From assembly GCA_030765065.1 (NCBI GenBank), contig CM060990.1:285785341-285849340 (forward strand): a stretch of 64,000 bases of DNA, in the 5' to 3' direction. Positions 1 through 64,000 of this stretch are shown one piece after another; the first letter of the stretch is position 1; each line of letters starts with the position of its first letter. The notes beneath the pieces were generated by a model. The model worked only from the letters and a program-made list of their open reading frames with translations. It was not told the DNA's origin and made no database searches. Position numbers and translations under genes: made by a program. This stretch comes from Deroplatys truncata. Taxonomy: Eukaryota > Arthropoda > Insecta > Mantodea > Mantidae.

Positions 1-993
1 AAGTATTATCTCTATATAAACCTTTTAAAGTAGTCACCATTTGGTTACTTACCCCTTTCTTTAATAATTTGTACCACAGTAATTTCGGCTCTATTCTAAA
101 TTTTATATAGCATTTTGCTCTTTTGATTGCTTATTGACAGTGGAATCTCGTTAATACATTCCTTAGTAACATTTTTTCCCATATATGATGTAAAATTATA
201 GAAGTCCTGTTCCCAGATGCACCAAATGCTATAAAAACATTTGCTTAGCACATGAGTCTGGAAGCAGCACTCATTGAGTGCAGAAAGCATTTCCCCTCCA
301 TTACCCCTTTCACCACCCTCACTCAAACAGTGTCTATGCACCTGTTATGCAACATAAGGAGCATGGAAGCAATTAATGGTGCATGTTGCCTTTAACTAAG
401 GAGGAGTATGGTGCAGCGTAAGAGAAAATATTTTTCCATAAGGAATGGTAATTGATTTTTTTTTTGCTGTGTACCTATTCATTTTATTGCACATTTTAAC
501 ATCAGAAGGCACTTCAATATGAAGCATGCCAAGAAGTATGGTAAAAGTATCATTTCAGATATTGTTTGTTTATAAATGTAATAAGCTGCAGAATTAACTT
601 ATCCATTAACGTTTAGCTGTGACAACTGATTGTTAATTAATAAATGCAATGAGCAGCGTAATGTAGTTCTACACAACTTTGTATCAACATTAGTCGACCT
701 CAGTGGCAGGCACACAGGTCGATTCCACTGTAAGTCAACTTAAAAAGCTACAGCCTATGTCAGTAGATTTACTGCCATGTAAAAGAACTCCTATGGGACA
801 AAATTCCAGCACACCGGCAATGGCTACAGGTCTTAGATGCAGAACCCCACCATCATTAAATAACCATACACTATTATTATTACTATTATCATTACTATTA
901 TTAATAATCAACATCAGAATTTTTTATCTATTATAGTGGACAAGAGAAAGCAGTTGTTATAGCATCTAAAAAGGCAAAACACAGAAAAAAAGT
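1..993. other. No gene; (ATT)n tract and a Tigger-like terminal sequence
   Basis: I see no coding similarity in this stretch. Position 138 starts CAGTGGAATCTCGTTAATAC, which resembles the ends of pogo/Tigger transposons. A pure TTA-rich microsatellite lies near 871-907. Short open frames here have no recognisable family features. Confidence 0.5.
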
Positions 994-1837
994 GCACAAG
1001 ATAGCCAACAAATCAAAGCAAAAAAAATGGTTTGTGTCAGCTATCGCATTTCCAAATATATTGTGGAAAAACTGAAAACATTTACAACGGGGGAGAATGC
1101 AAAAGGCTGTTTAGTTATAGCCACAGAAAATGTTTGCCCTAACATTGTTGAAAAATTTAAGTGCATCAGTCTGTCACCTCACACAGTTGCAGACAGAAGC
1201 ACGAAACTGAGTTGTAATGTAGACACACAATTAATGAATAAAATACAAACTATGAAGTAATTCTTCTCGGCAGTAGATGAAAATACAAATAATAAAGATA
1301 TTGTTCAATTAGCCATATTTATTGGGGGCACTGATAAACACATGAGTGTGACAGGAGAGTTTCTAGTTATGGTACCCCTTAAAGTTCAAACATGTGGTAG
1401 TGATTTTTTAAAAGTAGTTTTGCATATTACAGAAAGGTTTGAATTGTCATGGGGTAAATTAGTCATGGTAGTCACTGATGGGGCACCTTCAATGATAGGA
1501 AAGGAGAATTGTTTTGCTGGACTTCTGAAAACATTTTTAAATGAAATACACATGGATACAAAGGAGTTTAAAATCATACATTGTATGATACACCAAGAGA
1601 ATCTATGTGCATCATCTGCAAATATGAAAATTTCATGGACATAGTTGTAAACGCAGTCAATTCTATTAAGTTGCATTTCTTGTGTCATAGGCAGTTCTCG
1701 AAGTTTTTGAATGATCTAAGTTCAGAAGATTTAGATCTCTCCTATTATTGCAAAATCCAATAGCTAAGTAGAGGAACAATGGTAAAAAGATTTTTCCTAC
1801 TGCGTAATGACAGATGCAATTTTTTGGAATCAAAGGT
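994..1837 (+). pseudogene. hAT transposase remnant, N-terminal half (GTF2IRD2/ZBED-like)
   Basis: Successive frames match the hAT transposase type related to GTF2IRD2 and ZBED proteins. They read SYRISKYIVEKLKTFTTGE, then ISLSPHTVADR, then FSAVDENTNNKDIVQLAIFI, then KLVMVVTDGAPSMIGKENCF, then IIHCMIHQENLCA, and finally LSRGTMVKRFFLLRND. The catalytic Asp of the first block (FSAVDE) and the TDGAPSM block are visible. The first two blocks are in one frame interrupted by a TAA at 1258, and a frameshift follows near 1600. The copy stops near 1837. Its missing C-terminal part reappears at 4461-4985, so later insertions have probably split the element. It is non-functional. Confidence 0.8.
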
Positions 1838-1959
1838 TAGTATTATAAATGGCATGTGTTGTAATATTTGAAATATTAAATTATGAATTGAGTCGGTTAG
1901 TTAAACCATATATCATTAAACATTAGTCTAAAAACATGCATAAGTTATGAAGAAAAGCT

Positions 1960-2369
1960 GGAAAATTACATCACCGACATAATGATTGCCACCCAGTACC
2001 TCAGAGAACCTAGGAAAAACCTAATAAAGAGGAAATGTGAGAAACCTTTACAACAAATAGAATCCCGAACACACAATCAAAACAGCCACAACAAAACAAT
2101 ACAAGCACTAAAACAAAAACCTGTGGTATATGACAAAGCTGACAAAGGAAATAAAATAATAATCCTAGACAAACTGGACTACATAAACAAAATGGAACTC
2201 TTCTTAACAAACCAGGAGTACGAAACAGTTAACAGAAACCCACTAAAATCTTGCACAACTGCAGTAGAACAGGCCCTAAAACTCAGCAGTACAATCAGCC
2301 AAAAGGACAAATATAAAATCAAGCCTGACAACCCAATATAACCCAGAATCTATGGATTACACTGGTCAA
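1960..2369 (+). pseudogene. Penelope-like element RT fragment (N-terminal part)
   Basis: A 119-residue frame carries the typical start of Penelope-like reverse transcriptases: VVYDKADKGNKIIILDKLDY, then INKMELFLTNQEYETVNRNP, then an RIYGL block just after the stop at 2341. In intact relatives this last block continues as PRIYGLPKIHK. The fragment ends near 2365 without the palm motifs. It lies inside the gap that splits the hAT transposase, together with the cysteine-rich family remnant. The only break is a stop near the end. The call rests on the KADKGN..VVLD-type signature, which is distinctive for this group. Confidence 0.75.
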
Positions 2370-2770
2370 CATTGATTCTGCGGTATAAAGGAAAATATGT
2401 CACTAATGGAAATCAGTGCCCTGATTTCAAAAATGAAGTTCGTTTTTGGTTATCACATCTAGTTTTTATGATATGTGCATATATGTCTATGGTGCTAAAT
2501 TCATTCAGCTTATACAGCTTACTGCTATGTTTCATTATGCTATTCCAAATCTGTTGTTGATTTTCTTCCTAATAGGCTCACTTCTGTCCTCCCTTATCAC
2601 CCAGATGTTTTGGTTTATATTCCCATAACTTAATAGTTTTGTTCTATGGGTAAGGTCTGTCTTCTTGTGAGGTATTTATGTTTACATTTACACTATCATA
2701 GATCTCAGCTTCAGCTGAGCTGAAAACTTGCGTTAATATGAACGTTTGTCTTCACTGCTAAAATAAAAGT
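2370..2770. other. No gene recognised
   Basis: About 400 bases of AT-rich sequence between the Penelope-like fragment and the cysteine-rich family remnant. Two overlapping short hydrophobic frames are present, but neither resembles a known family. Confidence 0.4.
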
Positions 2771-4350
2771 TTGGATATGACTTCTACATCAGGATTATGC
2801 AGGAGACAGTGTCTACAAAGTCCTCAGAAGCTTTGTTACATTTGTGGGTGTTACATGTTTGACGGGAAGGTACATAAAATAGACTCACAAACAAAGAAAC
2901 TCTCATTTTTTAAAGAGAAAGTTGACCAGGATAAATTGTTCACGCCTCATATTGCATGTAACAGTTGTATTGAGGGAATATGTTATTGGTATGAAGGAAA
3001 ATGGAAGGCAATGCCATTTACCAAACCAATGATATGGAGAGAGCAGCAGAATCACCATGACAATTGTTACTTTTGCACATGCAAAGTTGCTGGCTACCAA
3101 AAAAAAACGAGGCAGGAATTAAATATCCAAATCTGGACTCAGCTACGAGGCCTATTCCTCATGGACCTGAACTACCCATACCTACACCACCAGCAGACCT
3201 CAATTTTAATTAAGCGGCTCCGTGACTTCCAACAATGAGTTGGTTTCTGATCCAGAAGTATTTGACAATTCGCCACAACAGTTGAATCGGACATTATTGC
3301 GTATCACTAATTACAATTTGACAAGTACCTACTATGCACAAAAAGTTCAACTTGTGTTTTATGTGTATGTGTGTAATCTTATTCAACAGTGGGCAGGGAA
3401 GCATATGAGCCAAGTAACTGGTGTCCTTTTATTGATTCTTCCAAACAAAGTCTTAGGGCAGTGTTACTTCATAATGGCAACAAGTTAGCTACAATACAGC
3501 TTGCACATTCTACGAATCTAAGAGTGTCTTATGAAACTCTGAAGCGTGTTCTTGAGAAAATTAAGTACCGCGACCATGAGTGGCAAATATGTGGTGACTT
3601 GAAGGTCATTGGTCTGTTACTAGGACAACAGGGAGGATACACAAAATTCCCTTGCTTTCTTTGTGAATGAGATAGCAGGGCGAGGGACAATCATTGGGAA
3701 ACTGACCAATGGCTTGAGAGGCAGCAACTGGAACCTGAATCAAAAAATGCTACTAATGGCCTCTTGTTGATTGTCAAAAAATTTTACTCCCTCCATTACA
3801 CAAAAAACTTGGCATGATGAAACAATTCGTGAAAGCACTTGACAAAGTTACCCTTGCTTGCAGTACTTATGCATAAAGTTTCCATCATTGTCAAGGCTAA
3901 AATCAGAGAGGGAGTATTTGATGGACCACAGATAAGGAAATTGATGAAAGGTTAATTTTACCAGATCTTTGAATGAAATTGAAAAAGATGCATGAAATGG
4001 ATTCAGAAAGTTTGATAAGGAATTTCTGGGCAATGTGAAAGACCCTCAATACAAAGAAATTGTCAGAAATATGCTGGAAAATTTCAGACTGCTTGGCTGT
4101 AATATGAGTTTGAAGCTTCATTTCCTCAAGTCACATCTTGACTCTACTTTCCATCAAATTTAGGAGCTGTTAGTGAAGAGCAAGGTGAAAGGTTTCACAA
4201 GGACTTGAAAGATGTTGAACATCATTATCAGGGATGTTGGGACATACATATTTTGGATGATTACTGCTGTTGTCTTACACACGATGAACCTACCAGAGAA
4301 CACTCGAGAAAATCACATACATTGAAGTTCCATGGGAAAAGAAAAAGGGG
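2771..4350 (+). pseudogene. Uncharacterised cysteine-rich multicopy protein family, degraded copy
   Basis: The first 110 residues hold paired cysteines: CYICGC at residues 22-27, then HIACNSCIEG, WREQQNHHDNCYFCTC and KVAGYQKK. After a slip in an A-run near 3100, the other frame continues YPNLDSATRPIPHGPELPIP. Further on come WCPFIDSSKQSLRAVLLHNG, WQICGDLKVIGLLLGQQGGY, TKFPCFLCE, LPPLHKKLGMMKQFVKALDK and EQGERFHKDLKDVEHHYQG. I recognise this order of blocks from uncharacterised multicopy proteins in invertebrate genomes. The copy number and the arrangement of acidic and His residues suggest a transposase-like origin, but I know of no assigned function. At least five stops or frameshifts make this copy dead. 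It lies within the split hAT element. Confidence 0.65.
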
Positions 4351-4460
4351 TATACAAGATAACTAACATATATTCTCAAATTCAGGTATGCTTTCATGTT
4401 GTTATTCTTCTTTATTTTCTTTAAAAGTTGTATAGGAGTATGTAATATTTTTTGCAAATT

Positions 4461-4985
4461 TTACAATGTATTTTCATTGAAGATCACTTCCCCCATTTAA
4501 ATTCACTAGAAAACAAGCAGTTGCACCTACATCCATCATGTATGTCAATTTTGGAGATCCGCCACTTGGAATTTAAAACAAGATTTGCAGACTTAAAAAA
4601 AACGGATAAAGATATTCTCCTATTTTCCAATCCATGGTCTTTCAATGCCATAGAAGCTCCAACTAATTTACAATTACAACTAAGTGACCTAAAAAACAGT
4701 ACACCTCTTAAAAGCATCAGATAAAAATGGTACAGATCAGTATTCAATGCTATCTGTGGACAAGTACCCAGACTTGATAAATTTTGAAGAGTGCACAATT
4801 TCAATGTTTGGTGCCATGTATAGCTGTGAGCAGTTATTTTCCAAAATGAATCAAATTAAAATAAATACATGATGCAACATAAGTGATCACCATTTAGTTC
4901 CCACTTTATGTTTGGCAAGCACTACTTTAGAACCAAACATACACAAACTAGTAGAAAGTAAGAGATCTCAAAGATCTAATAATCT
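4461..4985 (+). pseudogene. hAT transposase remnant, C-terminal half (dimerisation domain)
   Basis: The frame from 4452 reads LEFKTRFADLKKTDKDILLF, then NPWSFNAIEAPTNLQLQLSD, then LKNSTPLKSI. After a frameshift it continues DGTDQYSML-like residues, then VDKYPDLINFEE, ISMFGAMYSCEQLFSKMNQI, and LASTTLEPNIHKLVESK. These are the conserved C-terminal blocks of the same GTF2IRD2-type hAT family seen at 994-1837; the Y.CE..FSKMN box is the hAT dimerisation signature. The middle of the protein is missing and replaced by about 2.6 kb of other elements. One reading is that both halves belong to one copy opened by nested insertions; two separate copies cannot be excluded. Confidence 0.78.
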
Positions 4986-5339
4986 ATAATCGTGCAAAAA
5001 CAAGTGAAAATTCCCTTAAATTACAAGGTGTATTTTTTGTATATTTATAAGACCTTATGTGGAAAAGGATAGCTACATTGATTTCACTAAATGTTGCTAA
5101 AAAGTTTTCATTACTAATATAATGCATTAATACATTTGCTATTCAAATGCTATGCCACTGATTCAGACTACGGCTGTGCAGAAGTGGGACGGCCATAAAC
5201 CAACTCAGTGTTTTTCACACGCACAGAAAGTGGAGTGAGGTTATCATGATGTTTCTCCTCTACTACGAGTTCCCGGCCCCTGTAAGTTCAAAGTTTGACA
5301 TCCTTATTCACTATTTTGGTCAATCCTTGGTCAGCCCAG
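4986..5339. other. No gene recognised
   Basis: AT-rich spacer between the hAT C-terminus and the tandem repeat upstream of the Tigger-like transposase. No coding similarity was seen. Confidence 0.4.
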
Positions 5340-5494
5340 TTGGCGTGGGGACCAGCAACCAATGACATTCATGCATCTGTGTGATGCAATTTGTGTGGGT
5401 GGGATAGAGAATGCTTTAACTTGGCGTGGGGACTGGCAGCCAATGGCATGCATCGGCAGTATGTAATTTGTGTGGGTTGGATAGATGCTTTAGC
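5340..5494. repeat. Tandem duplication, about 75-81 bp unit
   Basis: Two adjacent units start TTGGCGTGGGGAC at 5340 and 5421. Both continue with AGC.ACCAATG-type and AATTTGTGTGGGT blocks, and a third TTGGC start follows at 5495. It lies just upstream of the Tigger-like coding remnant, so it may belong to that element's 5' untranslated region. Confidence 0.6.
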
Positions 5495-5584
5495 TTGGCA
5501 AGGTAAATGCTGACGATAGTAGCTAGTGTTGACTGAACATACGTACATAGTATTTTAACTTTTTACTACTTACAGTAGAGAAAA

Positions 5585-6965
5585 AGAAAGTGCAGTAAAT
5601 AACAGTGAAAAACTGAAAATCCTTCAAGAAGTAGATCATAATTCAAATATGAGACATGTGGATATAGCGTTCCTTCGTCGTTAAACATTCCTTCGTCAAC
5701 CTTAAACACGATTGTTGGCAAACAAACTGATTGAAACTGCTTTTGAAGAAGGGAAAATTGCTAAAAGAAAATGTAATCGCCATGGTCGTTTCCAGAATTA
5801 GAAGACATTCTATTTAAGTGGCTTACACAAGCATGAGCTACAAACATGCCAACAGACAGTACTGTGGTTTGAGCTTAGGTGACACATTTTGATTTTGAAG
5901 GTTCAAGGGCAGATGAGATTCAAGAATCAACATGACTTAATTTACAGATGTGTGCAAAGTGATGCTGCTGTCCTAGGTAATGATGATACACTGTGCAAAA
6001 ATATAGAAACATTTACACCACTCCTGTCAATTTCAAAAAACTATAGCCAACGACATTTATAATACAGTTGAAACAGGACTTTTTTTCCATCCTCTGCCAG
6101 ATCAAAATCTGGATTTTGAGGGCACTAAGTGTCATGGTGGAAAACTTAACAAGGAGAGGCTAACAGTTGTGCTGTAATGAAAGTGAAATTGAGAAACTGA
6201 TACCACTGCTTATTGCAAAAGGCCACAGTCCACAATGCTTCAAGAATGTGTGATCTTTTCCATGTAAGAGCATTTCCAACACAAAAGCCTGGATAACTTC
6301 TGTGGTATTTGAAAACTTCTTACGTGCATGGGATACAAGTCGGGCCATGAGAAACAGGAAAATTGCACTCTTCATTGATCCACCAACTGTTTCAAATTTA
6401 AGAAACATATAAAGATGATTTTCCTCCCAGCAAACTGCACGAGTAAGCTACAACCTTTAGTTCAAGGTATAATGCAGTGCATAAAGCAAATGTATCTTAA
6501 GAGGCTGGTATTGAGAGGGTTGGCTGCACTGGAATTGACAAGAAAAATCACCTACCTAGATGGCATGCATTTCATCCAGGCTGCCTGGGTTTCTGTGACA
6601 CAAGATAACATTCAGAACTGCTTCAATAAAGCTGGCTTTTGTCGAGTTCTTGGTGATGATGTCATGCTGGAAGATCAGTTTTCCAAGTGTAAAGAATAGC
6701 GCCAAATAGCCATTAGCATCTCTTTTGAAATGTATGTAAACATTGACAGTGGAATTTCAATGTGTGAAATGGCAAAAGAGATGAAATACTTGAAGAGATG
6801 ACAGAAGTTTGTCAGTGTAGGATGAAAGTGATAATGAGCCAGATGCTGAGCTAATTCCTACAGTGTCAGAAGCAATGGAGGCATTGGACATAGTGAAGCA
6901 ATATGTGTGTAGTTTCGAAGTTGAGGTAAGGAGTTTACTAAACAAGATGGACAACAATCAACCAT
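5585..6965 (+). pseudogene. Tigger/pogo-like (CENP-B type) transposase remnant
   Basis: The remnant follows the Tigger order. A CENP-B-like helix-turn-helix (KLKILQEVDHNSNMRHVDIA) comes first, followed by FPELEDILFKWLTQA. The DDE region contains PRWKGxF-like fragments, RKIALFIDPPTV, and then FLPANCTSKLQPLVQGIMQC with LDGMHFIQAAWVSVTQDNIQ and NCFNKAGFCRVL. The last part forms a 94-residue open frame at 6415-6699. An acidic C-terminal tail follows (DNEPDAELIPTVSEAMEALD). Several stops and frameshifts separate these blocks, so the gene is dead. The FLP.N.TS.LQPLDQG and NCF.KAGF motifs are diagnostic of this family. Confidence 0.82.
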
Positions 6966-7142
6966 AGATAGATCTTTCAAACCAGTGTAAATATTGTACA
7001 TATTTCATATTTGACTGATATAAGATTTGATATAAGATGTATTTATTAGATTCTTATTACAGAATTGTAAAATTCTTAAATTGCAGATTTTGTCTTTTCA
7101 TTAACAGGTTTTCCTGTCTATGATATCCAAATTCTGCAAAAA

Positions 7143-7163
7143 CATACTAACGAGATTCTACTG
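7143..7163 (-). repeat. Likely right terminal inverted repeat of the Tigger-like element
   Basis: Read on the minus strand, the sequence from 7163 is CAGTAGAATCTCGTTAGTAT. This resembles Tigger ends and matches the sequence starting at 138 (CAGTGGAATCTCGTTAATAC) at 17 of 20 positions. It lies about 200 bp after the transposase remnant, as expected for a 3' end. No TA duplication is evident. Confidence 0.5.
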
Positions 7164-8605
7164 CAGTTATTTACTAGTCATTTCTGATATTTTTTAGAAT
7201 TTAATATTTATTTATCTATTTTAATTAGAATTGCGGGTCCCTTAAGACACATGGAAGTTATTCTATGCAAGTTTGTTTTGAACTTGCAGTATGGCGACCG
7301 ACAACATCTATGAACTTCACTTGCCACAACCCTACTTTGAAACTATATAAATGTATGAAATACTATGATATAAGACACATCAACATTTAAAACAAAATTA
7401 AATAATAAAAATCTATATGTGAATGAAAATAAATGAACAAAATAAATCACAAAGATTAAGAGACGAAACCTTTAATACAAGAGTGAGAATATATATATAG
7501 AAATACAACATTTACAACAATTTCTTTTAATAATGATAGAACAACTCTACATAAAATTGAAATAGAAATGCTTTCAAATAAATGTTGAGAAAGAAAACAT
7601 CTTTATGTGCAAAGGCAAGATTGATGTACAAAGTAGTGTGACATCAAAATTTATAGTAATTCATTTAAGTAGTTATAACTGTATGTGGAAGCTAAAAGGG
7701 AAGTATTTTACTGACTTGATGGATAATGGTACTTTACTGTAAAGTTTGATGTCCATTTGTACTGTACTATTCTGGAAGGTTTTTGTGTTTATTGTACTCC
7801 AAAACAGTATTGTATCTTGTTGTTGTATTTATTGTGCTAAGAGTTTTACAATTTGGTTGTCTACTGCACTTTGACCCTGGACACTCATTCAGTAGACAAT
7901 GAGTAGACACTCAATCTGTTTATTTACATTTTACAATTTCTTGTCAATAAGTTATCTTGCTCTTTTTTTTTCAGTTTTTTTTTCATGTCCCATTTCCACT
8001 TGTTTTTCACTTTTCATTTTTATAATTGATGGAAGTGTTGCAATTGTGCTTTCCTATGTTTTGTTTTATAAAACATGATTTGTTTACAATTATACAACAT
8101 AGTGGATAGATTTTAAGCTCCTTCAAAATATGATAATCTTAACCTCCTTTTTGGTTTTTATAAAAACTCTAAAAATTCTTTGCTACATAACTGCATTACA
8201 AACAGCCTTTCACATGGTGGAAAATTAAAGACCAGAGCCTTATACTGAATATATACATGCAAAATATAAACCTTTAAGTGTTTCTATTGAAAATCAGAGT
8301 GTGCACTAATTGTCTGAAGTTATAAACAATGACCTTAGCTTACCTTTTAATGCATTTGAGCCATTTTAAATTATTTTATAGCCAGATTCCTAAGGATTTT
8401 GTAGAAGTTTCATTTTTAGAACTACACTGGAGAATTTTATGATAAAACTATCAATGCTTATACTTTTCAATGCAGAAAGGTGAAGTACATGGCTACAGTT
8501 TTGCTTTTAGTTAATTTTAATTAGATATACTGTTAACCATTGTCAGGTGCAATTTAATATATTAAAATGCTGCATCAGGTTCTACAGGTGGCATTTAATT
8601 ATTAA
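7164..8605. other. No gene recognised; AT-rich
   Basis: About 1.4 kb of AT-rich DNA with many stops in all frames and T-runs near 7963-7982. I see no transposon motif, RNA gene or exon. Confidence 0.45.
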
Positions 8606-8734
8606 ATGCAAATTTCATTGGCAAGACTGGCTCACTGTGGTTGTCAATTTCTTAAAAAGGAGTTGCTAAGAGTTGCACTCATAATGTTTTTCATCTATAA
8701 GCAGAAAATTATTGTTTCAAAGTTTGGTTTTGCA

Positions 8735-8905
8735 AAGGGATTGTTGATCCCTGAAGAGATGATTCAGTTGTTCCAAGAATTTGATGAAAGTTTCGGTGAT
8801 GTGGACTTATTCAATGCTGAGGAAGAAATAAGTGATTTAGTTGCATCTGAATGAAAAATAGATTCATGTGAAGTTGACAATGGCTCCAATTCTGACCTGG
8901 AATGA
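8735..8905 (+). pseudogene. Possible piggyBac-like transposase N-terminus
   Basis: A short frame reads FAKGLLIPEEMIQLFQEFDE, then an acidic run (FGDVDLFNAEEEISDLVASE), a stop, and DNGSNSDLE. An L..EE....L.E.D.SF start followed by an acidic, Ser/Asp-rich stretch is typical of piggyBac N-termini, but the composition is common and no catalytic block follows. TTAACCCTTTTAGTGTCACG at 9496 resembles a piggyBac-type end with its TTAA site. The call is weak. Confidence 0.28.
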
Positions 8906-8994
8906 TGTGTGTAATTATAACCCTGGATTATGTAGTCTAACAGCTGCTAACTTCAAGCAAATCTACAGTGCTAACTATAGAAATTAGGTTCTGC

Positions 8995-9018
8995 AAAAAA
9001 AAAAAAAAAAAAAAAAAA
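8995..9018. repeat. A24 homopolymer
   Basis: Twenty-four consecutive adenines. This could be the poly(A) tail of a retroposed copy on the plus strand, but no recognisable body precedes it. Confidence 0.9.
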
Positions 9019-9820
9019 CCTGTGATAAAACAGTGGAAATCCAGGTCAACCTTCCATTAGCACTATGCTAAACGACACATGCCGTTCTTGCACACACAAT
9101 CAACTGGTATTTTTTATCTTCAACTATAGGCATTTGTGAGGAGCTAAACAGCTGCAACAAAACATAAAATATTTTTCATTTATTTGCAGTGTTTCAGATG
9201 TTACAATTATTTTATTCAGCCTTTTATTTTCAGTATATTTTTTCTGCCCTGAGGCATAAACATCGACACCCACAAAGAGTTAAGTTTCTTTTTAACCAGT
9301 GTTTTCAAAATAATGAAAGAGTTACTCTCTACATAAATTTGTATTATCAACATACTTAATTACACTTTTCGACGACATACCTACTTATTTTAAATTTGTT
9401 AACAAGCAGTAAGAATAAAATGAAACCTAAGATAGATCCTTGTAATACCCACTCTTAATTTTCTGTATGAATAATTTGGTTTGTATACATTCTCTTAACC
9501 CTTTTAGTGTCACGTGGTAGAGCGGCCACCAGCCCTTAAAGTGGCAGATAGAAGCAGATCCATTTTGAAAGTACACCCCGTTGAGAGTTACACAAATCAC
9601 ATCAGTTTTCCAAAACCTTCATGATAAAACTATTTTTGTGACAACCTATACTGATGGAACTCACCCTTGGAAAGGATCAAAATTTTTCCTTTGGTTGGTT
9701 TATAACGGTAAGCCTGGTTTTCACAATAGTAAACAACCCCTCAGTTTACGACTGCGTGTTGTGCACTTCATTTATAAAATGGCAAGTCATTTGGAAAGTT
9801 TGTATGTAGTGGAGTCCTGG
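9019..9820. other. No gene recognised
   Basis: Apart from the TTAA-flanked piggyBac-like end near 9496, I see nothing. The open frame starting at 9581 only becomes similar to a known protein from about 9825. Confidence 0.4.
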
Positions 9821-9824
9821 TCAA

Positions 9825-10653
9825 CAGATTCAATTCTCTACAAAAATTTCATAGCAGGAGCATCTAAAACTCTTTTGAATTGGTTGAGAATCTCCAAACA
9901 CAACCATCAACACAGAAGATTCTTTGGTATTTTTCAATGTGAAATCCCTTTTCCCCAGCATTTCTACTACCAAATTATTATCACTCCTAAAACATTGGCT
10001 CTCTAACATCAGAATCTCATAGGAAGAAATAGAGGACTACTCCACCCTCACTAATCTTTGCATCCAACAAAACTTCTTTCACTTCAAAAGAAAATTTTAA
10101 AAACAAACTTCTGGACTTGCTATGGGAAACCCACTCTCACCATTCTTTGCTGAATTTTCATGAGCCATTTGGAAACAAGAATTAGCAAAGCCTTCCCATT
10201 GCTGGGTCAGATATGTATGTGATGTTTTTGCCATAGTACCTACAAAACTCACAGATGATGCTCTAAAACTCAACCTACAAGATAGTTCTATCCAGTTCAC
10301 ACTTGAAATGATGATGATGATGATATAGGGGTTAAGGGCGCTAAACAGCTATGGTCATCAGCACCCTTCACACTTGAAACAGAGAGAGACGATTCCTTCC
10401 ATATTTGAGTCTAAAGATTTTCAGAAAACAAAACCACCTCTCATTTGGCATTTTTAAAAAACCCACACCTACAGACAATTACATACAGAGTAACAGTTTC
10501 AATCCAAAATCTCATCAACACTTCATTTACAACAGCCTTGCCCACAGACTTGTCCACCTTCCCCTCAGCAAAGAAGAATATGAACATGAATACAACTACA
10601 TCCTCTGCATTGTAGAACTAAATGGCTACAACACCAATATAGTGAAGAAGTAA
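9825..10653 (+). pseudogene. Penelope-like element reverse transcriptase (palm to thumb), degraded
   Basis: Blocks appear in the Penelope order. They are DSILYKNFIAGASKTLLNWL, then LVFFNVKSLFPS (motif A region), then FYKQTSGLAMGNPLSPFFAE (motif B), then WVRYVCDVFAI (motif C, where the catalytic YVDD has become YVCD). The thumb block FGIFKKPTPTDNYIQSNSFN follows, with LVHLPLSKEEYEHEYNYI and NGYNTNIVKK. Several frameshifts are present, and a 58-bp insertion interrupts it at 10309. The matching GIY-YIG endonuclease domain is found at 12724-13336, after about 2 kb of inserted DNA. The motif C change alone would abolish RT activity. Confidence 0.82.
10309..10366 (-). mobile_element. 58-bp mini-insertion with 13-bp target-site duplication
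   Basis: The insert starts with (TGA)n and continues TATAGGGGTTAAGGGCGCTA and ATGGTCATCAGCACCC. It is flanked on both sides by the same 13 bases (TTCACACTTGAAA, 10296-10308 and 10367-10379). Read on the minus strand it has a head sequence followed by an (ATC)n tail, as expected for a short 5'-truncated or minimal SINE. It disrupts the Penelope-like RT frame, so it is younger than that copy. Confidence 0.75.
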
Positions 10654-11025
10654 TTTAGGTAGATGCTTTATGTTTAACTGCCCCATGTATGGGAGCCAAT
10701 TTGAAGATGATTTGCTGTGTTGTTGTATAATAAAAATACGTAAATTACTATTTTATCTGCTCCGCAATTGGGAGCCAACTTGTAGTTGTTGTTTTCTTCT
10801 ACTGTTGATGTTTTACGGTTGTTGTTGTTAGCCACATGCTTGGAAGCCAACTTGAAGAAGTGTTTTGTTACGTAATATATGTTTATGTAAATTTAAAGAA
10901 GGTTATGTTGTTTTATGTAATAATAGTTGCTTTATGTAGTTTGTAACACGCTTTGGGCGTCAGTTTGAATTTTATGCTTACGTAATATTACTGTTTGAAT
11001 TTGCCTCGGCTGCATCAGTCTTACT
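10654..11025. other. Non-coding; diffuse GGGAGCCAA-type short repeats
   Basis: Four degenerate copies of a motif like CATG.TTGGGAGCCAACTTGAAG recur about 70-120 bp apart (near 10690, 10765, 10840 and 10950). No coding capacity was seen. This may be the Penelope-like element's non-coding DNA or another insertion. Confidence 0.4.
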
Positions 11026-11027
11026 TA

Positions 11028-12039
11028 TACCCCCGCCGCTGTATCTTTGCACTTGACAGTTCGTGTGGCTTCGCATAAGGTTGGCTACATTGCGGTTGCG
11101 ACGTTGCGAGAGTGGCTAGTAAACAACAGCTGATTGTTCTCCTTTCTATCTGTCTAAGCCGCATACAAAAAGTGTACGCAAGTAGCTAACGTCAATGAAT
11201 AATAACTATTTCGTATTATTATTGTTAATTGAAAATAAGCGATATAAGCAGCTTTGGTATGGTCGGATACTCCTTTCTATGATAATAGGCATAAATGTGT
11301 CTACGTATGGCGTCTAATTGGAAAGCATCAAGATTTGTGACTGGACGAGGCTGCTTTCTTTTCTTCCCTGGAGTTGATAGAAATACCTGTTGCGTTCCAG
11401 ATGGTTCAGGAATTTTGTCCTCTTTCTCTTGGAGTTTCACTCCCTTGTGTATAACAGTTCTCATGCTTAGCCCAAGAGCTGCTGCAGTTCGTTGTACGGC
11501 TTTATCAGCAGGAATAGAAGGATTGCCATGAAGCTTTATGTACTCCTTTTCCTGTTCAAAGAATTCCCGGGTTCTGCTTAAAAAGTTCCAATGCCTGACT
11601 ATTAAGTGGCACACCTCGGCGCAAAGGATTTTCACTTCGTGAATCACTCGGCGATCGGCGTCGTTTTTCAGACATTGTCGCACTTAATTTTTGTTTAAAT
11701 AAATAATATGAATGAAATATAGATAAATATATATGTATAAATGAACAATAACAAAACTATTAAACAATAACCACAAATATAAATAACAATGAATATGTAG
11801 CTTGCAAAGAACAACTCGACGCTCGTGCTAGAGATTCACAAACTGAAGCACGTGGTTGGGAATAGTTACATCCGGCAACAGAGCCGACTCTAGTTCCGGT
11901 TCCGCTTTGTCATCGGCCATCCGGAATGCTGCCTTGTGATTGGCTTAGGAAGTCAAATGGTTGAAGCTTTTCATGTTTTTTTGCGAGTGTACCAACTTAA
12001 ACGCTAGCTGTCAAGTGCAACGTTACAGCAGCGGGGGTA
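11028..12039. mobile_element. 1,012-bp non-autonomous Tc1/IS630-type transposon with intact TIRs
   Basis: The ends are long inverted repeats. The left one starts TACCCCCGCCGCTGTATCTT and the right one (reverse complement) starts TACCCCCGCTGCTGTAACGT. The first 39 positions match at 33. TA is duplicated at both borders (11026-11027 and 12040-12041), as expected for the IS630-Tc1-mariner group. The element carries one minus-strand reading frame for the transposase N-terminus only, and the catalytic domain is absent, so it depends on a transposase supplied in trans. It sits in the DNA that splits the Penelope-like element. Confidence 0.82.
11225..11683 (-). CDS. Truncated Tc1/IS630-type transposase N-terminus (152 aa)
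   Basis: This is an uninterrupted frame inside the TIR-bounded element. Residues about 40-80 (NPSIPADKAVQRTAAALGLS, then MRTVIHKGV) look like a helix-turn-helix. The later part KKRKQPRPVTNLDAFQLDAI, then RRHIYAYYHRKEYPTIPKLL matches the second DNA-binding segment of a DDE transposase type common in arthropods. It stops right where that family goes on to the catalytic DDE domain. The product could bind DNA but not cut it. Whether it is expressed, or is a repressor-like remnant, cannot be judged from sequence. Confidence 0.65.
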   Translation of the reverse strand: MRQCLKNDADRRVIHEVKILCAEVCHLIVRHWNFLSRTREFFEQEKEYIKLHGNPSIPADKAVQRTAAALGLSMRTVIHKGVKLQEKEDKIPEPSGTQQVFLSTPGKKRKQPRPVTNLDAFQLDAIRRHIYAYYHRKEYPTIPKLLISLIFN

Positions 12040-12041
12040 TA

Positions 12042-12723
12042 GAGTCATGTATCTTGGATAGGGTGCGGTATGACAATTATTGTAGACATCACAGAATTAA
12101 ACTTTTAAATTAACTTCTTTATTAATTCTTGCACATATTTATAGATCACTACACTTTTAAAGAACTGTGAGAAACTTTTATACATTCACTTAGCTCATAT
12201 ATCTGTTTTTACTAATCACCCGTAGAGAACACATTTTCCCATCCGTACTCTATCAAGTCTCGCCAGCAACTGAGTAACCTCAACGGTCAAAACCCATAAG
12301 CTTCGGTATTGCAAGTCTCTGATTGGCTAATTCTAGTCCAATAGAATATCTGCATTTAACTTAAAACTTTTCTTTGCTGTTGATTGGCTAATTTAAAACT
12401 GTTACAGAATATACGTCATCGTCGCTTTAATCGTGACCAGTACATTTCAAACTCTAAACACATTATTGCCACAATTACCTCATTATTACTCATTGTTAGC
12501 AACTTAAAACTTATTATTCTCACAGTTCTTGCATTATTACAGTATGTAATGTATTCACATAACATTATTAAAATATGTTTACAATAAAAATAAGCATTTG
12601 CAATGACTGTTACATACAATTAAAATAATTATTACATAAATATTGTTTCAAGGCGGGCTGTTATTGAATTTACCTATTATAAAATACAATTGAAATTATT
12701 CAGGTATTACAATACTGCCTCAA
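12042..12723. other. AT-rich, no gene; repeated GATTGGCTAA boxes
   Basis: No coding similarity. Two identical GATTGGCTAA boxes (inverted CCAAT) near 12317 and 12382 and an AATAAA near 12584 would suit an LTR or promoter-like insertion, but I cannot find matching ends. Confidence 0.35.
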
Positions 12724-13336
12724 CAGTCCACAGCAAAATAAAAAGGTTCCAGAAACAAAAAGGATTAAAGAAAATACAACCCTCTATACACAGGAGCCGA
12801 AACAACAATTCATAAAATCCACATACCATCCTCAAATTAATCACTAATTTAGTAAAATCTTCAAAAAATACAATGCATCATTGGCACCACAGAATAAATG
12901 CACAATTCAGAACCTACTAGCTTCCCCTGTCAAAAATAAAATTCCACAAGAACAAAAATCTGGCATCTACCTAATTAACTGTGAAAATTGTGACTTGGTA
13001 TATGTTGGAAAAAAAAAAAGAAATATTGAAGCCAGAAGGAAAGGACACTTCAGATGTATATCCAAGAAACAAATGGACAAATCTGTCATAGCAAACGGTT
13101 TCTGGACCACAAACCATGACATCAACCCCAAAATCAGACTCCTGAAGTGCACCACCAATCCAACAGAACTAAAAGTTTGGGAAAACATACACATGAAAAC
13201 GGTAATGAACTTTGAAATTCCACCACTCAACAATCTAAGCAGCTTCATCATGGACACATCAGATGGTACCACTTCCATGCCACCTACATCTATGGACCCA
13301 AATTCCCAGCATGGTCAGTTGGAAAAAGGCTTATAA
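12724..13336 (+). pseudogene. Penelope-like element GIY-YIG endonuclease domain
   Basis: The 151-residue frame contains KSGIYLINCENCDLVYVGKK, then RNIEARRKGHFRC, then KSVIANGFW and a C-terminal ENIHMKT block. The GIY...YVG pair and the downstream Arg/His are the GIY-YIG nuclease signature that Penelope-like elements carry after the RT. Upstream residues KIFKKYNASLAP..KCTIQN match the RT-to-nuclease linker. With 9825-10653 this makes one Penelope-like element interrupted between 10653 and 12724. The nuclease frame itself is open. The first lysine after YVG and the normal Cys pair (CENC) are kept. Confidence 0.8.
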
Positions 13337-14094
13337 TAAAAGCAAGCAGTGCTTTTGAAGCACGTTCGATTAATTTCAAATCAGTGAAGTTTTAGTGTAT
13401 CCACTGGCTCAAGATTCAATTACACTTTTTCAATTACTTAGTCAAAGTAATAATGCAGAAAGGTGGCAATGGCAGTAGAGGTGGCGGCAGTGGTGGTAAA
13501 TTTTCTCTCAAGTAAATTGTAACCATGAACCAAAACACTTAAGACGAATACTTGTTTTGAAAGAAACACGAATCTGCTGAAGATAGATATATTTTTACAG
13601 ACATGATAACAGTATGTAAGCTGCCCGTGGACAGGTGTGCTTAAATGAAAGTATATTTTTAACTATACCGCCAAATATTTTGTCTTACACTTCCAGCAGT
13701 AGCGACAGTAGTGGTACAACTAAGTGCTGAACTAAATTTACAATTTAATATGTCTAAAATCCTTCTATACAAGGCTGCCTTACACACAACCCCAAGGTTA
13801 TCTGTATAATGAAGTCCACCCCCTACTATTTACATTTAACTATTTAATCAATTTGTATCTCAATTCTCTCCTCTTTCTTAACTGCTGTAATCCATTTCGC
13901 CCTTAATTTTCCCAAATATTCTCCCATTATTTTATTCCTGCTTTTCCCCATACCAGTTAATATTACAAGTATTATAATTTCTTTCCAGTAGTAGTATATA
14001 AATTTCTTTGTTGAATATATTCTTGCCAACTTCCTGAAATTGAAACCAATACTTTTCTTTGTCCAGCAAAGCGTAATCATTTTGCAATGACATG
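13337..14094. other. No gene recognised
   Basis: Contains a short GGTGGCGGCAGTGGTGG-type purine stretch near 13470 and AT-rich DNA. I see no coding similarity. Confidence 0.4.
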
Positions 14095-14335
14095 AAATAT
14101 AAAATGCATAAAATGTTCAATTTTTGAACAATGAATTTTTGGGGGGAAGTTTCCAAATGATGACCGATGTCGTTTAATGTTTCTTCGGTAAGAACCGAAC
14201 GCTGTCCTTTAGATTTCTTAGCCTGAACACTTCCTGTGGCTTGAAATTTACTGTAAAGTTCATGGATTGTTGAATGGCCTGGAACTTTTACACCTGGAAA
14301 TCTTTCTGCAAATCGTACTTTCACTTGGCGAGCTT
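14095..14335 (-). pseudogene. Mariner-like transposase N-terminal helix-turn-helix fragment
   Basis: The minus frame reads KVRFAERFPGVKVPGHSTIH, then ELYSKFQATGSVQAKKSKGQ, then RSVLTEETLNDIGHHLETSP. This is the paired HTH start seen in a mariner-like transposase group abundant in arthropods (the helix-turn-helix domain often listed as DUF4817). Similarity ends after ETSPQK, and unrelated AT-rich sequence follows. The catalytic part is absent on this strand. A C-terminal piece of the same kind of protein lies 300 bp away on the opposite strand. Confidence 0.68.
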
Positions 14336-14639
14336 ACCGAGTTAACACATAAGAATTAAAAATAAATACATGCTGTGCATGAGAAAATATATGCTGAGCC
14401 ATAACATACAAAGATATTATGGACAAAATAATAAATAACTGGTAATAACTGAACTACATCACATCACGGTCAATTCAATACTGCACTTCACGCTGCAAAG
14501 CTACACCACAGTGTGACTTTGTTTATAGCAGCAGTACGTTATCATGTTTTTATCATATTTCCACATGCCCAGTGGAAAAACACTGCACAGCCGGTAATAT
14601 TGTTCATAAAATACCCCTCCGGGATAACATAAAGCATAA

Positions 14640-14800
14640 AGTGTAGAAGACAAACCCACACACCCTGGAAGAATTAAAACAAAATATCCGCCAGGAAATT
14701 TCTCAGCGTAAATTACGGCAAGTGATGGATAGTCTCCTAAAGAGGTGGCAAAAATGTATGGACAATGACGGTGGCTAGTTTCAGCATCTCCTTTCATAAA
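14640..14800 (+). pseudogene. Mariner-like transposase C-terminal fragment
   Basis: The plus frame reads KTNPHTLEELKQNIRQEISQ, then RKLRQVMDSLLKRWQKCMDN, then DGG, a stop, and FQHLL. The TLEELK.NI..EI....LR.V......R...C....GGHFQHLL layout is the usual C-terminus of mariner-like transposases. The codon before FQHLL has become TAG. Its orientation is opposite to the HTH fragment at 14095-14335, so this is either a rearranged copy or a different one. Confidence 0.65.
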
Positions 14801-15268
14801 GTTGATAAGTAAAGCCTTTAAAAGTAGTTTTAAAAATGTTGTATGGTTTCATGCGCGCCTTTCTATGATAGTGGCAGACAGCAACAAGCGCCGAGAATGC
14901 GGACAGGAAAAACACCGTGCTGGCAGTTCGGAGTCTTTTGGCTCACTCCGTAGAATTTAATACTTTGTCATAAATGTGCTGAAAATCTAAAACACTTTAA
15001 ATCTGTCCACCGAGCCATAAAAAGGCTTTCACAGCCACAAAGTTGTAAAATGACCTCAATTCCCATACATCTTACAGCCAAAATAACAAGTATGTGAATA
15101 TTATTAATCTGAAGGCGGAAACCGCCATTATCAACTTAGTATTTTATAATTAGCATTTTAATTCTGAAGGTACAGTCACAGTGTGATGCAACAGCTGTCA
15201 CAGTCTAGTGGTTGAAATCACCATTGCAGCTTATCTCTAACAATGCTTCATATACTTCTAAGACTCAC
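14801..15268. other. Intronic, no element recognised
   Basis: Sequence downstream of the second Alas exon on the gene strand. It holds a few GC-richer short stretches but no recognisable coding or repeat signature. Confidence 0.4.
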
Positions 15269-15453
15269 CTGGTAAAGCTTTGGCTAGTGTGAACAAAGTT
15301 GAATCATTAGCAACAAAGCAAGATGTAAACAACAGTGCTGCTTCTTTGTGATGCAGGGATGCCAGTTCAGCTTCTAGTCTCTCATGATAAAGAGAATTTC
15401 CTGAGATATTGCGTGTCCCTCCTGCACCAGTACCATGTATTTCCAATGCTTTC
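15269..15453 (-). CDS. Alas: Alas exon (glycine-rich GTRNISG region), 5-aminolevulinate synthase
   Basis: This is the next exon of the same gene, about 61 residues. It reads [20 protein letters not shown], then [20 protein letters not shown], then [20 protein letters not shown]. The [12 protein letters not shown] stretch and [16 protein letters not shown] are highly conserved in ALAS; the Thr of GTRNISG is a substrate contact in bacterial enzymes (from memory). The acceptor is a pyrimidine-rich tract ending TTTTACAG just above 15453, and the donor GTGAGT begins at 15268. The first base completes the AG|G arginine codon carried over from the exon at 56633, so the two exons are consecutive. The exon ends in phase 1 after LP, where the family continues with a glycine. 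The PLP lysine and later exons lie outside the window. The sequence is intact, with no sign of decay. Confidence 0.94.
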
Positions 15454-15455
15454 CT

Positions 15456-16109
15456 GTAAAAGAAGTAGCAATATGAGAGCATCTACCATTAATTCTCTCT
15501 CCCGCACACCTCTCGCTCTCTCTCTCTCAAAAATGGAAGGAAAAATTATTGGCCTTTTCTATTATATTTTAAGATTTAACAATTTTCTGTGAGCTCTGTA
15601 TTTCTAGATTTATAATTAACTGAATGCATGATTATAAAAAATATCACTTGGTTCAAAGCTCTCTTCATGTACTTCATAAAGGACAGTTTCCAAAATAATG
15701 GAATGGGAGAGGGTATCCCAGCAGGAGAGCCTGCAAATTTAGCTGTTGATTTCCACAGAGAAAACATATGAAACTGTTGTGATCAGCCTCTCCAGTAGGT
15801 ATTGTCAACACCAAAAGCAATGTGGGAGCATTGAACTGCAATAAAATCACTCCATGTATTTTCTGATACCTCCTCTTTTAAAAAATTTACAATTTATAGG
15901 ATGTTGGAAATATTTAAAACATCTGGGTATGTGTTAGGCAAAAAGAAGCACAGACAGCCAACAGTTCTGAGGAAAAATTAGGCTTCGTAGAAACACATCC
16001 AAGAAAATCACTGCCTCACGTAATACTTCAAGTCTTTCAGTTCCATCTGACTATAGAGCTGTTCAGAAACTATAACCAAGATCACCTAAAGTAACAGCAG
16101 TGCAAAGTC
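15456..16109. other. Intronic, mostly unassigned
   Basis: A CT-rich stretch (CTCTCGCTCTCTCTCTC near 15512) lies upstream of the Alas acceptor on the plus strand. The rest shows no coding similarity. Confidence 0.4.
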
Positions 16110-19109
16110 TGGCAGATGTGAATAATAATCCAAGGCTATGTTATTGCAGCTGACTTTTGCAGTAAGGGAGGGAGAATGGCAATATGAGTCTCAAACACAT
16201 AGCAAGCTTCAAACCACTAAATTGAATAATAAAAAAAAGCACTGAAAATGCTTGTGAAATAGTAGCAACAGAAATTCAAAGGGAAAACAAAAAGATTATA
16301 ATTATGTCATACTACTGGTCACCAAGTAGTGCAACAAAAGATTTCTTCCAAAATCTAATACTGGTACTGAATCAGCTAATAGGGAAAATGTTGTGATATT
16401 AAGGGATCTTAATATAAATAGGGATTTCAATAGTAGTGATAATTAACTGGTTGATCTAGCTAATATATACAAACTCCAAATTGCAATAAATGAACCAACA
16501 AGAGTAATCAATCCTACTGCAACTATTATAGATCAAATTTTAGCAAACTTGCCTCCAGAACAATATCATACAAATGTAATAAAAAGTCACTTATCAAATC
16601 ATTATGCATTGCAAATACAAATTTCTTTTAGAATCCCAGTATTACAAAATCTCAACAAAATAGTGAGGAAAATTAATAATGCAAATATAATGGCTCTCTT
16701 TGTGCTATGTTACAAAATAAGCAATGGATAGAAATTTATAATGAAAGGATGTTAATGAAAAGGAGAGAACATTTTTATACCATATTTAACTATTATACGG
16801 ATATTGCTTGTGCATTAAAATGTAAGAAAATAAAAAACACAGTAAAAACAATGGATTAATAAAGATTTAATTATAGCAAAAGCAAAATTAAAACATTATT
16901 ATGACAAGTATGAATTTCAAAATTAGGTAACGATAAAGACACACTTATAAATTTTAAAAGAAATTACAGAAAATTAATAAAAGAATCTAAATCAGAATAC
17001 ATAAAACACCTAATTAAAAAATGAAATAATGTTACAAAACAGCTTGGAATCTTATAAATAATGAATGTTGTAAAGGCAAAAGTCAGCACATAAATATTGA
17101 AATAATTAAAGGTAACAACATAATAAGAAATCTTTCAGAATTAAGTAGCCTATATAATACTGGCTTTGTTGAAAATATTAATAGACTACTAGGTAAAAAA
17201 GATACCACTTTAAATCGTATAAAGCTATATAAACATATCTTTAACTCAATATTCCTTTCAGACATATCTGAAGAGCTTTTAAAGGTGATAAATAAAATGA
17301 AAGCAAAAACTCAACAGGCAAAGATGGAATCTCAACCATTCTTTTAAAACAATGTGCTCGCAGCATATTAAAACCATCAGTAGAATTGATCAATACAAAT
17401 ATAAATTCAGGAATATATCCTAACTAAATTCTATTATAAAACCCTTGGCAATAAGCACTCAATAGAGAACTATCATCCAGTAACATTGGTTTCGAAAGTA
17501 ATGGAAAAATCATTGGTAATCAAATCATGTCATTGAAAGGAAAACACAAGATTTTCAATAATTTTCAACATGGTTCAAGGAAAGGGAGATCAATGAAGGA
17601 TGCAATAATAGAAATAGTTGAATGTCTTATCAACAGTCTAGAAAATAGAGAACAAAATAATTGCATATTTTTGGACCTAAGTAAGGCTTTTGATTGTGTA
17701 GACCATGAAATATTATTAAATAAACTACACCAGTATGGAATCCGCAGAGTAAAATTTAAATTAATTAATATTTAGGTGGCAGAACAAAAGTTAAAATTAC
17801 ACATAAAAGTAGTCACCAAATAAAGGAATAGTACTCTGTGAAATATGATGTACCACAGGACTCACTATTAGGGCCCATGTTATAATATATATGAACAATA
17901 TATGTACCATTGACATAACATGGGAAACTTATTGCATATGCAGATGAAACTTCTATAGTAAACACCAATGAAAGCTTACAGAAATTAGGTACCTATACAA
18001 AGCAAAACATAAAACAAATTATAGATTATAATGGACAGAAGTATTGTTAATTGTGATGTTATCATATTATAAATTGAAGTCAGTTAACACTAAGCACCAT
18101 TGTGATGTGAATTAATATGTAATGACTCACTTCAATTATAATAAAACAAATTGTTGAATTTCATTAAGATAAGGAAAACAGGATTCATGAACTTTCAAAC
18201 AATCCAAAACAGAAATGAAATCTAACTGAATTTTAATATAAATAATAAAGAACTTAATGAAATAAATCCTTTTAGGAATAATACTGGATAAACATTTCAC
18301 ATGGGACAAAAATAGATAAAGCCTGTAACAAAGTAAATTCAAGTATATTGTTATTAAAATGAACGGCAAAAATCTTTGATTTAAACATATTATTGAATAT
18401 CTATTGTGGATTAATATACCCTCATTTACCATATAGAATTACAGTATGGGGATAAAGCACTACTAAGTACACCAAAGGGCATTTTACATTACAGAAAACA
18501 GCAATTAGAGTAATGTTAGGTCTAAATCCATAGGAATCATCCAGAGATTATCTCAGAAAATTAAATATTCTAACTTTGAACACACTATATATATCTTTGA
18601 GGTAGTAATGTATCTAAAACATAATGAAAATAATACAAAAATTAACAGCCAGATTCATGACCATTTTACTAGAAGTAACACACATTTCCATATAACTTCA
18701 CATAAATTACAACTGTTTAAGTGGAAACCCACTGTAGCTGTTTGCATGTTTTTAAATAAACTATCAATACAAATATGGAAATAAAAGATTTAAAACAATT
18801 TAAAAGGGAGTGAAAAAAATATTGTGTTCAAGGATGATGTTATTTAATAGACGGGTTTATGAATGGATAAATTTTATTACTGTTACACTTTGTGTATCGT
18901 ACATCATTAAATTTTTTTCTACTGGGCAAAACACTATACATATTAGCTTAAGGACAAACTGTGTACATACATTTTCTTTGTTATAGCTTGTAAAAGTAGG
19001 AATGTATATAGGTAGGACTTAAAGTATTGTATTATATAACTTCTTTTGTACTTCACCTTTACTAGGCAATGTCATGAATTAATGTCATTTTAAATAAATG
19101 AAATGAAAT
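16110..19109 (+). mobile_element. Non-LTR retrotransposon, (AAATG)n family, copy A (EN and RT, decayed)
   Basis: From about 16110 the endonuclease-type domain is recognisable (GYVIAADFCSKGGRMAI, then VVILRDLNIN for GDFNIN, PTRVINPTATIIDQILANLP, and SHLSNHYA for the SDH motif). The RT part reads [17 protein letters not shown], then [20 protein letters not shown] (motif A), then YDVPQDSLLGPM (motif B) and AYADETSIVN (YADD changed to YADE). The thumb and C-terminal region continue to 18840, and the 3' end is ATAAATGAAATGAAAT. The family resembles jockey/CR1-group LINEs; I do not assign a clade. Many stops and frameshifts are present. It is colinear with copy B at 19505-21384. Confidence 0.83.
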
Positions 19110-19440
19110 CCATATGTTGACCCTGTTCTCCTTTATCTTTCTGATGAAATTTGGCTACATCCATTGAGTCATATGAACACAAAGAACAATAGATGATAAG
19201 GTTCTGAAAATTCACACCAATTAAATTGGAAACTACCACAGAATGTAGATGGGAGTGTTGTGTTCTAACAGAGGAACAAGATTCATTGGGCCCATTCCTA
19301 TCTTCACAGAACTGACAGCTGCAGAACATGCCCATAGTTGCTTTATGCAAGATAATTCAACTGCATTTACAGCAGATCTGTCTATGGAAGAATTACAATG
19401 CATTTTTCATGACAGAATAATTGAGGCATTGGCATAACTT
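19110..19440 (+). pseudogene. Mariner-like transposase DDE-domain fragment
   Basis: One frame reads YLSDEIWLHPLSHMNTKNNR, with the first catalytic Asp in SDEIW. After a frameshift the next frame reads RGTRFIGPIPIFTELTAAEH, then CFMQDNSTAFTADLSMEELQ (second Asp in QDN) and IFHDRIIEAL. This is the middle of the same transposase kind as at 14095 and 14640. The third acidic block is absent here; a piece with SPDLNPWDYYLW occurs at 22262, beyond LINE copy B. The fragment lies directly at the 3' end of LINE copy A. Confidence 0.7.
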
Positions 19441-19559
19441 CCAAAATTTTGAATTTTTAGGTTTTTTATTGAGAAGCTAGTAATTGACAATGGCAATAGT
19501 ACAGTGAAGGTAGCAAGTATGTCTATATGAAATTAAATGAAGTTGAAAACATAGTTTAG

Positions 19560-20303
19560 TTGTATTATTTAGACATTGCATGCCCTTTAAAAGACAAATT
19601 AATTAAAACATACACAGGAAAGCAGTGGATCAATAAAGATATAATTTTAGCTAAAGACCAATTAAAACGTTATTATGATAAATACAGTTTAACAAAGCTA
19701 AATAAAGATAAAGAAACTTATATAACTTATAAAAGAAATTACCGTAGTTTAATAAAACAGGCTAAATCAGATTATATAAAAACTTTAATGTGTAAATCAA
19801 GCAATATCACTAAAACAGCTTGGAGTATAATAAATAAGGAGTGTGGTAAAAGCACAAAACTGCATGAGAACATTGAAATAAATGTGAGACACAAAAAAAT
19901 AAGGGATCCCTTAGATATAAGTAATTTATTTAATGAAAGTTTTATTGAAAACATAAATAATTTAATAAGTAAAAGACATACAACTTTAGATCAAATAAAA
20001 GTGGGTAAAAATATTTGCGATTCAGTATTCCTACCAGAAATATCTGCAGATGAACTATTAAATGTAATAAATAAAATTAAAAGTAAAAAGTCTTCAGGTA
20101 AAGATGGCATATCAACAGTTCTTCTAAAGCAGTGTTCACACAGTATTTTGAAACCATTAATAGAACTGATAAATGCTTGTATAACTTCTGGAATTTACCC
20201 CAACTGTTTAAAGGAATCTATTGTAAAACCGCTATATAAAAATGATGACAAGCATTCAACAATCACACATAAATGTGGGCAGCAAATTAATACTTACTAT
20301 TAA
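19560..20303 (+). pseudogene. LINE copy B ORF2, linker and RT fingers (247 aa open)
   Basis: The frame covers the endonuclease-RT linker and the start of the RT. Blocks include KSKKSSGKDGISTVLLKQCS, then ISADELLNVINKIK and IVKPLYKNDDKH, where intact relatives have PLYKKGD...NYRPI. It ends abruptly in HKCGQQINTYY, where an internal deletion joins it to the region upstream of motif B. Without the palm it cannot be active. Confidence 0.75.
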
Positions 20304-20371
20304 AAAATGTGCAGCGTTAAATATGGTGTCCCGCAGGGCTCGATACTTGGTCCCTCCTATTTATAACTTAT

Positions 20372-21241
20372 ATGAATGATTTAATGATAATAAGAAATGG
20401 TAAAATAATTTCATATGCTGATGACACATCAATGGTAAACACAAGCGTAAATCTTCAAAACCTCGTAACTTGCAATAATCAAAATATCAAACAAATCACA
20501 CACTTTTTCATGTTACATAATTTGCATATTAATACAAAGAAAACAGTTCATATGGAAGTAAAGCTGGTCCAAAACAGAAAGGACATTCATCTAAAAGTTT
20601 ATATAAAGGATGAAGAGATTAATGAGGTGACATACACCAACTTCCTAGGAATAATACTTGACAATCATCTCACTTGGGATAAGCACACTGATAAAATCTG
20701 TAATAAAGTAAGTACAAGCATTTTTCTACTAAAAAGAATGGCAAAAGTTGCAGATCTAAGAATATTGATGAACATTTATTATGGATTAATATATCCACAT
20801 CTGTCTTATGGAATCACCGTTTGGGGACAATGTGCTGACAAGTACTTTAAAAGACTATTCATATTACAAAAAAGATCAATCAGGATAATTATGGGTTTAA
20901 AGCCACAACAATCCTGTAGGGATTATTTTAAAAAATTAAATATTTTAACGCTATACTCATTATATATATTTGAAGTTATAATGTATCTAAAACATAATGT
21001 AAGACGGGAAATAGTTAACAATCAAACACATAACCATGCTACAAGAGGTAACACAGATTTTCATGCAAGATCACATAGAATCCAGCTTTTTAAAACTAAA
21101 CCCACTGTGGCCGCATGTACATTTTACAATAAACTACCTATTTATATTAAAAACATAACAAATTTAAAACAATTCAAAACAGAATTGAGAAAATATTGTG
21201 TACAAGGTTGTTTTTATTCCTTAAATGAGTATCTGAAATGA
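20372..21241 (+). pseudogene. LINE copy B ORF2, RT motif C to C-terminus (289 aa open)
   Basis: Just upstream, in another frame, lies YGVPQGSILGPS (motif B). This frame opens with MNDLMI, then IISYADDTSMVN (catalytic YADD intact), FLGIILDNHLTWDKH, then YGITVWGQC, LFILQKRSIRIIMGL and SCRDYFKKLNILTLYSLYIF. These are the usual thumb and C-terminal blocks of jockey/CR1-group LINEs. The open frame ends in YSLNEYLK, as does the homologous end of copy C. Confidence 0.8.
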
Positions 21242-21384
21242 TTTGTTGTGTGTATTTTAATTGTAAAATAAGTTATTATTTGTAAAATATTCATTGATTT
21301 TTTTTAATGTATATATTGATGATGTCATGAATTCTATGTAATTTTCAACGACTGATAATAAATGAAATGAAATGAAATGAAATG

Positions 21385-22261
21385 TGCAGCTGTTGGCATG
21401 GACAAGGTAGTAACTCTAGTGTGTCAGAGCAGCTGGTACCCGAATGGATTGTCTAAAGTGTTGCTAATGAGTAGTAGTAATTATTGTGATACAGATCTGT
21501 GTTTACGGTCAACATGTCTCCAAGACCTCTTCCGTTTAGAATGGTGAGTTGAATTAATGATTCTTGCTTTACTATTTCTTGAGTGTTTAACCTAACTTGT
21601 TTATAAACCAAACAAAATCTTAACCAGACAACATGTAAGTGGCATTACAAATGATGTTAACTCCCTGAAGAAGCTATAAGAAAACTTCACACAAGTGTTT
21701 TGGAAACAGCTGATGTGCAAGGTAGCTTCTGACAGATCTCATTAACATCGTTTTTGAACACAAATCCTATCAAAATCAGCACCTTCAACTGAGTTTCCTA
21801 TAAAAATAAAAGGAGACAGTTATTTAATAGCATTGAAATGTGGAAGGATTTTTAAGAAAGGCTAGTCAATCACTAACTTGCAGTGCCTGTAATGTACTGA
21901 AAGAAGACCAGTCGTCCCTGATGCTAAAAAAGGGAGACTGGTTATCTCTGCAGGACTTCCTGGGTGCAAAGTCTCATGCATTTTACCAGAACATTTGTGC
22001 ATAACGTATAAATAACATTAATTCTCAGCCTGGCTAAGCAGTGATTTCTATGCTGTATTTTCAAAAAATATGATTTCACAGACAAATTTGTGTCAAACTT
22101 CAAATTTCATATGTAACACAAACTGTCAGTGTACTCATATACCTTCCATTCCAAGCAGCTTCTATAATAATGTAGGTGAGAAAGAGTTCATAAATTTGTT
22201 TTTCTTTTTTGATTCCCTTGAAAAATTTTATTTATGGCAGTTAACCTTTCCCATGTCAATG
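21385..22261. other. Intronic, no gene recognised
   Basis: Mostly unique-looking AT-rich sequence. An exon-like MSPRPLPFRM followed by GTGAGT occurs near 21514, but nothing supports it as a gene. Confidence 0.4.
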
Positions 22262-22334
22262 TCTCAACTGACTGTCCTGTTTACTCTCCAGATTTAAATC
22301 CATGGGATTATTATCTATGGAGAATGATGCATTG
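22262..22334 (+). pseudogene. DDE transposase fragment (SPDLNP block)
   Basis: A 21-residue frame contains CPVYSPDLNPWDYYLWRMMH. SPDLNP.DYYLW is the third-acidic-residue block of mariner-type transposases. It is short but very specific. It could be the continuation of the fragment at 19110-19440, displaced by LINE copy B. Confidence 0.5.
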
Positions 22335-22635
22335 AAGCTCACGCATGAGTTGGGCTTGGGTCACGTGAAATGTTCATGTGACCCACACCCAAGAATAGCT
22401 CGGGGTTATTATTTCTTCCAATTTCAATGCATTTTCGTGACTATAACTCAGACTTGGGCTATGCAACGATGGCGAGGTATCTTTCGTCTAGTTGTTCAAA
22501 TCTTTATTGCCATTCTGTTACCAGTTTGTTAAACGTCTTAGAAAACTAAGAGAGTTGGCACTATCAGCTGTTCTGACCATTTTCCTAGAAGGTGACGAAT
22601 GGTAGTGTTACATTTGGTGTGTATAAACATTAATG
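22335..22635. other. Intronic, no gene recognised
   Basis: Contains an imperfect inverted repeat of TTGGGCTTGGGTCACGTGAA and TTCATGTGACCCACACCCAA near 22350-22393, forming a possible short hairpin. No coding similarity. Confidence 0.4.
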
Positions 22636-22678
22636 TTCAGTGGTTTGAAAGGTAGAATCAGAAGACTGAAAAATTCAA

Positions 22679-22751
22679 TGCCATAGCCGGGATTTGAACC
22701 ATGGATCTCCCGGTCTCCGTCCGGTTGCTCTAACCACTGAGCTACCATGGC
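22679..22751 (-). ncRNA. tRNA-like sequence (SINE head type), left arm
   Basis: 73 bases starting GCCATGG and ending CTATGGCA, which form a 7-bp acceptor stem with one G-T pair. The A-box-like TAGCTCAGTGGTTAGAG and B-box-like GGTTCAAATCC are intact. The anticodon arm is CCGG-ACGGAGA-CCGG, where the loop lacks the universal U33 and the T-stem is not paired, so I do not regard it as a working tRNA gene. Confidence 0.6.
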
Positions 22752-23120
22752 AACATGCCGACACGACATTAAATTCTCCAGCTGATTCGCATTTTTCTGG
22801 TAAACCACAAGGAGATCTCAAATTGTATTGAGATGTCATACCCCAATGGTGACTTACAAACATTGTAAGTACTTAAGTCCCGGGCTTTATAGTTGCAACT
22901 ACTATTAGGTCAATTAATGGAATTAATTGTTCTTTCACACAAGCCGTGTGTTGTTAATTGACCTAATAGTGGTTGTAACTATAAAGCCCGGGACTTAAGT
23001 ACTTACAATGTTTGTAAGTCGCCATTGGGGTATGACATCTCAATACAATTTGAGATCTCCTTGTGGTTTACCGGGAAAAATGCGAATCAGCTGGAGAATT
23101 TAATGTCGTGTCGGCATGTT

Positions 23121-23193
23121 GCCATGGTAGCTCAGTGGTTAGAGCAACTGGACGGAGACTGGGAGATCTGTGGTTCAAATCCCGGCTATGGCA
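23121..23193 (+). ncRNA. tRNA-like sequence (SINE head type), right arm
   Basis: Mirror copy of the left-arm tRNA-like sequence, with a few substitutions (CAACTGGACGGAGACTGGG in place of CAACCGGACGGAGACCGGG). The substitutions weaken the anticodon stem. The acceptor stem, A box and B box are retained, so RNA polymerase III recognition is conceivable. Confidence 0.6.
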
Positions 23194-23282
23194 TTGAATT
23201 TTTCAGTCTTGTGATTCTACCTTTCCAACCTTGTCCAACACACGGCTTGTGTGAAAGAACAATTAATTCCATTCAGTGGTTT

Positions 23283-24519
23283 CCTCAATTTCTCTGAAAT
23301 GAATCTGAAATTGTGAATGCCATTAATGAAGCAAATCTGACAGAGAGCTTTGCAAGCTTTCAGACCATGTATATGTTCCGGAAAATGCCAGCAAGCAATG
23401 GTTATTATTACAAGTGAACTTTTGGATGTGAGCAACATACTTTTCATGACACGAAACAACAGTATCTATAGAGGTTTATGTTATTTTGCTCTTTAGATGC
23501 TGACAGCGACAAATACAGTAGAAATAATGATGATGCAAAGTTAACTGAACCATGTGATGCCATGCCCACCCACATGGATCCTGTTCAACCTGGAACTTCT
23601 TGAGCAGTATCTCCTAGACTCCAGCAAAAGAAAAATCACTGACAAAAATAGTGTGTTAGATACTGCAGTAGGCTGGTCATTCAGCGATAATCAACTACCT
23701 CCATCTTTACCACAGTTTACAGAAGTTAGTGGGGTAACTGTTTTAAATGTGATGTTAACTGCTTTATGCAGATTATTTTTAAAAATCACATTTTGATGCA
23801 TTTTACAAACTTCCAATAAAATATCAATATGTACTGATGTTGATCATATTTTTAGATATCCTTTCGGAATATAGTAAGATGTTTTAACATATTTCATTAA
23901 TATAGGTACTATAAACAACATTCTGAATAGCTCCCAAAACTTCGGTTTCTTAGCTCTCCAACTGAAAAAAAAATGCCTGGGCTCAGTGTTAAAAGTTTAT
24001 CCAATACATCCCCACTTGTTCAACAAATTAGAAGACAGTATCCAGCATGGATTTTCCAATATTTTGGATGCAGAAATTTGCATGTTCAAAAATATGACCA
24101 ATAGGTGCCAACTTGACAGATACATAGAAGGGTATAGTTTCCAACATCTTATATGATGAAAGGTAAGCATAACATATTCATATTGTTTTCCATTGTTAGC
24201 ATCATCTAAGGGAAAAATGATGGGCTAGTCTACCACTACTGCACAAACAGATTTCTATAGCAGTGCTGTGGGAGTAGCAGGTTGCCAATCACATTGTTCA
24301 AGAGAAATCCAATACATCAGCATAAGGTACTCATCATTGATGGCTTAACAATAAATATTACCAAATACTTTGCAGATGAAATAGAATGGAGTACGATCAG
24401 AGAAAAATACAAACCTTTAAACAAGGACCAAACTTTAATCATAATTAAAAGTAGTGTTAACTGCCCAATGATGCAGCTATAATAAGATTTATGTAACTAT
24501 GAAGGATTTATAGTTGATA
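23283..24519. other. Intronic, no gene recognised
   Basis: AT-rich sequence with short open frames lacking recognisable motifs. Confidence 0.4.
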
Positions 24520-24527
24520 CTCTAAAT

Positions 24528-24682
24528 CAGAGGTGGCAAAAATGTGACTCGCGAGTTATTTTGACTCACAGGCACCGTTCCTTCTCTGCAACCATCCGTT
24601 TGTCTTTCACATGCTGCTGAGTGATGCAGTGCATGTTGCATATTTGGTGACTCGCAGAAGGAAGTCGTTTTCGCCACCCTTG
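24528..24682. mobile_element. 155-bp hAT-type MITE
   Basis: The ends are imperfect inverted repeats: CAGAGGTGGCAAAAATGTGA on the left and, as reverse complement, CAAGGGTGGCGAAAACGACT on the right. An exact 8-bp target duplication, CTCTAAAT, flanks the element (24520-24527 and 24683-24690). An 8-bp TSD with CA..TG ends is the hAT signature. There is no coding capacity. GACTCGCGAG and its partner GACTCGCAG form subterminal repeats. Confidence 0.85.
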
Positions 24683-24690
24683 CTCTAAAT

Positions 24691-25719
24691 TAACTATTTG
24701 TAAACATTCATCATTTAGGCAGCCACCAAATGGAGGAAGTGGAATAAATAAATTACTCAGTTTACAAACTATGGTTAAAATATCTCCAAGAGTTTTTCAG
24801 TTATAAGCATTTAGACCCAGCCTCCCCCAAAAACCAAAAGAAAATTCACACAAAAATCAACAATGTGACATCAATTACAAAATATACTTGTGTAAAAACA
24901 AAGCTCAAACATAATATACATAAAATACTTTTATATCTCTGAGTCTTATTTAGTTAATTTGAGCATTCTTGAAACTATAAAGCTAACCCATAAATGTAAG
25001 AAAGAAAAGAATTAGCTGTCTATTGTATTATATTGGACACACATCAAGCTTTCATACAAACATTCATGAAAAACTTTCTTACTATATCACTGGTTTTAAT
25101 CACAAATGAATGTTTCAGAAAAATGACTAATGGTCTTCTTTATTAAATTTAAACAAAGGAGACTGTTTATCCAGAAAATGCATTTGCTTATAAAATCACA
25201 GTAATGAGTTTGTACTAATTTGTATTCAGCAAAGCTTATCCACATATTGGAACAGTGACACTACTGTTGCTTGTTTACATTTTGTTATGTGCAAAAGAAC
25301 TGCTGAGGTCTCAACAAACAAGGGCTATAAATTTTGTGGCACCTGCTAAGCTCATCATTCCAAAAGCAATGGTGAATGAAAGTTCAATTAATATATCTTC
25401 TAAGAAATAATCTGCTTTACTTAGCCAGGCTAAGATTATAGCCTATAATGTTACAAAATATGGCATAGAAAAAGAAGGTGCAGCAGTAATTTCATTAAAA
25501 GAAGCTATGCATTATATAGCACCTATATCTAAACACTCATATACTACGTTGATATTGTAATGAAAAGAAGCTAGAAACAGTGATGTGTATTGAATTTATT
25601 TAAATAACCTCATAAACCTTTAAACCTTTAAATAAACTCATATACTACTTTTTTCTGTTTATTTAAAGTCATGCTAACCATAGTTAATTTGATAAATGTG
25701 AGTAATGTGCATAATTACT
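24691..25719. other. Intronic, no gene recognised
   Basis: AT-rich, with no coding similarity. A run of repeated TTTAAACC/ATAAAC words occurs near 25590-25640. Confidence 0.4.
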
Positions 25720-26430
25720 GGGTATTATACAGCGCCGAGCAGTCGGAGTAAACAAGATAAGGGTCACTTGCCAATGTAAACATGGGCAGGTTATTGGGAG
25801 ATAACTAGAGCTTCCTGGAAGTTTCTTCTCCCCCACTCCTATAGAAAGTGTGTTGAAATAGTTCTACAACATTTGAAAGCCTTGTGGAAAGATTCCACTG
25901 ATTATATAAGCAAGTGCTCTCGTGAGAGGCGGTCAATCGATGGAATTGAGTCAGTGGTAATAGTAGAGTGAGTCACTTCGGTCAGCCATTGAACAAGTGG
26001 TTTGGCAGGCGAGTTTCCCATGTGACATCAAGAGTGATTCTACAAGCGAGTTGGTGATGGCTGTAGTGATGTGCAGCAAGTGTTACTGCGGAGCAACGGT
26101 TGTGGAGGTCTTGCATTCGACCCCAAATGAATAAACCATCCAGTGTGAAGAGGCTACGTCACGAAGGAAAAGAAGTGATAGAGAAATTAACTAGTTCACC
26201 TTGGTGAAGTGATAGAGTAAAGTGAACCCGCAGTGAAGTTGTACTAGATAAAACAACTAAACAGTGACAGTGACTGGGTGAGAAAAGTGACAGTTAAAAA
26301 CAAAACTGGACAAAGCCACATTATGGATGCTGAAGAGTTGTTGAATGCTTTTAAGAATAAGAAGGAAAACAATGGGATGATGAGTAAAGAATACCACCAG
26401 AAGTTAATTCAGAAAGTATGACTGTCAAAA
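25720..26430 (+). mobile_element. Possible LTR and leader of an LTR retrotransposon
   Basis: This GC-richer block has a TATA-like ATTATATAAGCAAG near 25899 and a long untranslated leader. A short frame starts at 26324 (MDAEELLNAFKNKKENNG, then MMSKEYHQKLIQKV) and resembles the beginning of a gag-like protein. The frame ends after about 32 codons. No partner LTR, primer-binding site or pol sequence follows, so the assignment is inference from layout only. Confidence 0.3.
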
Positions 26431-26559
26431 GCTAAAATCAGTGGAGGGGGGGGATGAGAGAAAACCCTGAGAATCATTAATGACTGAAGTGGTATGACAT
26501 TATGAAGTTGAAGTTAGGTGATTGTGAAAAGTTAATATATCCTGTGAGATATCCATCAG

Positions 26560-26560
<1 letters not shown>

Positions 26561-26594
<34 letters not shown>
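26561..26594. repeat. (ATC)n microsatellite
   Basis: About eleven ATC units preceded by TCCATCAGC. (ATC)n tails also occur on the 58-bp insertion at 10309, so this could be the tail of a related short element. Confidence 0.85.
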
Positions 26595-26939
26595 GTCCAT
26601 TATTAGATGCATACAGAGATGTTCACCATAATTCACAACACACATTTGGCAATTGGGCATGGAGGAAGAACAAGAATTTTAAAAATGCTGCACAACCAAT
26701 ATAAAAACCTCACTCAAGAACAGCTCAAAACGTGCCTGACAATGTGTGGAACCTGTCAAAAAAAATGCTAAAAAAGTACTTGTGATGCATCCCATGATTT
26801 TTGACCCATTTGAATCATACAAGCTGTAACTGCCTAAGTTATTAATGGTGTTTAAATCGCTTAACGAGCACAGCTTGGAAGTGTGTGCTGGCCAATAAAA
26901 TTACATATATTTGCATTTTTAACTAAGAAATGGAATTCA

Positions 26940-27290
26940 AAGGAACTCCTATCACTCTAGAAGACTAATGAACAAAGAAACTACAGTTGTTGGTACCATG
27001 ACAGCAAATAAGAATGTCACCTGATATATCTCAAAGTTAAAGGTGGCAAGTATGTATCATCATCTGCAAACAATGTGTCATGTGTGGAATGGAAGGATAC
27101 CAACCAAAGATGTTTATTTTCTATTGAAAAAACATGAATCAGCTAACATTACAGCAACAGGCAAGCTGAGGAGAAGGAGGAAAGGTCAGACACCCAAAGA
27201 GAAGGCAAAGAAACCAAAGAAGTGTGTCCTTGAGTACCAGAAGCAAATGGTAGGTGACAATTTGTAAGATCAGGTGACAGTTTTGCTTCC
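26940..27290 (+). pseudogene. piggyBac-like transposase C-terminal fragment
   Basis: The frame order matches piggyBac transposases. A block like VVGTMTANKNV comes first, then VWNGRIPTKDVYFLLKKHES in the position of the W.D.RDV..LST.H block. ATGKLRRRRKGQTPKEKAKK and KPKKCVLEYQKQMVGDNL follow, ending in a stop and then DQVTVL. Intact proteins read KP..V.+YN..M.GVD..DQ at the last position. The 74-residue open frame at 27043-27267 is the core. The catalytic DDD residues upstream are not recognisable. Confidence 0.55.
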
Positions 27291-27431
27291 TACATATTGT
27301 GATGCACAGCTAAAGGTTACAGGAAAATATTTTTTTATCTGCTAGACATGTGCATACTTAATTGCATAACTGCATTTCACAGTATGACTGGTAAAATAAG
27401 ACCTGCAAAGACTTTAGAAGCAATGTCATCC

Positions 27432-27516
27432 ATCAGCTACTTCAAAGTATAACACTGTCAGATATCAATGTTAGAGGTTGATCAGCTGCTTCAAAGTATA
27501 ACACTGTCAGATATCA
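27432..27516. repeat. 49-bp tandem duplication, second unit interrupted by LINE copy C
   Basis: Unit 1 runs 27432-27480 (starts ATCAGCTACTTCAAAGTATA). Unit 2 starts at 27481 and is broken after ATATCA at 27516; its last 19 bases resume at 28161 after the LINE. Confidence 0.8.
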
Positions 27517-28160
27517 CTGGATAACAGTGTGGGGATGCTGTGCTAAAAAGTACACTAACCAAGTATTCCTTCTCCAAAAAAGAGCGATAAGAATAATTCT
27601 GAGAATGAAACAAACAGATTCATGTAGGCAAGCCTTCAAAGATCTAAAAATCTTAACTCTATACTCTCTATTTATGTACGAAGTAATAGTACATTTGTTC
27701 AATAGGCAAGATGCAGGTCAAACAAACAAACAAACAAACAAACAAACAAATACATGAGCATTATACCATAGGAAATATAAACTTTCACGTTCAGTCACAT
27801 AGGCTAGAAATGCATAAAAATAAACCAACTACTGCAGCCCATGAACGGTATAATAAACTCCCTGCCTATCTGAAAAATATTAATAACTTTAATGTATTCA
27901 AGAAAGAGTTAAAGAAATTTTGCAGAGAAGGTTGCTACTACTCAAGTGATGAATATCTTAGATAATACGGGCCAAATAAATTAGTATTGATAATAATATT
28001 AAATTGTAATAGTGTATAATATGTACTTTTATTGTAAATATGTTACTATAAATCTTATCTACATATATATAAAACTGTATGATTTTTGTACATAATTCCT
28101 TGACAATGCTTTGAATATGTATGTATTCCTTTAAGCAAATAATAAATGAAATGAAATGAA
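27517..28160 (+). mobile_element. Non-LTR retrotransposon, (AAATG)n family, copy C (3' end only)
   Basis: A strongly 5'-truncated copy that starts in the RT thumb (ITVWGCCAKKYTNQVFLLQK, then RAIRIILRMKQTDSCRQAFK). It continues in a second frame to the C-terminal CREGCYYSSDEYLR and ends in AAATG units. The target duplication ATATCA (27511-27516 and 28161-28166) is short but placed exactly. A (CAAA)n microsatellite at about 27719-27749 has expanded within the coding region and shifts the frame. Confidence 0.85.
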
Positions 28161-28179
28161 ATATCAATGTTAGAAGTTG

Positions 28180-28251
28180 ACCTTCAGCTGGGGATACCTT
28201 CAGCAAGTAAAAACATGGGCCCCATTTTCAATGCACATTCCACCCACAGAC

Positions 28252-28291
<40 letters not shown>

Positions 28292-29414
28292 AAATGGGAA
28301 AAAGATGTTTTCTATGCTACAGTAGGGGGAAAATTAGCAAAAAGTGTTGATTTATCCTTCATTTGAAGAACTTTTTGAGACCTACCAGAAACAACAATCA
28401 TATTAGACCATGAAAATCAGCAACCAAAATTTCCAGTATCATGCAAGCAAAATTTCAGTAAAGGAATTATATCAGTTAATTTTATAGGAATTTTTAAACT
28501 TTACACATGCTCACACAGCTGTAGAGGGATTTAAATCAGGTTTCTGAGGTAGCCATGCAACAAGGGTAATCGATTTAATTGAAATGCATACTCAACCTGA
28601 CTGTAACTATAAACTCATTGTGTGTCCAGGTTCATGTTACAAAATTTTTACAGTGGCAGCCTTGAAATGTTAAATAGCAGAGGGCGTTACACATAACCTG
28701 CTTGATATTATCACCTTTTGGGCACTCCTAGCATACTGCAAAGTGATAATGACTGTGAATCCTGCCATACAAAAAGTTTGTGCAATGTAGAGTGAATTGA
28801 AGATAGTTCATAGCCGAGACATAGCAGTCACAAGGATTTGGAGAGCACACAAATAGGACATGCTGATGACTTGGGCAGAAATTAATCAAACTGTACACTG
28901 GTCTGAAGACTTGAAATTGGTTCAATTCACAAAGAATAGAGCTTACCATGAAGGCATAAACAAGTCCATATAAAGCAATGCTTGAGATTCCAGCAAAAGT
29001 TATCACTATCTACTGATGCCATCGAAAGCCTGAAATCTGAAGGCAATCTGGAATTCTTAATTCACACATCAGGTGCTTTGGTAGGAGATGAAGATGGACA
29101 AATAGAGAAAGGTGATGAAGAAGTTGGGGAAATAAAGGAGAACAGCGACAAAAATGGGAAATAATAGAGAATGGCGATGAAGATTGAGAAATAATTGAGA
29201 ATGGTGAAGAGAAAGATGGAAAAGCACAGGATGGAGGCAGTACTGTATGGGCATTTCTGGGGAGAATATTATTTCTGGTAAAATTGAGAATATTAAAAAA
29301 CTGAGGAAAAAAGCCAGAGGTGCATTGCAGTGTCAGGCAAAGAACATGAGACTATGTCTTGAACTAAGTTTCCAAAAGGCAAGATCAGAGATACGGTACA
29401 AGTTCCTGATATGG
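28180..29414. other. Intronic; (AAGA)n tract, weak RT-like words
   Basis: An (AAGA)n microsatellite occupies 28252-28294. A block near 28520-28620 (SHATRVIDLIEMHTQPD and following) vaguely recalls LINE RT fingers but is too short to call. An acidic simple-sequence frame (EDGQIEKGDEEVGEIKENSD) near 29090 is low complexity. Confidence 0.4.
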
Positions 29415-30070
29415 TGACGGTTATAATTTTATTTTAAAAGATTTTGATAAATATAATTTTATAAAGTTTGAGATGTTCAGGACAAACTTTGGTTAAGTAA
29501 CTCCAGGAAAATGGCTTTAGATTTCTTGCAAGTCATTTCCCGGATGTTGAAGTAAGCAGAGGTTGGGTGACACATGGTTTAGGGTAAACAATTGCTTCAT
29601 GTTCGACACGTGAGTGAATTACATAATGTTTGCTTACATACACATATGTCAGTTACAAGCTAGGTACTAATCAACATTTTGTTGGGTATTTAAACTTAAG
29701 GTTTTTTTTTATGGTGCTCTCTTGAGCAACTACGTGCGTAGTAGGACCCTGTGTTGGTCAGCTCCTTAAAATTTACTTAGCACTAATTTGCAATCTAATG
29801 TAGGCACCAGGCATGGCGAAGGAGCACCAGACTTCTTCCGTACACCAAGTAAACCCTCAAGCTGTCTAATTCTTTCCCTCTGAAATGCAGTTTAATTTGT
29901 TAGAAAGATAAGATTAAGAAGTTTGAGAAGAGAAAGAATGTCACCTTTTCACCACCCTTCCAGCTACCGCAACCTCTAACCCTCTTGTTGTTATCCTGTG
30001 CTACATCCCCATCCTTTACATGGCATTTGGTGAAGGTGCTGATGGCATCATTGCCACCCTTACATCACAA
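29415..30070 (+). repeat. Dispersed ~660-bp repeat, copy 1 (possible solo LTR)
   Basis: Starts TGACGGTTATAATTTTATTT and ends CACCCTTACATCACAA. It aligns over its whole length with 48784-49459 in the same orientation. The ends TGA..GG / CATCACA, the internal TATTTAAACTTAAGG and the length suit an LTR, but no target duplication or internal region is seen. Confidence 0.75.
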
Positions 30071-32658
30071 TTGTTGGAGGTGCCAATCCCCATTTAATTT
30101 CTTTAGAGCTGTCGCTTGATTCCCATCCTCCCCCCATGTCTGTAAGGTGCTCTTGTTTTTTTTCCCCACATTATCTTTTCCCCGGTTGTAAGAGTGTGCT
30201 GCTACTAAATTTTTTGGTCCACTAATTTTTTTTGGCATACTGTGAGAGTCCTGTGGTTGTTCTTTTAAGTGAATAATGCCTCCAGCTGTAAATCATAATG
30301 GACCTGTAACTCTGGTTCCAACAGTGCTTAGATGCAGGTTTTAATTTTCTATCTTTCCAGAATTTTTTTTCTACAATTCTAATGCTGTTAAATTTGGGTT
30401 ATTAATAAAAGTAACATTACTAGAACAGATTGCATAAATTTAATTGCACATTGAAATATAGGGCCCATGGCTATTCAGAGTTTGCATTTCTTTGAATCTT
30501 GTGATGTGTATAGTTTTGTAAGTATTAGATTGTTCTAAAGTAACAAATTATTTACAGAGCATTTATATACCTAAGTAACTTTCATGAGTACATGTATGTT
30601 CAGTGTTTCATTCCTTTTCCATTAATTTTCAATGGTTTCATAGAATTATGATAAATTTCATTTATCATGACTTGTTATTGCAATATAACTTGAAGATAGA
30701 TTTACTTGTAATTTTTATAAAGTTTGTTAACCTGTTAAGGGATTTGGGAGAGTAAGAAACCTTTCATTTGCATTTTCAGCAATCTAATTTTTCATATAGC
30801 ACAGTAGTTGATTTTTTTTATTTACTTGGGCCTCGTAATTGCAGTATATACCTCTGCACCTACATGCTACTAATTAGTTTTCAGCTTGGATATATATTTT
30901 CTTGACTATTCACAACAAATCCCATTAAGACTTTCAATTTCTCAATGCATTAACGCAATGACACATTCACTTCTTTGCAGAATACACCTCTTGATATTTA
31001 CTGTTAATGTCATACCAATCGCAGTGAATGTAATGTTGTTAATTTTCTCTGAATTTGTTCAACCAGTGAATCATCTAATTTATGACTATTATTGAACTAT
31101 ACAGAATTTTGCTGCTGATAAATGCTTTTGATACATTGTGCAATTTTGTAAACCTTGCATTTCTTTATGTTACAATTTGGAAGCAGAATAAACTATAGAT
31201 TTACCTAATGCGCTGCATATAGTATGCAGAAAACCAACACAAACACACACAAAATAACATAACACCACCAATTTCTAATGCTAATTCATTAGAGGAATTC
31301 TGATGCTTTAAGTTTCTTGTATGTATATCCGCATTGTAATCCAATAAATGTAGTTCTCAGAGGAGAAGTCGCATTCGGCAGTTGTTATGAGGTGAATTAT
31401 TTCAGAAATGGTTAACCTAATGCTCACAATTTCATAGGTCACCTACTTTACAAGGTGCAAAATGTCCACCCTAATTTTGGCGCATTTACAGAGTATTTGC
31501 AATTTTTTTTTCTCACTTGATCACTTTTTTTCACTGTACTGATTTATTGTACACAATGCAGATAGAATCTCCAGGTTACTGTAATTTATGGATAACAAAA
31601 TGAAACTGGCAGGGAGGTTTTTGACTCTTAAATTCTTTTCATGTATGGTACAGAACCCATTCCCGGCATATGTGCCATTGGTTTCAGTAGTGAGATAGGT
31701 CAATAATTTTCTCTCCATTTGGATGTGCTTAATGTTAATTTTTATATTTTGCTAATCAGTGCAGCCATATGTAATGTCTTCAGTATGTTTTTCAAACCTT
31801 CTCCTTTTTGAGTTTTCTGCAAGATATTTATTCTTTTCAGCCCCCCCCCCCCTGGGAGAAAATTCTGCATATTAGCTTTGTCAACATTTTGAGTCCGTGA
31901 AATTATGCCGAGTTATCTCTGAAACATTCTGGAATTGTCTATAAATATTGTAAATGTATACTCACTTTTTTTTTTGTTGGTGTATGGCAAATAGCCAACA
32001 CTCCCCACTGAAATTTACCAAAATACACCATAATCCTTTTTGTAACCACCATAGAACACTATTCTTAAGTCACTTTATTTGTTTGCTGTACAGAAGTAAT
32101 TACCGCTTGTTCCACACATTGCAGTTAACATGGAACTAACACTTCCGTATATGCATTTTGCTGCTGTGTGAAAAAACAAAGCTTCAATTTCTCGTCCAGT
32201 CGTCTGAGGTGCAAAGATCATTCACTGTCAGCAGATTCCCTTAGCTATAGTACTTGGCAATCTACTGGTGCCTTCTGGCATGTTCCTTACGCTGTCAGTT
32301 CTATTCGGTTTCTCCTCCTTTCTTACCATTGTTCATGATGTTGCTTAAACTCTATGTTTATGGTCGCTTTCTATATTGTGACTCACATACTGGCTTGTTT
32401 TTTTTCTGTACCACCTTTTGAACTTTATATCTGTTATGGCGGCATGTAGTGTGTTAACATGAAGTAAGATACATAAAAGCAGGAAAATATAAGCCATATT
32501 CCGTATAAGGATGAAAATACGAGCGAAAATATGCAGAAAAAGTACAGGGAAACCTGGAAAAATGAAAGTGATATTATAGCTAACTTGAAAACTGGAAAAA
32601 CAAAACCGCATGGAAACAAAGTTGGAGCAGTGAATGCCTAGCAATATGGGATGCTGGG
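30071..32658. other. Intronic, no gene recognised
   Basis: AT-rich with a C12 run at 31841-31852. Short open frames have no recognisable features. Confidence 0.45.
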
Positions 32659-33420
32659 GTGATAGCGTCACTGCCAATGGTGATAGATATCTTCAATAAG
32701 GACCTAAAAGGAGTAAGGGAAGAGATAAAATCTTTAAAAATGGAAAATGAAGCACTGAAAAATCAAATATGCTCATCAACGGAAACAATTGAAAACTTAT
32801 ACATGAAAATTTCAAGAAAAAGGCAGACAGAATCTCGTAGTGTAACCTCAAACTACATCACCTTGGAAAACCGATTTGAAGGCTTAAGCCATCAAGAGGA
32901 GGAAGAAGAAAAACCTTCAAAAAACCTAAAAAATTGTCAAATAAGTAAAGGAAGTGTGGGGAAAACTTTGCGGTATAAATGGAAAAGCACCAAACCAATA
33001 ACACTATAGCAAGAGATACAAGGCAAGGAAAGAAGCAAGAAGATTGAAAACAAAAAAGAAAGAAAAAATGTCTTAGTATGTGGTGACTCAATGTTAAAAA
33101 ATGTAGTGTTAAACAGAGGTGATAACAGTGAAAGTGTTTAGGGGTATGAAGGCACAATACTTGCTGAATCTACTTGAACAAGAAGAAAACAAGGACAAAA
33201 TAAACACATTAGTGCTCCATATAGGTACAAATGATATCCATAGGCTACTGGGACCAAATGAAGTCATGGCTGAAAGAATACAATGTAATACAAAATGCCA
33301 AAAAGTGTTTCCCATTGACAGCTGTGGTTGTAAATGTTGTAGTGAGAAGAAGAGATGTAAGTAGAACAGATATTGCTGATATAAATGAGCATGTGATACA
33401 CTTAAAGCAGTTTTTGTAGA
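32659..33420 (+). pseudogene. LINE D ORF1: coiled coil plus SGNH-esterase-like domain
   Basis: The first frame (116 residues) is a charged coiled coil (VREEIKSLKMENEALKNQIC) with an acidic linker. After stops the next blocks are NVLVCGDSMLKNVVLN (GDS nucleophile block) and, in another frame, ITVKVFRGMKAQYLLNLLEQ with LVLHIGTNDIHRLLGPNEVM (the GTND block). GDS...GTND is the SGNH hydrolase layout. No cellular role is inferred, since in LINEs this domain accompanies the RNA-binding ORF1 product. Confidence 0.7.
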
Positions 33421-33739
33421 TGTAAATAAATGTTTGGATGATAGTTGTTCAGGAAGGGATTTTTTTTATATTAGGAAAATTAATAAATGATGTTGTAAAT
33501 GTATGCATAAATAAGGGAAACTAAAGGCAGATTTAGGTGCTAACAAAATAGACAATTTAAGTAAAAATGAGGAAAGAGATAAATTTGGTAAAATAAAGAA
33601 ACAAAACATTGAAAATATCATTATAGATGACAGAAATTATGAAAATGTAAAGGTAAACAATAATGCACATAAGAGAAAAAATAGTGACAGTTTTTTCATC
33701 AAAACACTCAGTATATAAGCAACAAATGAATGTTATAGA

Positions 33740-34437
33740 GCTAGGTATAATAGACTTAAAACCTAACTTTATGATATTCACAGAACATGCCTAAAAACAG
33801 AGGAAATTGTAGCAAATAATTACCATGGGTACATGCTAGGATCACACTGTTGTAGGCAGCAACACAAAAGTGGAGAGGTAGCTATTTATGTGGAAAATGG
33901 TATAAAGTTTAAAGAGATGGATTGTATTAAGTACAGAGATGAAATATGTGAATTAGCAGCAGTAGAGGTTTTCTTAAAAGAGACCAGTATAGTGTTAATT
34001 GGAGTGTATAGAGTAAAAAATTATTTTTTAAAAACATAAAAAAGCCTATTAAATACAATTCATAAGAAAAAGACAAGAGTATTAATAGGTGATTTAAATA
34101 TTGATATGATAGAGGAAAGTAATTATGAATCATCAATTGTAGAAATCTTAGATAGGCACAATTTAAGGATTTGTATAGAAAAACCCACAAGAGTAATGAA
34201 GTACTCTGAAACTTATATAGATGTTTTCATTAACCTCCCAGAAACAAAATGGAAAACTTCAGTAATAAAGGCAGGGATAGGCAATCATTTTGGTCAACTT
34301 CTAAAATTAAGCTTTGAAAAAGATAGTGCACAAATTAATTCTGAGTACAGGAGACAGATAAACAAGGAAAACTTAGCCTTAAAAAATATCTTGCAGAAGT
34401 TAGCTGCGAAGCGATATATGATACGAATGACATGAAC
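33740..34437 (+). pseudogene. LINE D endonuclease domain remnant
   Basis: The frames read KSGEVAIYVENGIKFKEMDC, then ICELAAVEVFLKETSIVLIG, then RVLIGDLNIDM (GDxN motif), EKPTRVMKYSETYIDVFINL and IGNHFGQLLKL (position of the SDH histidine). These are the usual blocks of apurinic-type endonucleases of LINEs. Two frames join near 34040. Confidence 0.72.
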
Positions 34438-36380
34438 CAAAAGTATGAGATTTTCAATAAAACAATTCAAAATGGGTTAGAAATGACAATGCCTTCTACA
34501 AGGGTTAAAATAAATGTAGATGGTAAGGGTAACAATCTTAAAAACTGGATGACGAAAGGAATAAAACTATCATGCAACAGAATGATGTTTTTAAACTCAA
34601 TAAAACAGCCAAATATGAGTGAAAAATCATTAAATTATATGGAAAATTATAATAAAATACTAAATGTAGTAATTAAAAATGCTAAAATGAGCCACAAAAA
34701 GAACAAATTGAAAAAGCAGAAAATAGAGGTAAAGTAGTATGGAAAACTGTAAATCAAATCCATAAAAATAGTAGTAGTATACAAATAGAAAATATTGAAA
34801 TAAATCATAAAAATAATAGATAAAAGATCTGAAACAAATATATAACCTATTTAATGACTATTACATCAATGTAGCAAGACAGCTAGCCTCGAAGCAAACA
34901 GCAATAAGTTGAATTCAAAATTAGTAACAGACCTGGCTCAAATTAATTCTATAGCGGTGTTCGAAGTAACAGAAGAGGAAGTTATTAGAGAAATAAGTAA
35001 ACTAAAATCAAAGAAATCTTTAGGTCTGGATGAAATATAAAATGAAATGCTAAAACACATTAAATATGAAATAACGGAGATAATAACTCATAATAGATGC
35101 TTCACTAATAAATGGAATATTTCCATATAAATTAAAAACTTGTTAGACCAATATACAAACAAAAGGAAAGCAAATTCAATATAGCAAATTATAGACCAAT
35201 CACACTATGCTCGGTGGTAACAAAAGTGATGGAAGGAGTGTATTTGAAGCAGCTACAGAAATATTTTGAAAAACAAAAAATTTATCAGAGTTGTAATACA
35301 GTTTTCAGAAACACAAATCCACAAGAGATGAGAATAATTAAAGCAAATGATATAATTATTAATGCTCTACATAATCATGAAATTGCAATAGCCATATTTT
35401 TAGATTTGTCGAAGGTGTTTGGCAGTATAAATATAAACATCCTTGTAAACACACTAGAAAAATATGGGTTCGAGGGGTTGTATACAAGTGGATTGTATCA
35501 TATCTAGAAAATAGATAACAGTGTGTAGAAATAAATTATAAAAATAAGGGTATGATAAAGAAAGTAAGATCAAACTTTGAATCCAACATGGAGTTCCACA
35601 AGGTTCAAAATTGGGTCCTTTTCTGTTTTTAGTGTATATAAATGAGCTTTTTGAAACAGTAGCAAGAAATGGAGGTATGGCAATTGGCTATGCAGTTGAT
35701 GCATCAATAATAATTAGAGATCATACCACAAGAGGTGCAAAAATTAAGGCAAATGATATGAAGATTTTAAAAGAATACTTTCTAAATTTGGATCTAGTAC
35801 TAAATGTTAAAAAGACAGCATGGATAAATTTCACATTAAAAGAGCAAGATATAGATTCTATTCACTCAAAGTAGATGGGAAAAGTATTCCTGAAACACAA
35901 GCCGCAGATTTTCTAGGTGTTATTACAGATAAATGTGTCTAAACTGACAACTATATGTATTGTACATAACAAAAACAATAAATAGGGGTTTATACATAAT
36001 GAAACAGGTTAAGAATAGCATAGACAATAAAACATTGAAGCAAGCGTATTATGTTTTTGTATATTCATATATAAAATATGGAATAACATTATGGGGAAGT
36101 ATTGCAGCTAAGGAAGTACTAAAATATTCAAATTACAATAAAAGCCCTAAGAATAATAGGGGAAACTGGAAAGAAAACACACTTGCAGGGAGACCATACA
36201 AAAAATACGGAATCTTAACTGTTCCATATATGAAAGTATCAAAGTATATGATATGAAAGTATCAAACATGTGCTACTCAACCAAAAAAACTAGCCAAAAA
36301 TAGTCATATACATGGTTATAATGCAAGAAATAAAGGTGATTATTACAGAACTGCACTTAGGAGAACATTAAATAATCGTT

Positions 36381-36901
36381 CATTAGAAAATTTAGGGAAA
36401 GAATATTATAATGTATTACCTAAAGAAATAAAAAATATAGAACAAAGAGAAATAAGCATCATCAAGAAATTTTAATAAAAAATGCATTCTACAGCACTGA
36501 AGACTCTTAGGTTAGATACAAAATAGAATCATAGAGTATATATATTGTAAAAATGTGTTTATATCTGAAATGTACTGTAGAAAGAGTGTAAATATATTGT
36601 AAACATACTTTTGTAGTAGGAAATGTAATTTTCAAGGTATTTTTCATTAGAAAATTTAGAGAAAGAACATTGTAATGCATTACCTAAAGAAACAAGAGAT
36701 ATAGAACAAAGTGAAGTATGCACAAACACCATCAAGAAATATGTAATTGCATTCTGCAGCATAGAGAGTTTAAGTTTAATACAAAATAAAATCAGTGTAT
36801 GTATATATTTTGTAAAAAGGTACTTATATTAGAAATGTAGTGTAGAAAGAGCATAAATATTGTAAATATTTTATAGTAGGAAATGTAATTATTAAGACAT
36901 T
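36381..36901 (+). repeat. Tandem duplication of the LINE D 3' end, ~264 bp unit
   Basis: Unit 1 begins CATTAGAAAATTTAGGGAAA at 36381, and unit 2 begins CATTAGAAAATTTAGAGAAA at 36645. Both then share the end of the ORF (ending in IKK) and the untranslated GTAGTAGGAAATGTAATT block. The divergence between units shows the duplication is old. Confidence 0.75.
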
Positions 36902-36999
36902 GTATATGAAGATTGTAAGAAATGCATTTGTAAACAAGCATTGTTATCTTCTGACATATCCTATGTATTTGGAACATATGGATGAAATAAAATGAAATG

Positions 37000-38339
37000 G
37001 TACAGTGTATTTATTCTTTTTGTGTTATATAATCTAGGTACTGTGTATACTCTTCATTCTTATGTCTTTGCAGGTCCCAATTGCTATACATGGGATTCGC
37101 CACCAGAGGTTATTAATGCTTACAACTGTAACATTTGACAAGCTGTTATTGGGGGTCTTCGCATATTAAGGCTCTTAAGACTCTATTCCCACCATTTGTT
37201 TTAACTCTGTTCCCTAAGGATTAGATTATTTTAATGACCATCACTAGTTACAGACCAAAATTTTCTGCAAGTGATTATAGCTACTCATACTCCTGCGAAT
37301 ATTGTTTCCACACCAGAAGTGGAGAAGTCTTCAATTCTCTCATTACAACCTTGACTGCAATTCTCTTTATTTCCAATACATTCCTTTCAGCTTAGTTCCT
37401 TATGGTTACATCTTGTTTGTTTCATGCACAATTGTTTTTTCTACATTACTTACATGAGGTTTAAGTTTTGTTACAGACTTTTTGGCTCCAAGCCACATTT
37501 AAACCCTGCATTCCAGTGAAATCCTGAAATCCTGTCACCCAGCCTGGATGCGGCATGATTTTTGTTACATCATCTCTTCAACTCTCTCAAGTTCAACCTT
37601 CTACAGAGCCTGCTACAGCTGCTACTCTGGTCACTGGCTGCAGGACGTCAAATGTCCAATAAGGAATTTTTTTTTAATGGAACAAAAAAAGGAACAACAG
37701 TAAGCATGTATGCAGATGACACACCTTACAAGTTATGTTTTCCATACCTTTTGGAATATATTTCTGTTGCCTTTGCATGCTTCACATACCCGTCACTTTT
37801 CTAGGGTTATGCATTTTATGTATTAAGTCTGTATCTGATATTATCCTTCTCTTCTTGAGTATGATATTACTTTTTTTCTAGGTTTAAGGTGTGACCCAAT
37901 ATGGCTAGATAACTAAGGTGAGCCACTCCGGGGTGTGGAGCTGCCATTGGCTGCCCGCCTGCGACGTAAGTGAGAGTGAAGACGAGTGCGCAGAATACAT
38001 ACACAGTGCAGTGAACACACTAAATTCCTCCTGATTAACTCCCAATTGTTTATTATTAGCAGTTCTTCCAGTTTTGTTTAAAAGGTATATTATTTCAGAG
38101 CTTTCTACAAACATTGTGGCATATACCATAAAGCAAAACGAATGGAAAGTGCATTACATTAGTAATATATTTACGTATAAACAAAACTACTGGAACACAT
38201 GCAGTACTTCAGCGTAAACTGTAGGTGCTACAAGAGATTCAAACATGCATCACTTTAGTACTAAAGGAAAATTTACAACTACTCTAAAGGAATCGCTAAA
38301 TGAATATGCTGGTACATTTTTTTTCTACCTGTGTTGCTA
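37000..38339. other. Intronic, no gene recognised
   Basis: A short GC-richer stretch at 37915-37990 contains GAGCCACTCCGGGGTGTGGA. I see no coding similarity. Confidence 0.4.
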
Positions 38340-39905
38340 ATCTCATGTTCTGGCATGATCTTTCTGTAACACTCAGGTGGGCATCAGTGATGTGATGAAC
38401 AATTGTAAGTTCTGCACTGTGTTGTGATAACAGATCCTGAATAACATCTTTTTTAAATACAGTGTTGTCTGGTAGAACAAACCCTTCATCCAGAAAATTT
38501 TTGCGTGGGAGCTTCAGGAGTTGACATCATAATACACCCAGATTTTCCTGGGTTTATCACTGGGGTTATAAAAGAATGACATTCAATGGGTTCCATACTA
38601 TCGAGGTTTTCCCTCCCATGTCACAAGCCACAGCATGTACTTAAATTTGGCAGGCTTCAATTTCAATAATGATGTTGTGAAGCAACTCTGATGTCATTGT
38701 GACATCAAAGTCATAGTATAAAGGCTGTTTCTACCACTTGGAACACACTCCTCGGACCCTGACCACCTAACATTACTATATGGACCCAGTATTATATCGT
38801 CTGACATATCATAGCAAATGCGAGAATCTATATTCATCTTGTCAAAGCTTATAACGGCTAGCTTTTCTAAGCCTTGAAAATGCATGGCCTGTGCCTCTAA
38901 AATATATTTTACCTCATTCATAATACCTGGTCTGCATTTGATTTTACGTATCCATTTTTGCAAAGTCGAATGAGCAGGCAGAGGAGTGTTTACTTTTCCC
39001 AAATATTCATACCCCTTTTGAGAAAGTGCTCTTAGTGCAATGGCATTTATTATATCCTCGGAGGACCATTTCACTCCCTTATTCCCACTTAAAAGACACT
39101 TTATTTGCCCTGGGGTGAAATATGTTGATAGCACTTCTTTTACCCTATTTTCCACAGCAACTCGTGTGACCTTAGTAGATGAACTTTGATTTTTTATAGG
39201 CACGGCAAGCTTCGAACCCTGAATTCTTTTAAGAGCAGTGTTTTTTTTTCTTTCAGTGCCGCCAAAGTAGCCACGTGTTTTCTTTTCAATACTTCAATCT
39301 CTTTCTTGAGGTTTTCTAATTCATTGTCACTATTTTCTATAACTGGATCAGTAATAGTGGCCTGATCAAGCTCTCTTTTCTTCAGAGATACAGAACCAAT
39401 GTTGGACAAGTCTCGCTTCCTAACAGTTCGGACCTTGTGCCACACATCTTGACCAGTAGAAACCTACAGAACGAGCCCAAACGTTTAATTATTACATTTT
39501 CTGCATATTAAGACAGCAATAAGTCCAGAATATATTATTCTGTTACAGGATATAAAAACGAAAAAGACATACTTGCGACATTCCACTTGTACTTGGACCT
39601 TCACTAAGTGCATCTCCATGTCAATTGGGAAAAAACTGCATCTGGGAGCAGAATTTTCTTAACCGGCAAACCTAATAGCTTACCTTTCAAATCCCATTTA
39701 TAGTCAGTAGGAAGAAAGTGCACTGAACATACGCGTAAATTATCAACTTTAAATTTGTCAGCACGCTTACAGTGAGACACCCACACGTGCTTTAGTTGCT
39801 CATTTTTTGGAAATGTATGATAATTTACACCAACTGTTTTAAAATGTAATTACGGCATTGTGCTACATCACAATACATTCTACTCTTAACGTTCTCACTC
39901 ATTGC
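38340..39905 (-). pseudogene. P-element-like (THAP9-type) transposase remnant with intron
   Basis: On the minus strand, MSENVKSRMYCDVAQCRNYI opens a THAP zinc-binding domain: C-x4-C at the start and CSVHF (C-x2-H) after KVDNLRV, followed by PVKKILLPDAVFSQ. A short intron (donor GTATGT near 39572, acceptor TGTAG near 39463) separates it from a coiled coil (ELENLKKEIEVLKRKHVATL). The P-type transposase region follows: KWSSEDIINAIALRALSQKG, then PLPAHSTLQKWIRKIKCRPG, then KLAVISFDKMNIDSRICYD, where the Asp of SFDKM fits the first catalytic residue, and DIILGPYSNV. Further conserved blocks (NFLDEGFVLPDNTVFKKDVI) reach 38360 with stops. A frameshift lies in the first exon. Confidence 0.8.
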
Positions 39906-40757
39906 ACACCGACTTAACACTTCAAAGCAGAGAAAACTGAATCTATATTCAAGAATCTAGTTTTAAATAAGTGTGGAACTTATTTGTTGAAGTGGGGGAA
40001 CTGACTGACTGAGTGATAAGGGACAATGCGCTTTTGTACATTTGTTGTTAAGTTGTGAAGTTTCCGCCAACATAGCAGGTAAAGTAGGATAATTTACCAA
40101 AACAGCTAAAAATATATTATACTTTCAAAATAAAGGCAGGAGCATATATTCCCTTCCGATGTATGAGTGGATCTTGATTTATTGCATTTGTACGTGACTT
40201 TTAAAACAAAGAAGAGCTCAGATTAATATCTATTGCCTTTTAGGCGGTTAAGTGGCATAATTATTTCAAAGGAAATGCTGTTTGCTCTTACAGCCAAAGT
40301 ATAATAACCTTTTTCCATCTACTTTGGTTCTGTAAAGGATTATATACCTGGGAAAGCTTGTCATTTTCAGGGAAGAATACCTTTGGCCTGCATCACTACA
40401 TCTATTTTCATGTGCAGACTTATGAGTCAGCTTACCTGCCAAAAAGGAAGTGCTTTATATTCCTCAGGAATGCCTATTAAGCAGCATAATTGTGAGCAGA
40501 AGCTATTTGAAGACCAAGTACCATATAAATACAGCCCGGATTCTGATGACATGTCATCTTTTAATTCTTGCAATAAAGGCCTTGCTTAAGTGTATACATA
40601 AATCCTTATCATGGGTTCCACATTAAGAAAACATATATATTTATTAGGTCATTTTAGGTTTCATGCCAGTTTCTATATTGGGTCATCTTTTTTTATATTT
40701 TACATTATTAATTTGTAATTTCCTTTCCTTTGCCTCTTTATTTAGTAATTTCCTTGC
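39906..40757. other. Intronic, no gene recognised
   Basis: Sequence upstream of the THAP start and up to the LTR element. No clear inverted repeat for the P-like element was found. One short plus-strand open frame near 40383 is unrecognised. Confidence 0.4.
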
Positions 40758-40761
40758 ATAA

Positions 40762-41860
40762 TGAAACGGCAACTCTAGGCCGAGCCCGAGAACTGTAATT
40801 ATAGATAATTTATTAATTAACTTTTATTGATGTTAAATCATACTATGTAAATATCTTTTTCTCATACTGCTTGTATATTTTAAGAAGGGTGATTTAACGT
40901 TATGTATCTATCTAGGTTACTAATATTAGTAGAGTTATAAATGGTTTAATGTAAATAATTTAAGCGCTATGTTAAAATACTGTCCACGACGAAATGTTTT
41001 AGCTACAGGAATAGTGCCTTCGAAGGCAGAAAACCTAGTTTTATGACCTCTCTTTGGTCGCAGTGCCATTATTCCTACAGCAAGGTTGTAACGCCTTTGT
41101 CCCTTTATTTGATAATTCGCCGTGACCAAGTGAGAGAGACAGATAGCTTAATGGTAAATGTAGGAAAAGCCGCGATTTATATTAAACTTGGACCAATGAG
41201 ATCCCTGGAAGTTTATACGAAATAGTTAGACGCGTCGAGTGGCGCTAAAAATGGACCAATAGGAAAGGAAGCAGCCTCAGAAGCCTGAGACTATAAATGG
41301 ATCTGTTTGGAGCAAATTCGGGACAGTTTTGTCATGTCAGTTTTAGCAAGACAGTTTTGTCATGTCAGTTTAGCATTGCAGTTTGTTTGACAGTTTTTGT
41401 CATGTGTGGTCAGGGAGAGATGCTGCAGGATGTGTGAGGTATCGCGCCAAAAAAGGGAATCAAGACAGTTTTAGAAACACACCTAAGATCCGCTACTTGT
41501 AAAGAGATAATAAGCATATTTAAACTTCGTGTCATATCCGCGCCGCATTTTAACAGCGGTGGACAGTATTTTAACAGCGGCAATACCAGTTTTGTATACT
41601 ACGTGTGTTAGTTAAATAAAAAGAAACGGCAGTGTCATCTTCTCATAACCAAAGCACGTCTATGTCCTCCTATATCACCACCCGAGATCTACGCTTTCCT
41701 TTACCGAGGATAAGTCCATGCTCCTATATAGTTTAAAGAAAACTACTGCAGCTAGCCGAGGATAAAATTGAAGAGAACCAGCACACTGTGAACTTCTGGA
41801 ACCAACGGGAGAAGCATCAAGGTAAGCCTACAACAACGGACAGAGGAGGTGACCGCCGCA
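40762..41860 (+). repeat. Left LTR of the deleted gypsy element
   Basis: 1,099 bp, TG...CA ends. It contains a TATA-like GACTATAAATGGATCTG near 41290 and tandem CAGTTTTGTCATGTCAG words just after it. It differs from the right LTR mainly by one ~20-bp duplication (the TTTTAACAGCGG block near 41550) and scattered substitutions. Confidence 0.85.
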
Positions 41861-41863
41861 AAC

Positions 41864-41880
41864 TGGCGCCATAACGTGGA
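41864..41880 (+). other. Probable primer-binding site
   Basis: TGGCGCCATAACGTGGA begins 3 bases after the left LTR. TGGCGCC-type starts are complementary to tRNA 3' ends ending in CCA and are common in gypsy elements. I do not assign the tRNA. Confidence 0.6.
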
Positions 41881-42139
41881 GCTCGAAGGGAAGACCAGCT
41901 CGAAGCTCAAACGGAGGACTAGGAAACAACGAATAGAGGAAGAATCTTCAGAGGAAAGGGGCACAGCAGAACAACATTACAACGCGAACTTCTAGTCTAC
42001 CTACGTGGGACAACAAAACAGCTGAGAACATCGCTTCTAGAAATTCACCAGGATTCGAACCCGGGACGCATCAATTAACATAGGAGAAAGTACAGGTTAG
42101 AACATTTATACAAAAACAAACAGAAAGGCATGCAGAGTA

Positions 42140-43189
42140 GTGACTCAGTTTTGTGAACACATGTTATTGAGAGGGGGTAAAGTCATTACTAGGGAGGTAG
42201 AACTTGCTAACGGAACCATGAGTAGGTCAAGGGAAGGTTTGGAAGAACTGAATAGGGAGGCCATTGTCAGCATAACACCACATGGAGAAAATATGGGTAA
42301 AGCAGAGGTAGAAGTTAGACTGGAAAGGAGACCACCGATTGAGCAGGTCATTGACGCAGGTCAAAACCAGCTGATAATATTCCTTCAACATTTGAGCGCA
42401 AAGATAGATGAGCAGAGTAACAAGTTAGAAAGAATCTTAGATGAGCAGAGTAAGAACTTAGAAAGCATATTAAATGAACGGGGTAAGATCGTAAGTGAAC
42501 ATAGTAAGAACTTAGAAAGAATCGTAAGTGAACAAGATAAGAATTTCGAAGGGAAATTAAAGAAGTAGAGTAAGGACTTAGAAAGAATCGTAAGTGAACA
42601 AGATAAGAATTTAGAAGGGGAATAAAATGAGCAGAGTAAGGACTTAGAAAGAAACTTAAGTGAACAAAATAAGAGTTTAGAGGGGAAATTAGTTGAGCTG
42701 ATGAAGGGGAAGTTAATAGAAACACTTGAAGGGAAATTACCGCAGACACTAGAAACAAAAGATCCAAAAACACTAACGGAAGAAGAGACGTTTAAGAAAG
42801 CTTTTGAAAGAATGTCAAAGAGGGCGCAGAAAAGAAAGGAGGAATTTAAAACAAAGAAGCGAAAGAAATGGTTGATCGAACTTGGAGAATTAGTATTGGT
42901 ATATAAAAAAAAATCCAGCATTCAAAAAAGAAAAAAAAAGGTCTAGCATTCAAAAAAAAAAAAAAAAAGGTATCATAGAATGGAAAATTTATTTAAAGGT
43001 CCATACCGGGTGATTATCATTTTTGGCTTGGATACATTTGAGTTACAAGAAATAAAGAATTCCAAGATCGTAGGGAGATATCATAAACAGTTGCTCAAAC
43101 CGTACAAATGTTTAGAGAATGAGAAGGGTGAAGAATGTAATGAAAATAATCAGGTTAGTTTTACTTTAATTGAGGTAGCAACCCTATGA
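42140..43189 (+). pseudogene. Gag-like coiled coil fused to integrase C-terminus
   Basis: A single reading frame with three stop codons (42566, near 42623 and 42944). It opens with a 142-residue piece having an N-terminal gag-like region (residues 1-80, RLERRPPIEQVIDAGQNQLI). A tandem coiled coil based on EQSKNLERI-type units follows. It then passes into TLTEEETFKKAFERMSKRAQ, KKRKKWLIELGELVLVYKKK, NLFKGPYRVIIIFGLDTFEL and VGRYHKQLLKPYK. These last blocks are the GPY/F-type end of gypsy integrases. The fusion point shows that the deletion removed everything between the coiled coil and the integrase tail. The slippery A-runs near 42910-42968 are duplicated. Confidence 0.78.
42407..42690 (+). 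repeat. Coding tandem repeat, ~36-60 bp units (gag coiled coil)
   Basis: Repeated GAGCAGAGTAAGAACTTAGA and AGTGAACAAGATAAGAATTT-type units encode EQSKNLE/EQDKNLE heptad-like repeats. At least six units are visible. This explains the mirror-image long open frames on the opposite strand, which are not genes. Confidence 0.75.
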
Positions 43190-43599
43190 ACAAGTAGTAA
43201 AGGTGATGAATAAAGATGTAAGGAAATAACTAAATACGTAATAATTATTATGTAACAGTATGTATGTAAATAGATTTAATTTTTAGAACTTAATTTAGGT
43301 ATTAGCGTATTTATTTGTGTTACAAGTTATTCGTGTGCGTGCAGTGTATTGTGCATAAGAATGCCTCTCGGAAAACCTGTTTTTAAAAGGAGAGGGGGAT
43401 GAACCATAGCAAAGTGTAAGAGTGAATGACCCAAATGTAAACACCACTGGTTTGTCAGAACCCTTGTGAAGGAACAGGTATAGCGAAGGGTCTCTGTAAA
43501 CAAAACAAACCAACAAAGACCATAATCAGAGGAATTATTCTGGAAAAGAAAATTGTATCAAGTGCTGAAAAATTTATTCTTTTCCAGAACAGGGCAATT

Positions 43600-44677
43600 T
43601 GAAACGGCAACTCTAGGCCGAGCCCGAGAACTGTAATTATAGATAATTTATTAATTAACTTTTATTGATGTTAAATCATACTATGTAAATATCTTTTTCT
43701 CATACTGCTTGTATATTTTAAGAAGGGTGATTTAACGTTATGTATCTATCTAGGTTACTAATATTAGTAGAGTTATAAATGGTTTAATGTAAATAATTTA
43801 AGCGCTATGTTAAAATACTGTCCACGACGAAATGTTTTAGCTACAGGAATAGTGCCTTCGAAGGCAGAAAACCTAGTTTTATGACCTCTCTTCGGTCGCA
43901 GTGCCATTATTCCTACAGCGAGGGTGTAATGCCTTTGTCCCTTTATTTGATAATTCGCCGTGACCAAGTGAGAGAGACAGATAGCTTAACGGTAAATGTA
44001 GGAAAAGCCGCGATTTATATTAAACTTGGACCAATGAGATCCCTGGAAGTTTATACGAAATAGTTAGACGCGTCGAGTGGCGCTAAAAATGGACCAATAG
44101 GAAAGGAAGCAGCCTCAGAAGCCTGAGACTATAAATGGATCTGTTTGGAGCAAATTCGGGACAGTTTTGTCATATCAGTTTTAGCAAGACAGTTTTGTCA
44201 TGTCAGTTTAGCATTGCAGTTTGTTTGACAGTTTTTGTCATGTGTGGTCAGGGAGAGATGCTGCAGGATGTGTGAGGTATCGCGCCAAAAAAGGGAATCA
44301 AGACAGTTTTAGAAACACACCTAAGATCCGCTACTTGTAAAGAGATAATAAGCATATTTAAACTTTGTGTCATATCCACGCCGCATTTTAACAGCGGCAA
44401 TACCAGTTTTGTATACTACGTGTGTTAGTTAAATAAAAAGAAACGGCAGTGTCATCTTCTCATAACCAAAGCACGTCTATGTCTTCCTATATCACCACCC
44501 GAGATCTACACTTTCCTTTACCGAGGATAAGTCCATGCTCCTATATAGTTTAAAGAAAACTACTGCAGCTAGCCGAGGATAAAATTGAAGAGAACCAGCA
44601 CACTGTGAACTTCTGGAACCAACGGGAGAAGCATCAAGGTAAGCCTACAGCAACGGACGAAGGAGGTGACTGCCGCA
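43600..44677 (+). repeat. Right LTR of the deleted gypsy element
   Basis: 1,078 bp, nearly identical to 40762-41860. A purine-rich tract (AAAAGGAGAGGGGGA, 43385-43399) that looks like a polypurine tract lies about 200 bp upstream rather than directly at the LTR border, which is unusual. Confidence 0.85.
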
Positions 44678-45058
44678 ATAAGTATAGAGTATATAAAGAT
44701 TTTTGGTTGTCTGGAAAGAGTTGCTTGTGGGTGGAGGGATGGTTATTGTCTGGAAACAGGTATAATTACTGTTATGAATTCATGTCCAAAATTAGGGACG
44801 AGAAGGTCAGTTTTCCCTTTTTTGCGTTAATATGTGTGAACAGTCAAGTTGCTATTCTTCTTATTTATGTATGGCATAGGTTGTGAAGTCCTTTTCATTC
44901 GCAATGAATATTGCATAATCTGAGTTCTCAAAAGAGTTAATGCTACACTGTTTTAAGACCTGTTTCAAAACACAATAAGTTAGAAAATTAATTGAAAATA
45001 TATTTGTTCTATGTTCTTGTTTGGAGAATCTGAAAAGCAAAGAAAATAATTTTCTTAC

Positions 45059-45126
45059 TTGTTTGAAGAATCTGAAAAGGAAAGTAAGAAAATATTTTCT
45101 TTTCTTTTCAGATTCTTCAAACAAGA
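45059..45126. repeat. Short inverted repeat (hairpin) next to a tandem copy of one arm
   Basis: CTTGTTTGAAGAATCTGAAA pairs with TTTCAGATTCTTCAAACAAG across an AT-rich centre. A direct copy of the left arm, CTTGTTTGGAGAATCTGAAA, lies about 40 bp upstream. Confidence 0.8.
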
Positions 45127-48060
45127 ACATTTTCACTACTCTTTTATCTATTTGTTCTACTTCTATAGGAGTTATATCCATATATGAATTAATTTATATC
45201 TTTCTGTACACTAATTTTAGTAAATCAAATAAATCTCATTTTAGATCATTTTTTGCAATTACTAAGTCATTTTAAAACAAATGTAGTCATTTTTTTAAAA
45301 ACATTAGTCATCAAAATCCAGGCCCTGCTTATAAGCCACCGCTCTGCCTTATTTCCTCTCATGTATTTACGTTCACCTCCCCTGTATTTGCTCAAAAAAT
45401 ATTGATTTGTTTCGTAAAGCCTCTCCTGCCTGTTTGGTGTGAAATGTGTCCATGTTTTATACAAAATAATGAAAACTAAGATACTAGTAAGTTATTGCAT
45501 TTTCCTTGCATAAATACTAAATAATATATGTACCTAATTACAATTGGCAAGTTCCTTGTACCTACCTCCTTTCCCTCAGTGTAAAATGTTTCAATGATCG
45601 CCAGTGAATACACTAATACACCTCCTTTTAACAACACCTACTTCCCCGTGGGTGAAAACATTAAATTTTTGTGCTTTTTGAGCTTGCGAGCGTATACTAA
45701 AACATACAAGAAAGGTTGTTCTAAAATTAACATCTATCAAAATATTAAGGCTAGACGCATCCTTGTTCTTACTCTTTCAAGTAGGGAGGATCAAATGGGA
45801 ACTATAATCAATGAATTATTCATTAATTAAAAAATTAAAACAACTTTGTACTAGAAACAATTAAGAAACTAGGTTTATATAAGCACATTTTCAGCCTAAA
45901 TAATGAAACCAAAACATCCAAATTCTAAACACATCATTCAGAATGTCCACTATTCTGTCTGAAACTCAGTTTATTTGAAAACTGCAGGATATTTGCAAGA
46001 CTTGCCATGCAGATATATGTTTTCAGCATGTGAGCACAGTTTCATATGCATAAGTTGATTATTCATGTTTTTACCTAGAAACGAAAAAGAAAAAAAAAAA
46101 AAAAAAAAGGCTCGGAAAATGCACATATATCAAGTTTTCATCTATCATGACTTTTAAAACTGCTATGTTTAAATCATATTACATAATAACATGATCAGCA
46201 TACAGTTTCCCTCAATATGCTGTTTTTTTTTCACAATACATAAACAAACTATAATTTAATTTCGAATCAAAGTTTAAGACCCGATAGTGTATTACGTTGA
46301 ATATATTTTATTTTCGTTGCTAAAATTGGCCGAATAATGCATTATTGGTTTTCTTTAACATAATATAATTAAAGTCAAGCAAAAGCATAAACTAAGAAAC
46401 ATGGTTTTAAAGCTTGCAACTTTGAACTTCTGAACAACTTTAATATGACAAATATCTGCTTTCTATCTACATATAACTTATTTCTTTGAATAACACATAT
46501 GCTGTAAGTCATCCCTCAAGCCCAACTTTCATATAGCAACAGCTTTTTAGCGAATATTTCAAGGGGAAATGAAACTGGCGCCACTTGGGTATTTAGCTGT
46601 AAAAAGGCAGGTTTGTGTTTAATATTTCCAAGACTAAGTCTAGTTATAGATGCAGTTTTGTTTCAAGTAGTGTAGGGTCGATTCAGATCGTATAATGAGA
46701 ATATTATCCAAACTTTCATGCCGAGAAGTACTGTGCAGAATACTGGCTAGCTAAAACTTCACTCTCGATGACATCATGCAGCAGGCAGACCGAAAGCAGA
46801 ACAAGCGAAAACGGTGCGGGAAGAGACCCCCCTGGGTGTGACCTACCAGATACCCCAATATTTTTTTTTTAGTTTTGTGCATGAGAAGCTTTACGGCCCA
46901 TGCATATTGTTTGTTGAGAAGCTGTAATGTGCCATTTGTCACAGAGTTAAAACCTGATGGTCTCTGCTGATGCTATAGTTTATTGTTATGCTGTTCAAGG
47001 TAATGATGCTATCTATTTTTTTTCTCCCCCAGTTCACTCAAGTTAAAATCTCACGGTCTTGTTTACGATCTGATGTTGCAATATACTGAGCACATACTAT
47101 AATGTTATTCAGTTTTCACTATAGTTGCCATTTTTTTGTATGTGAGTGTTTATGTTGGCATCTGATAGATTTCTGTAGGTTCTGTAACCAGGGAAGGATA
47201 TGCAAGCCCTGCTTTTACTAAGTAATTTTGTTTTATAGGTGAAGTATTACACAAAGATATGCTATGTTCAGTTCACGTTCTAGTATGTTTTATTGTTAAT
47301 GGAACACAACTTATGAATTTGTAATAATGTGGGATACCATCTCTTATTATTCATTTATGTCCCGAAATAATTCATGCTCTGTATGCTAACTCATCTTTTT
47401 AAGTTTGGCATAATTTGATTGCACAGCTGTACACTATATTGTTATGCTATCTAAGTGAAAAAACAGCTCATGTATCTCGTTAAGCAACTTATGACTCAGC
47501 AACCATTTCTGTACCGTACTTGTTTTAGGTTAACTAGGGAACATGATCAACTCTTGCCTTTTGGCTTTTTCTCTTTAAAATCTGTATTATCATTTCATGT
47601 ATTCTTTTTCTATCTCGCATTTTTACAATACTATTTTTTATTGTTGGTGTTGGTCTCTATTCAGCTTATCCCCCCCCCCCCAGATTTTCCAGTAAGTTTT
47701 AACCAGTGTCAACTTAGTTGTTTCATTACTAATGTGTTTTATATATATGCATTTTTTATATTAATTCTGTCTTTGTTGCCAACACCCCTCTTGCTGCCCC
47801 CCACACCCCATCTTTTGTTTCCCCCATTTCTTTATTTACTGCTACGTTTTACTGATCTGTTGTTTTGTTTTCCCAAGCTATCCCTGAATCATGCCATCTG
47901 CCGACTTCCTTCCTATGCCACACAGGCACTTACTAATACTGCATCCGCCCACTTCAGATGCCTTGTGGTGACCTCTTATTGAGGACACACCCAGAATGCC
48001 ACTTTGGCATTGTTTTCGCCGAGGGGACTGCTTTTTTTGCTGGACATTTTTGGGCACAAT

Positions 48061-48100
48061 GGGGGGGGGGGGGTGCATGCATGCATGCATGCATGCATGT
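48061..48100. repeat. G13 plus (TGCA)n microsatellite
   Basis: Thirteen guanines run directly into about six and a half TGCA units. TGCA is self-complementary, so the second part can form a cruciform; alternating purine-pyrimidine also favours Z-DNA. Confidence 0.9.
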
Positions 48101-48783
48101 GTGAGTATGTGTGCGCTGATGCTGATGGAGTGTGGGCCTCTCTGTTGTGAGGTTAGGCCCGCACCATGTGATCAGAGGCTTATTAGGTCTACCTTCTCTA
48201 CGTCTTCCTGCCTGCACAGATGCTTTAGTGATTGCGCATATTTTGTTTTACTCATGTATTAAGTATGAAATGTACTCCAGAAATTTTCCTTCAAGATTTA
48301 TCCTATGTTGTATACAGTGCTGCCACAACGGATTAATGGTATTGCTTATGTGAGAAAGCCATCGTTGGACAGTGACTGCAGCAGAAGCAACAAATTTAGT
48401 CTCATCCTTGCTCATTCAGGGTGTTGCCAGTGTGTTTAGGTGTGCTCCTCAGGACATGTGCTTGCTGTAACAGCATCTAGACTGTTCTCGCTTTATGTCA
48501 TTGCAAGTACTACTGTGTTCACTTTTGTTCCTCCTCTTTTTTTCCCTCTCCTTTTCCTGTCCTCTGCATGATAGCCATTTTTGTACCCCCTCCATTACCA
48601 TTCTAGACCTATCCTCAGTTATCCGTTCTGCCCAGCCTATCAAATGTAATGTGACTATACTCATCTATTGTTGTTTTCTCCTCCCCTATTAGGTACCCTT
48701 ACTTTTGATTTCCTTTTTATCTTCTTTCCTTAGTAGGTTTTATCACAGCTGTGGATAGCTGGGTTTTCCTAGCGTGGCAGAGG

Positions 48784-49459
48784 TTGTGATGGTTATAATT
48801 TTATTTTAAAAGATTTTGATAAATATCATTTTATAAAGTTTGAGATATTCAGGGCAAACTTCAAGTAACTCCAAGAAAGTTGCTTTAGATTTCTTGCACG
48901 TCATTTTCCAGATGTTGAAGTAAACAGAGGTTGGGTGACATGTGTTTTAGAGTAAAAGATCACTTCATGTCCGACACATGAGTGAGTTGCATAATTTTTG
49001 CTGACATATGCATGTCAATTACCAGGTGGGCACTAATCAGCATTTTGTCGGCTGTTTAAACTTAGGGTTTTTTTGACAGCGCTCTCTTGACTGACCACAT
49101 GCCTAGTAGGACCCTGTATTGGTCAGCGCCATAAAATTTATTTAAGTGCTAATTTGCAACCTGACGTAGGCACCAGGCATGACGAAGATGGAGCGTCAGA
49201 CTTCTTCCGTACATCAGGTAAACCTTCATGCTGTCTAATTCTTTCCCTCTGAAATGCAGTTTAGTTTATATTAGAAAGATTAAAGATTAGAATAATTGGT
49301 AAGAGAAATTACATGTCTGATAATGCCACCCTTTCACCACCCTTCCACCTACCATATGCTGAAAGTAACCCTCTCGATGCCATCCTATGCTACATCCCCA
49401 ACCTTTACATGACATTTGGCGAAGGTGCTGATGGCGTTGTCACCACCCTTACATCACAA
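48784..49459 (+). repeat. Dispersed ~660-bp repeat, copy 2 (possible solo LTR)
   Basis: Starts TTGTGATGGTTATAATTTTA and ends TTACATCACAA, so the outermost TTGTGATG and CATCACAA are inverted repeats, as in LTR ends. It aligns along its whole length with 29415-30070. Shared internal landmarks include GTAGGACCCTGT.TTGGTCAG and GACTTCTTCCGTACA. No flanking duplication was found. Confidence 0.75.
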
Positions 49460-49489
49460 TATTGACAGGGGTAGAGGTGTACCCAGAAC

Positions 49490-49800
49490 ATTCTTGGGAT
49501 AATTTTGAAGGTGAATGCTAATGGCGAGATGTGTGAGATTGGCACAAAGGAAAGAAGATTGTCTCCAAAGTGTTTGAGGAACCAGTTTTGTCATTTGTAC
49601 AGACACAATTCACAAGAGGAAGTTCCAGATGTTACTGTATCTATTTGTGAGTGTGCCTGAAAATTGTCTGTCACAGGTGGTCAAGGGTTCAAGAGATGTA
49701 ACTGCAACAAAAAATACCTTTCAACAAAATGTGGTTGCAAACGTTATGGGTGACTCTGTAATTCAAAATGTCATGATGGTTTGCCATGTTCTAATATGTA
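49490..49800 (+). pseudogene. Cysteine-rich integrase tail (KRBA2/SCAND3-like), fragment
   Basis: One frame reads KVNANGEMCEIGTKERRLSP, then HNSQEEVPDVTVSICECA, a stop, and KLSVTGGQGFKRCNCNKKYL, then STKCGCKRYG, a stop, and LCNSKCHDGLP. The GGQGF.RC.C..K....KCGC+....CNSKCH pattern is the C-terminal cysteine-rich tail that I associate with KRBA2/SCAND3-like integrase-derived proteins and their transposon relatives (from memory). The integrase core is absent upstream. It directly follows the dispersed repeat copy 2, which may or may not be meaningful. Confidence 0.5.
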
Positions 49801-52800
49801 GAAGGTTGTTTATTTACAAAGGTTAATAAAGCATTCTTTCAATAAATAAAATACTATATTCTTTATTTCACAATCCTGAATATTATATACATTTATCAAA
49901 TTAACGTTTACACACACAGTATACAGAACATTGAAACAAGGTACAAACGTGAGAAATAAGGAATGGAAATTAGCATCCCAAAGACAAACAAGAGGAGGAA
50001 TATGAACAAACTGATATTTAAATGAAATGGACAGATGCATAAATCAATATTATTTTCAGAACACTATGTTAATGAAAAGGAAGTTGCAACATTATGCATG
50101 TCAGCCCTTTGTTACAAATAACTCTGGAAGAGGCTTTCTGTCAACCAATTTCTCCACCCAACATCCTTCTATCCCCTTTGTTGCCTATTTCTAGTCACTG
50201 TGATGTCTTTCTTGAGAAAGCTTAAAAATGCAAAAATGCTGGGGAAGTTTTAATCCAAGAAGTTTATAAACAGCCAAATGCTAATTTATGGAATATATGA
50301 GGATACCTAAACTACTAGATCAAATTAAACAAAACAAGCTACCAAAAGAATTTTCAACTGAACATGTTCTGGAGCATTTGAGTGCTCTCATACCACCTAG
50401 CTTTGAAACTTGAAGCTACTAGAGTAAATTAATGAAATGATTCATATTTGACAAAACCTTAGGAACAATATCAGTCACTGTTTTGAAAAGAATGATACCT
50501 GAAGTATTTCAGAAAATTACACTGGAAGACTGGAAAAAATCTTGTGCATATGATAATTGGACGAGAGTGTTTTGGATAATATGTAGAATTGGAATAACCT
50601 TATTCACAAATTTCCTCCAGTTTTTGCACAGTATCAGCTCATGATGATGAAAGGAAATTCAGCAGAAACAGCTGACATAGTTATAGATGCCTTAAATGGA
50701 ATTCAATCATTGTAAAATGTGTACCTGGTACATGTTCAATGTCTGCCACAAAGGATTGTGCTTTTCACATTTCAAATGCTAAACACAGTTCCCTTTTAAA
50801 TTCATTGTACTTATAGGAATAGTGCAGTCTAAACTCACTAGCCAGTATCATTTTTTAGAAACCTCCTATAAAATATTATAAAAATGTCTATTTTTGTCCG
50901 AACTCAATGTGATTAGATGAAATAAATATATGGAGCATAACAGAATATGTGTAATATCACTTGATTTATTCTCAGGTGAAGACATAGTAGAAGCATTTAA
51001 ATATTCATTCCAGTGTTAAAAGCATACTGTAAAACACAAAATGACTAATGAAGTTTTGCTAAAATATACATAAATTGTGAATATTAGAGGACAAATTTAA
51101 ATGCACTATAAATCATGAATTTATGCAAGTATTTATGTGGTAAAAAAGTTGAAAATTTATTCTAAAAATAAATAAATATGCATCAAAATATTTTAATAGC
51201 ATAAGAACTACACAATTTTCTTACATAACTTTATTAGTTTTATAAAGAAATAAGTGTATTGACTTTTAATCTTTCATTGCTTACTGAAAATAGTAATTAT
51301 GATCTCTTATGTTATTTATAGTCAATAATCTAGTATGAAATATTATGTGACCTTTTAACAATCATTTTATAATTTTTTTATTACAATAACCAATTATTTT
51401 ATAGATTTTCTGCACAGGAAACATTTCCTTCTGTGACTTTAAACCATTTTGTACAATGAAAATGTCCTCTCCACTTCACATGAAGCCACAAGACAGTACC
51501 ACAAACACGGTATGCATTCACAGAATATGAATTAAACTGTTTTTCAAGATTGACCTTATAACACATTGTTAGCATTCCAAAAAAAACATTAGTCCTGGAT
51601 TTCTGACTTCATTTTTTTCCATTTTGCGATGAAGCTTCTTTCCAATTTTTCCATGCACATCTTCAGCGAAAGCAGTTTCATACTGTGGTACATCTCTTTT
51701 TTCCAAATGTATGGCTATGGCTGGTCGTTTGCTAAAATAGCTTTTAACAAACAGTAATTTAGTCTGCAGACTTCTCATTCAGTATGTCGCTTCAGCCAAT
51801 GAAAGCAAAAAAGCTGTTTCATTCCACATGGAATTACAAATTCCTGAAAGCCTTCTGCAAAGCAAAAGCAAGCTGCATATTAACATTTAGAGTAGCAGAA
51901 TATATCTGACCCAAGCGGCACTATCACTATCCCCCCCCCAAAAAAAGCAAGATATTTAATACAAATAGGAATGCTGGTTGTTTATATGAAAACAAGATCT
52001 CTGTCTTCTGTAAAAGCATGGCAGTAAAACAGAAGCTCCCGTTTGATGAAAAAAACATGAGTATTTTGAATACAAATAGAGAACAAATGTATCCATATGG
52101 AAATATTAGTGAAATATGCATTTATCTGCAATACAAAACTTCCACAGCTGAGACCTCATATCATGAAACACATTTCTCTCTTCCTAAGCATACATTCAAC
52201 TTTCAAGGGGGAGGGGGGAAGGAATATGCTACTATGCAGGAATCCACCCTCTAGTAATTATTTATTCAGCTTTCTAAACAAACAGCAGATTAGACTGATA
52301 TAACATCCTTGGCAGTCCTAAATATGTGAAACATTTTGTTATGCCCAGCAAATTGTTTGTTATCCTATTCACTACATAGGACTATATAACATGATTTTTA
52401 TGATCAATTATCATCCATTAATTAATCCAATTCATAGACTTTATAGACCATGAATCTCCAGATCTTAGCATTTTGTATATCCCAGTTTAGTCATGCTTCT
52501 TTTCAGAACTGTTAGTTTATATTGTTGATCAAATGATAGAACATTTGTTACACAGTTAACACGTGCTCATTTGGTTTATATTTTGAGACTCACCATGACA
52601 TGCTAATGATTGTAGTTTGAGTGTAGCAATGCAATTTTTCAGGTTTATATCATGAAATTCTATTAATTCATACTGACTTTCAACATGTCGCATAATTCTT
52701 ACATTTTGGTTCTATGTGTTCTGTGTCAGATATGATGACAAAATGAAGTTATTGGTATGAGCTGAGATGTGAAGTTCCTGCATACAGAAAATAAAATGTA

Positions 52801-53604
52801 ATGAAAAAAACTGTTTGAATCATCATTGTATATTGAAGTTAATCACTGCTTGTTGTTCAAGCTCAGCTTTCTTATGAAGAAAGGAACTAAAAGGTTCTAG
52901 ATGGACCACCATTGGAGCTACATTTATAAGGGTTTTGGTTCAATATGGATGTCCTTACTCTAGATCATGACATGGAATACCTTTGGACCAGGCACTGGAT
53001 TTTGCTATATAAGTTTTTTTTTGCAACTTATCCTTATGAGGGCTTTGAATACTGAAGATCCACTCCTAGTGTTTCCAGACTCATTCCTATTAGAATCCAA
53101 GATAGGATGCACAGTTCCTCAGACCATTCCTTCATATAACAATAATTTTCTTTAAAGGTGCTTTCAAGCTTTTCTGGATTAAAATATCAAAGATGTGAAA
53201 TGTTTATCCGTGCTGTATTACTTTCAGAGGGTTTTATTTATAGATGCTTTAAGATACAATGATTTATATTGATTGGGTGACTTTTCACAATCAGGAAACC
53301 AATAAAAGGAGATGTTTGTTTTTCCAAGATTTAGAATCACAACCAATTACTGCGCATTCTGCTACCATCACAATTTAAAGAGCCCCAGAGATACAGTAAT
53401 TTCATTACTTAAATATGCAAGCTGTGCAAATAGAAGAAATGTCATGACATTCAACACTGTGCTGCAGTATCTTTGACACAAATGCTCAGATTGTACATAG
53501 ACAACACGGTTTCATTTCTTTACTCTAGGCTTTATTTCAATGATTTTACACTGGACTGCTTCCTGTAAGAAATAGTAATTATTATAGATTTGGCTATTAA
53601 ATGT
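49801..53604. other. 3.8 kb intronic DNA without a recognised gene
   Basis: AT-rich. A C9 run is present near 51930 and GGGGGAGGGGGGAAGG near 52207. I found no family signature in any frame. Confidence 0.45.
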
Positions 53605-56412
53605 AGATAGATAGATACTTTATTTGTACATTTTTACACAGTTCTTTTTACAATATTCCACTTATAAACTAACTTAACCTATGTACAAATTTCCTTGCCA
53701 GCTATGCTGCTCTTTTTGCCTGGCACCCTGGCCTTCTGGCTCATCTAAGCATCCCTTGCTACCTTTAACCCCTATTGCCCATCCTCTCCTTCCTCCGTTT
53801 GCCTTTCTACCTTTCTTATCTCTTTTACTTTCTTTAAGAACTCCCCCATATTCTTATTTTGCTTTTCTTCCTTTCTCGTTAGCATTTTAATTGCTACTAT
53901 TTTCCTATCCATTTTTTTCCATTTTTCTTCCCATACTTCTTGTCTCCATTCTGCTAATTCTTTGCATTCTGTCATATAATGCTCTGTGCTTTCACTGCCT
54001 CCGCATAGTTCACAAATTCCATTTTTTTTACCTCTTAGCCCTCTCAGATACATTGATCCTGTTCTCATCCATGCAAACGCTTCTTTTTCTGCTCTATTAC
54101 AATAATCCACATACCCTTCTCTTCCCCATTTCCTTTTTACTAATCTATAGAACCCTAGTTACTTTTTATTCTCTAAGCTTCCCCAAATCTCTTGTCTTTC
54201 TATGTCCTCCACTCTGTTTCTTACTGTTATCCAGAAACCATTGTTATTTCTTTCTCCTGTTCTCCAAATATCTCCCATTCCTATCTTCTCCATAATTTTT
54301 TCTACCCCCGTCCACCAGCTATTTTTATTTTTCATACTTTTTGTTGTTCCATGCATATCTTTAAAATTTCCTCTTCATCTTTTCTCAGGCATCTAAACCA
54401 GAATTTTAATATCCTTTCTAGTATCACTCCCTTTCTTCTTGTTCTTCCTAATTCCACTAATGCTACTTCCCCTGGTGCTGATCTTGGTAACCCCAAAAAC
54501 TCTTTACAAAACATTCTATAGCTCTGATCTATTTTTTTGTTTAATTCAGTTCCCCCCCCCCCCCAAATTTCTACTGCATATAGCATTCTTGCTTCTACCA
54601 ATGCTTCATACATTCTTTCTATCCATTTAGTTGGCATTTCTAATTTATATTTGCACATCCTTATTCCTGTCATTGCTGCCTTTCCTTTAGCCATAACCTT
54701 ACTGCTATGCACCCCCCATTCCCCATTACTGCTCATCCTCACCCCCAAATAATCCATCTCCTTGGCAACTTCTAACTTTAAACCCCCATCTGCCATTTCT
54801 CTTCTCTTTTTAGTTTATTTCCTCTTTTAAATACCATAACTTTTGATTTATTTATATTTACTTTGATTCCCCATTCTTCACAGAATTCATGTATTCCGTT
54901 GATTGCTTTCTGTAGCCCAATTACCGTTATAGCTCCGACCATAAGATCATCCACATATAGTAAACCTGGTATCTCTGTATTTGCTATTATAGGGCAGTGC
55001 AGATTTTTTTCTTTCACGCTTTCTAATATGTCATCTATGAATATATTAAATAATATAGGACTCAATTTGCACCCTTGTCTTAATCCTATTTTTTGCTCCG
55101 TCATTTCTGTAACTCCATTATTTTTACATCTTATACAGAATCTTACATCTTTATAAATCTTTTTGATTTATTTTATAAAGTTTTTGCTTACCCCTTTCTT
55201 GCTTAATTTATACGCTAATGCTTCCCTATTTATTGTATCAAATGCTTTTTCAATATCTGCAAAAAAAACATGCATATCCTTCCTCTTTTCCTGCTCAAGT
55301 ATTTATCTATTGTAGTCTTTATTATAAATATATTGTCTATTGTTTGTTTACCTTTACTAAACCCAGCATGATATTCTGACAGTATTCCTTCCTCTTCCAC
55401 CCAGCTTCTTAATCTGTCGGCCAGTATACCTGTGTATATTTTTCCTAATATTGATAATAAACTTATTCCCCTATAATTCTTTGGTCTATTTGCTCCTCCC
55501 TTTCCTTTGTAAATTGGTACCACCATACTTATTTTCCAACATTTTGGTACATCATTCTTTTCTTTAATTTTATTTAATAATTTTGTCATCACTATTAGCC
55601 CACTTTGCATTTCCCCATATATTTTCCAGAATTCCCCTGGTATTCCGTCTATTCCTACTGCCTTGCCTTTTTTTATATTCCTTATTTGCTGGTGAACTTC
55701 CAGCTCCGTAATTTTACTGTCTAATTTCTCATTAAATATTCTTCTTGTCCTACCTCTTTTATGTCTAACTTTACCCTCTTCCCTTCACCAATTAGCCTTC
55801 TAAAGTACCCTATCCATTCGTTCGGTGTAATTTCGTTTTTATCCTCTCTCTTCTTATTCATCATCCTCACTATTTCCCATATTTTTTTGCTATCCTTACT
55901 CTCTATTGCTGCCTTTAGTTTCTTTTCTATATTTCCCTGCCATTCTTTCCTCTTAGCCTCAAGCAAACCTTTATATTCTCCCTTAAGTTTCATCAGATTT
56001 TGTCTATCCCTTTCCTTCTCTGACCTCCATCTAATAATCTCTTTAAATACCTCCTTTTTTTTACTCTGCACTCTTCATCAAACCACCCCTTAATTTCTTG
56101 GCCTTTTCCGTGCTTTCCTTCCATCCCTGCTCCTGCTCTCGTTAGCAATAATTTTAGTAACTGTAGTACTTTTTCTGAATTTACCTCATCCATAGCCATT
56201 TTTATACCACACTCCACAATCTGACTTACCTTTGACTTTAATTCTTTCACGAAGTCCTCTTTTAGTACTTCCCTCCATTTATACATTTTTATTGTTTTTA
56301 TTTTAGCTATTTCCTTATTCTTTACCTTCTGTTCCAAAACTATTAAATGTATGCAGGACATTACCAAAGAATTACAATCTTCTAACTTCCCTATGTTCCC
56401 AAGAACAGCCAA
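53605..56412 (-). mobile_element. Non-LTR retrotransposon copy F (YVDD type with C-terminal zinc knuckle)
   Basis: A minus-strand LINE, 5'-truncated within the pre-RT linker. In order: a linker frame (56412-55993), KGLLEAKRKEWQGNIEKKLK and following (56071-55721), then RT fingers (55610-55230: VPIYKGKGGANRPKNYRGIS). The palm follows (55104-54778: RQGCKLSPILFNIFIDDI and GLLYVDDLMVGA). The thumb (54796-54332) contains EMDYLGVRMSSNGEWG and LYAVEIWGGG. The C-terminal frame (54110-53772) has CELCGGSESTEHYMTEC, a C-x2-C-x7-H-x4-C knuckle. The 3' end is AATAAAGTATCTATCTATCT, a short (ATCT)n tail. Only a few frameshifts separate the blocks, so this copy is less decayed than LINE copies A and D. I do not name the clade. 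Confidence 0.85.
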
Positions 56413-56632
56413 TGTGCACTTAAGTTTTACTAACTAGTAAATTCTGCATTTTGCAACATACCAACTTCTAAGTTTCTAGCATATATCTGTGCATGCAATG
56501 AACTGAACTATGCAAATTACTGACCTCTTCAAAATTATTGTGGATTTAGGGGAATAAAAATGAAGGATTTAATGAGCAACACATGCACAGAAGCTCTCAC
56601 TCATTCACCTCCACTGGTGCTCAAGTACATAC

Positions 56633-56843
56633 CTAGCTGCAGTCTTTACTTCCGGATGACGTGACATTCCTAAATAATCATTTGAGCACCATATTGTAAC
56701 AGGTCGCTCACCATGGCTGTATTCATAAGCCACAGGGAATTCTGTAGCCAAGCGATTAACCTTCTTAAAAATTCTGTAGGAATGGTCCTTCTTTTTGCGT
56801 ACAATTTGTTGGTAGAAAAACTCTTCATAAGGGAAAGAATCAC
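56633..56843 (-). CDS. Alas: Alas exon (start of catalytic domain), 5-aminolevulinate synthase
   Basis: This internal exon encodes about 70 residues of 5-aminolevulinate synthase. That PLP-dependent mitochondrial enzyme condenses glycine with succinyl-CoA in the first step of haem synthesis. The minus-strand translation reads YEEFFYQQIVRKKKDHSYR, then FKKVNRLATEFP, then VTIWCSNDYLGMSRHPEV. The HSYR..F..VNR block and WCSNDYLGMSRHP are hallmarks of the family; the Asn in CSNDYLG lies at a substrate pocket position in bacterial ALAS (from memory). The acceptor is TTTTAG at 56844-56849 and the donor is GTATGT starting at 56632. The exon starts one base into a codon and ends with AG, completed by the first base of the next exon. 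There are no stops or frameshifts. No upstream exon (mitochondrial presequence) is visible up to 64000. Confidence 0.93.
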
Positions 56844-57989
56844 CTAAAATGAAAAAAAATATGACAATTGTGAAACTGCTACCAACTTTTCAAGTTGTCA
56901 CACATTTATTTTTTACTTTAATCAAATTAAAAAAGTGTACTACATTCAGAAAAATTAAATATATGGTATCTATTATGATGTAAGGGGATTTGTACCTTAA
57001 AACTGCTACTATATGTGTTGAAAGAACTACCGCCAAGATCCCATAAGGTGCAGATTCAAATTAATTATGTACACTTTAATGAAATAAAATGATTTAAGCA
57101 GGTACTCCAGGAAACCATTAAACTTAATGGGCAGTATGCTCCCCAGGGGCAAGCAGTTGAGTGAGAGTAGACCAAATGTAGCAAGAGTGATTATGGAAGC
57201 TCTGCCCTCAACAGAAAAATATATGGCAGGAGGGCAAAGGTAGTTGCAACATTTTATTCAAATAACAGCGAAATCTGAAGATCAACATGTTACTGTGAAG
57301 TTCATTAATGGGGAGGGAAAAGTAACCTTTACTACTCAACTAAACAAAGAAAACCAATCAGGATTTATGTTAGGGGGAAAGGAATCTACAAAGGATATGC
57401 ATGAAGTTCTGGCTGGAAATCTTGTACTGATGTTCATCCCATATGCAGTATTTAAGTAATTCAACAAAATTATTCTTTCACATTAAGCCAATTATAATAA
57501 TCTTGGTATACATAAAATAATAAACTTTCTTGATACCATTTATAATGCAAATCTGAGAAGAAACTGCAAATTTCACTAATTTTCTGGGAATATAATTGCT
57601 AGCCCTGAGAGATTAACACTGCCTTTAAAATACAATGCACTGATTTTATCTAAAATAACATTAATGGTTTCAGTATAGCATTTTACTTTTTATTTGAAGA
57701 ATTAATATTAATTGCTGCAATCACTGAGGAAGTTATACTTGGTCTGAGCACCCTTCGGTTCTTCGATGTCAAGGGGGACATCAGGCACCTATTTCACCTG
57801 GGTTGCAAGAAATCCTGCTGAACCATTCAGAAGAGAGGTTGCAGACAGTGAGGCTCTTGCTTGCAGAGTAAGAGTTAGTTCCAGCATAGAGCAAAAGGGT
57901 GGTGATGGCATGGGGCAGACAAACCCCTAACGAGAAACAAGATTCTGGATGAAGGAGGAGCTCACAGAGATAAAAGTTATGTCGCAAGG
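56844..57989. other. Upstream Alas intron, no element recognised
   Basis: AT-rich sequence directly upstream of the first visible Alas exon on the gene strand. An open frame at 57244-57459 is unrecognised. No ALAS N-terminal exon was seen. Confidence 0.4.
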
Positions 57990-60745
57990 GTGCTACTTCC
58001 TGTTCGGGAGACTTCCCTGGTGAGGGTCCTTAATGCCACCAACAGGACCAGGAACTATTTAGCAGGACTATTCTGGGGAATTGTGAACTGGTCGCCTCTA
58101 TAATACCTCAGGCCAGAGACACCAAGAGACGACCAACCACCAAGAAATTGGATAATCGCCTGGATAATCTCATCCAGGAGGCAGCTGAGAACCTATCACA
58201 AAGCGAGAAGAGGCAGATCCTTAACTTGCTCGTGGAATTCCAAGACATCTTCAGCCTATTTATGGCTATGCCGAGAGTGATGCATTGCATTGACAATAAC
58301 AATGCTTGACTGAATAGACAGCCACCTCGCTGTGTCCTGCTTGTGAAATAGAAGGAAATAGACAAGCAGATAGTGAACACAAAGACCAGAGGCATAATAG
58401 AGGAATCCGATAGCCCGTGGCCATCACCGCTAGTGCTAGTGAAAAAGAAGGATGGAGATCAGCACTTCTGCATTGACTATCAGAAGCTGAACGATGTCAC
58501 CAAGAAAGACTGCTTTCCGCTGCCATGAAATGACAACACCCTGGACATCTTAGCAAGGGCCCATTGGTTTTCCACCCTGCACCTGAAGTCGGGGTATGGC
58601 AAGTGGCACTTCACCTCGATGGCAAGGAGAAGCCAGTGTTTTCTACAGGCATGGACTGCAGTAGTTCACCATAAAGCCTTTTGGACTCTGCAACACCCCC
58701 TCAATGTACCAGACTTATGGAGTCTGTGATGAGGGGCCTTGCATATGGCACATGCCTCATTTATGCCCACAACATTGTTATAGGCAAGACATTTGAGGAC
58801 CAGCTGAGCAACCTAGAAAGGTGTTTGAAAGGCTTCGTTAGGCCAGCCTTGAGTTGAACCCCAAAAGGTGTCAGCTGTTTAGAAAGGAAGTGCGATACCT
58901 GGCAAACACCAAACGTCTTGATGGAGTGACTGTGGATCCCAAGAAGCTAGAGGCTGCCAAGGAATGGCCTAGACCAAGGACTAAACTGTAACAATTCATA
59001 GGTCTCTGCATGTACTACCAGAAATTCATGACAGGATATGTAAATATCGCCAAACCGCTGACAACTGACAGAGGAATGACCAGCCTTCCATAATCCGACC
59101 AAGCTAAGGCAGCTTTCCAGACCCTGAAGAATGCCCTGTGCACGTCCCCAGTACTAGCATACCCCATCACTGGTAAACTGTTAATCGTGGACACGGATGC
59201 CAGTAAGGTCGCCATGGGAGTATCCTGTCGCAAAAGCAGGATGGAGAAGTGAGAGTACTGGCCTACTTCAGTAGAATGCTGTCCAGGCCAAACGCAACTA
59301 GTTTGCAATAAGAGAAAAACTCCTGGCTATTGTAGACCCTGAAGCACTTACACAAGTACAGTGATGGCAGGAGTTACACCTCCAAACAGATCATTCTGCC
59401 CTAACTTGACTGTTGGGCTTTCACAATTTGGAAGGTCAGATGACCCCTGGGTCCAATGGCTGGAGGAATACAATTTCACCTCGGAGCACCAGGCAGGAAT
59501 GCATCATTCTAACGAAGAGGACCTTTACTGAAGATCCTGCAAGGAAAACTGCAAACACTGTGTGCTGTGTGAAGGTCGTGGCGAAGGAGGGTTTTGCAGC
59601 CTTATGTTCGGTCGCGGTGTAACCTGCAGTTGGTTGGGATAAGGAGACCTTGAGGAGGGAGCAGCTGGAGGATAGAGACATAGAGCTGATCATAACGGAT
59701 AAATCTGGAGAATGACCTACATGGACAGACATCGCTCCAAACTGCCCGATCTATAAGATCCATTGGGCCCAGTGAGACTCTCTAGTCGTCAGGAATGGTG
59801 TGTTGAAAAGAGTGAGAGTGTTTGCAAGGTGAAGCAGTTAGTGATCCCAAAGCGCAAGGCAAAAAAGTCTTCGAGGAAACCCATGCCAGTGCTACTGGAG
59901 GGCACCTAGGTATAAGTAAGATCTTGGAAAAGCTACGTCGCAGATTCTATTGACGCGTCTTTGAAGTGACATGGAGAGGTGGTGCCAGCAATGTGACATC
60001 TGTGCGGCAAGTCGTGGGCCCCAAACTCCCAGACGGAGCACCGTTCGAAAGAATCACCATCGACGTGGCAGGCCCTTTTCCAAGAACAGGAAATCCCCAC
60101 CTGCTATTGGCTATAGACTATTTCACCTAGTGGTTCGGAGGTTTGTGCTCCCAATCAAGAGGCTTCAACTGTGTCTACTGCACTGATGAACAACTTCTGC
60201 TCGTTCATTCCCTGAAAACCCCACAGTGGCCAGCGGATGAACTTCGAATCCAACCTTATGCAAGAGCTGCTCCAACGCCTCAGGATACACAAGACCCATA
60301 CTACTCCACTTCACACATAGTTGGATGGAATGATGGAGCGTTATATTAAGATGGTCGAACAACTCCGGATAGTAGTATTCAGCTATCAGTAAGACTGGAA
60401 TGTGCACGTGCCGCTATCTCTTCTGCCCTACCAAGCATCAGCACATGAATTCACTGGCATGACTGTGGCTAACATGGTATATGGTACGGGTACCATGTGA
60501 TCCATTGTTCGGCACACTTCCTGATGCTTATCAGCAGGCAATGGATTATGTCGTCGGGGCGCTAACAAACAGGCTAGAAAGCATCCATTATCTCACCAGG
60601 GAGCACCTGAAGCTGGCAAGTAACCGCATGAAGACACGCTATGACTGGCGAATAGTGCCGGATCAGCTGTGTGACACACTATGGGACTCAGTTATCGGTA
60701 GAAGGCGCCGACTGACTGACAGACCGACCGACTCACTGTCCAGTT
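57990..60745 (+). pseudogene. Ty3/gypsy pol remnant (RT, RNase H, integrase)
   Basis: Decayed but colinear pol. The RT begins near 58180 (LVEFQDIFSL, then SPWPSPLVLVKKKDGDQHFC, then DYQKLNDVTKKDCFPLP). The catalytic YLDD block has become YAHNIV near 58770. The connection and RNase H parts follow: FIGLCMYYQKFMTGYVNIAK, then APVLAYP..ITGKL..VDTDASK and IAYFSR-like words. The pre-integrase block is EYNFTSEHQAGMHHSNEEDL. The integrase core is recognisable by IDVAGPFPRTGNPHLLLAID, a DNATAL-like region replaced by STALMNNFCS, and DGMMERYIKMVEQLR. Numerous stops and frameshifts occur in every domain. It is unrelated in sequence to the small LTR element at 40762. No flanking LTRs were found. Confidence 0.82.
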
Positions 60746-61809
60746 GAAGAGAAAAGTGCTCTCGCCCAGCAAACACTACAGGCGCTATCGTAAGATAATG
60801 GGATTGTTCTGGAACCATATTTGTGCCTGCCTCCAAAACATTCTAGAACTCTCTCGAAAACATAGCGAGCTCGCAAGTGAGCCAATTTGCGAGTGCGCTT
60901 CTGGTGCGATAAAGTGCTGGTAATTCAGTGAGTATTTTGAGTGAGGTTGCAAGGATAATTGTGACGTACAGTGAATGCTGCTATTGCGAGATATTAGAGA
61001 GGTCTTGTGTTCAACTGTTTGTGCAAGTATGCATTTTTATTTATTTATTTATTTATAACAGCATGCCCCATTACATCATAATACTGATAAATCAAAACAT
61101 AAAGTCGGTTAACATTAACCTTGGTATTAAGGTTCAGCATCTTCTAAGGATGGAACATGAAGATTTTAAAGAATATTCCCATTAAGAACATAGGTAAATT
61201 TATGTGTCAAAAACAAAGGATAAAATAAATTAATTGGAGGCATTGCAAGGATCATAAATCAAAGGAAGTATCCAATTCGGAAAACAGCAATTAAGGGTTA
61301 ATGCTATTTACCATTATGCAGTCAGCACACTAATTAAATGTTTTTCTTTTGTTCAGTAACATAATTATTTTCTTCCATTTATGTGTGCCTTTAATTATTA
61401 GGTCACATCAGTGACTTCGACTTTACAAACATTGCCCATTGACAATGATGTTCACTGTTTAAATTTAGCTATCATTGCATTGGATTACTGTAGATTTTTC
61501 TAAATAAAACTCAAATCCTATCTCCCCCTCTTTCTGTTATATATAAAATTTCAGGCTCTGGGGGGGGGGGGGGGAAGGGGACTAATCCTTGTTATAAATA
61601 AAACAAACACACACACTCATACATAATATCCCCAAGAGCTGAATACAGGCTTAAGTAGGAATTCAGCTACAGAGGTAGTCTTTCTACTCTTTGTTTTCAT
61701 TACACATTTCCCTTTCTCTTCAACCCTATCAGTTACATTAGATTTTAATTTACACAGGTATATCTGATAATTTTAATAAAATGTTAAACAATACCTATAC
61801 AGAATATAT
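60746..61809. other. No gene; G15 run
   Basis: The first 200 bp after the pol remnant are GC-richer (CTCTCGAAAACATAGCGAGC) and may be LTR-derived. A G15 run occupies 61560-61574. Nothing else is recognised. Confidence 0.4.
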
Positions 61810-64000
61810 TCAATTCAATTTTATTGCATCTGTGGATTATGAACATATACATGTCAACATATGTTTAAAAGTATTGTGGTATATAACAATATTTATAATA
61901 TGAAATAACCATATTTTACAATATATAATTTACAAAAATACATTAGTTATAATCCTACGTAATTGTAGTAAGTTGTTACATCTGTTTTAAGAGTAATTTG
62001 TAACATCTGTTTGAAAAAATTTGTCAAATAAAAACAGTAATCCATTAAAAGATAGGTCAACCTATGTTTAAAGATAGCTACATTTTTTATGACCTTAAGT
62101 GTACTCAGTAAACAGTTATAGATTTTTATGCCTGTTACAATAAAACTTTCTGCAAATAGTGCTGTATTGTGTGTTACTAAACTTAGGTTATGTCTGTTTC
62201 TAGTTTTGTAAGTGTGGATGTCTGACGTTGCTTTAAAAGAATTTAGGTTTTGGTAGGTGTAAACTAAGACATATTGCATATACAAGCATGGTAGTGGTAC
62301 AAAACAGGCCTGTTTAAATAGAGCTTTACAACTCGCTTGTCTGGGTACTCTGAACATCAATCGGATTGCTTGCTTTTGCAATTTAAATACCGAGACACTA
62401 TTTGGAGAATTACCCCAAAACATTACCAAATAAGTAAGAACTGAGTGGAAGAAGGAAAAGTGTATAATTCGTATAGATTCTGCTTTCAAGGTGTTCCTAG
62501 TTGTTCGTATCATGCACAATTTTTTGTTTAATTTTTTTAACAACTCTTCTATGTAAATGTTCCACTTCATATGTTGTCTCAGAGTTATTCCTAGGAATTT
62601 TACACTACCAGCATATAGAATCTTTGTTTTCCATCAAGTTCAATATCAGGTTTTTGGATATTCTTATTTTGTACATGATGAAACCATAGTGCATTTATTT
62701 CTCTTTATTAACCTTTATAGCCTGGTGTATCATATTCGTTACAAAGTTATTGTTGTTGTTTTTTTTTGTTTTTTTTTAGGTTTTAGGATTTTTAATGCAC
62801 CTTTTTTTTTCTAATTTCATATTATACTAACCTTCAACAATAAAATTAGGCTATTCATAGCTGTTTTATATTGTAAAAATATTAATATTTTTGCAATAAA
62901 ACTAGTGGTTTTTTTTTAATAATGAAGAGCAAAATCCATGCAACTGTAGTCAAATGTAACCTCGTCAGCATCCAAGCATGCCATTACACCAGTTATCTTT
63001 CTTGGGCTCTCCCCTTCCTTCACCACAGGTACATTTTACTGCAGTCGCTGGGACTCCAGCTCGCAATGTTTGGCTTTGAATAGATGTCCACTCCATTTTT
63101 GTATTGCAATAATGATCACGGCTATTCCAGTCGCTGAAGTAGTCATTGCGTGAAGGGGATATAAAAGCCAGTTTGCAAATTAGAGGAAGAGTGGCATATG
63201 TAGCAAAATAATTCCAGCAACAGAGGGTTAATTACAAGTCTGTTGTCTTTGAACCAGTTAGAAAGTTTTTGCATTACATAATTAATACAGATCCTATTGT
63301 TATTTAAGTTATTGCCTTTTATAAACATGCTTGTGTCATCTGCAAATAATGCAACCTCTGTAGTGTCAATTCATGATGTAGGTCATTGATATTAACGAGA
63401 AACAAGATAGGCCCAAAAATAGATCCTTGCAGTATGCCATATTCATTAATTAATTTTTCTGATGATTTTTCATTCATGGAATTTGTGATTTTATCCAAAT
63501 AACTAATTTCAACTATTTGCTCTCTATTTCTTAAATAGAATTTAAACCAGTGTAGAGCAATATCCCTAATACCTATATCAGTCAGTTTGCTTAATAGAAC
63601 ATTACGATCTACCACAGTGAAAGCCCTGTACCAATTCCCTTTTCGTACTGGTCAAGCCTGGTGTAAATTAGTTTTAAAAATTCACCTAGTGCACATGTAG
63701 TGGACTTTCCTCTCTAAGAAGTCATGCTGTTTACTACTGATAATATGATAGTTTTTTAAAAAGGCTAACAATCTAGAAAGCATCATTTTTTCTATGATTT
63801 TTGAAAAACCTGAAAGTAAGGCAATTGGGCTATAGTTACTAAGTTCATGCTCCATTCCATTTTATATAGCAGCTTTACTTTTGCTAGTTTTAGCTTTTCT
63901 GGAAATTCTCCTGTAGTTACTGTTAAAATTACAATATAACAAAACGGTTTAGTTATGTATTTGTAGCAAGCTTTAATTGTAATATGTAGGGTTTCATCAT
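61810..64000 (-). mobile_element. Non-LTR retrotransposon copy E (continues beyond the window)
   Basis: Minus-strand LINE whose 5' part runs past 64000. RT fingers lie near 63990-63650 (EFPEKLKLAKVKLLYK, then ALLSGFSKIIEKMMLSRLLA). Then comes VDRNVLLSKLTDIGIRDIAL, and motif B is YGILQGSIFGPILFLVNIND. The motif C region near 63330 is disrupted. KLSNWFKDNRLVINP follows. A 207-residue open frame (62570-61947) covers the thumb and C-terminus: LVMFWGNSPN, then FKLQKQAIRLMFRVPRQASC. The 3' tail is ATAAAATTGAATTGAA. The region 62640-63140 is more divergent and contains T-runs. Confidence 0.82.
61947..62570 (-). pseudogene. LINE E ORF2 C-terminus (207 aa open)
   Basis: Begins just after a KFLGI-like block near 62610. 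It carries IYIEELLKKLNKKLCMIRTT, then HSVLTYLVMFWGNSPNSVSV, then KLQKQAIRLMFRVPRQASCK and a C-terminal YLLMDYCFYL region. These are thumb and post-RT blocks of jockey/CR1-group LINEs. The frame is uninterrupted, but the upstream palm is broken, so no active enzyme is expected. Confidence 0.75.

Follow-up and report, generated by a model that had tools for sequence, protein, structure and literature searches.

A 41-kb repeat-rich intron within a predicted 348-kb ALAS gene of the mantis Deroplatys truncata

Two short stretches resembling the haem-synthesis enzyme ALAS (5-aminolevulinate synthase) lie 41 kb apart on the minus strand of a 64,000-nucleotide stretch of the Deroplatys truncata genome (the window hereafter; C16:285785341-285849340, on a contig of 707,006,351 bp), which raises the question of whether they are consecutive exons of one gene, and if so, of what the DNA between them consists and how the interval became so long. 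From the sequence, the window almost certainly lies wholly within a single, apparently intact minus-strand ALAS gene with seven coding exons (P, H and A-E) over 348,081 bp, and the A-B intron would be a normal GT-AG intron that grew as unrelated mobile elements inserted into it and decayed, like introns of other genes in this 4.29-Gb genome. The features of the window are collected in Table 1.

Table 1. Exons, introns and repeat features of the window (positions counted from its first letter), listed in the direction of the ALAS gene.
Feature	Positions	Strand	Description
Intron H-A, part	56844..64000	-	full length 100,369 bp; exon H = C16:285942663-285942553
ALAS coding exon A, third coding exon	56633..56843	-	211 nt; phase 1 in, phase 2 out; from splice sites, frame and homology
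Intron A-B	15454..56632	-	41,179 bp, GT-AG
Reverse-transcriptase (LINE-like) relic, its end 200 bp from exon A	53775..56433	-	RVT_1 E 4.1e-6, below cut-off, at 55233-55784; rest by eye; no Pfam match in the 54335-54814 piece
LTR retrotransposon, short interior (1.7 kb)	40762..44678		1.1-kb direct repeats; ATAA at both flanks; no Pfam match in the interior (one piece tried)
P-element/THAP transposase relic	38697..39849	-	THAP E 1.2e-8, above cut-off; Tnp_P_element E 6.2e-4, below cut-off
Reverse-transcriptase (LINE-like) relic, several frames	33767..36253	+	RVT_1 E 1.7e-7 at 35136-35504; rest by eye; no Pfam match in the 34040-34432 piece
Arbitrary 3-kb intron sample	30501..33500		two parts together repeated over the whole length elsewhere in the genome, 71-87% identity (best 40 of 375 candidates scored)
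Inverted pair, tRNA-Ser-like repeats	22642..23230		arms 92% identical; similar repeats in nearby DNA
LINE-like element, two diverged copies	16447..21238	+	71% identical where aligned; label from in-frame YADD motif; no Pfam match in two pieces tried
ALAS coding exon B, fourth coding exon	15269..15453	-	185 nt; phase 2 in, phase 1 out; from splice sites, frame and homology
Intron B-C, part	1..15268	-	full length 51,877 bp; exon C = C16:285748731-285748387

For exons A and B, the borders are an acceptor (...cattttag) and a donor (gtatgt) in the former and an acceptor (...cttttacag) and a donor (gtgagt) in the latter, so that the intron between them has GT-AG ends and a pyrimidine-rich acceptor, and the junction GCT AG/G AAA is in frame. 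The joined product of 132 residues matches human ALAS2 (5qqq) over its residues 3-132 with an E value of 1.1e-49; the single gap of the alignment, three residues long, falls within exon A ahead of the junction, and the junction itself is gap-free. In DNA searches of the 4.29-Gb assembly each exon gave a single match of 100% identity (one candidate each), and at that sensitivity no ALAS paralogue or processed copy was seen with either. No N letters occur in the window, in the surrounding 259,340 bp or in the 127,157 bp upstream of exon A. These observations support the assignment of A and B to one ALAS gene as consecutive coding exons, their splicing being predicted from frame, homology and splice signals. 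The initial annotation, which had joined positions 56843-56633 to 15453-15269 in phase at AG/G, is borne out by the GT-AG borders, the frame and the human ALAS2 alignment, as is its placement of both exons in the same gene: they share a strand, stand in the right order and have no N between them.

The catalytic core extends well outside the window. A genome search with the TIGR01821 profile gave ten matches among 14 candidates, five of which lie in order on the minus strand of C16 and cover profile positions 2-401; the remaining matches, three on C4 (two with internal stops) and two on C3, separated by gaps of 12.4, 3.8 and 23.0 kb (positions are missing at the 23.0-kb gap), are read as putative sister enzymes of the same superfamily. 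When joined, the five C16 exons encode a 405-residue core whose only stop is the terminal one and whose exon phases are compatible throughout, in keeping with the conserved ALAS exon order that had been proposed for A and B. The core scores 606.3 bits against TIGR01821, an equivalog model with a curated cut-off of 338.55, and 308.3 bits against the next best family, bioF, which is under the bioF cut-off of 426.45. It aligns to residues 25-429 of the 469 of human ALAS2 and includes the stretch SGTLGKAFG, with the same letters aligned in the human enzyme, which we take to be the site of the PLP-binding lysine.

For the presequence, a genome search with PF09029 yielded one match at E <=1 among five candidates, located 169 kb upstream on the same strand. 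This match (exon P, which reads MPCPFMTRLSPAYIRNYGSSLLKTYGQHCPF...) is weak on its own, with 25.3 bits against a cut-off of 21 and an E value of 0.054 for the genome, and its assignment as the ALAS presequence is supported by its place, strand, phase and CP motifs. As an acceptor precedes the ATG of exon P, a further 5' exon upstream of it is likely. CP motifs turned up in ten stretches of the 127,157 bp that precede exon A, and one of these, KKCPFLAEV..., was chosen by eye as exon H for its resemblance to the third motif of animal ALAS. This exon is a call from motif, frame and splice sites rather than from a profile; it is flanked by an acceptor and a donor whose phases fit, its borders were picked among several AG and GT, and splice sites were examined for this stretch only. 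The joined frame contains MPCPF, CPF and CPFL motifs, the three of them at positions that correspond, as placed by eye, to those of vertebrate HRM1-3; the role of such motifs (HRM) in ALAS is described in the literature (PMC9329541). The predicted protein therefore shares with ALAS as represented by TIGR01821 and human ALAS2 (5qqq) the full catalytic core, two CPF motifs in the presequence and a third, CPFL, before the core. Unlike human ALAS2, the mantis chain stops at the residue aligned with 429 of 469, for which reason no vertebrate-like C-terminal extension is seen, and its gene occupies over 348 kb. The extension with CXXC that is described for vertebrate ALAS (PMC9329541) was not found in the model, in which the stop codon of exon E directly follows the core.

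The seven-exon model comprises 1,473 nt, encoding 490 residues and a stop, and runs from ATG to stop between 286011551 and 285663471, 99.6% of this distance being intron. From P to E the introns measure 68,746, 100,369, 41,179, 51,877, 671 and 83,766 bp; all six start with GT and end with AG, their phases agree, and P-H, H-A, B-C and D-E are each longer than A-B. A 40.6-kb part of the P-H interval, outside the sequence read, may hold an extra exon. The initial annotation had one intron spanning almost the whole window, of which the single intron stands and the extent does not: A-B takes up only 64% of the window, and the remainder, exons aside, belongs in the model to neighbouring introns of the same gene. 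Its expectation of more gene beyond both edges agrees with the model, in which the two upstream exons bring introns of 69 and 100 kb and the three downstream ones introns of 52, 0.7 and 84 kb.

For the contents of the A-B intron, the named repeat and mobile-element stretches, with limits drawn by hand, amount to about 52% of its length. The LTR retrotransposon appears to be fairly recent, because its 1.1-kb repeats are 96.8% identical, its ends are TG...CA and the same four bases flank it on both sides, and the label of the LINE-like copies relies on the YADD motif, which we take to mark such elements. Pfam was searched with 20 pieces of the window, drawn from the 252 stop-free stretches of at least 60 residues in its whole length; eight gave a match at E <=0.01 (three of these over the family cut-off) and 12 gave none. 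No gene nested in the intron emerged from these 20 pieces, whose domains, where there were any, were taken to belong to mobile elements, but one may lie among the other stretches. Compared with 211 kb of other DNA, 4.3% of the intron found a match (matches below 60 bases dropped), which counts against the phrase 'full of repeats' at the local scale, and neither exons A and B nor three random controls matched anything there. Where a genome has many diverged families this background is judged too small, and 3-kb samples searched genome-wide are judged more telling. In addition to the sample in Table 1, a second had copies of its first 0.85 kb, at 87-91% identity, and returned only itself over the other 2.15 kb, among the best 40 of 2,659 candidates. 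'Full of transposons' is a fair description of the A-B intron; of the stronger claim that nearly everything between the exons is decayed mobile DNA, the richness in repeats is supported, while 'nearly everything' is plausible only and one LTR element is fairly young.

The genomic positions of the sample copies were also recorded. For the sample at 30501..33500, 68 matches were listed within the best 40 of 375 candidates; merging of pieces and exclusion of the window left 39 copies, 27 of them on C16, a contig that makes up 16.5% of the assembly (p 3.5e-13). This sample consists of two repeats, with 24 of the 33 copies of its first part and three of the six copies of its second on C16. The second sample had 39 further copies within the best 40 of 2,659 candidates, 23 of them on C16 (p 2.4e-9). 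A control 3-kb query from C3 gave none of 39 on C16 against 6.4 expected (p 9e-4; best 40 candidates), this control being matched via a younger repeat (listed main copies 92-97% identical) and hence not matched in age. Each of these tests covers the best 40 candidates of a query that represents one or two families. The contig that bears ALAS may have a repeat population of its own, and one guess is that it is a large X.

One other gene of the pathway has a similar extent. ALAD is the next enzyme after ALAS in haem synthesis, and its profile gave five matches (seven candidates, one match with an internal stop) on C8 over 307 kb, with gaps of 50.8, 119.5, 81.8 (one profile position missing) and 53.8 kb; neither end of the profile was found in this genome search. 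As 25 profile positions are missing at the 50.8-kb gap, it perhaps represents more than one intron. Ferrochelatase (FECH) gave four matches (eight candidates, one match with an internal stop) on C14, separated by 4.5 kb, 12.9 kb (where positions 88-153 are missing) and 5.3 kb, a span that covers the found part only, profile positions 255-322 not being found. UROD was represented by a sole match, a single open frame of 362 codons on C2. In locusts (6.5 and 8.8 Gb), mean introns of 11-12.5 kb and a mean pre-mRNA of 54 kb are reported (PMC7607483), and the upper quartile of locust mRNA leaders is given as 35-46 kb (PMC8011201); lengthened introns are also described for the stick insect Clitarchus hookeri (4.2 Gb; PMC5691397). 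Such genomes share with the present locus short exons between long introns in repeat-rich surroundings, whereas all ALAS introns but one, at 41-100 kb, are considerably longer than the locust means. As ALAD has equally long gaps and long introns are described in other giant insect genomes, the A-B intron is less surprising than its length suggests, and, judged by four pathway genes, ALAS is long without exceeding what this genome otherwise shows.

It is hardly credible that exons A and B stem from different ALAS paralogues or a pseudogene and were united by chance or misassembly. A join without N remains compatible with the sequence alone, but the single genome-wide match of each exon, the correct order, shared strand, compatible phases and freedom from stops of the other core exons, and the lack of N in 259 kb all argue against it, and a paralogue mix, a processed pseudogene and an assembly join were rejected on these grounds. 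A more complex route of splicing, in which the A-B intron contains a cassette exon or recursive splice sites and is removed in steps, as many fly introns over 40 kb are, is unlikely though deserving of more weight. A high-confidence recursive site is reported for 63% of fly introns longer than 40 kb (PMC6110457), and in A-B loose acceptor-donor sites number seven in sense against two in antisense. Two of these seven, however, fall within one tandem repeat (36379-36890), the loose sites across A-B, B-C and D-E together number 13 in sense against 11 in antisense, and no YAG/GTRAG site with a pyrimidine tract occurs in these three of the five long introns, P-H and H-A being outside the scan. When the tract rule is dropped, the strict consensus occurs twice in the same three introns, once in sense (D-E) and once in antisense (B-C). 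No coding residue is missing.

Selection for the great length of ALAS, for instance through an intron delay of its expression, rather than mere tolerance, seems improbable. ALAS and ALAD are very long genes, whereas the part of FECH that was found is more compact and UROD consists of one open frame, and at an assumed 1.5-3 kb per minute the transcription of ALAS would take about 2-4 hours; the intron parts examined, however, look like old mobile DNA, and the comparison is limited to four pathway genes of one genome. Only slight credence is due to the wider conjecture that hours-long transcription of the first two haem enzymes, ALAS and ALAD, from genes of more than 300 kb puts an inherent brake on haem synthesis, with compact or intronless late steps, and that the ALAS chromosome (707 Mb) has its own repeat population and is perhaps a sex chromosome. 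Under the preferred reading of one ALAS gene with ordinary introns, A-B would have been enlarged as unrelated mobile elements inserted and decayed, insertions that spare the splice signals would be tolerated rather than useful, the spliceosome would recognise the short exons by exon definition, and each intron would be removed as an ordinary GT-AG intron.

The A-B intron is real and was read correctly; in a giant genome it is nothing out of the ordinary, and it adds one more example to a known kind of structure. The locus provides a nearly complete gene model of a rate-limiting metabolic enzyme, with a 1.5-kb coding sequence over 348 kb, and thereby a test case for the splicing of giant repeat-rich introns. 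The contrast within the pathway, with ALAS and ALAD over 300 kb, FECH more compact over the part found and UROD in a single frame, could serve to examine a possible influence of gene length on expression in giant genomes.

For the haem-synthesis genes, the predicted ALAS protein reaches its stop codon directly after the catalytic core, in the last coding exon (exon E) of the seven-exon model, and thus lacks the C-terminal extension that is present in vertebrate ALAS. Stop codons were found inside two of the three ALAS-superfamily matches on contig C4 (L007 and L008), which possibly reflect read-through into introns or, also possibly, a gene in decay. The exons of ALAD extend across 307 kb or more; the gaps between them that lack at most one profile position measure 54-120 kb. 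In contrast to ALAS and ALAD, with their long gaps between exons, UROD (match L038) occupies a single open frame of 362 codons, and a genome search returned no second UROD match beyond it. Either this gene is natively intronless, or it is a retrocopy that stands in place of a lost original.

Coordinates of the haem-synthesis gene features and of the repeats
Feature	Location	Details
ALAS exon E	C16:285663680-285663471	
ALAS-superfamily matches (L007, L008)	C4:124091051-124103928	
ALAD exons	C8:3641206-3947900	
UROD (L038)	C2:43414071-43415090	minus strand
tRNA-Ser-like repeats	window 22642-23230	inverted pair
LTR element	window 40762-44678	1.1-kb LTRs, ~3.2% divergent; interior just 1.7 kb
Tandem repeats	window 42405-42698	33/66 bp; within the LTR element

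Among the repeats of the window, the tRNA-Ser-like sequence is perhaps a tRNA-derived SINE, as its copies recur in the DNA close by, reaching a depth of 7, and the LTR element is perhaps a member of a non-autonomous family. With window segment 30501-33500 as query, 27 of 39 scored copies were located on C16, the 707-Mb contig carrying ALAS, against an expected 16.5% (best 40 of 375 candidates); for segment 46001-46846, the corresponding count was 23 of 39 against the same expectation (best 40 of 2,659 candidates). With a 3-kb control query from contig C3 (L009), which matched through a repeat younger than those of the C16 queries, none of the 39 copies was on C16 (best 40 candidates). C16 may harbor a repeat population of its own, possibly in the role of a sex chromosome.
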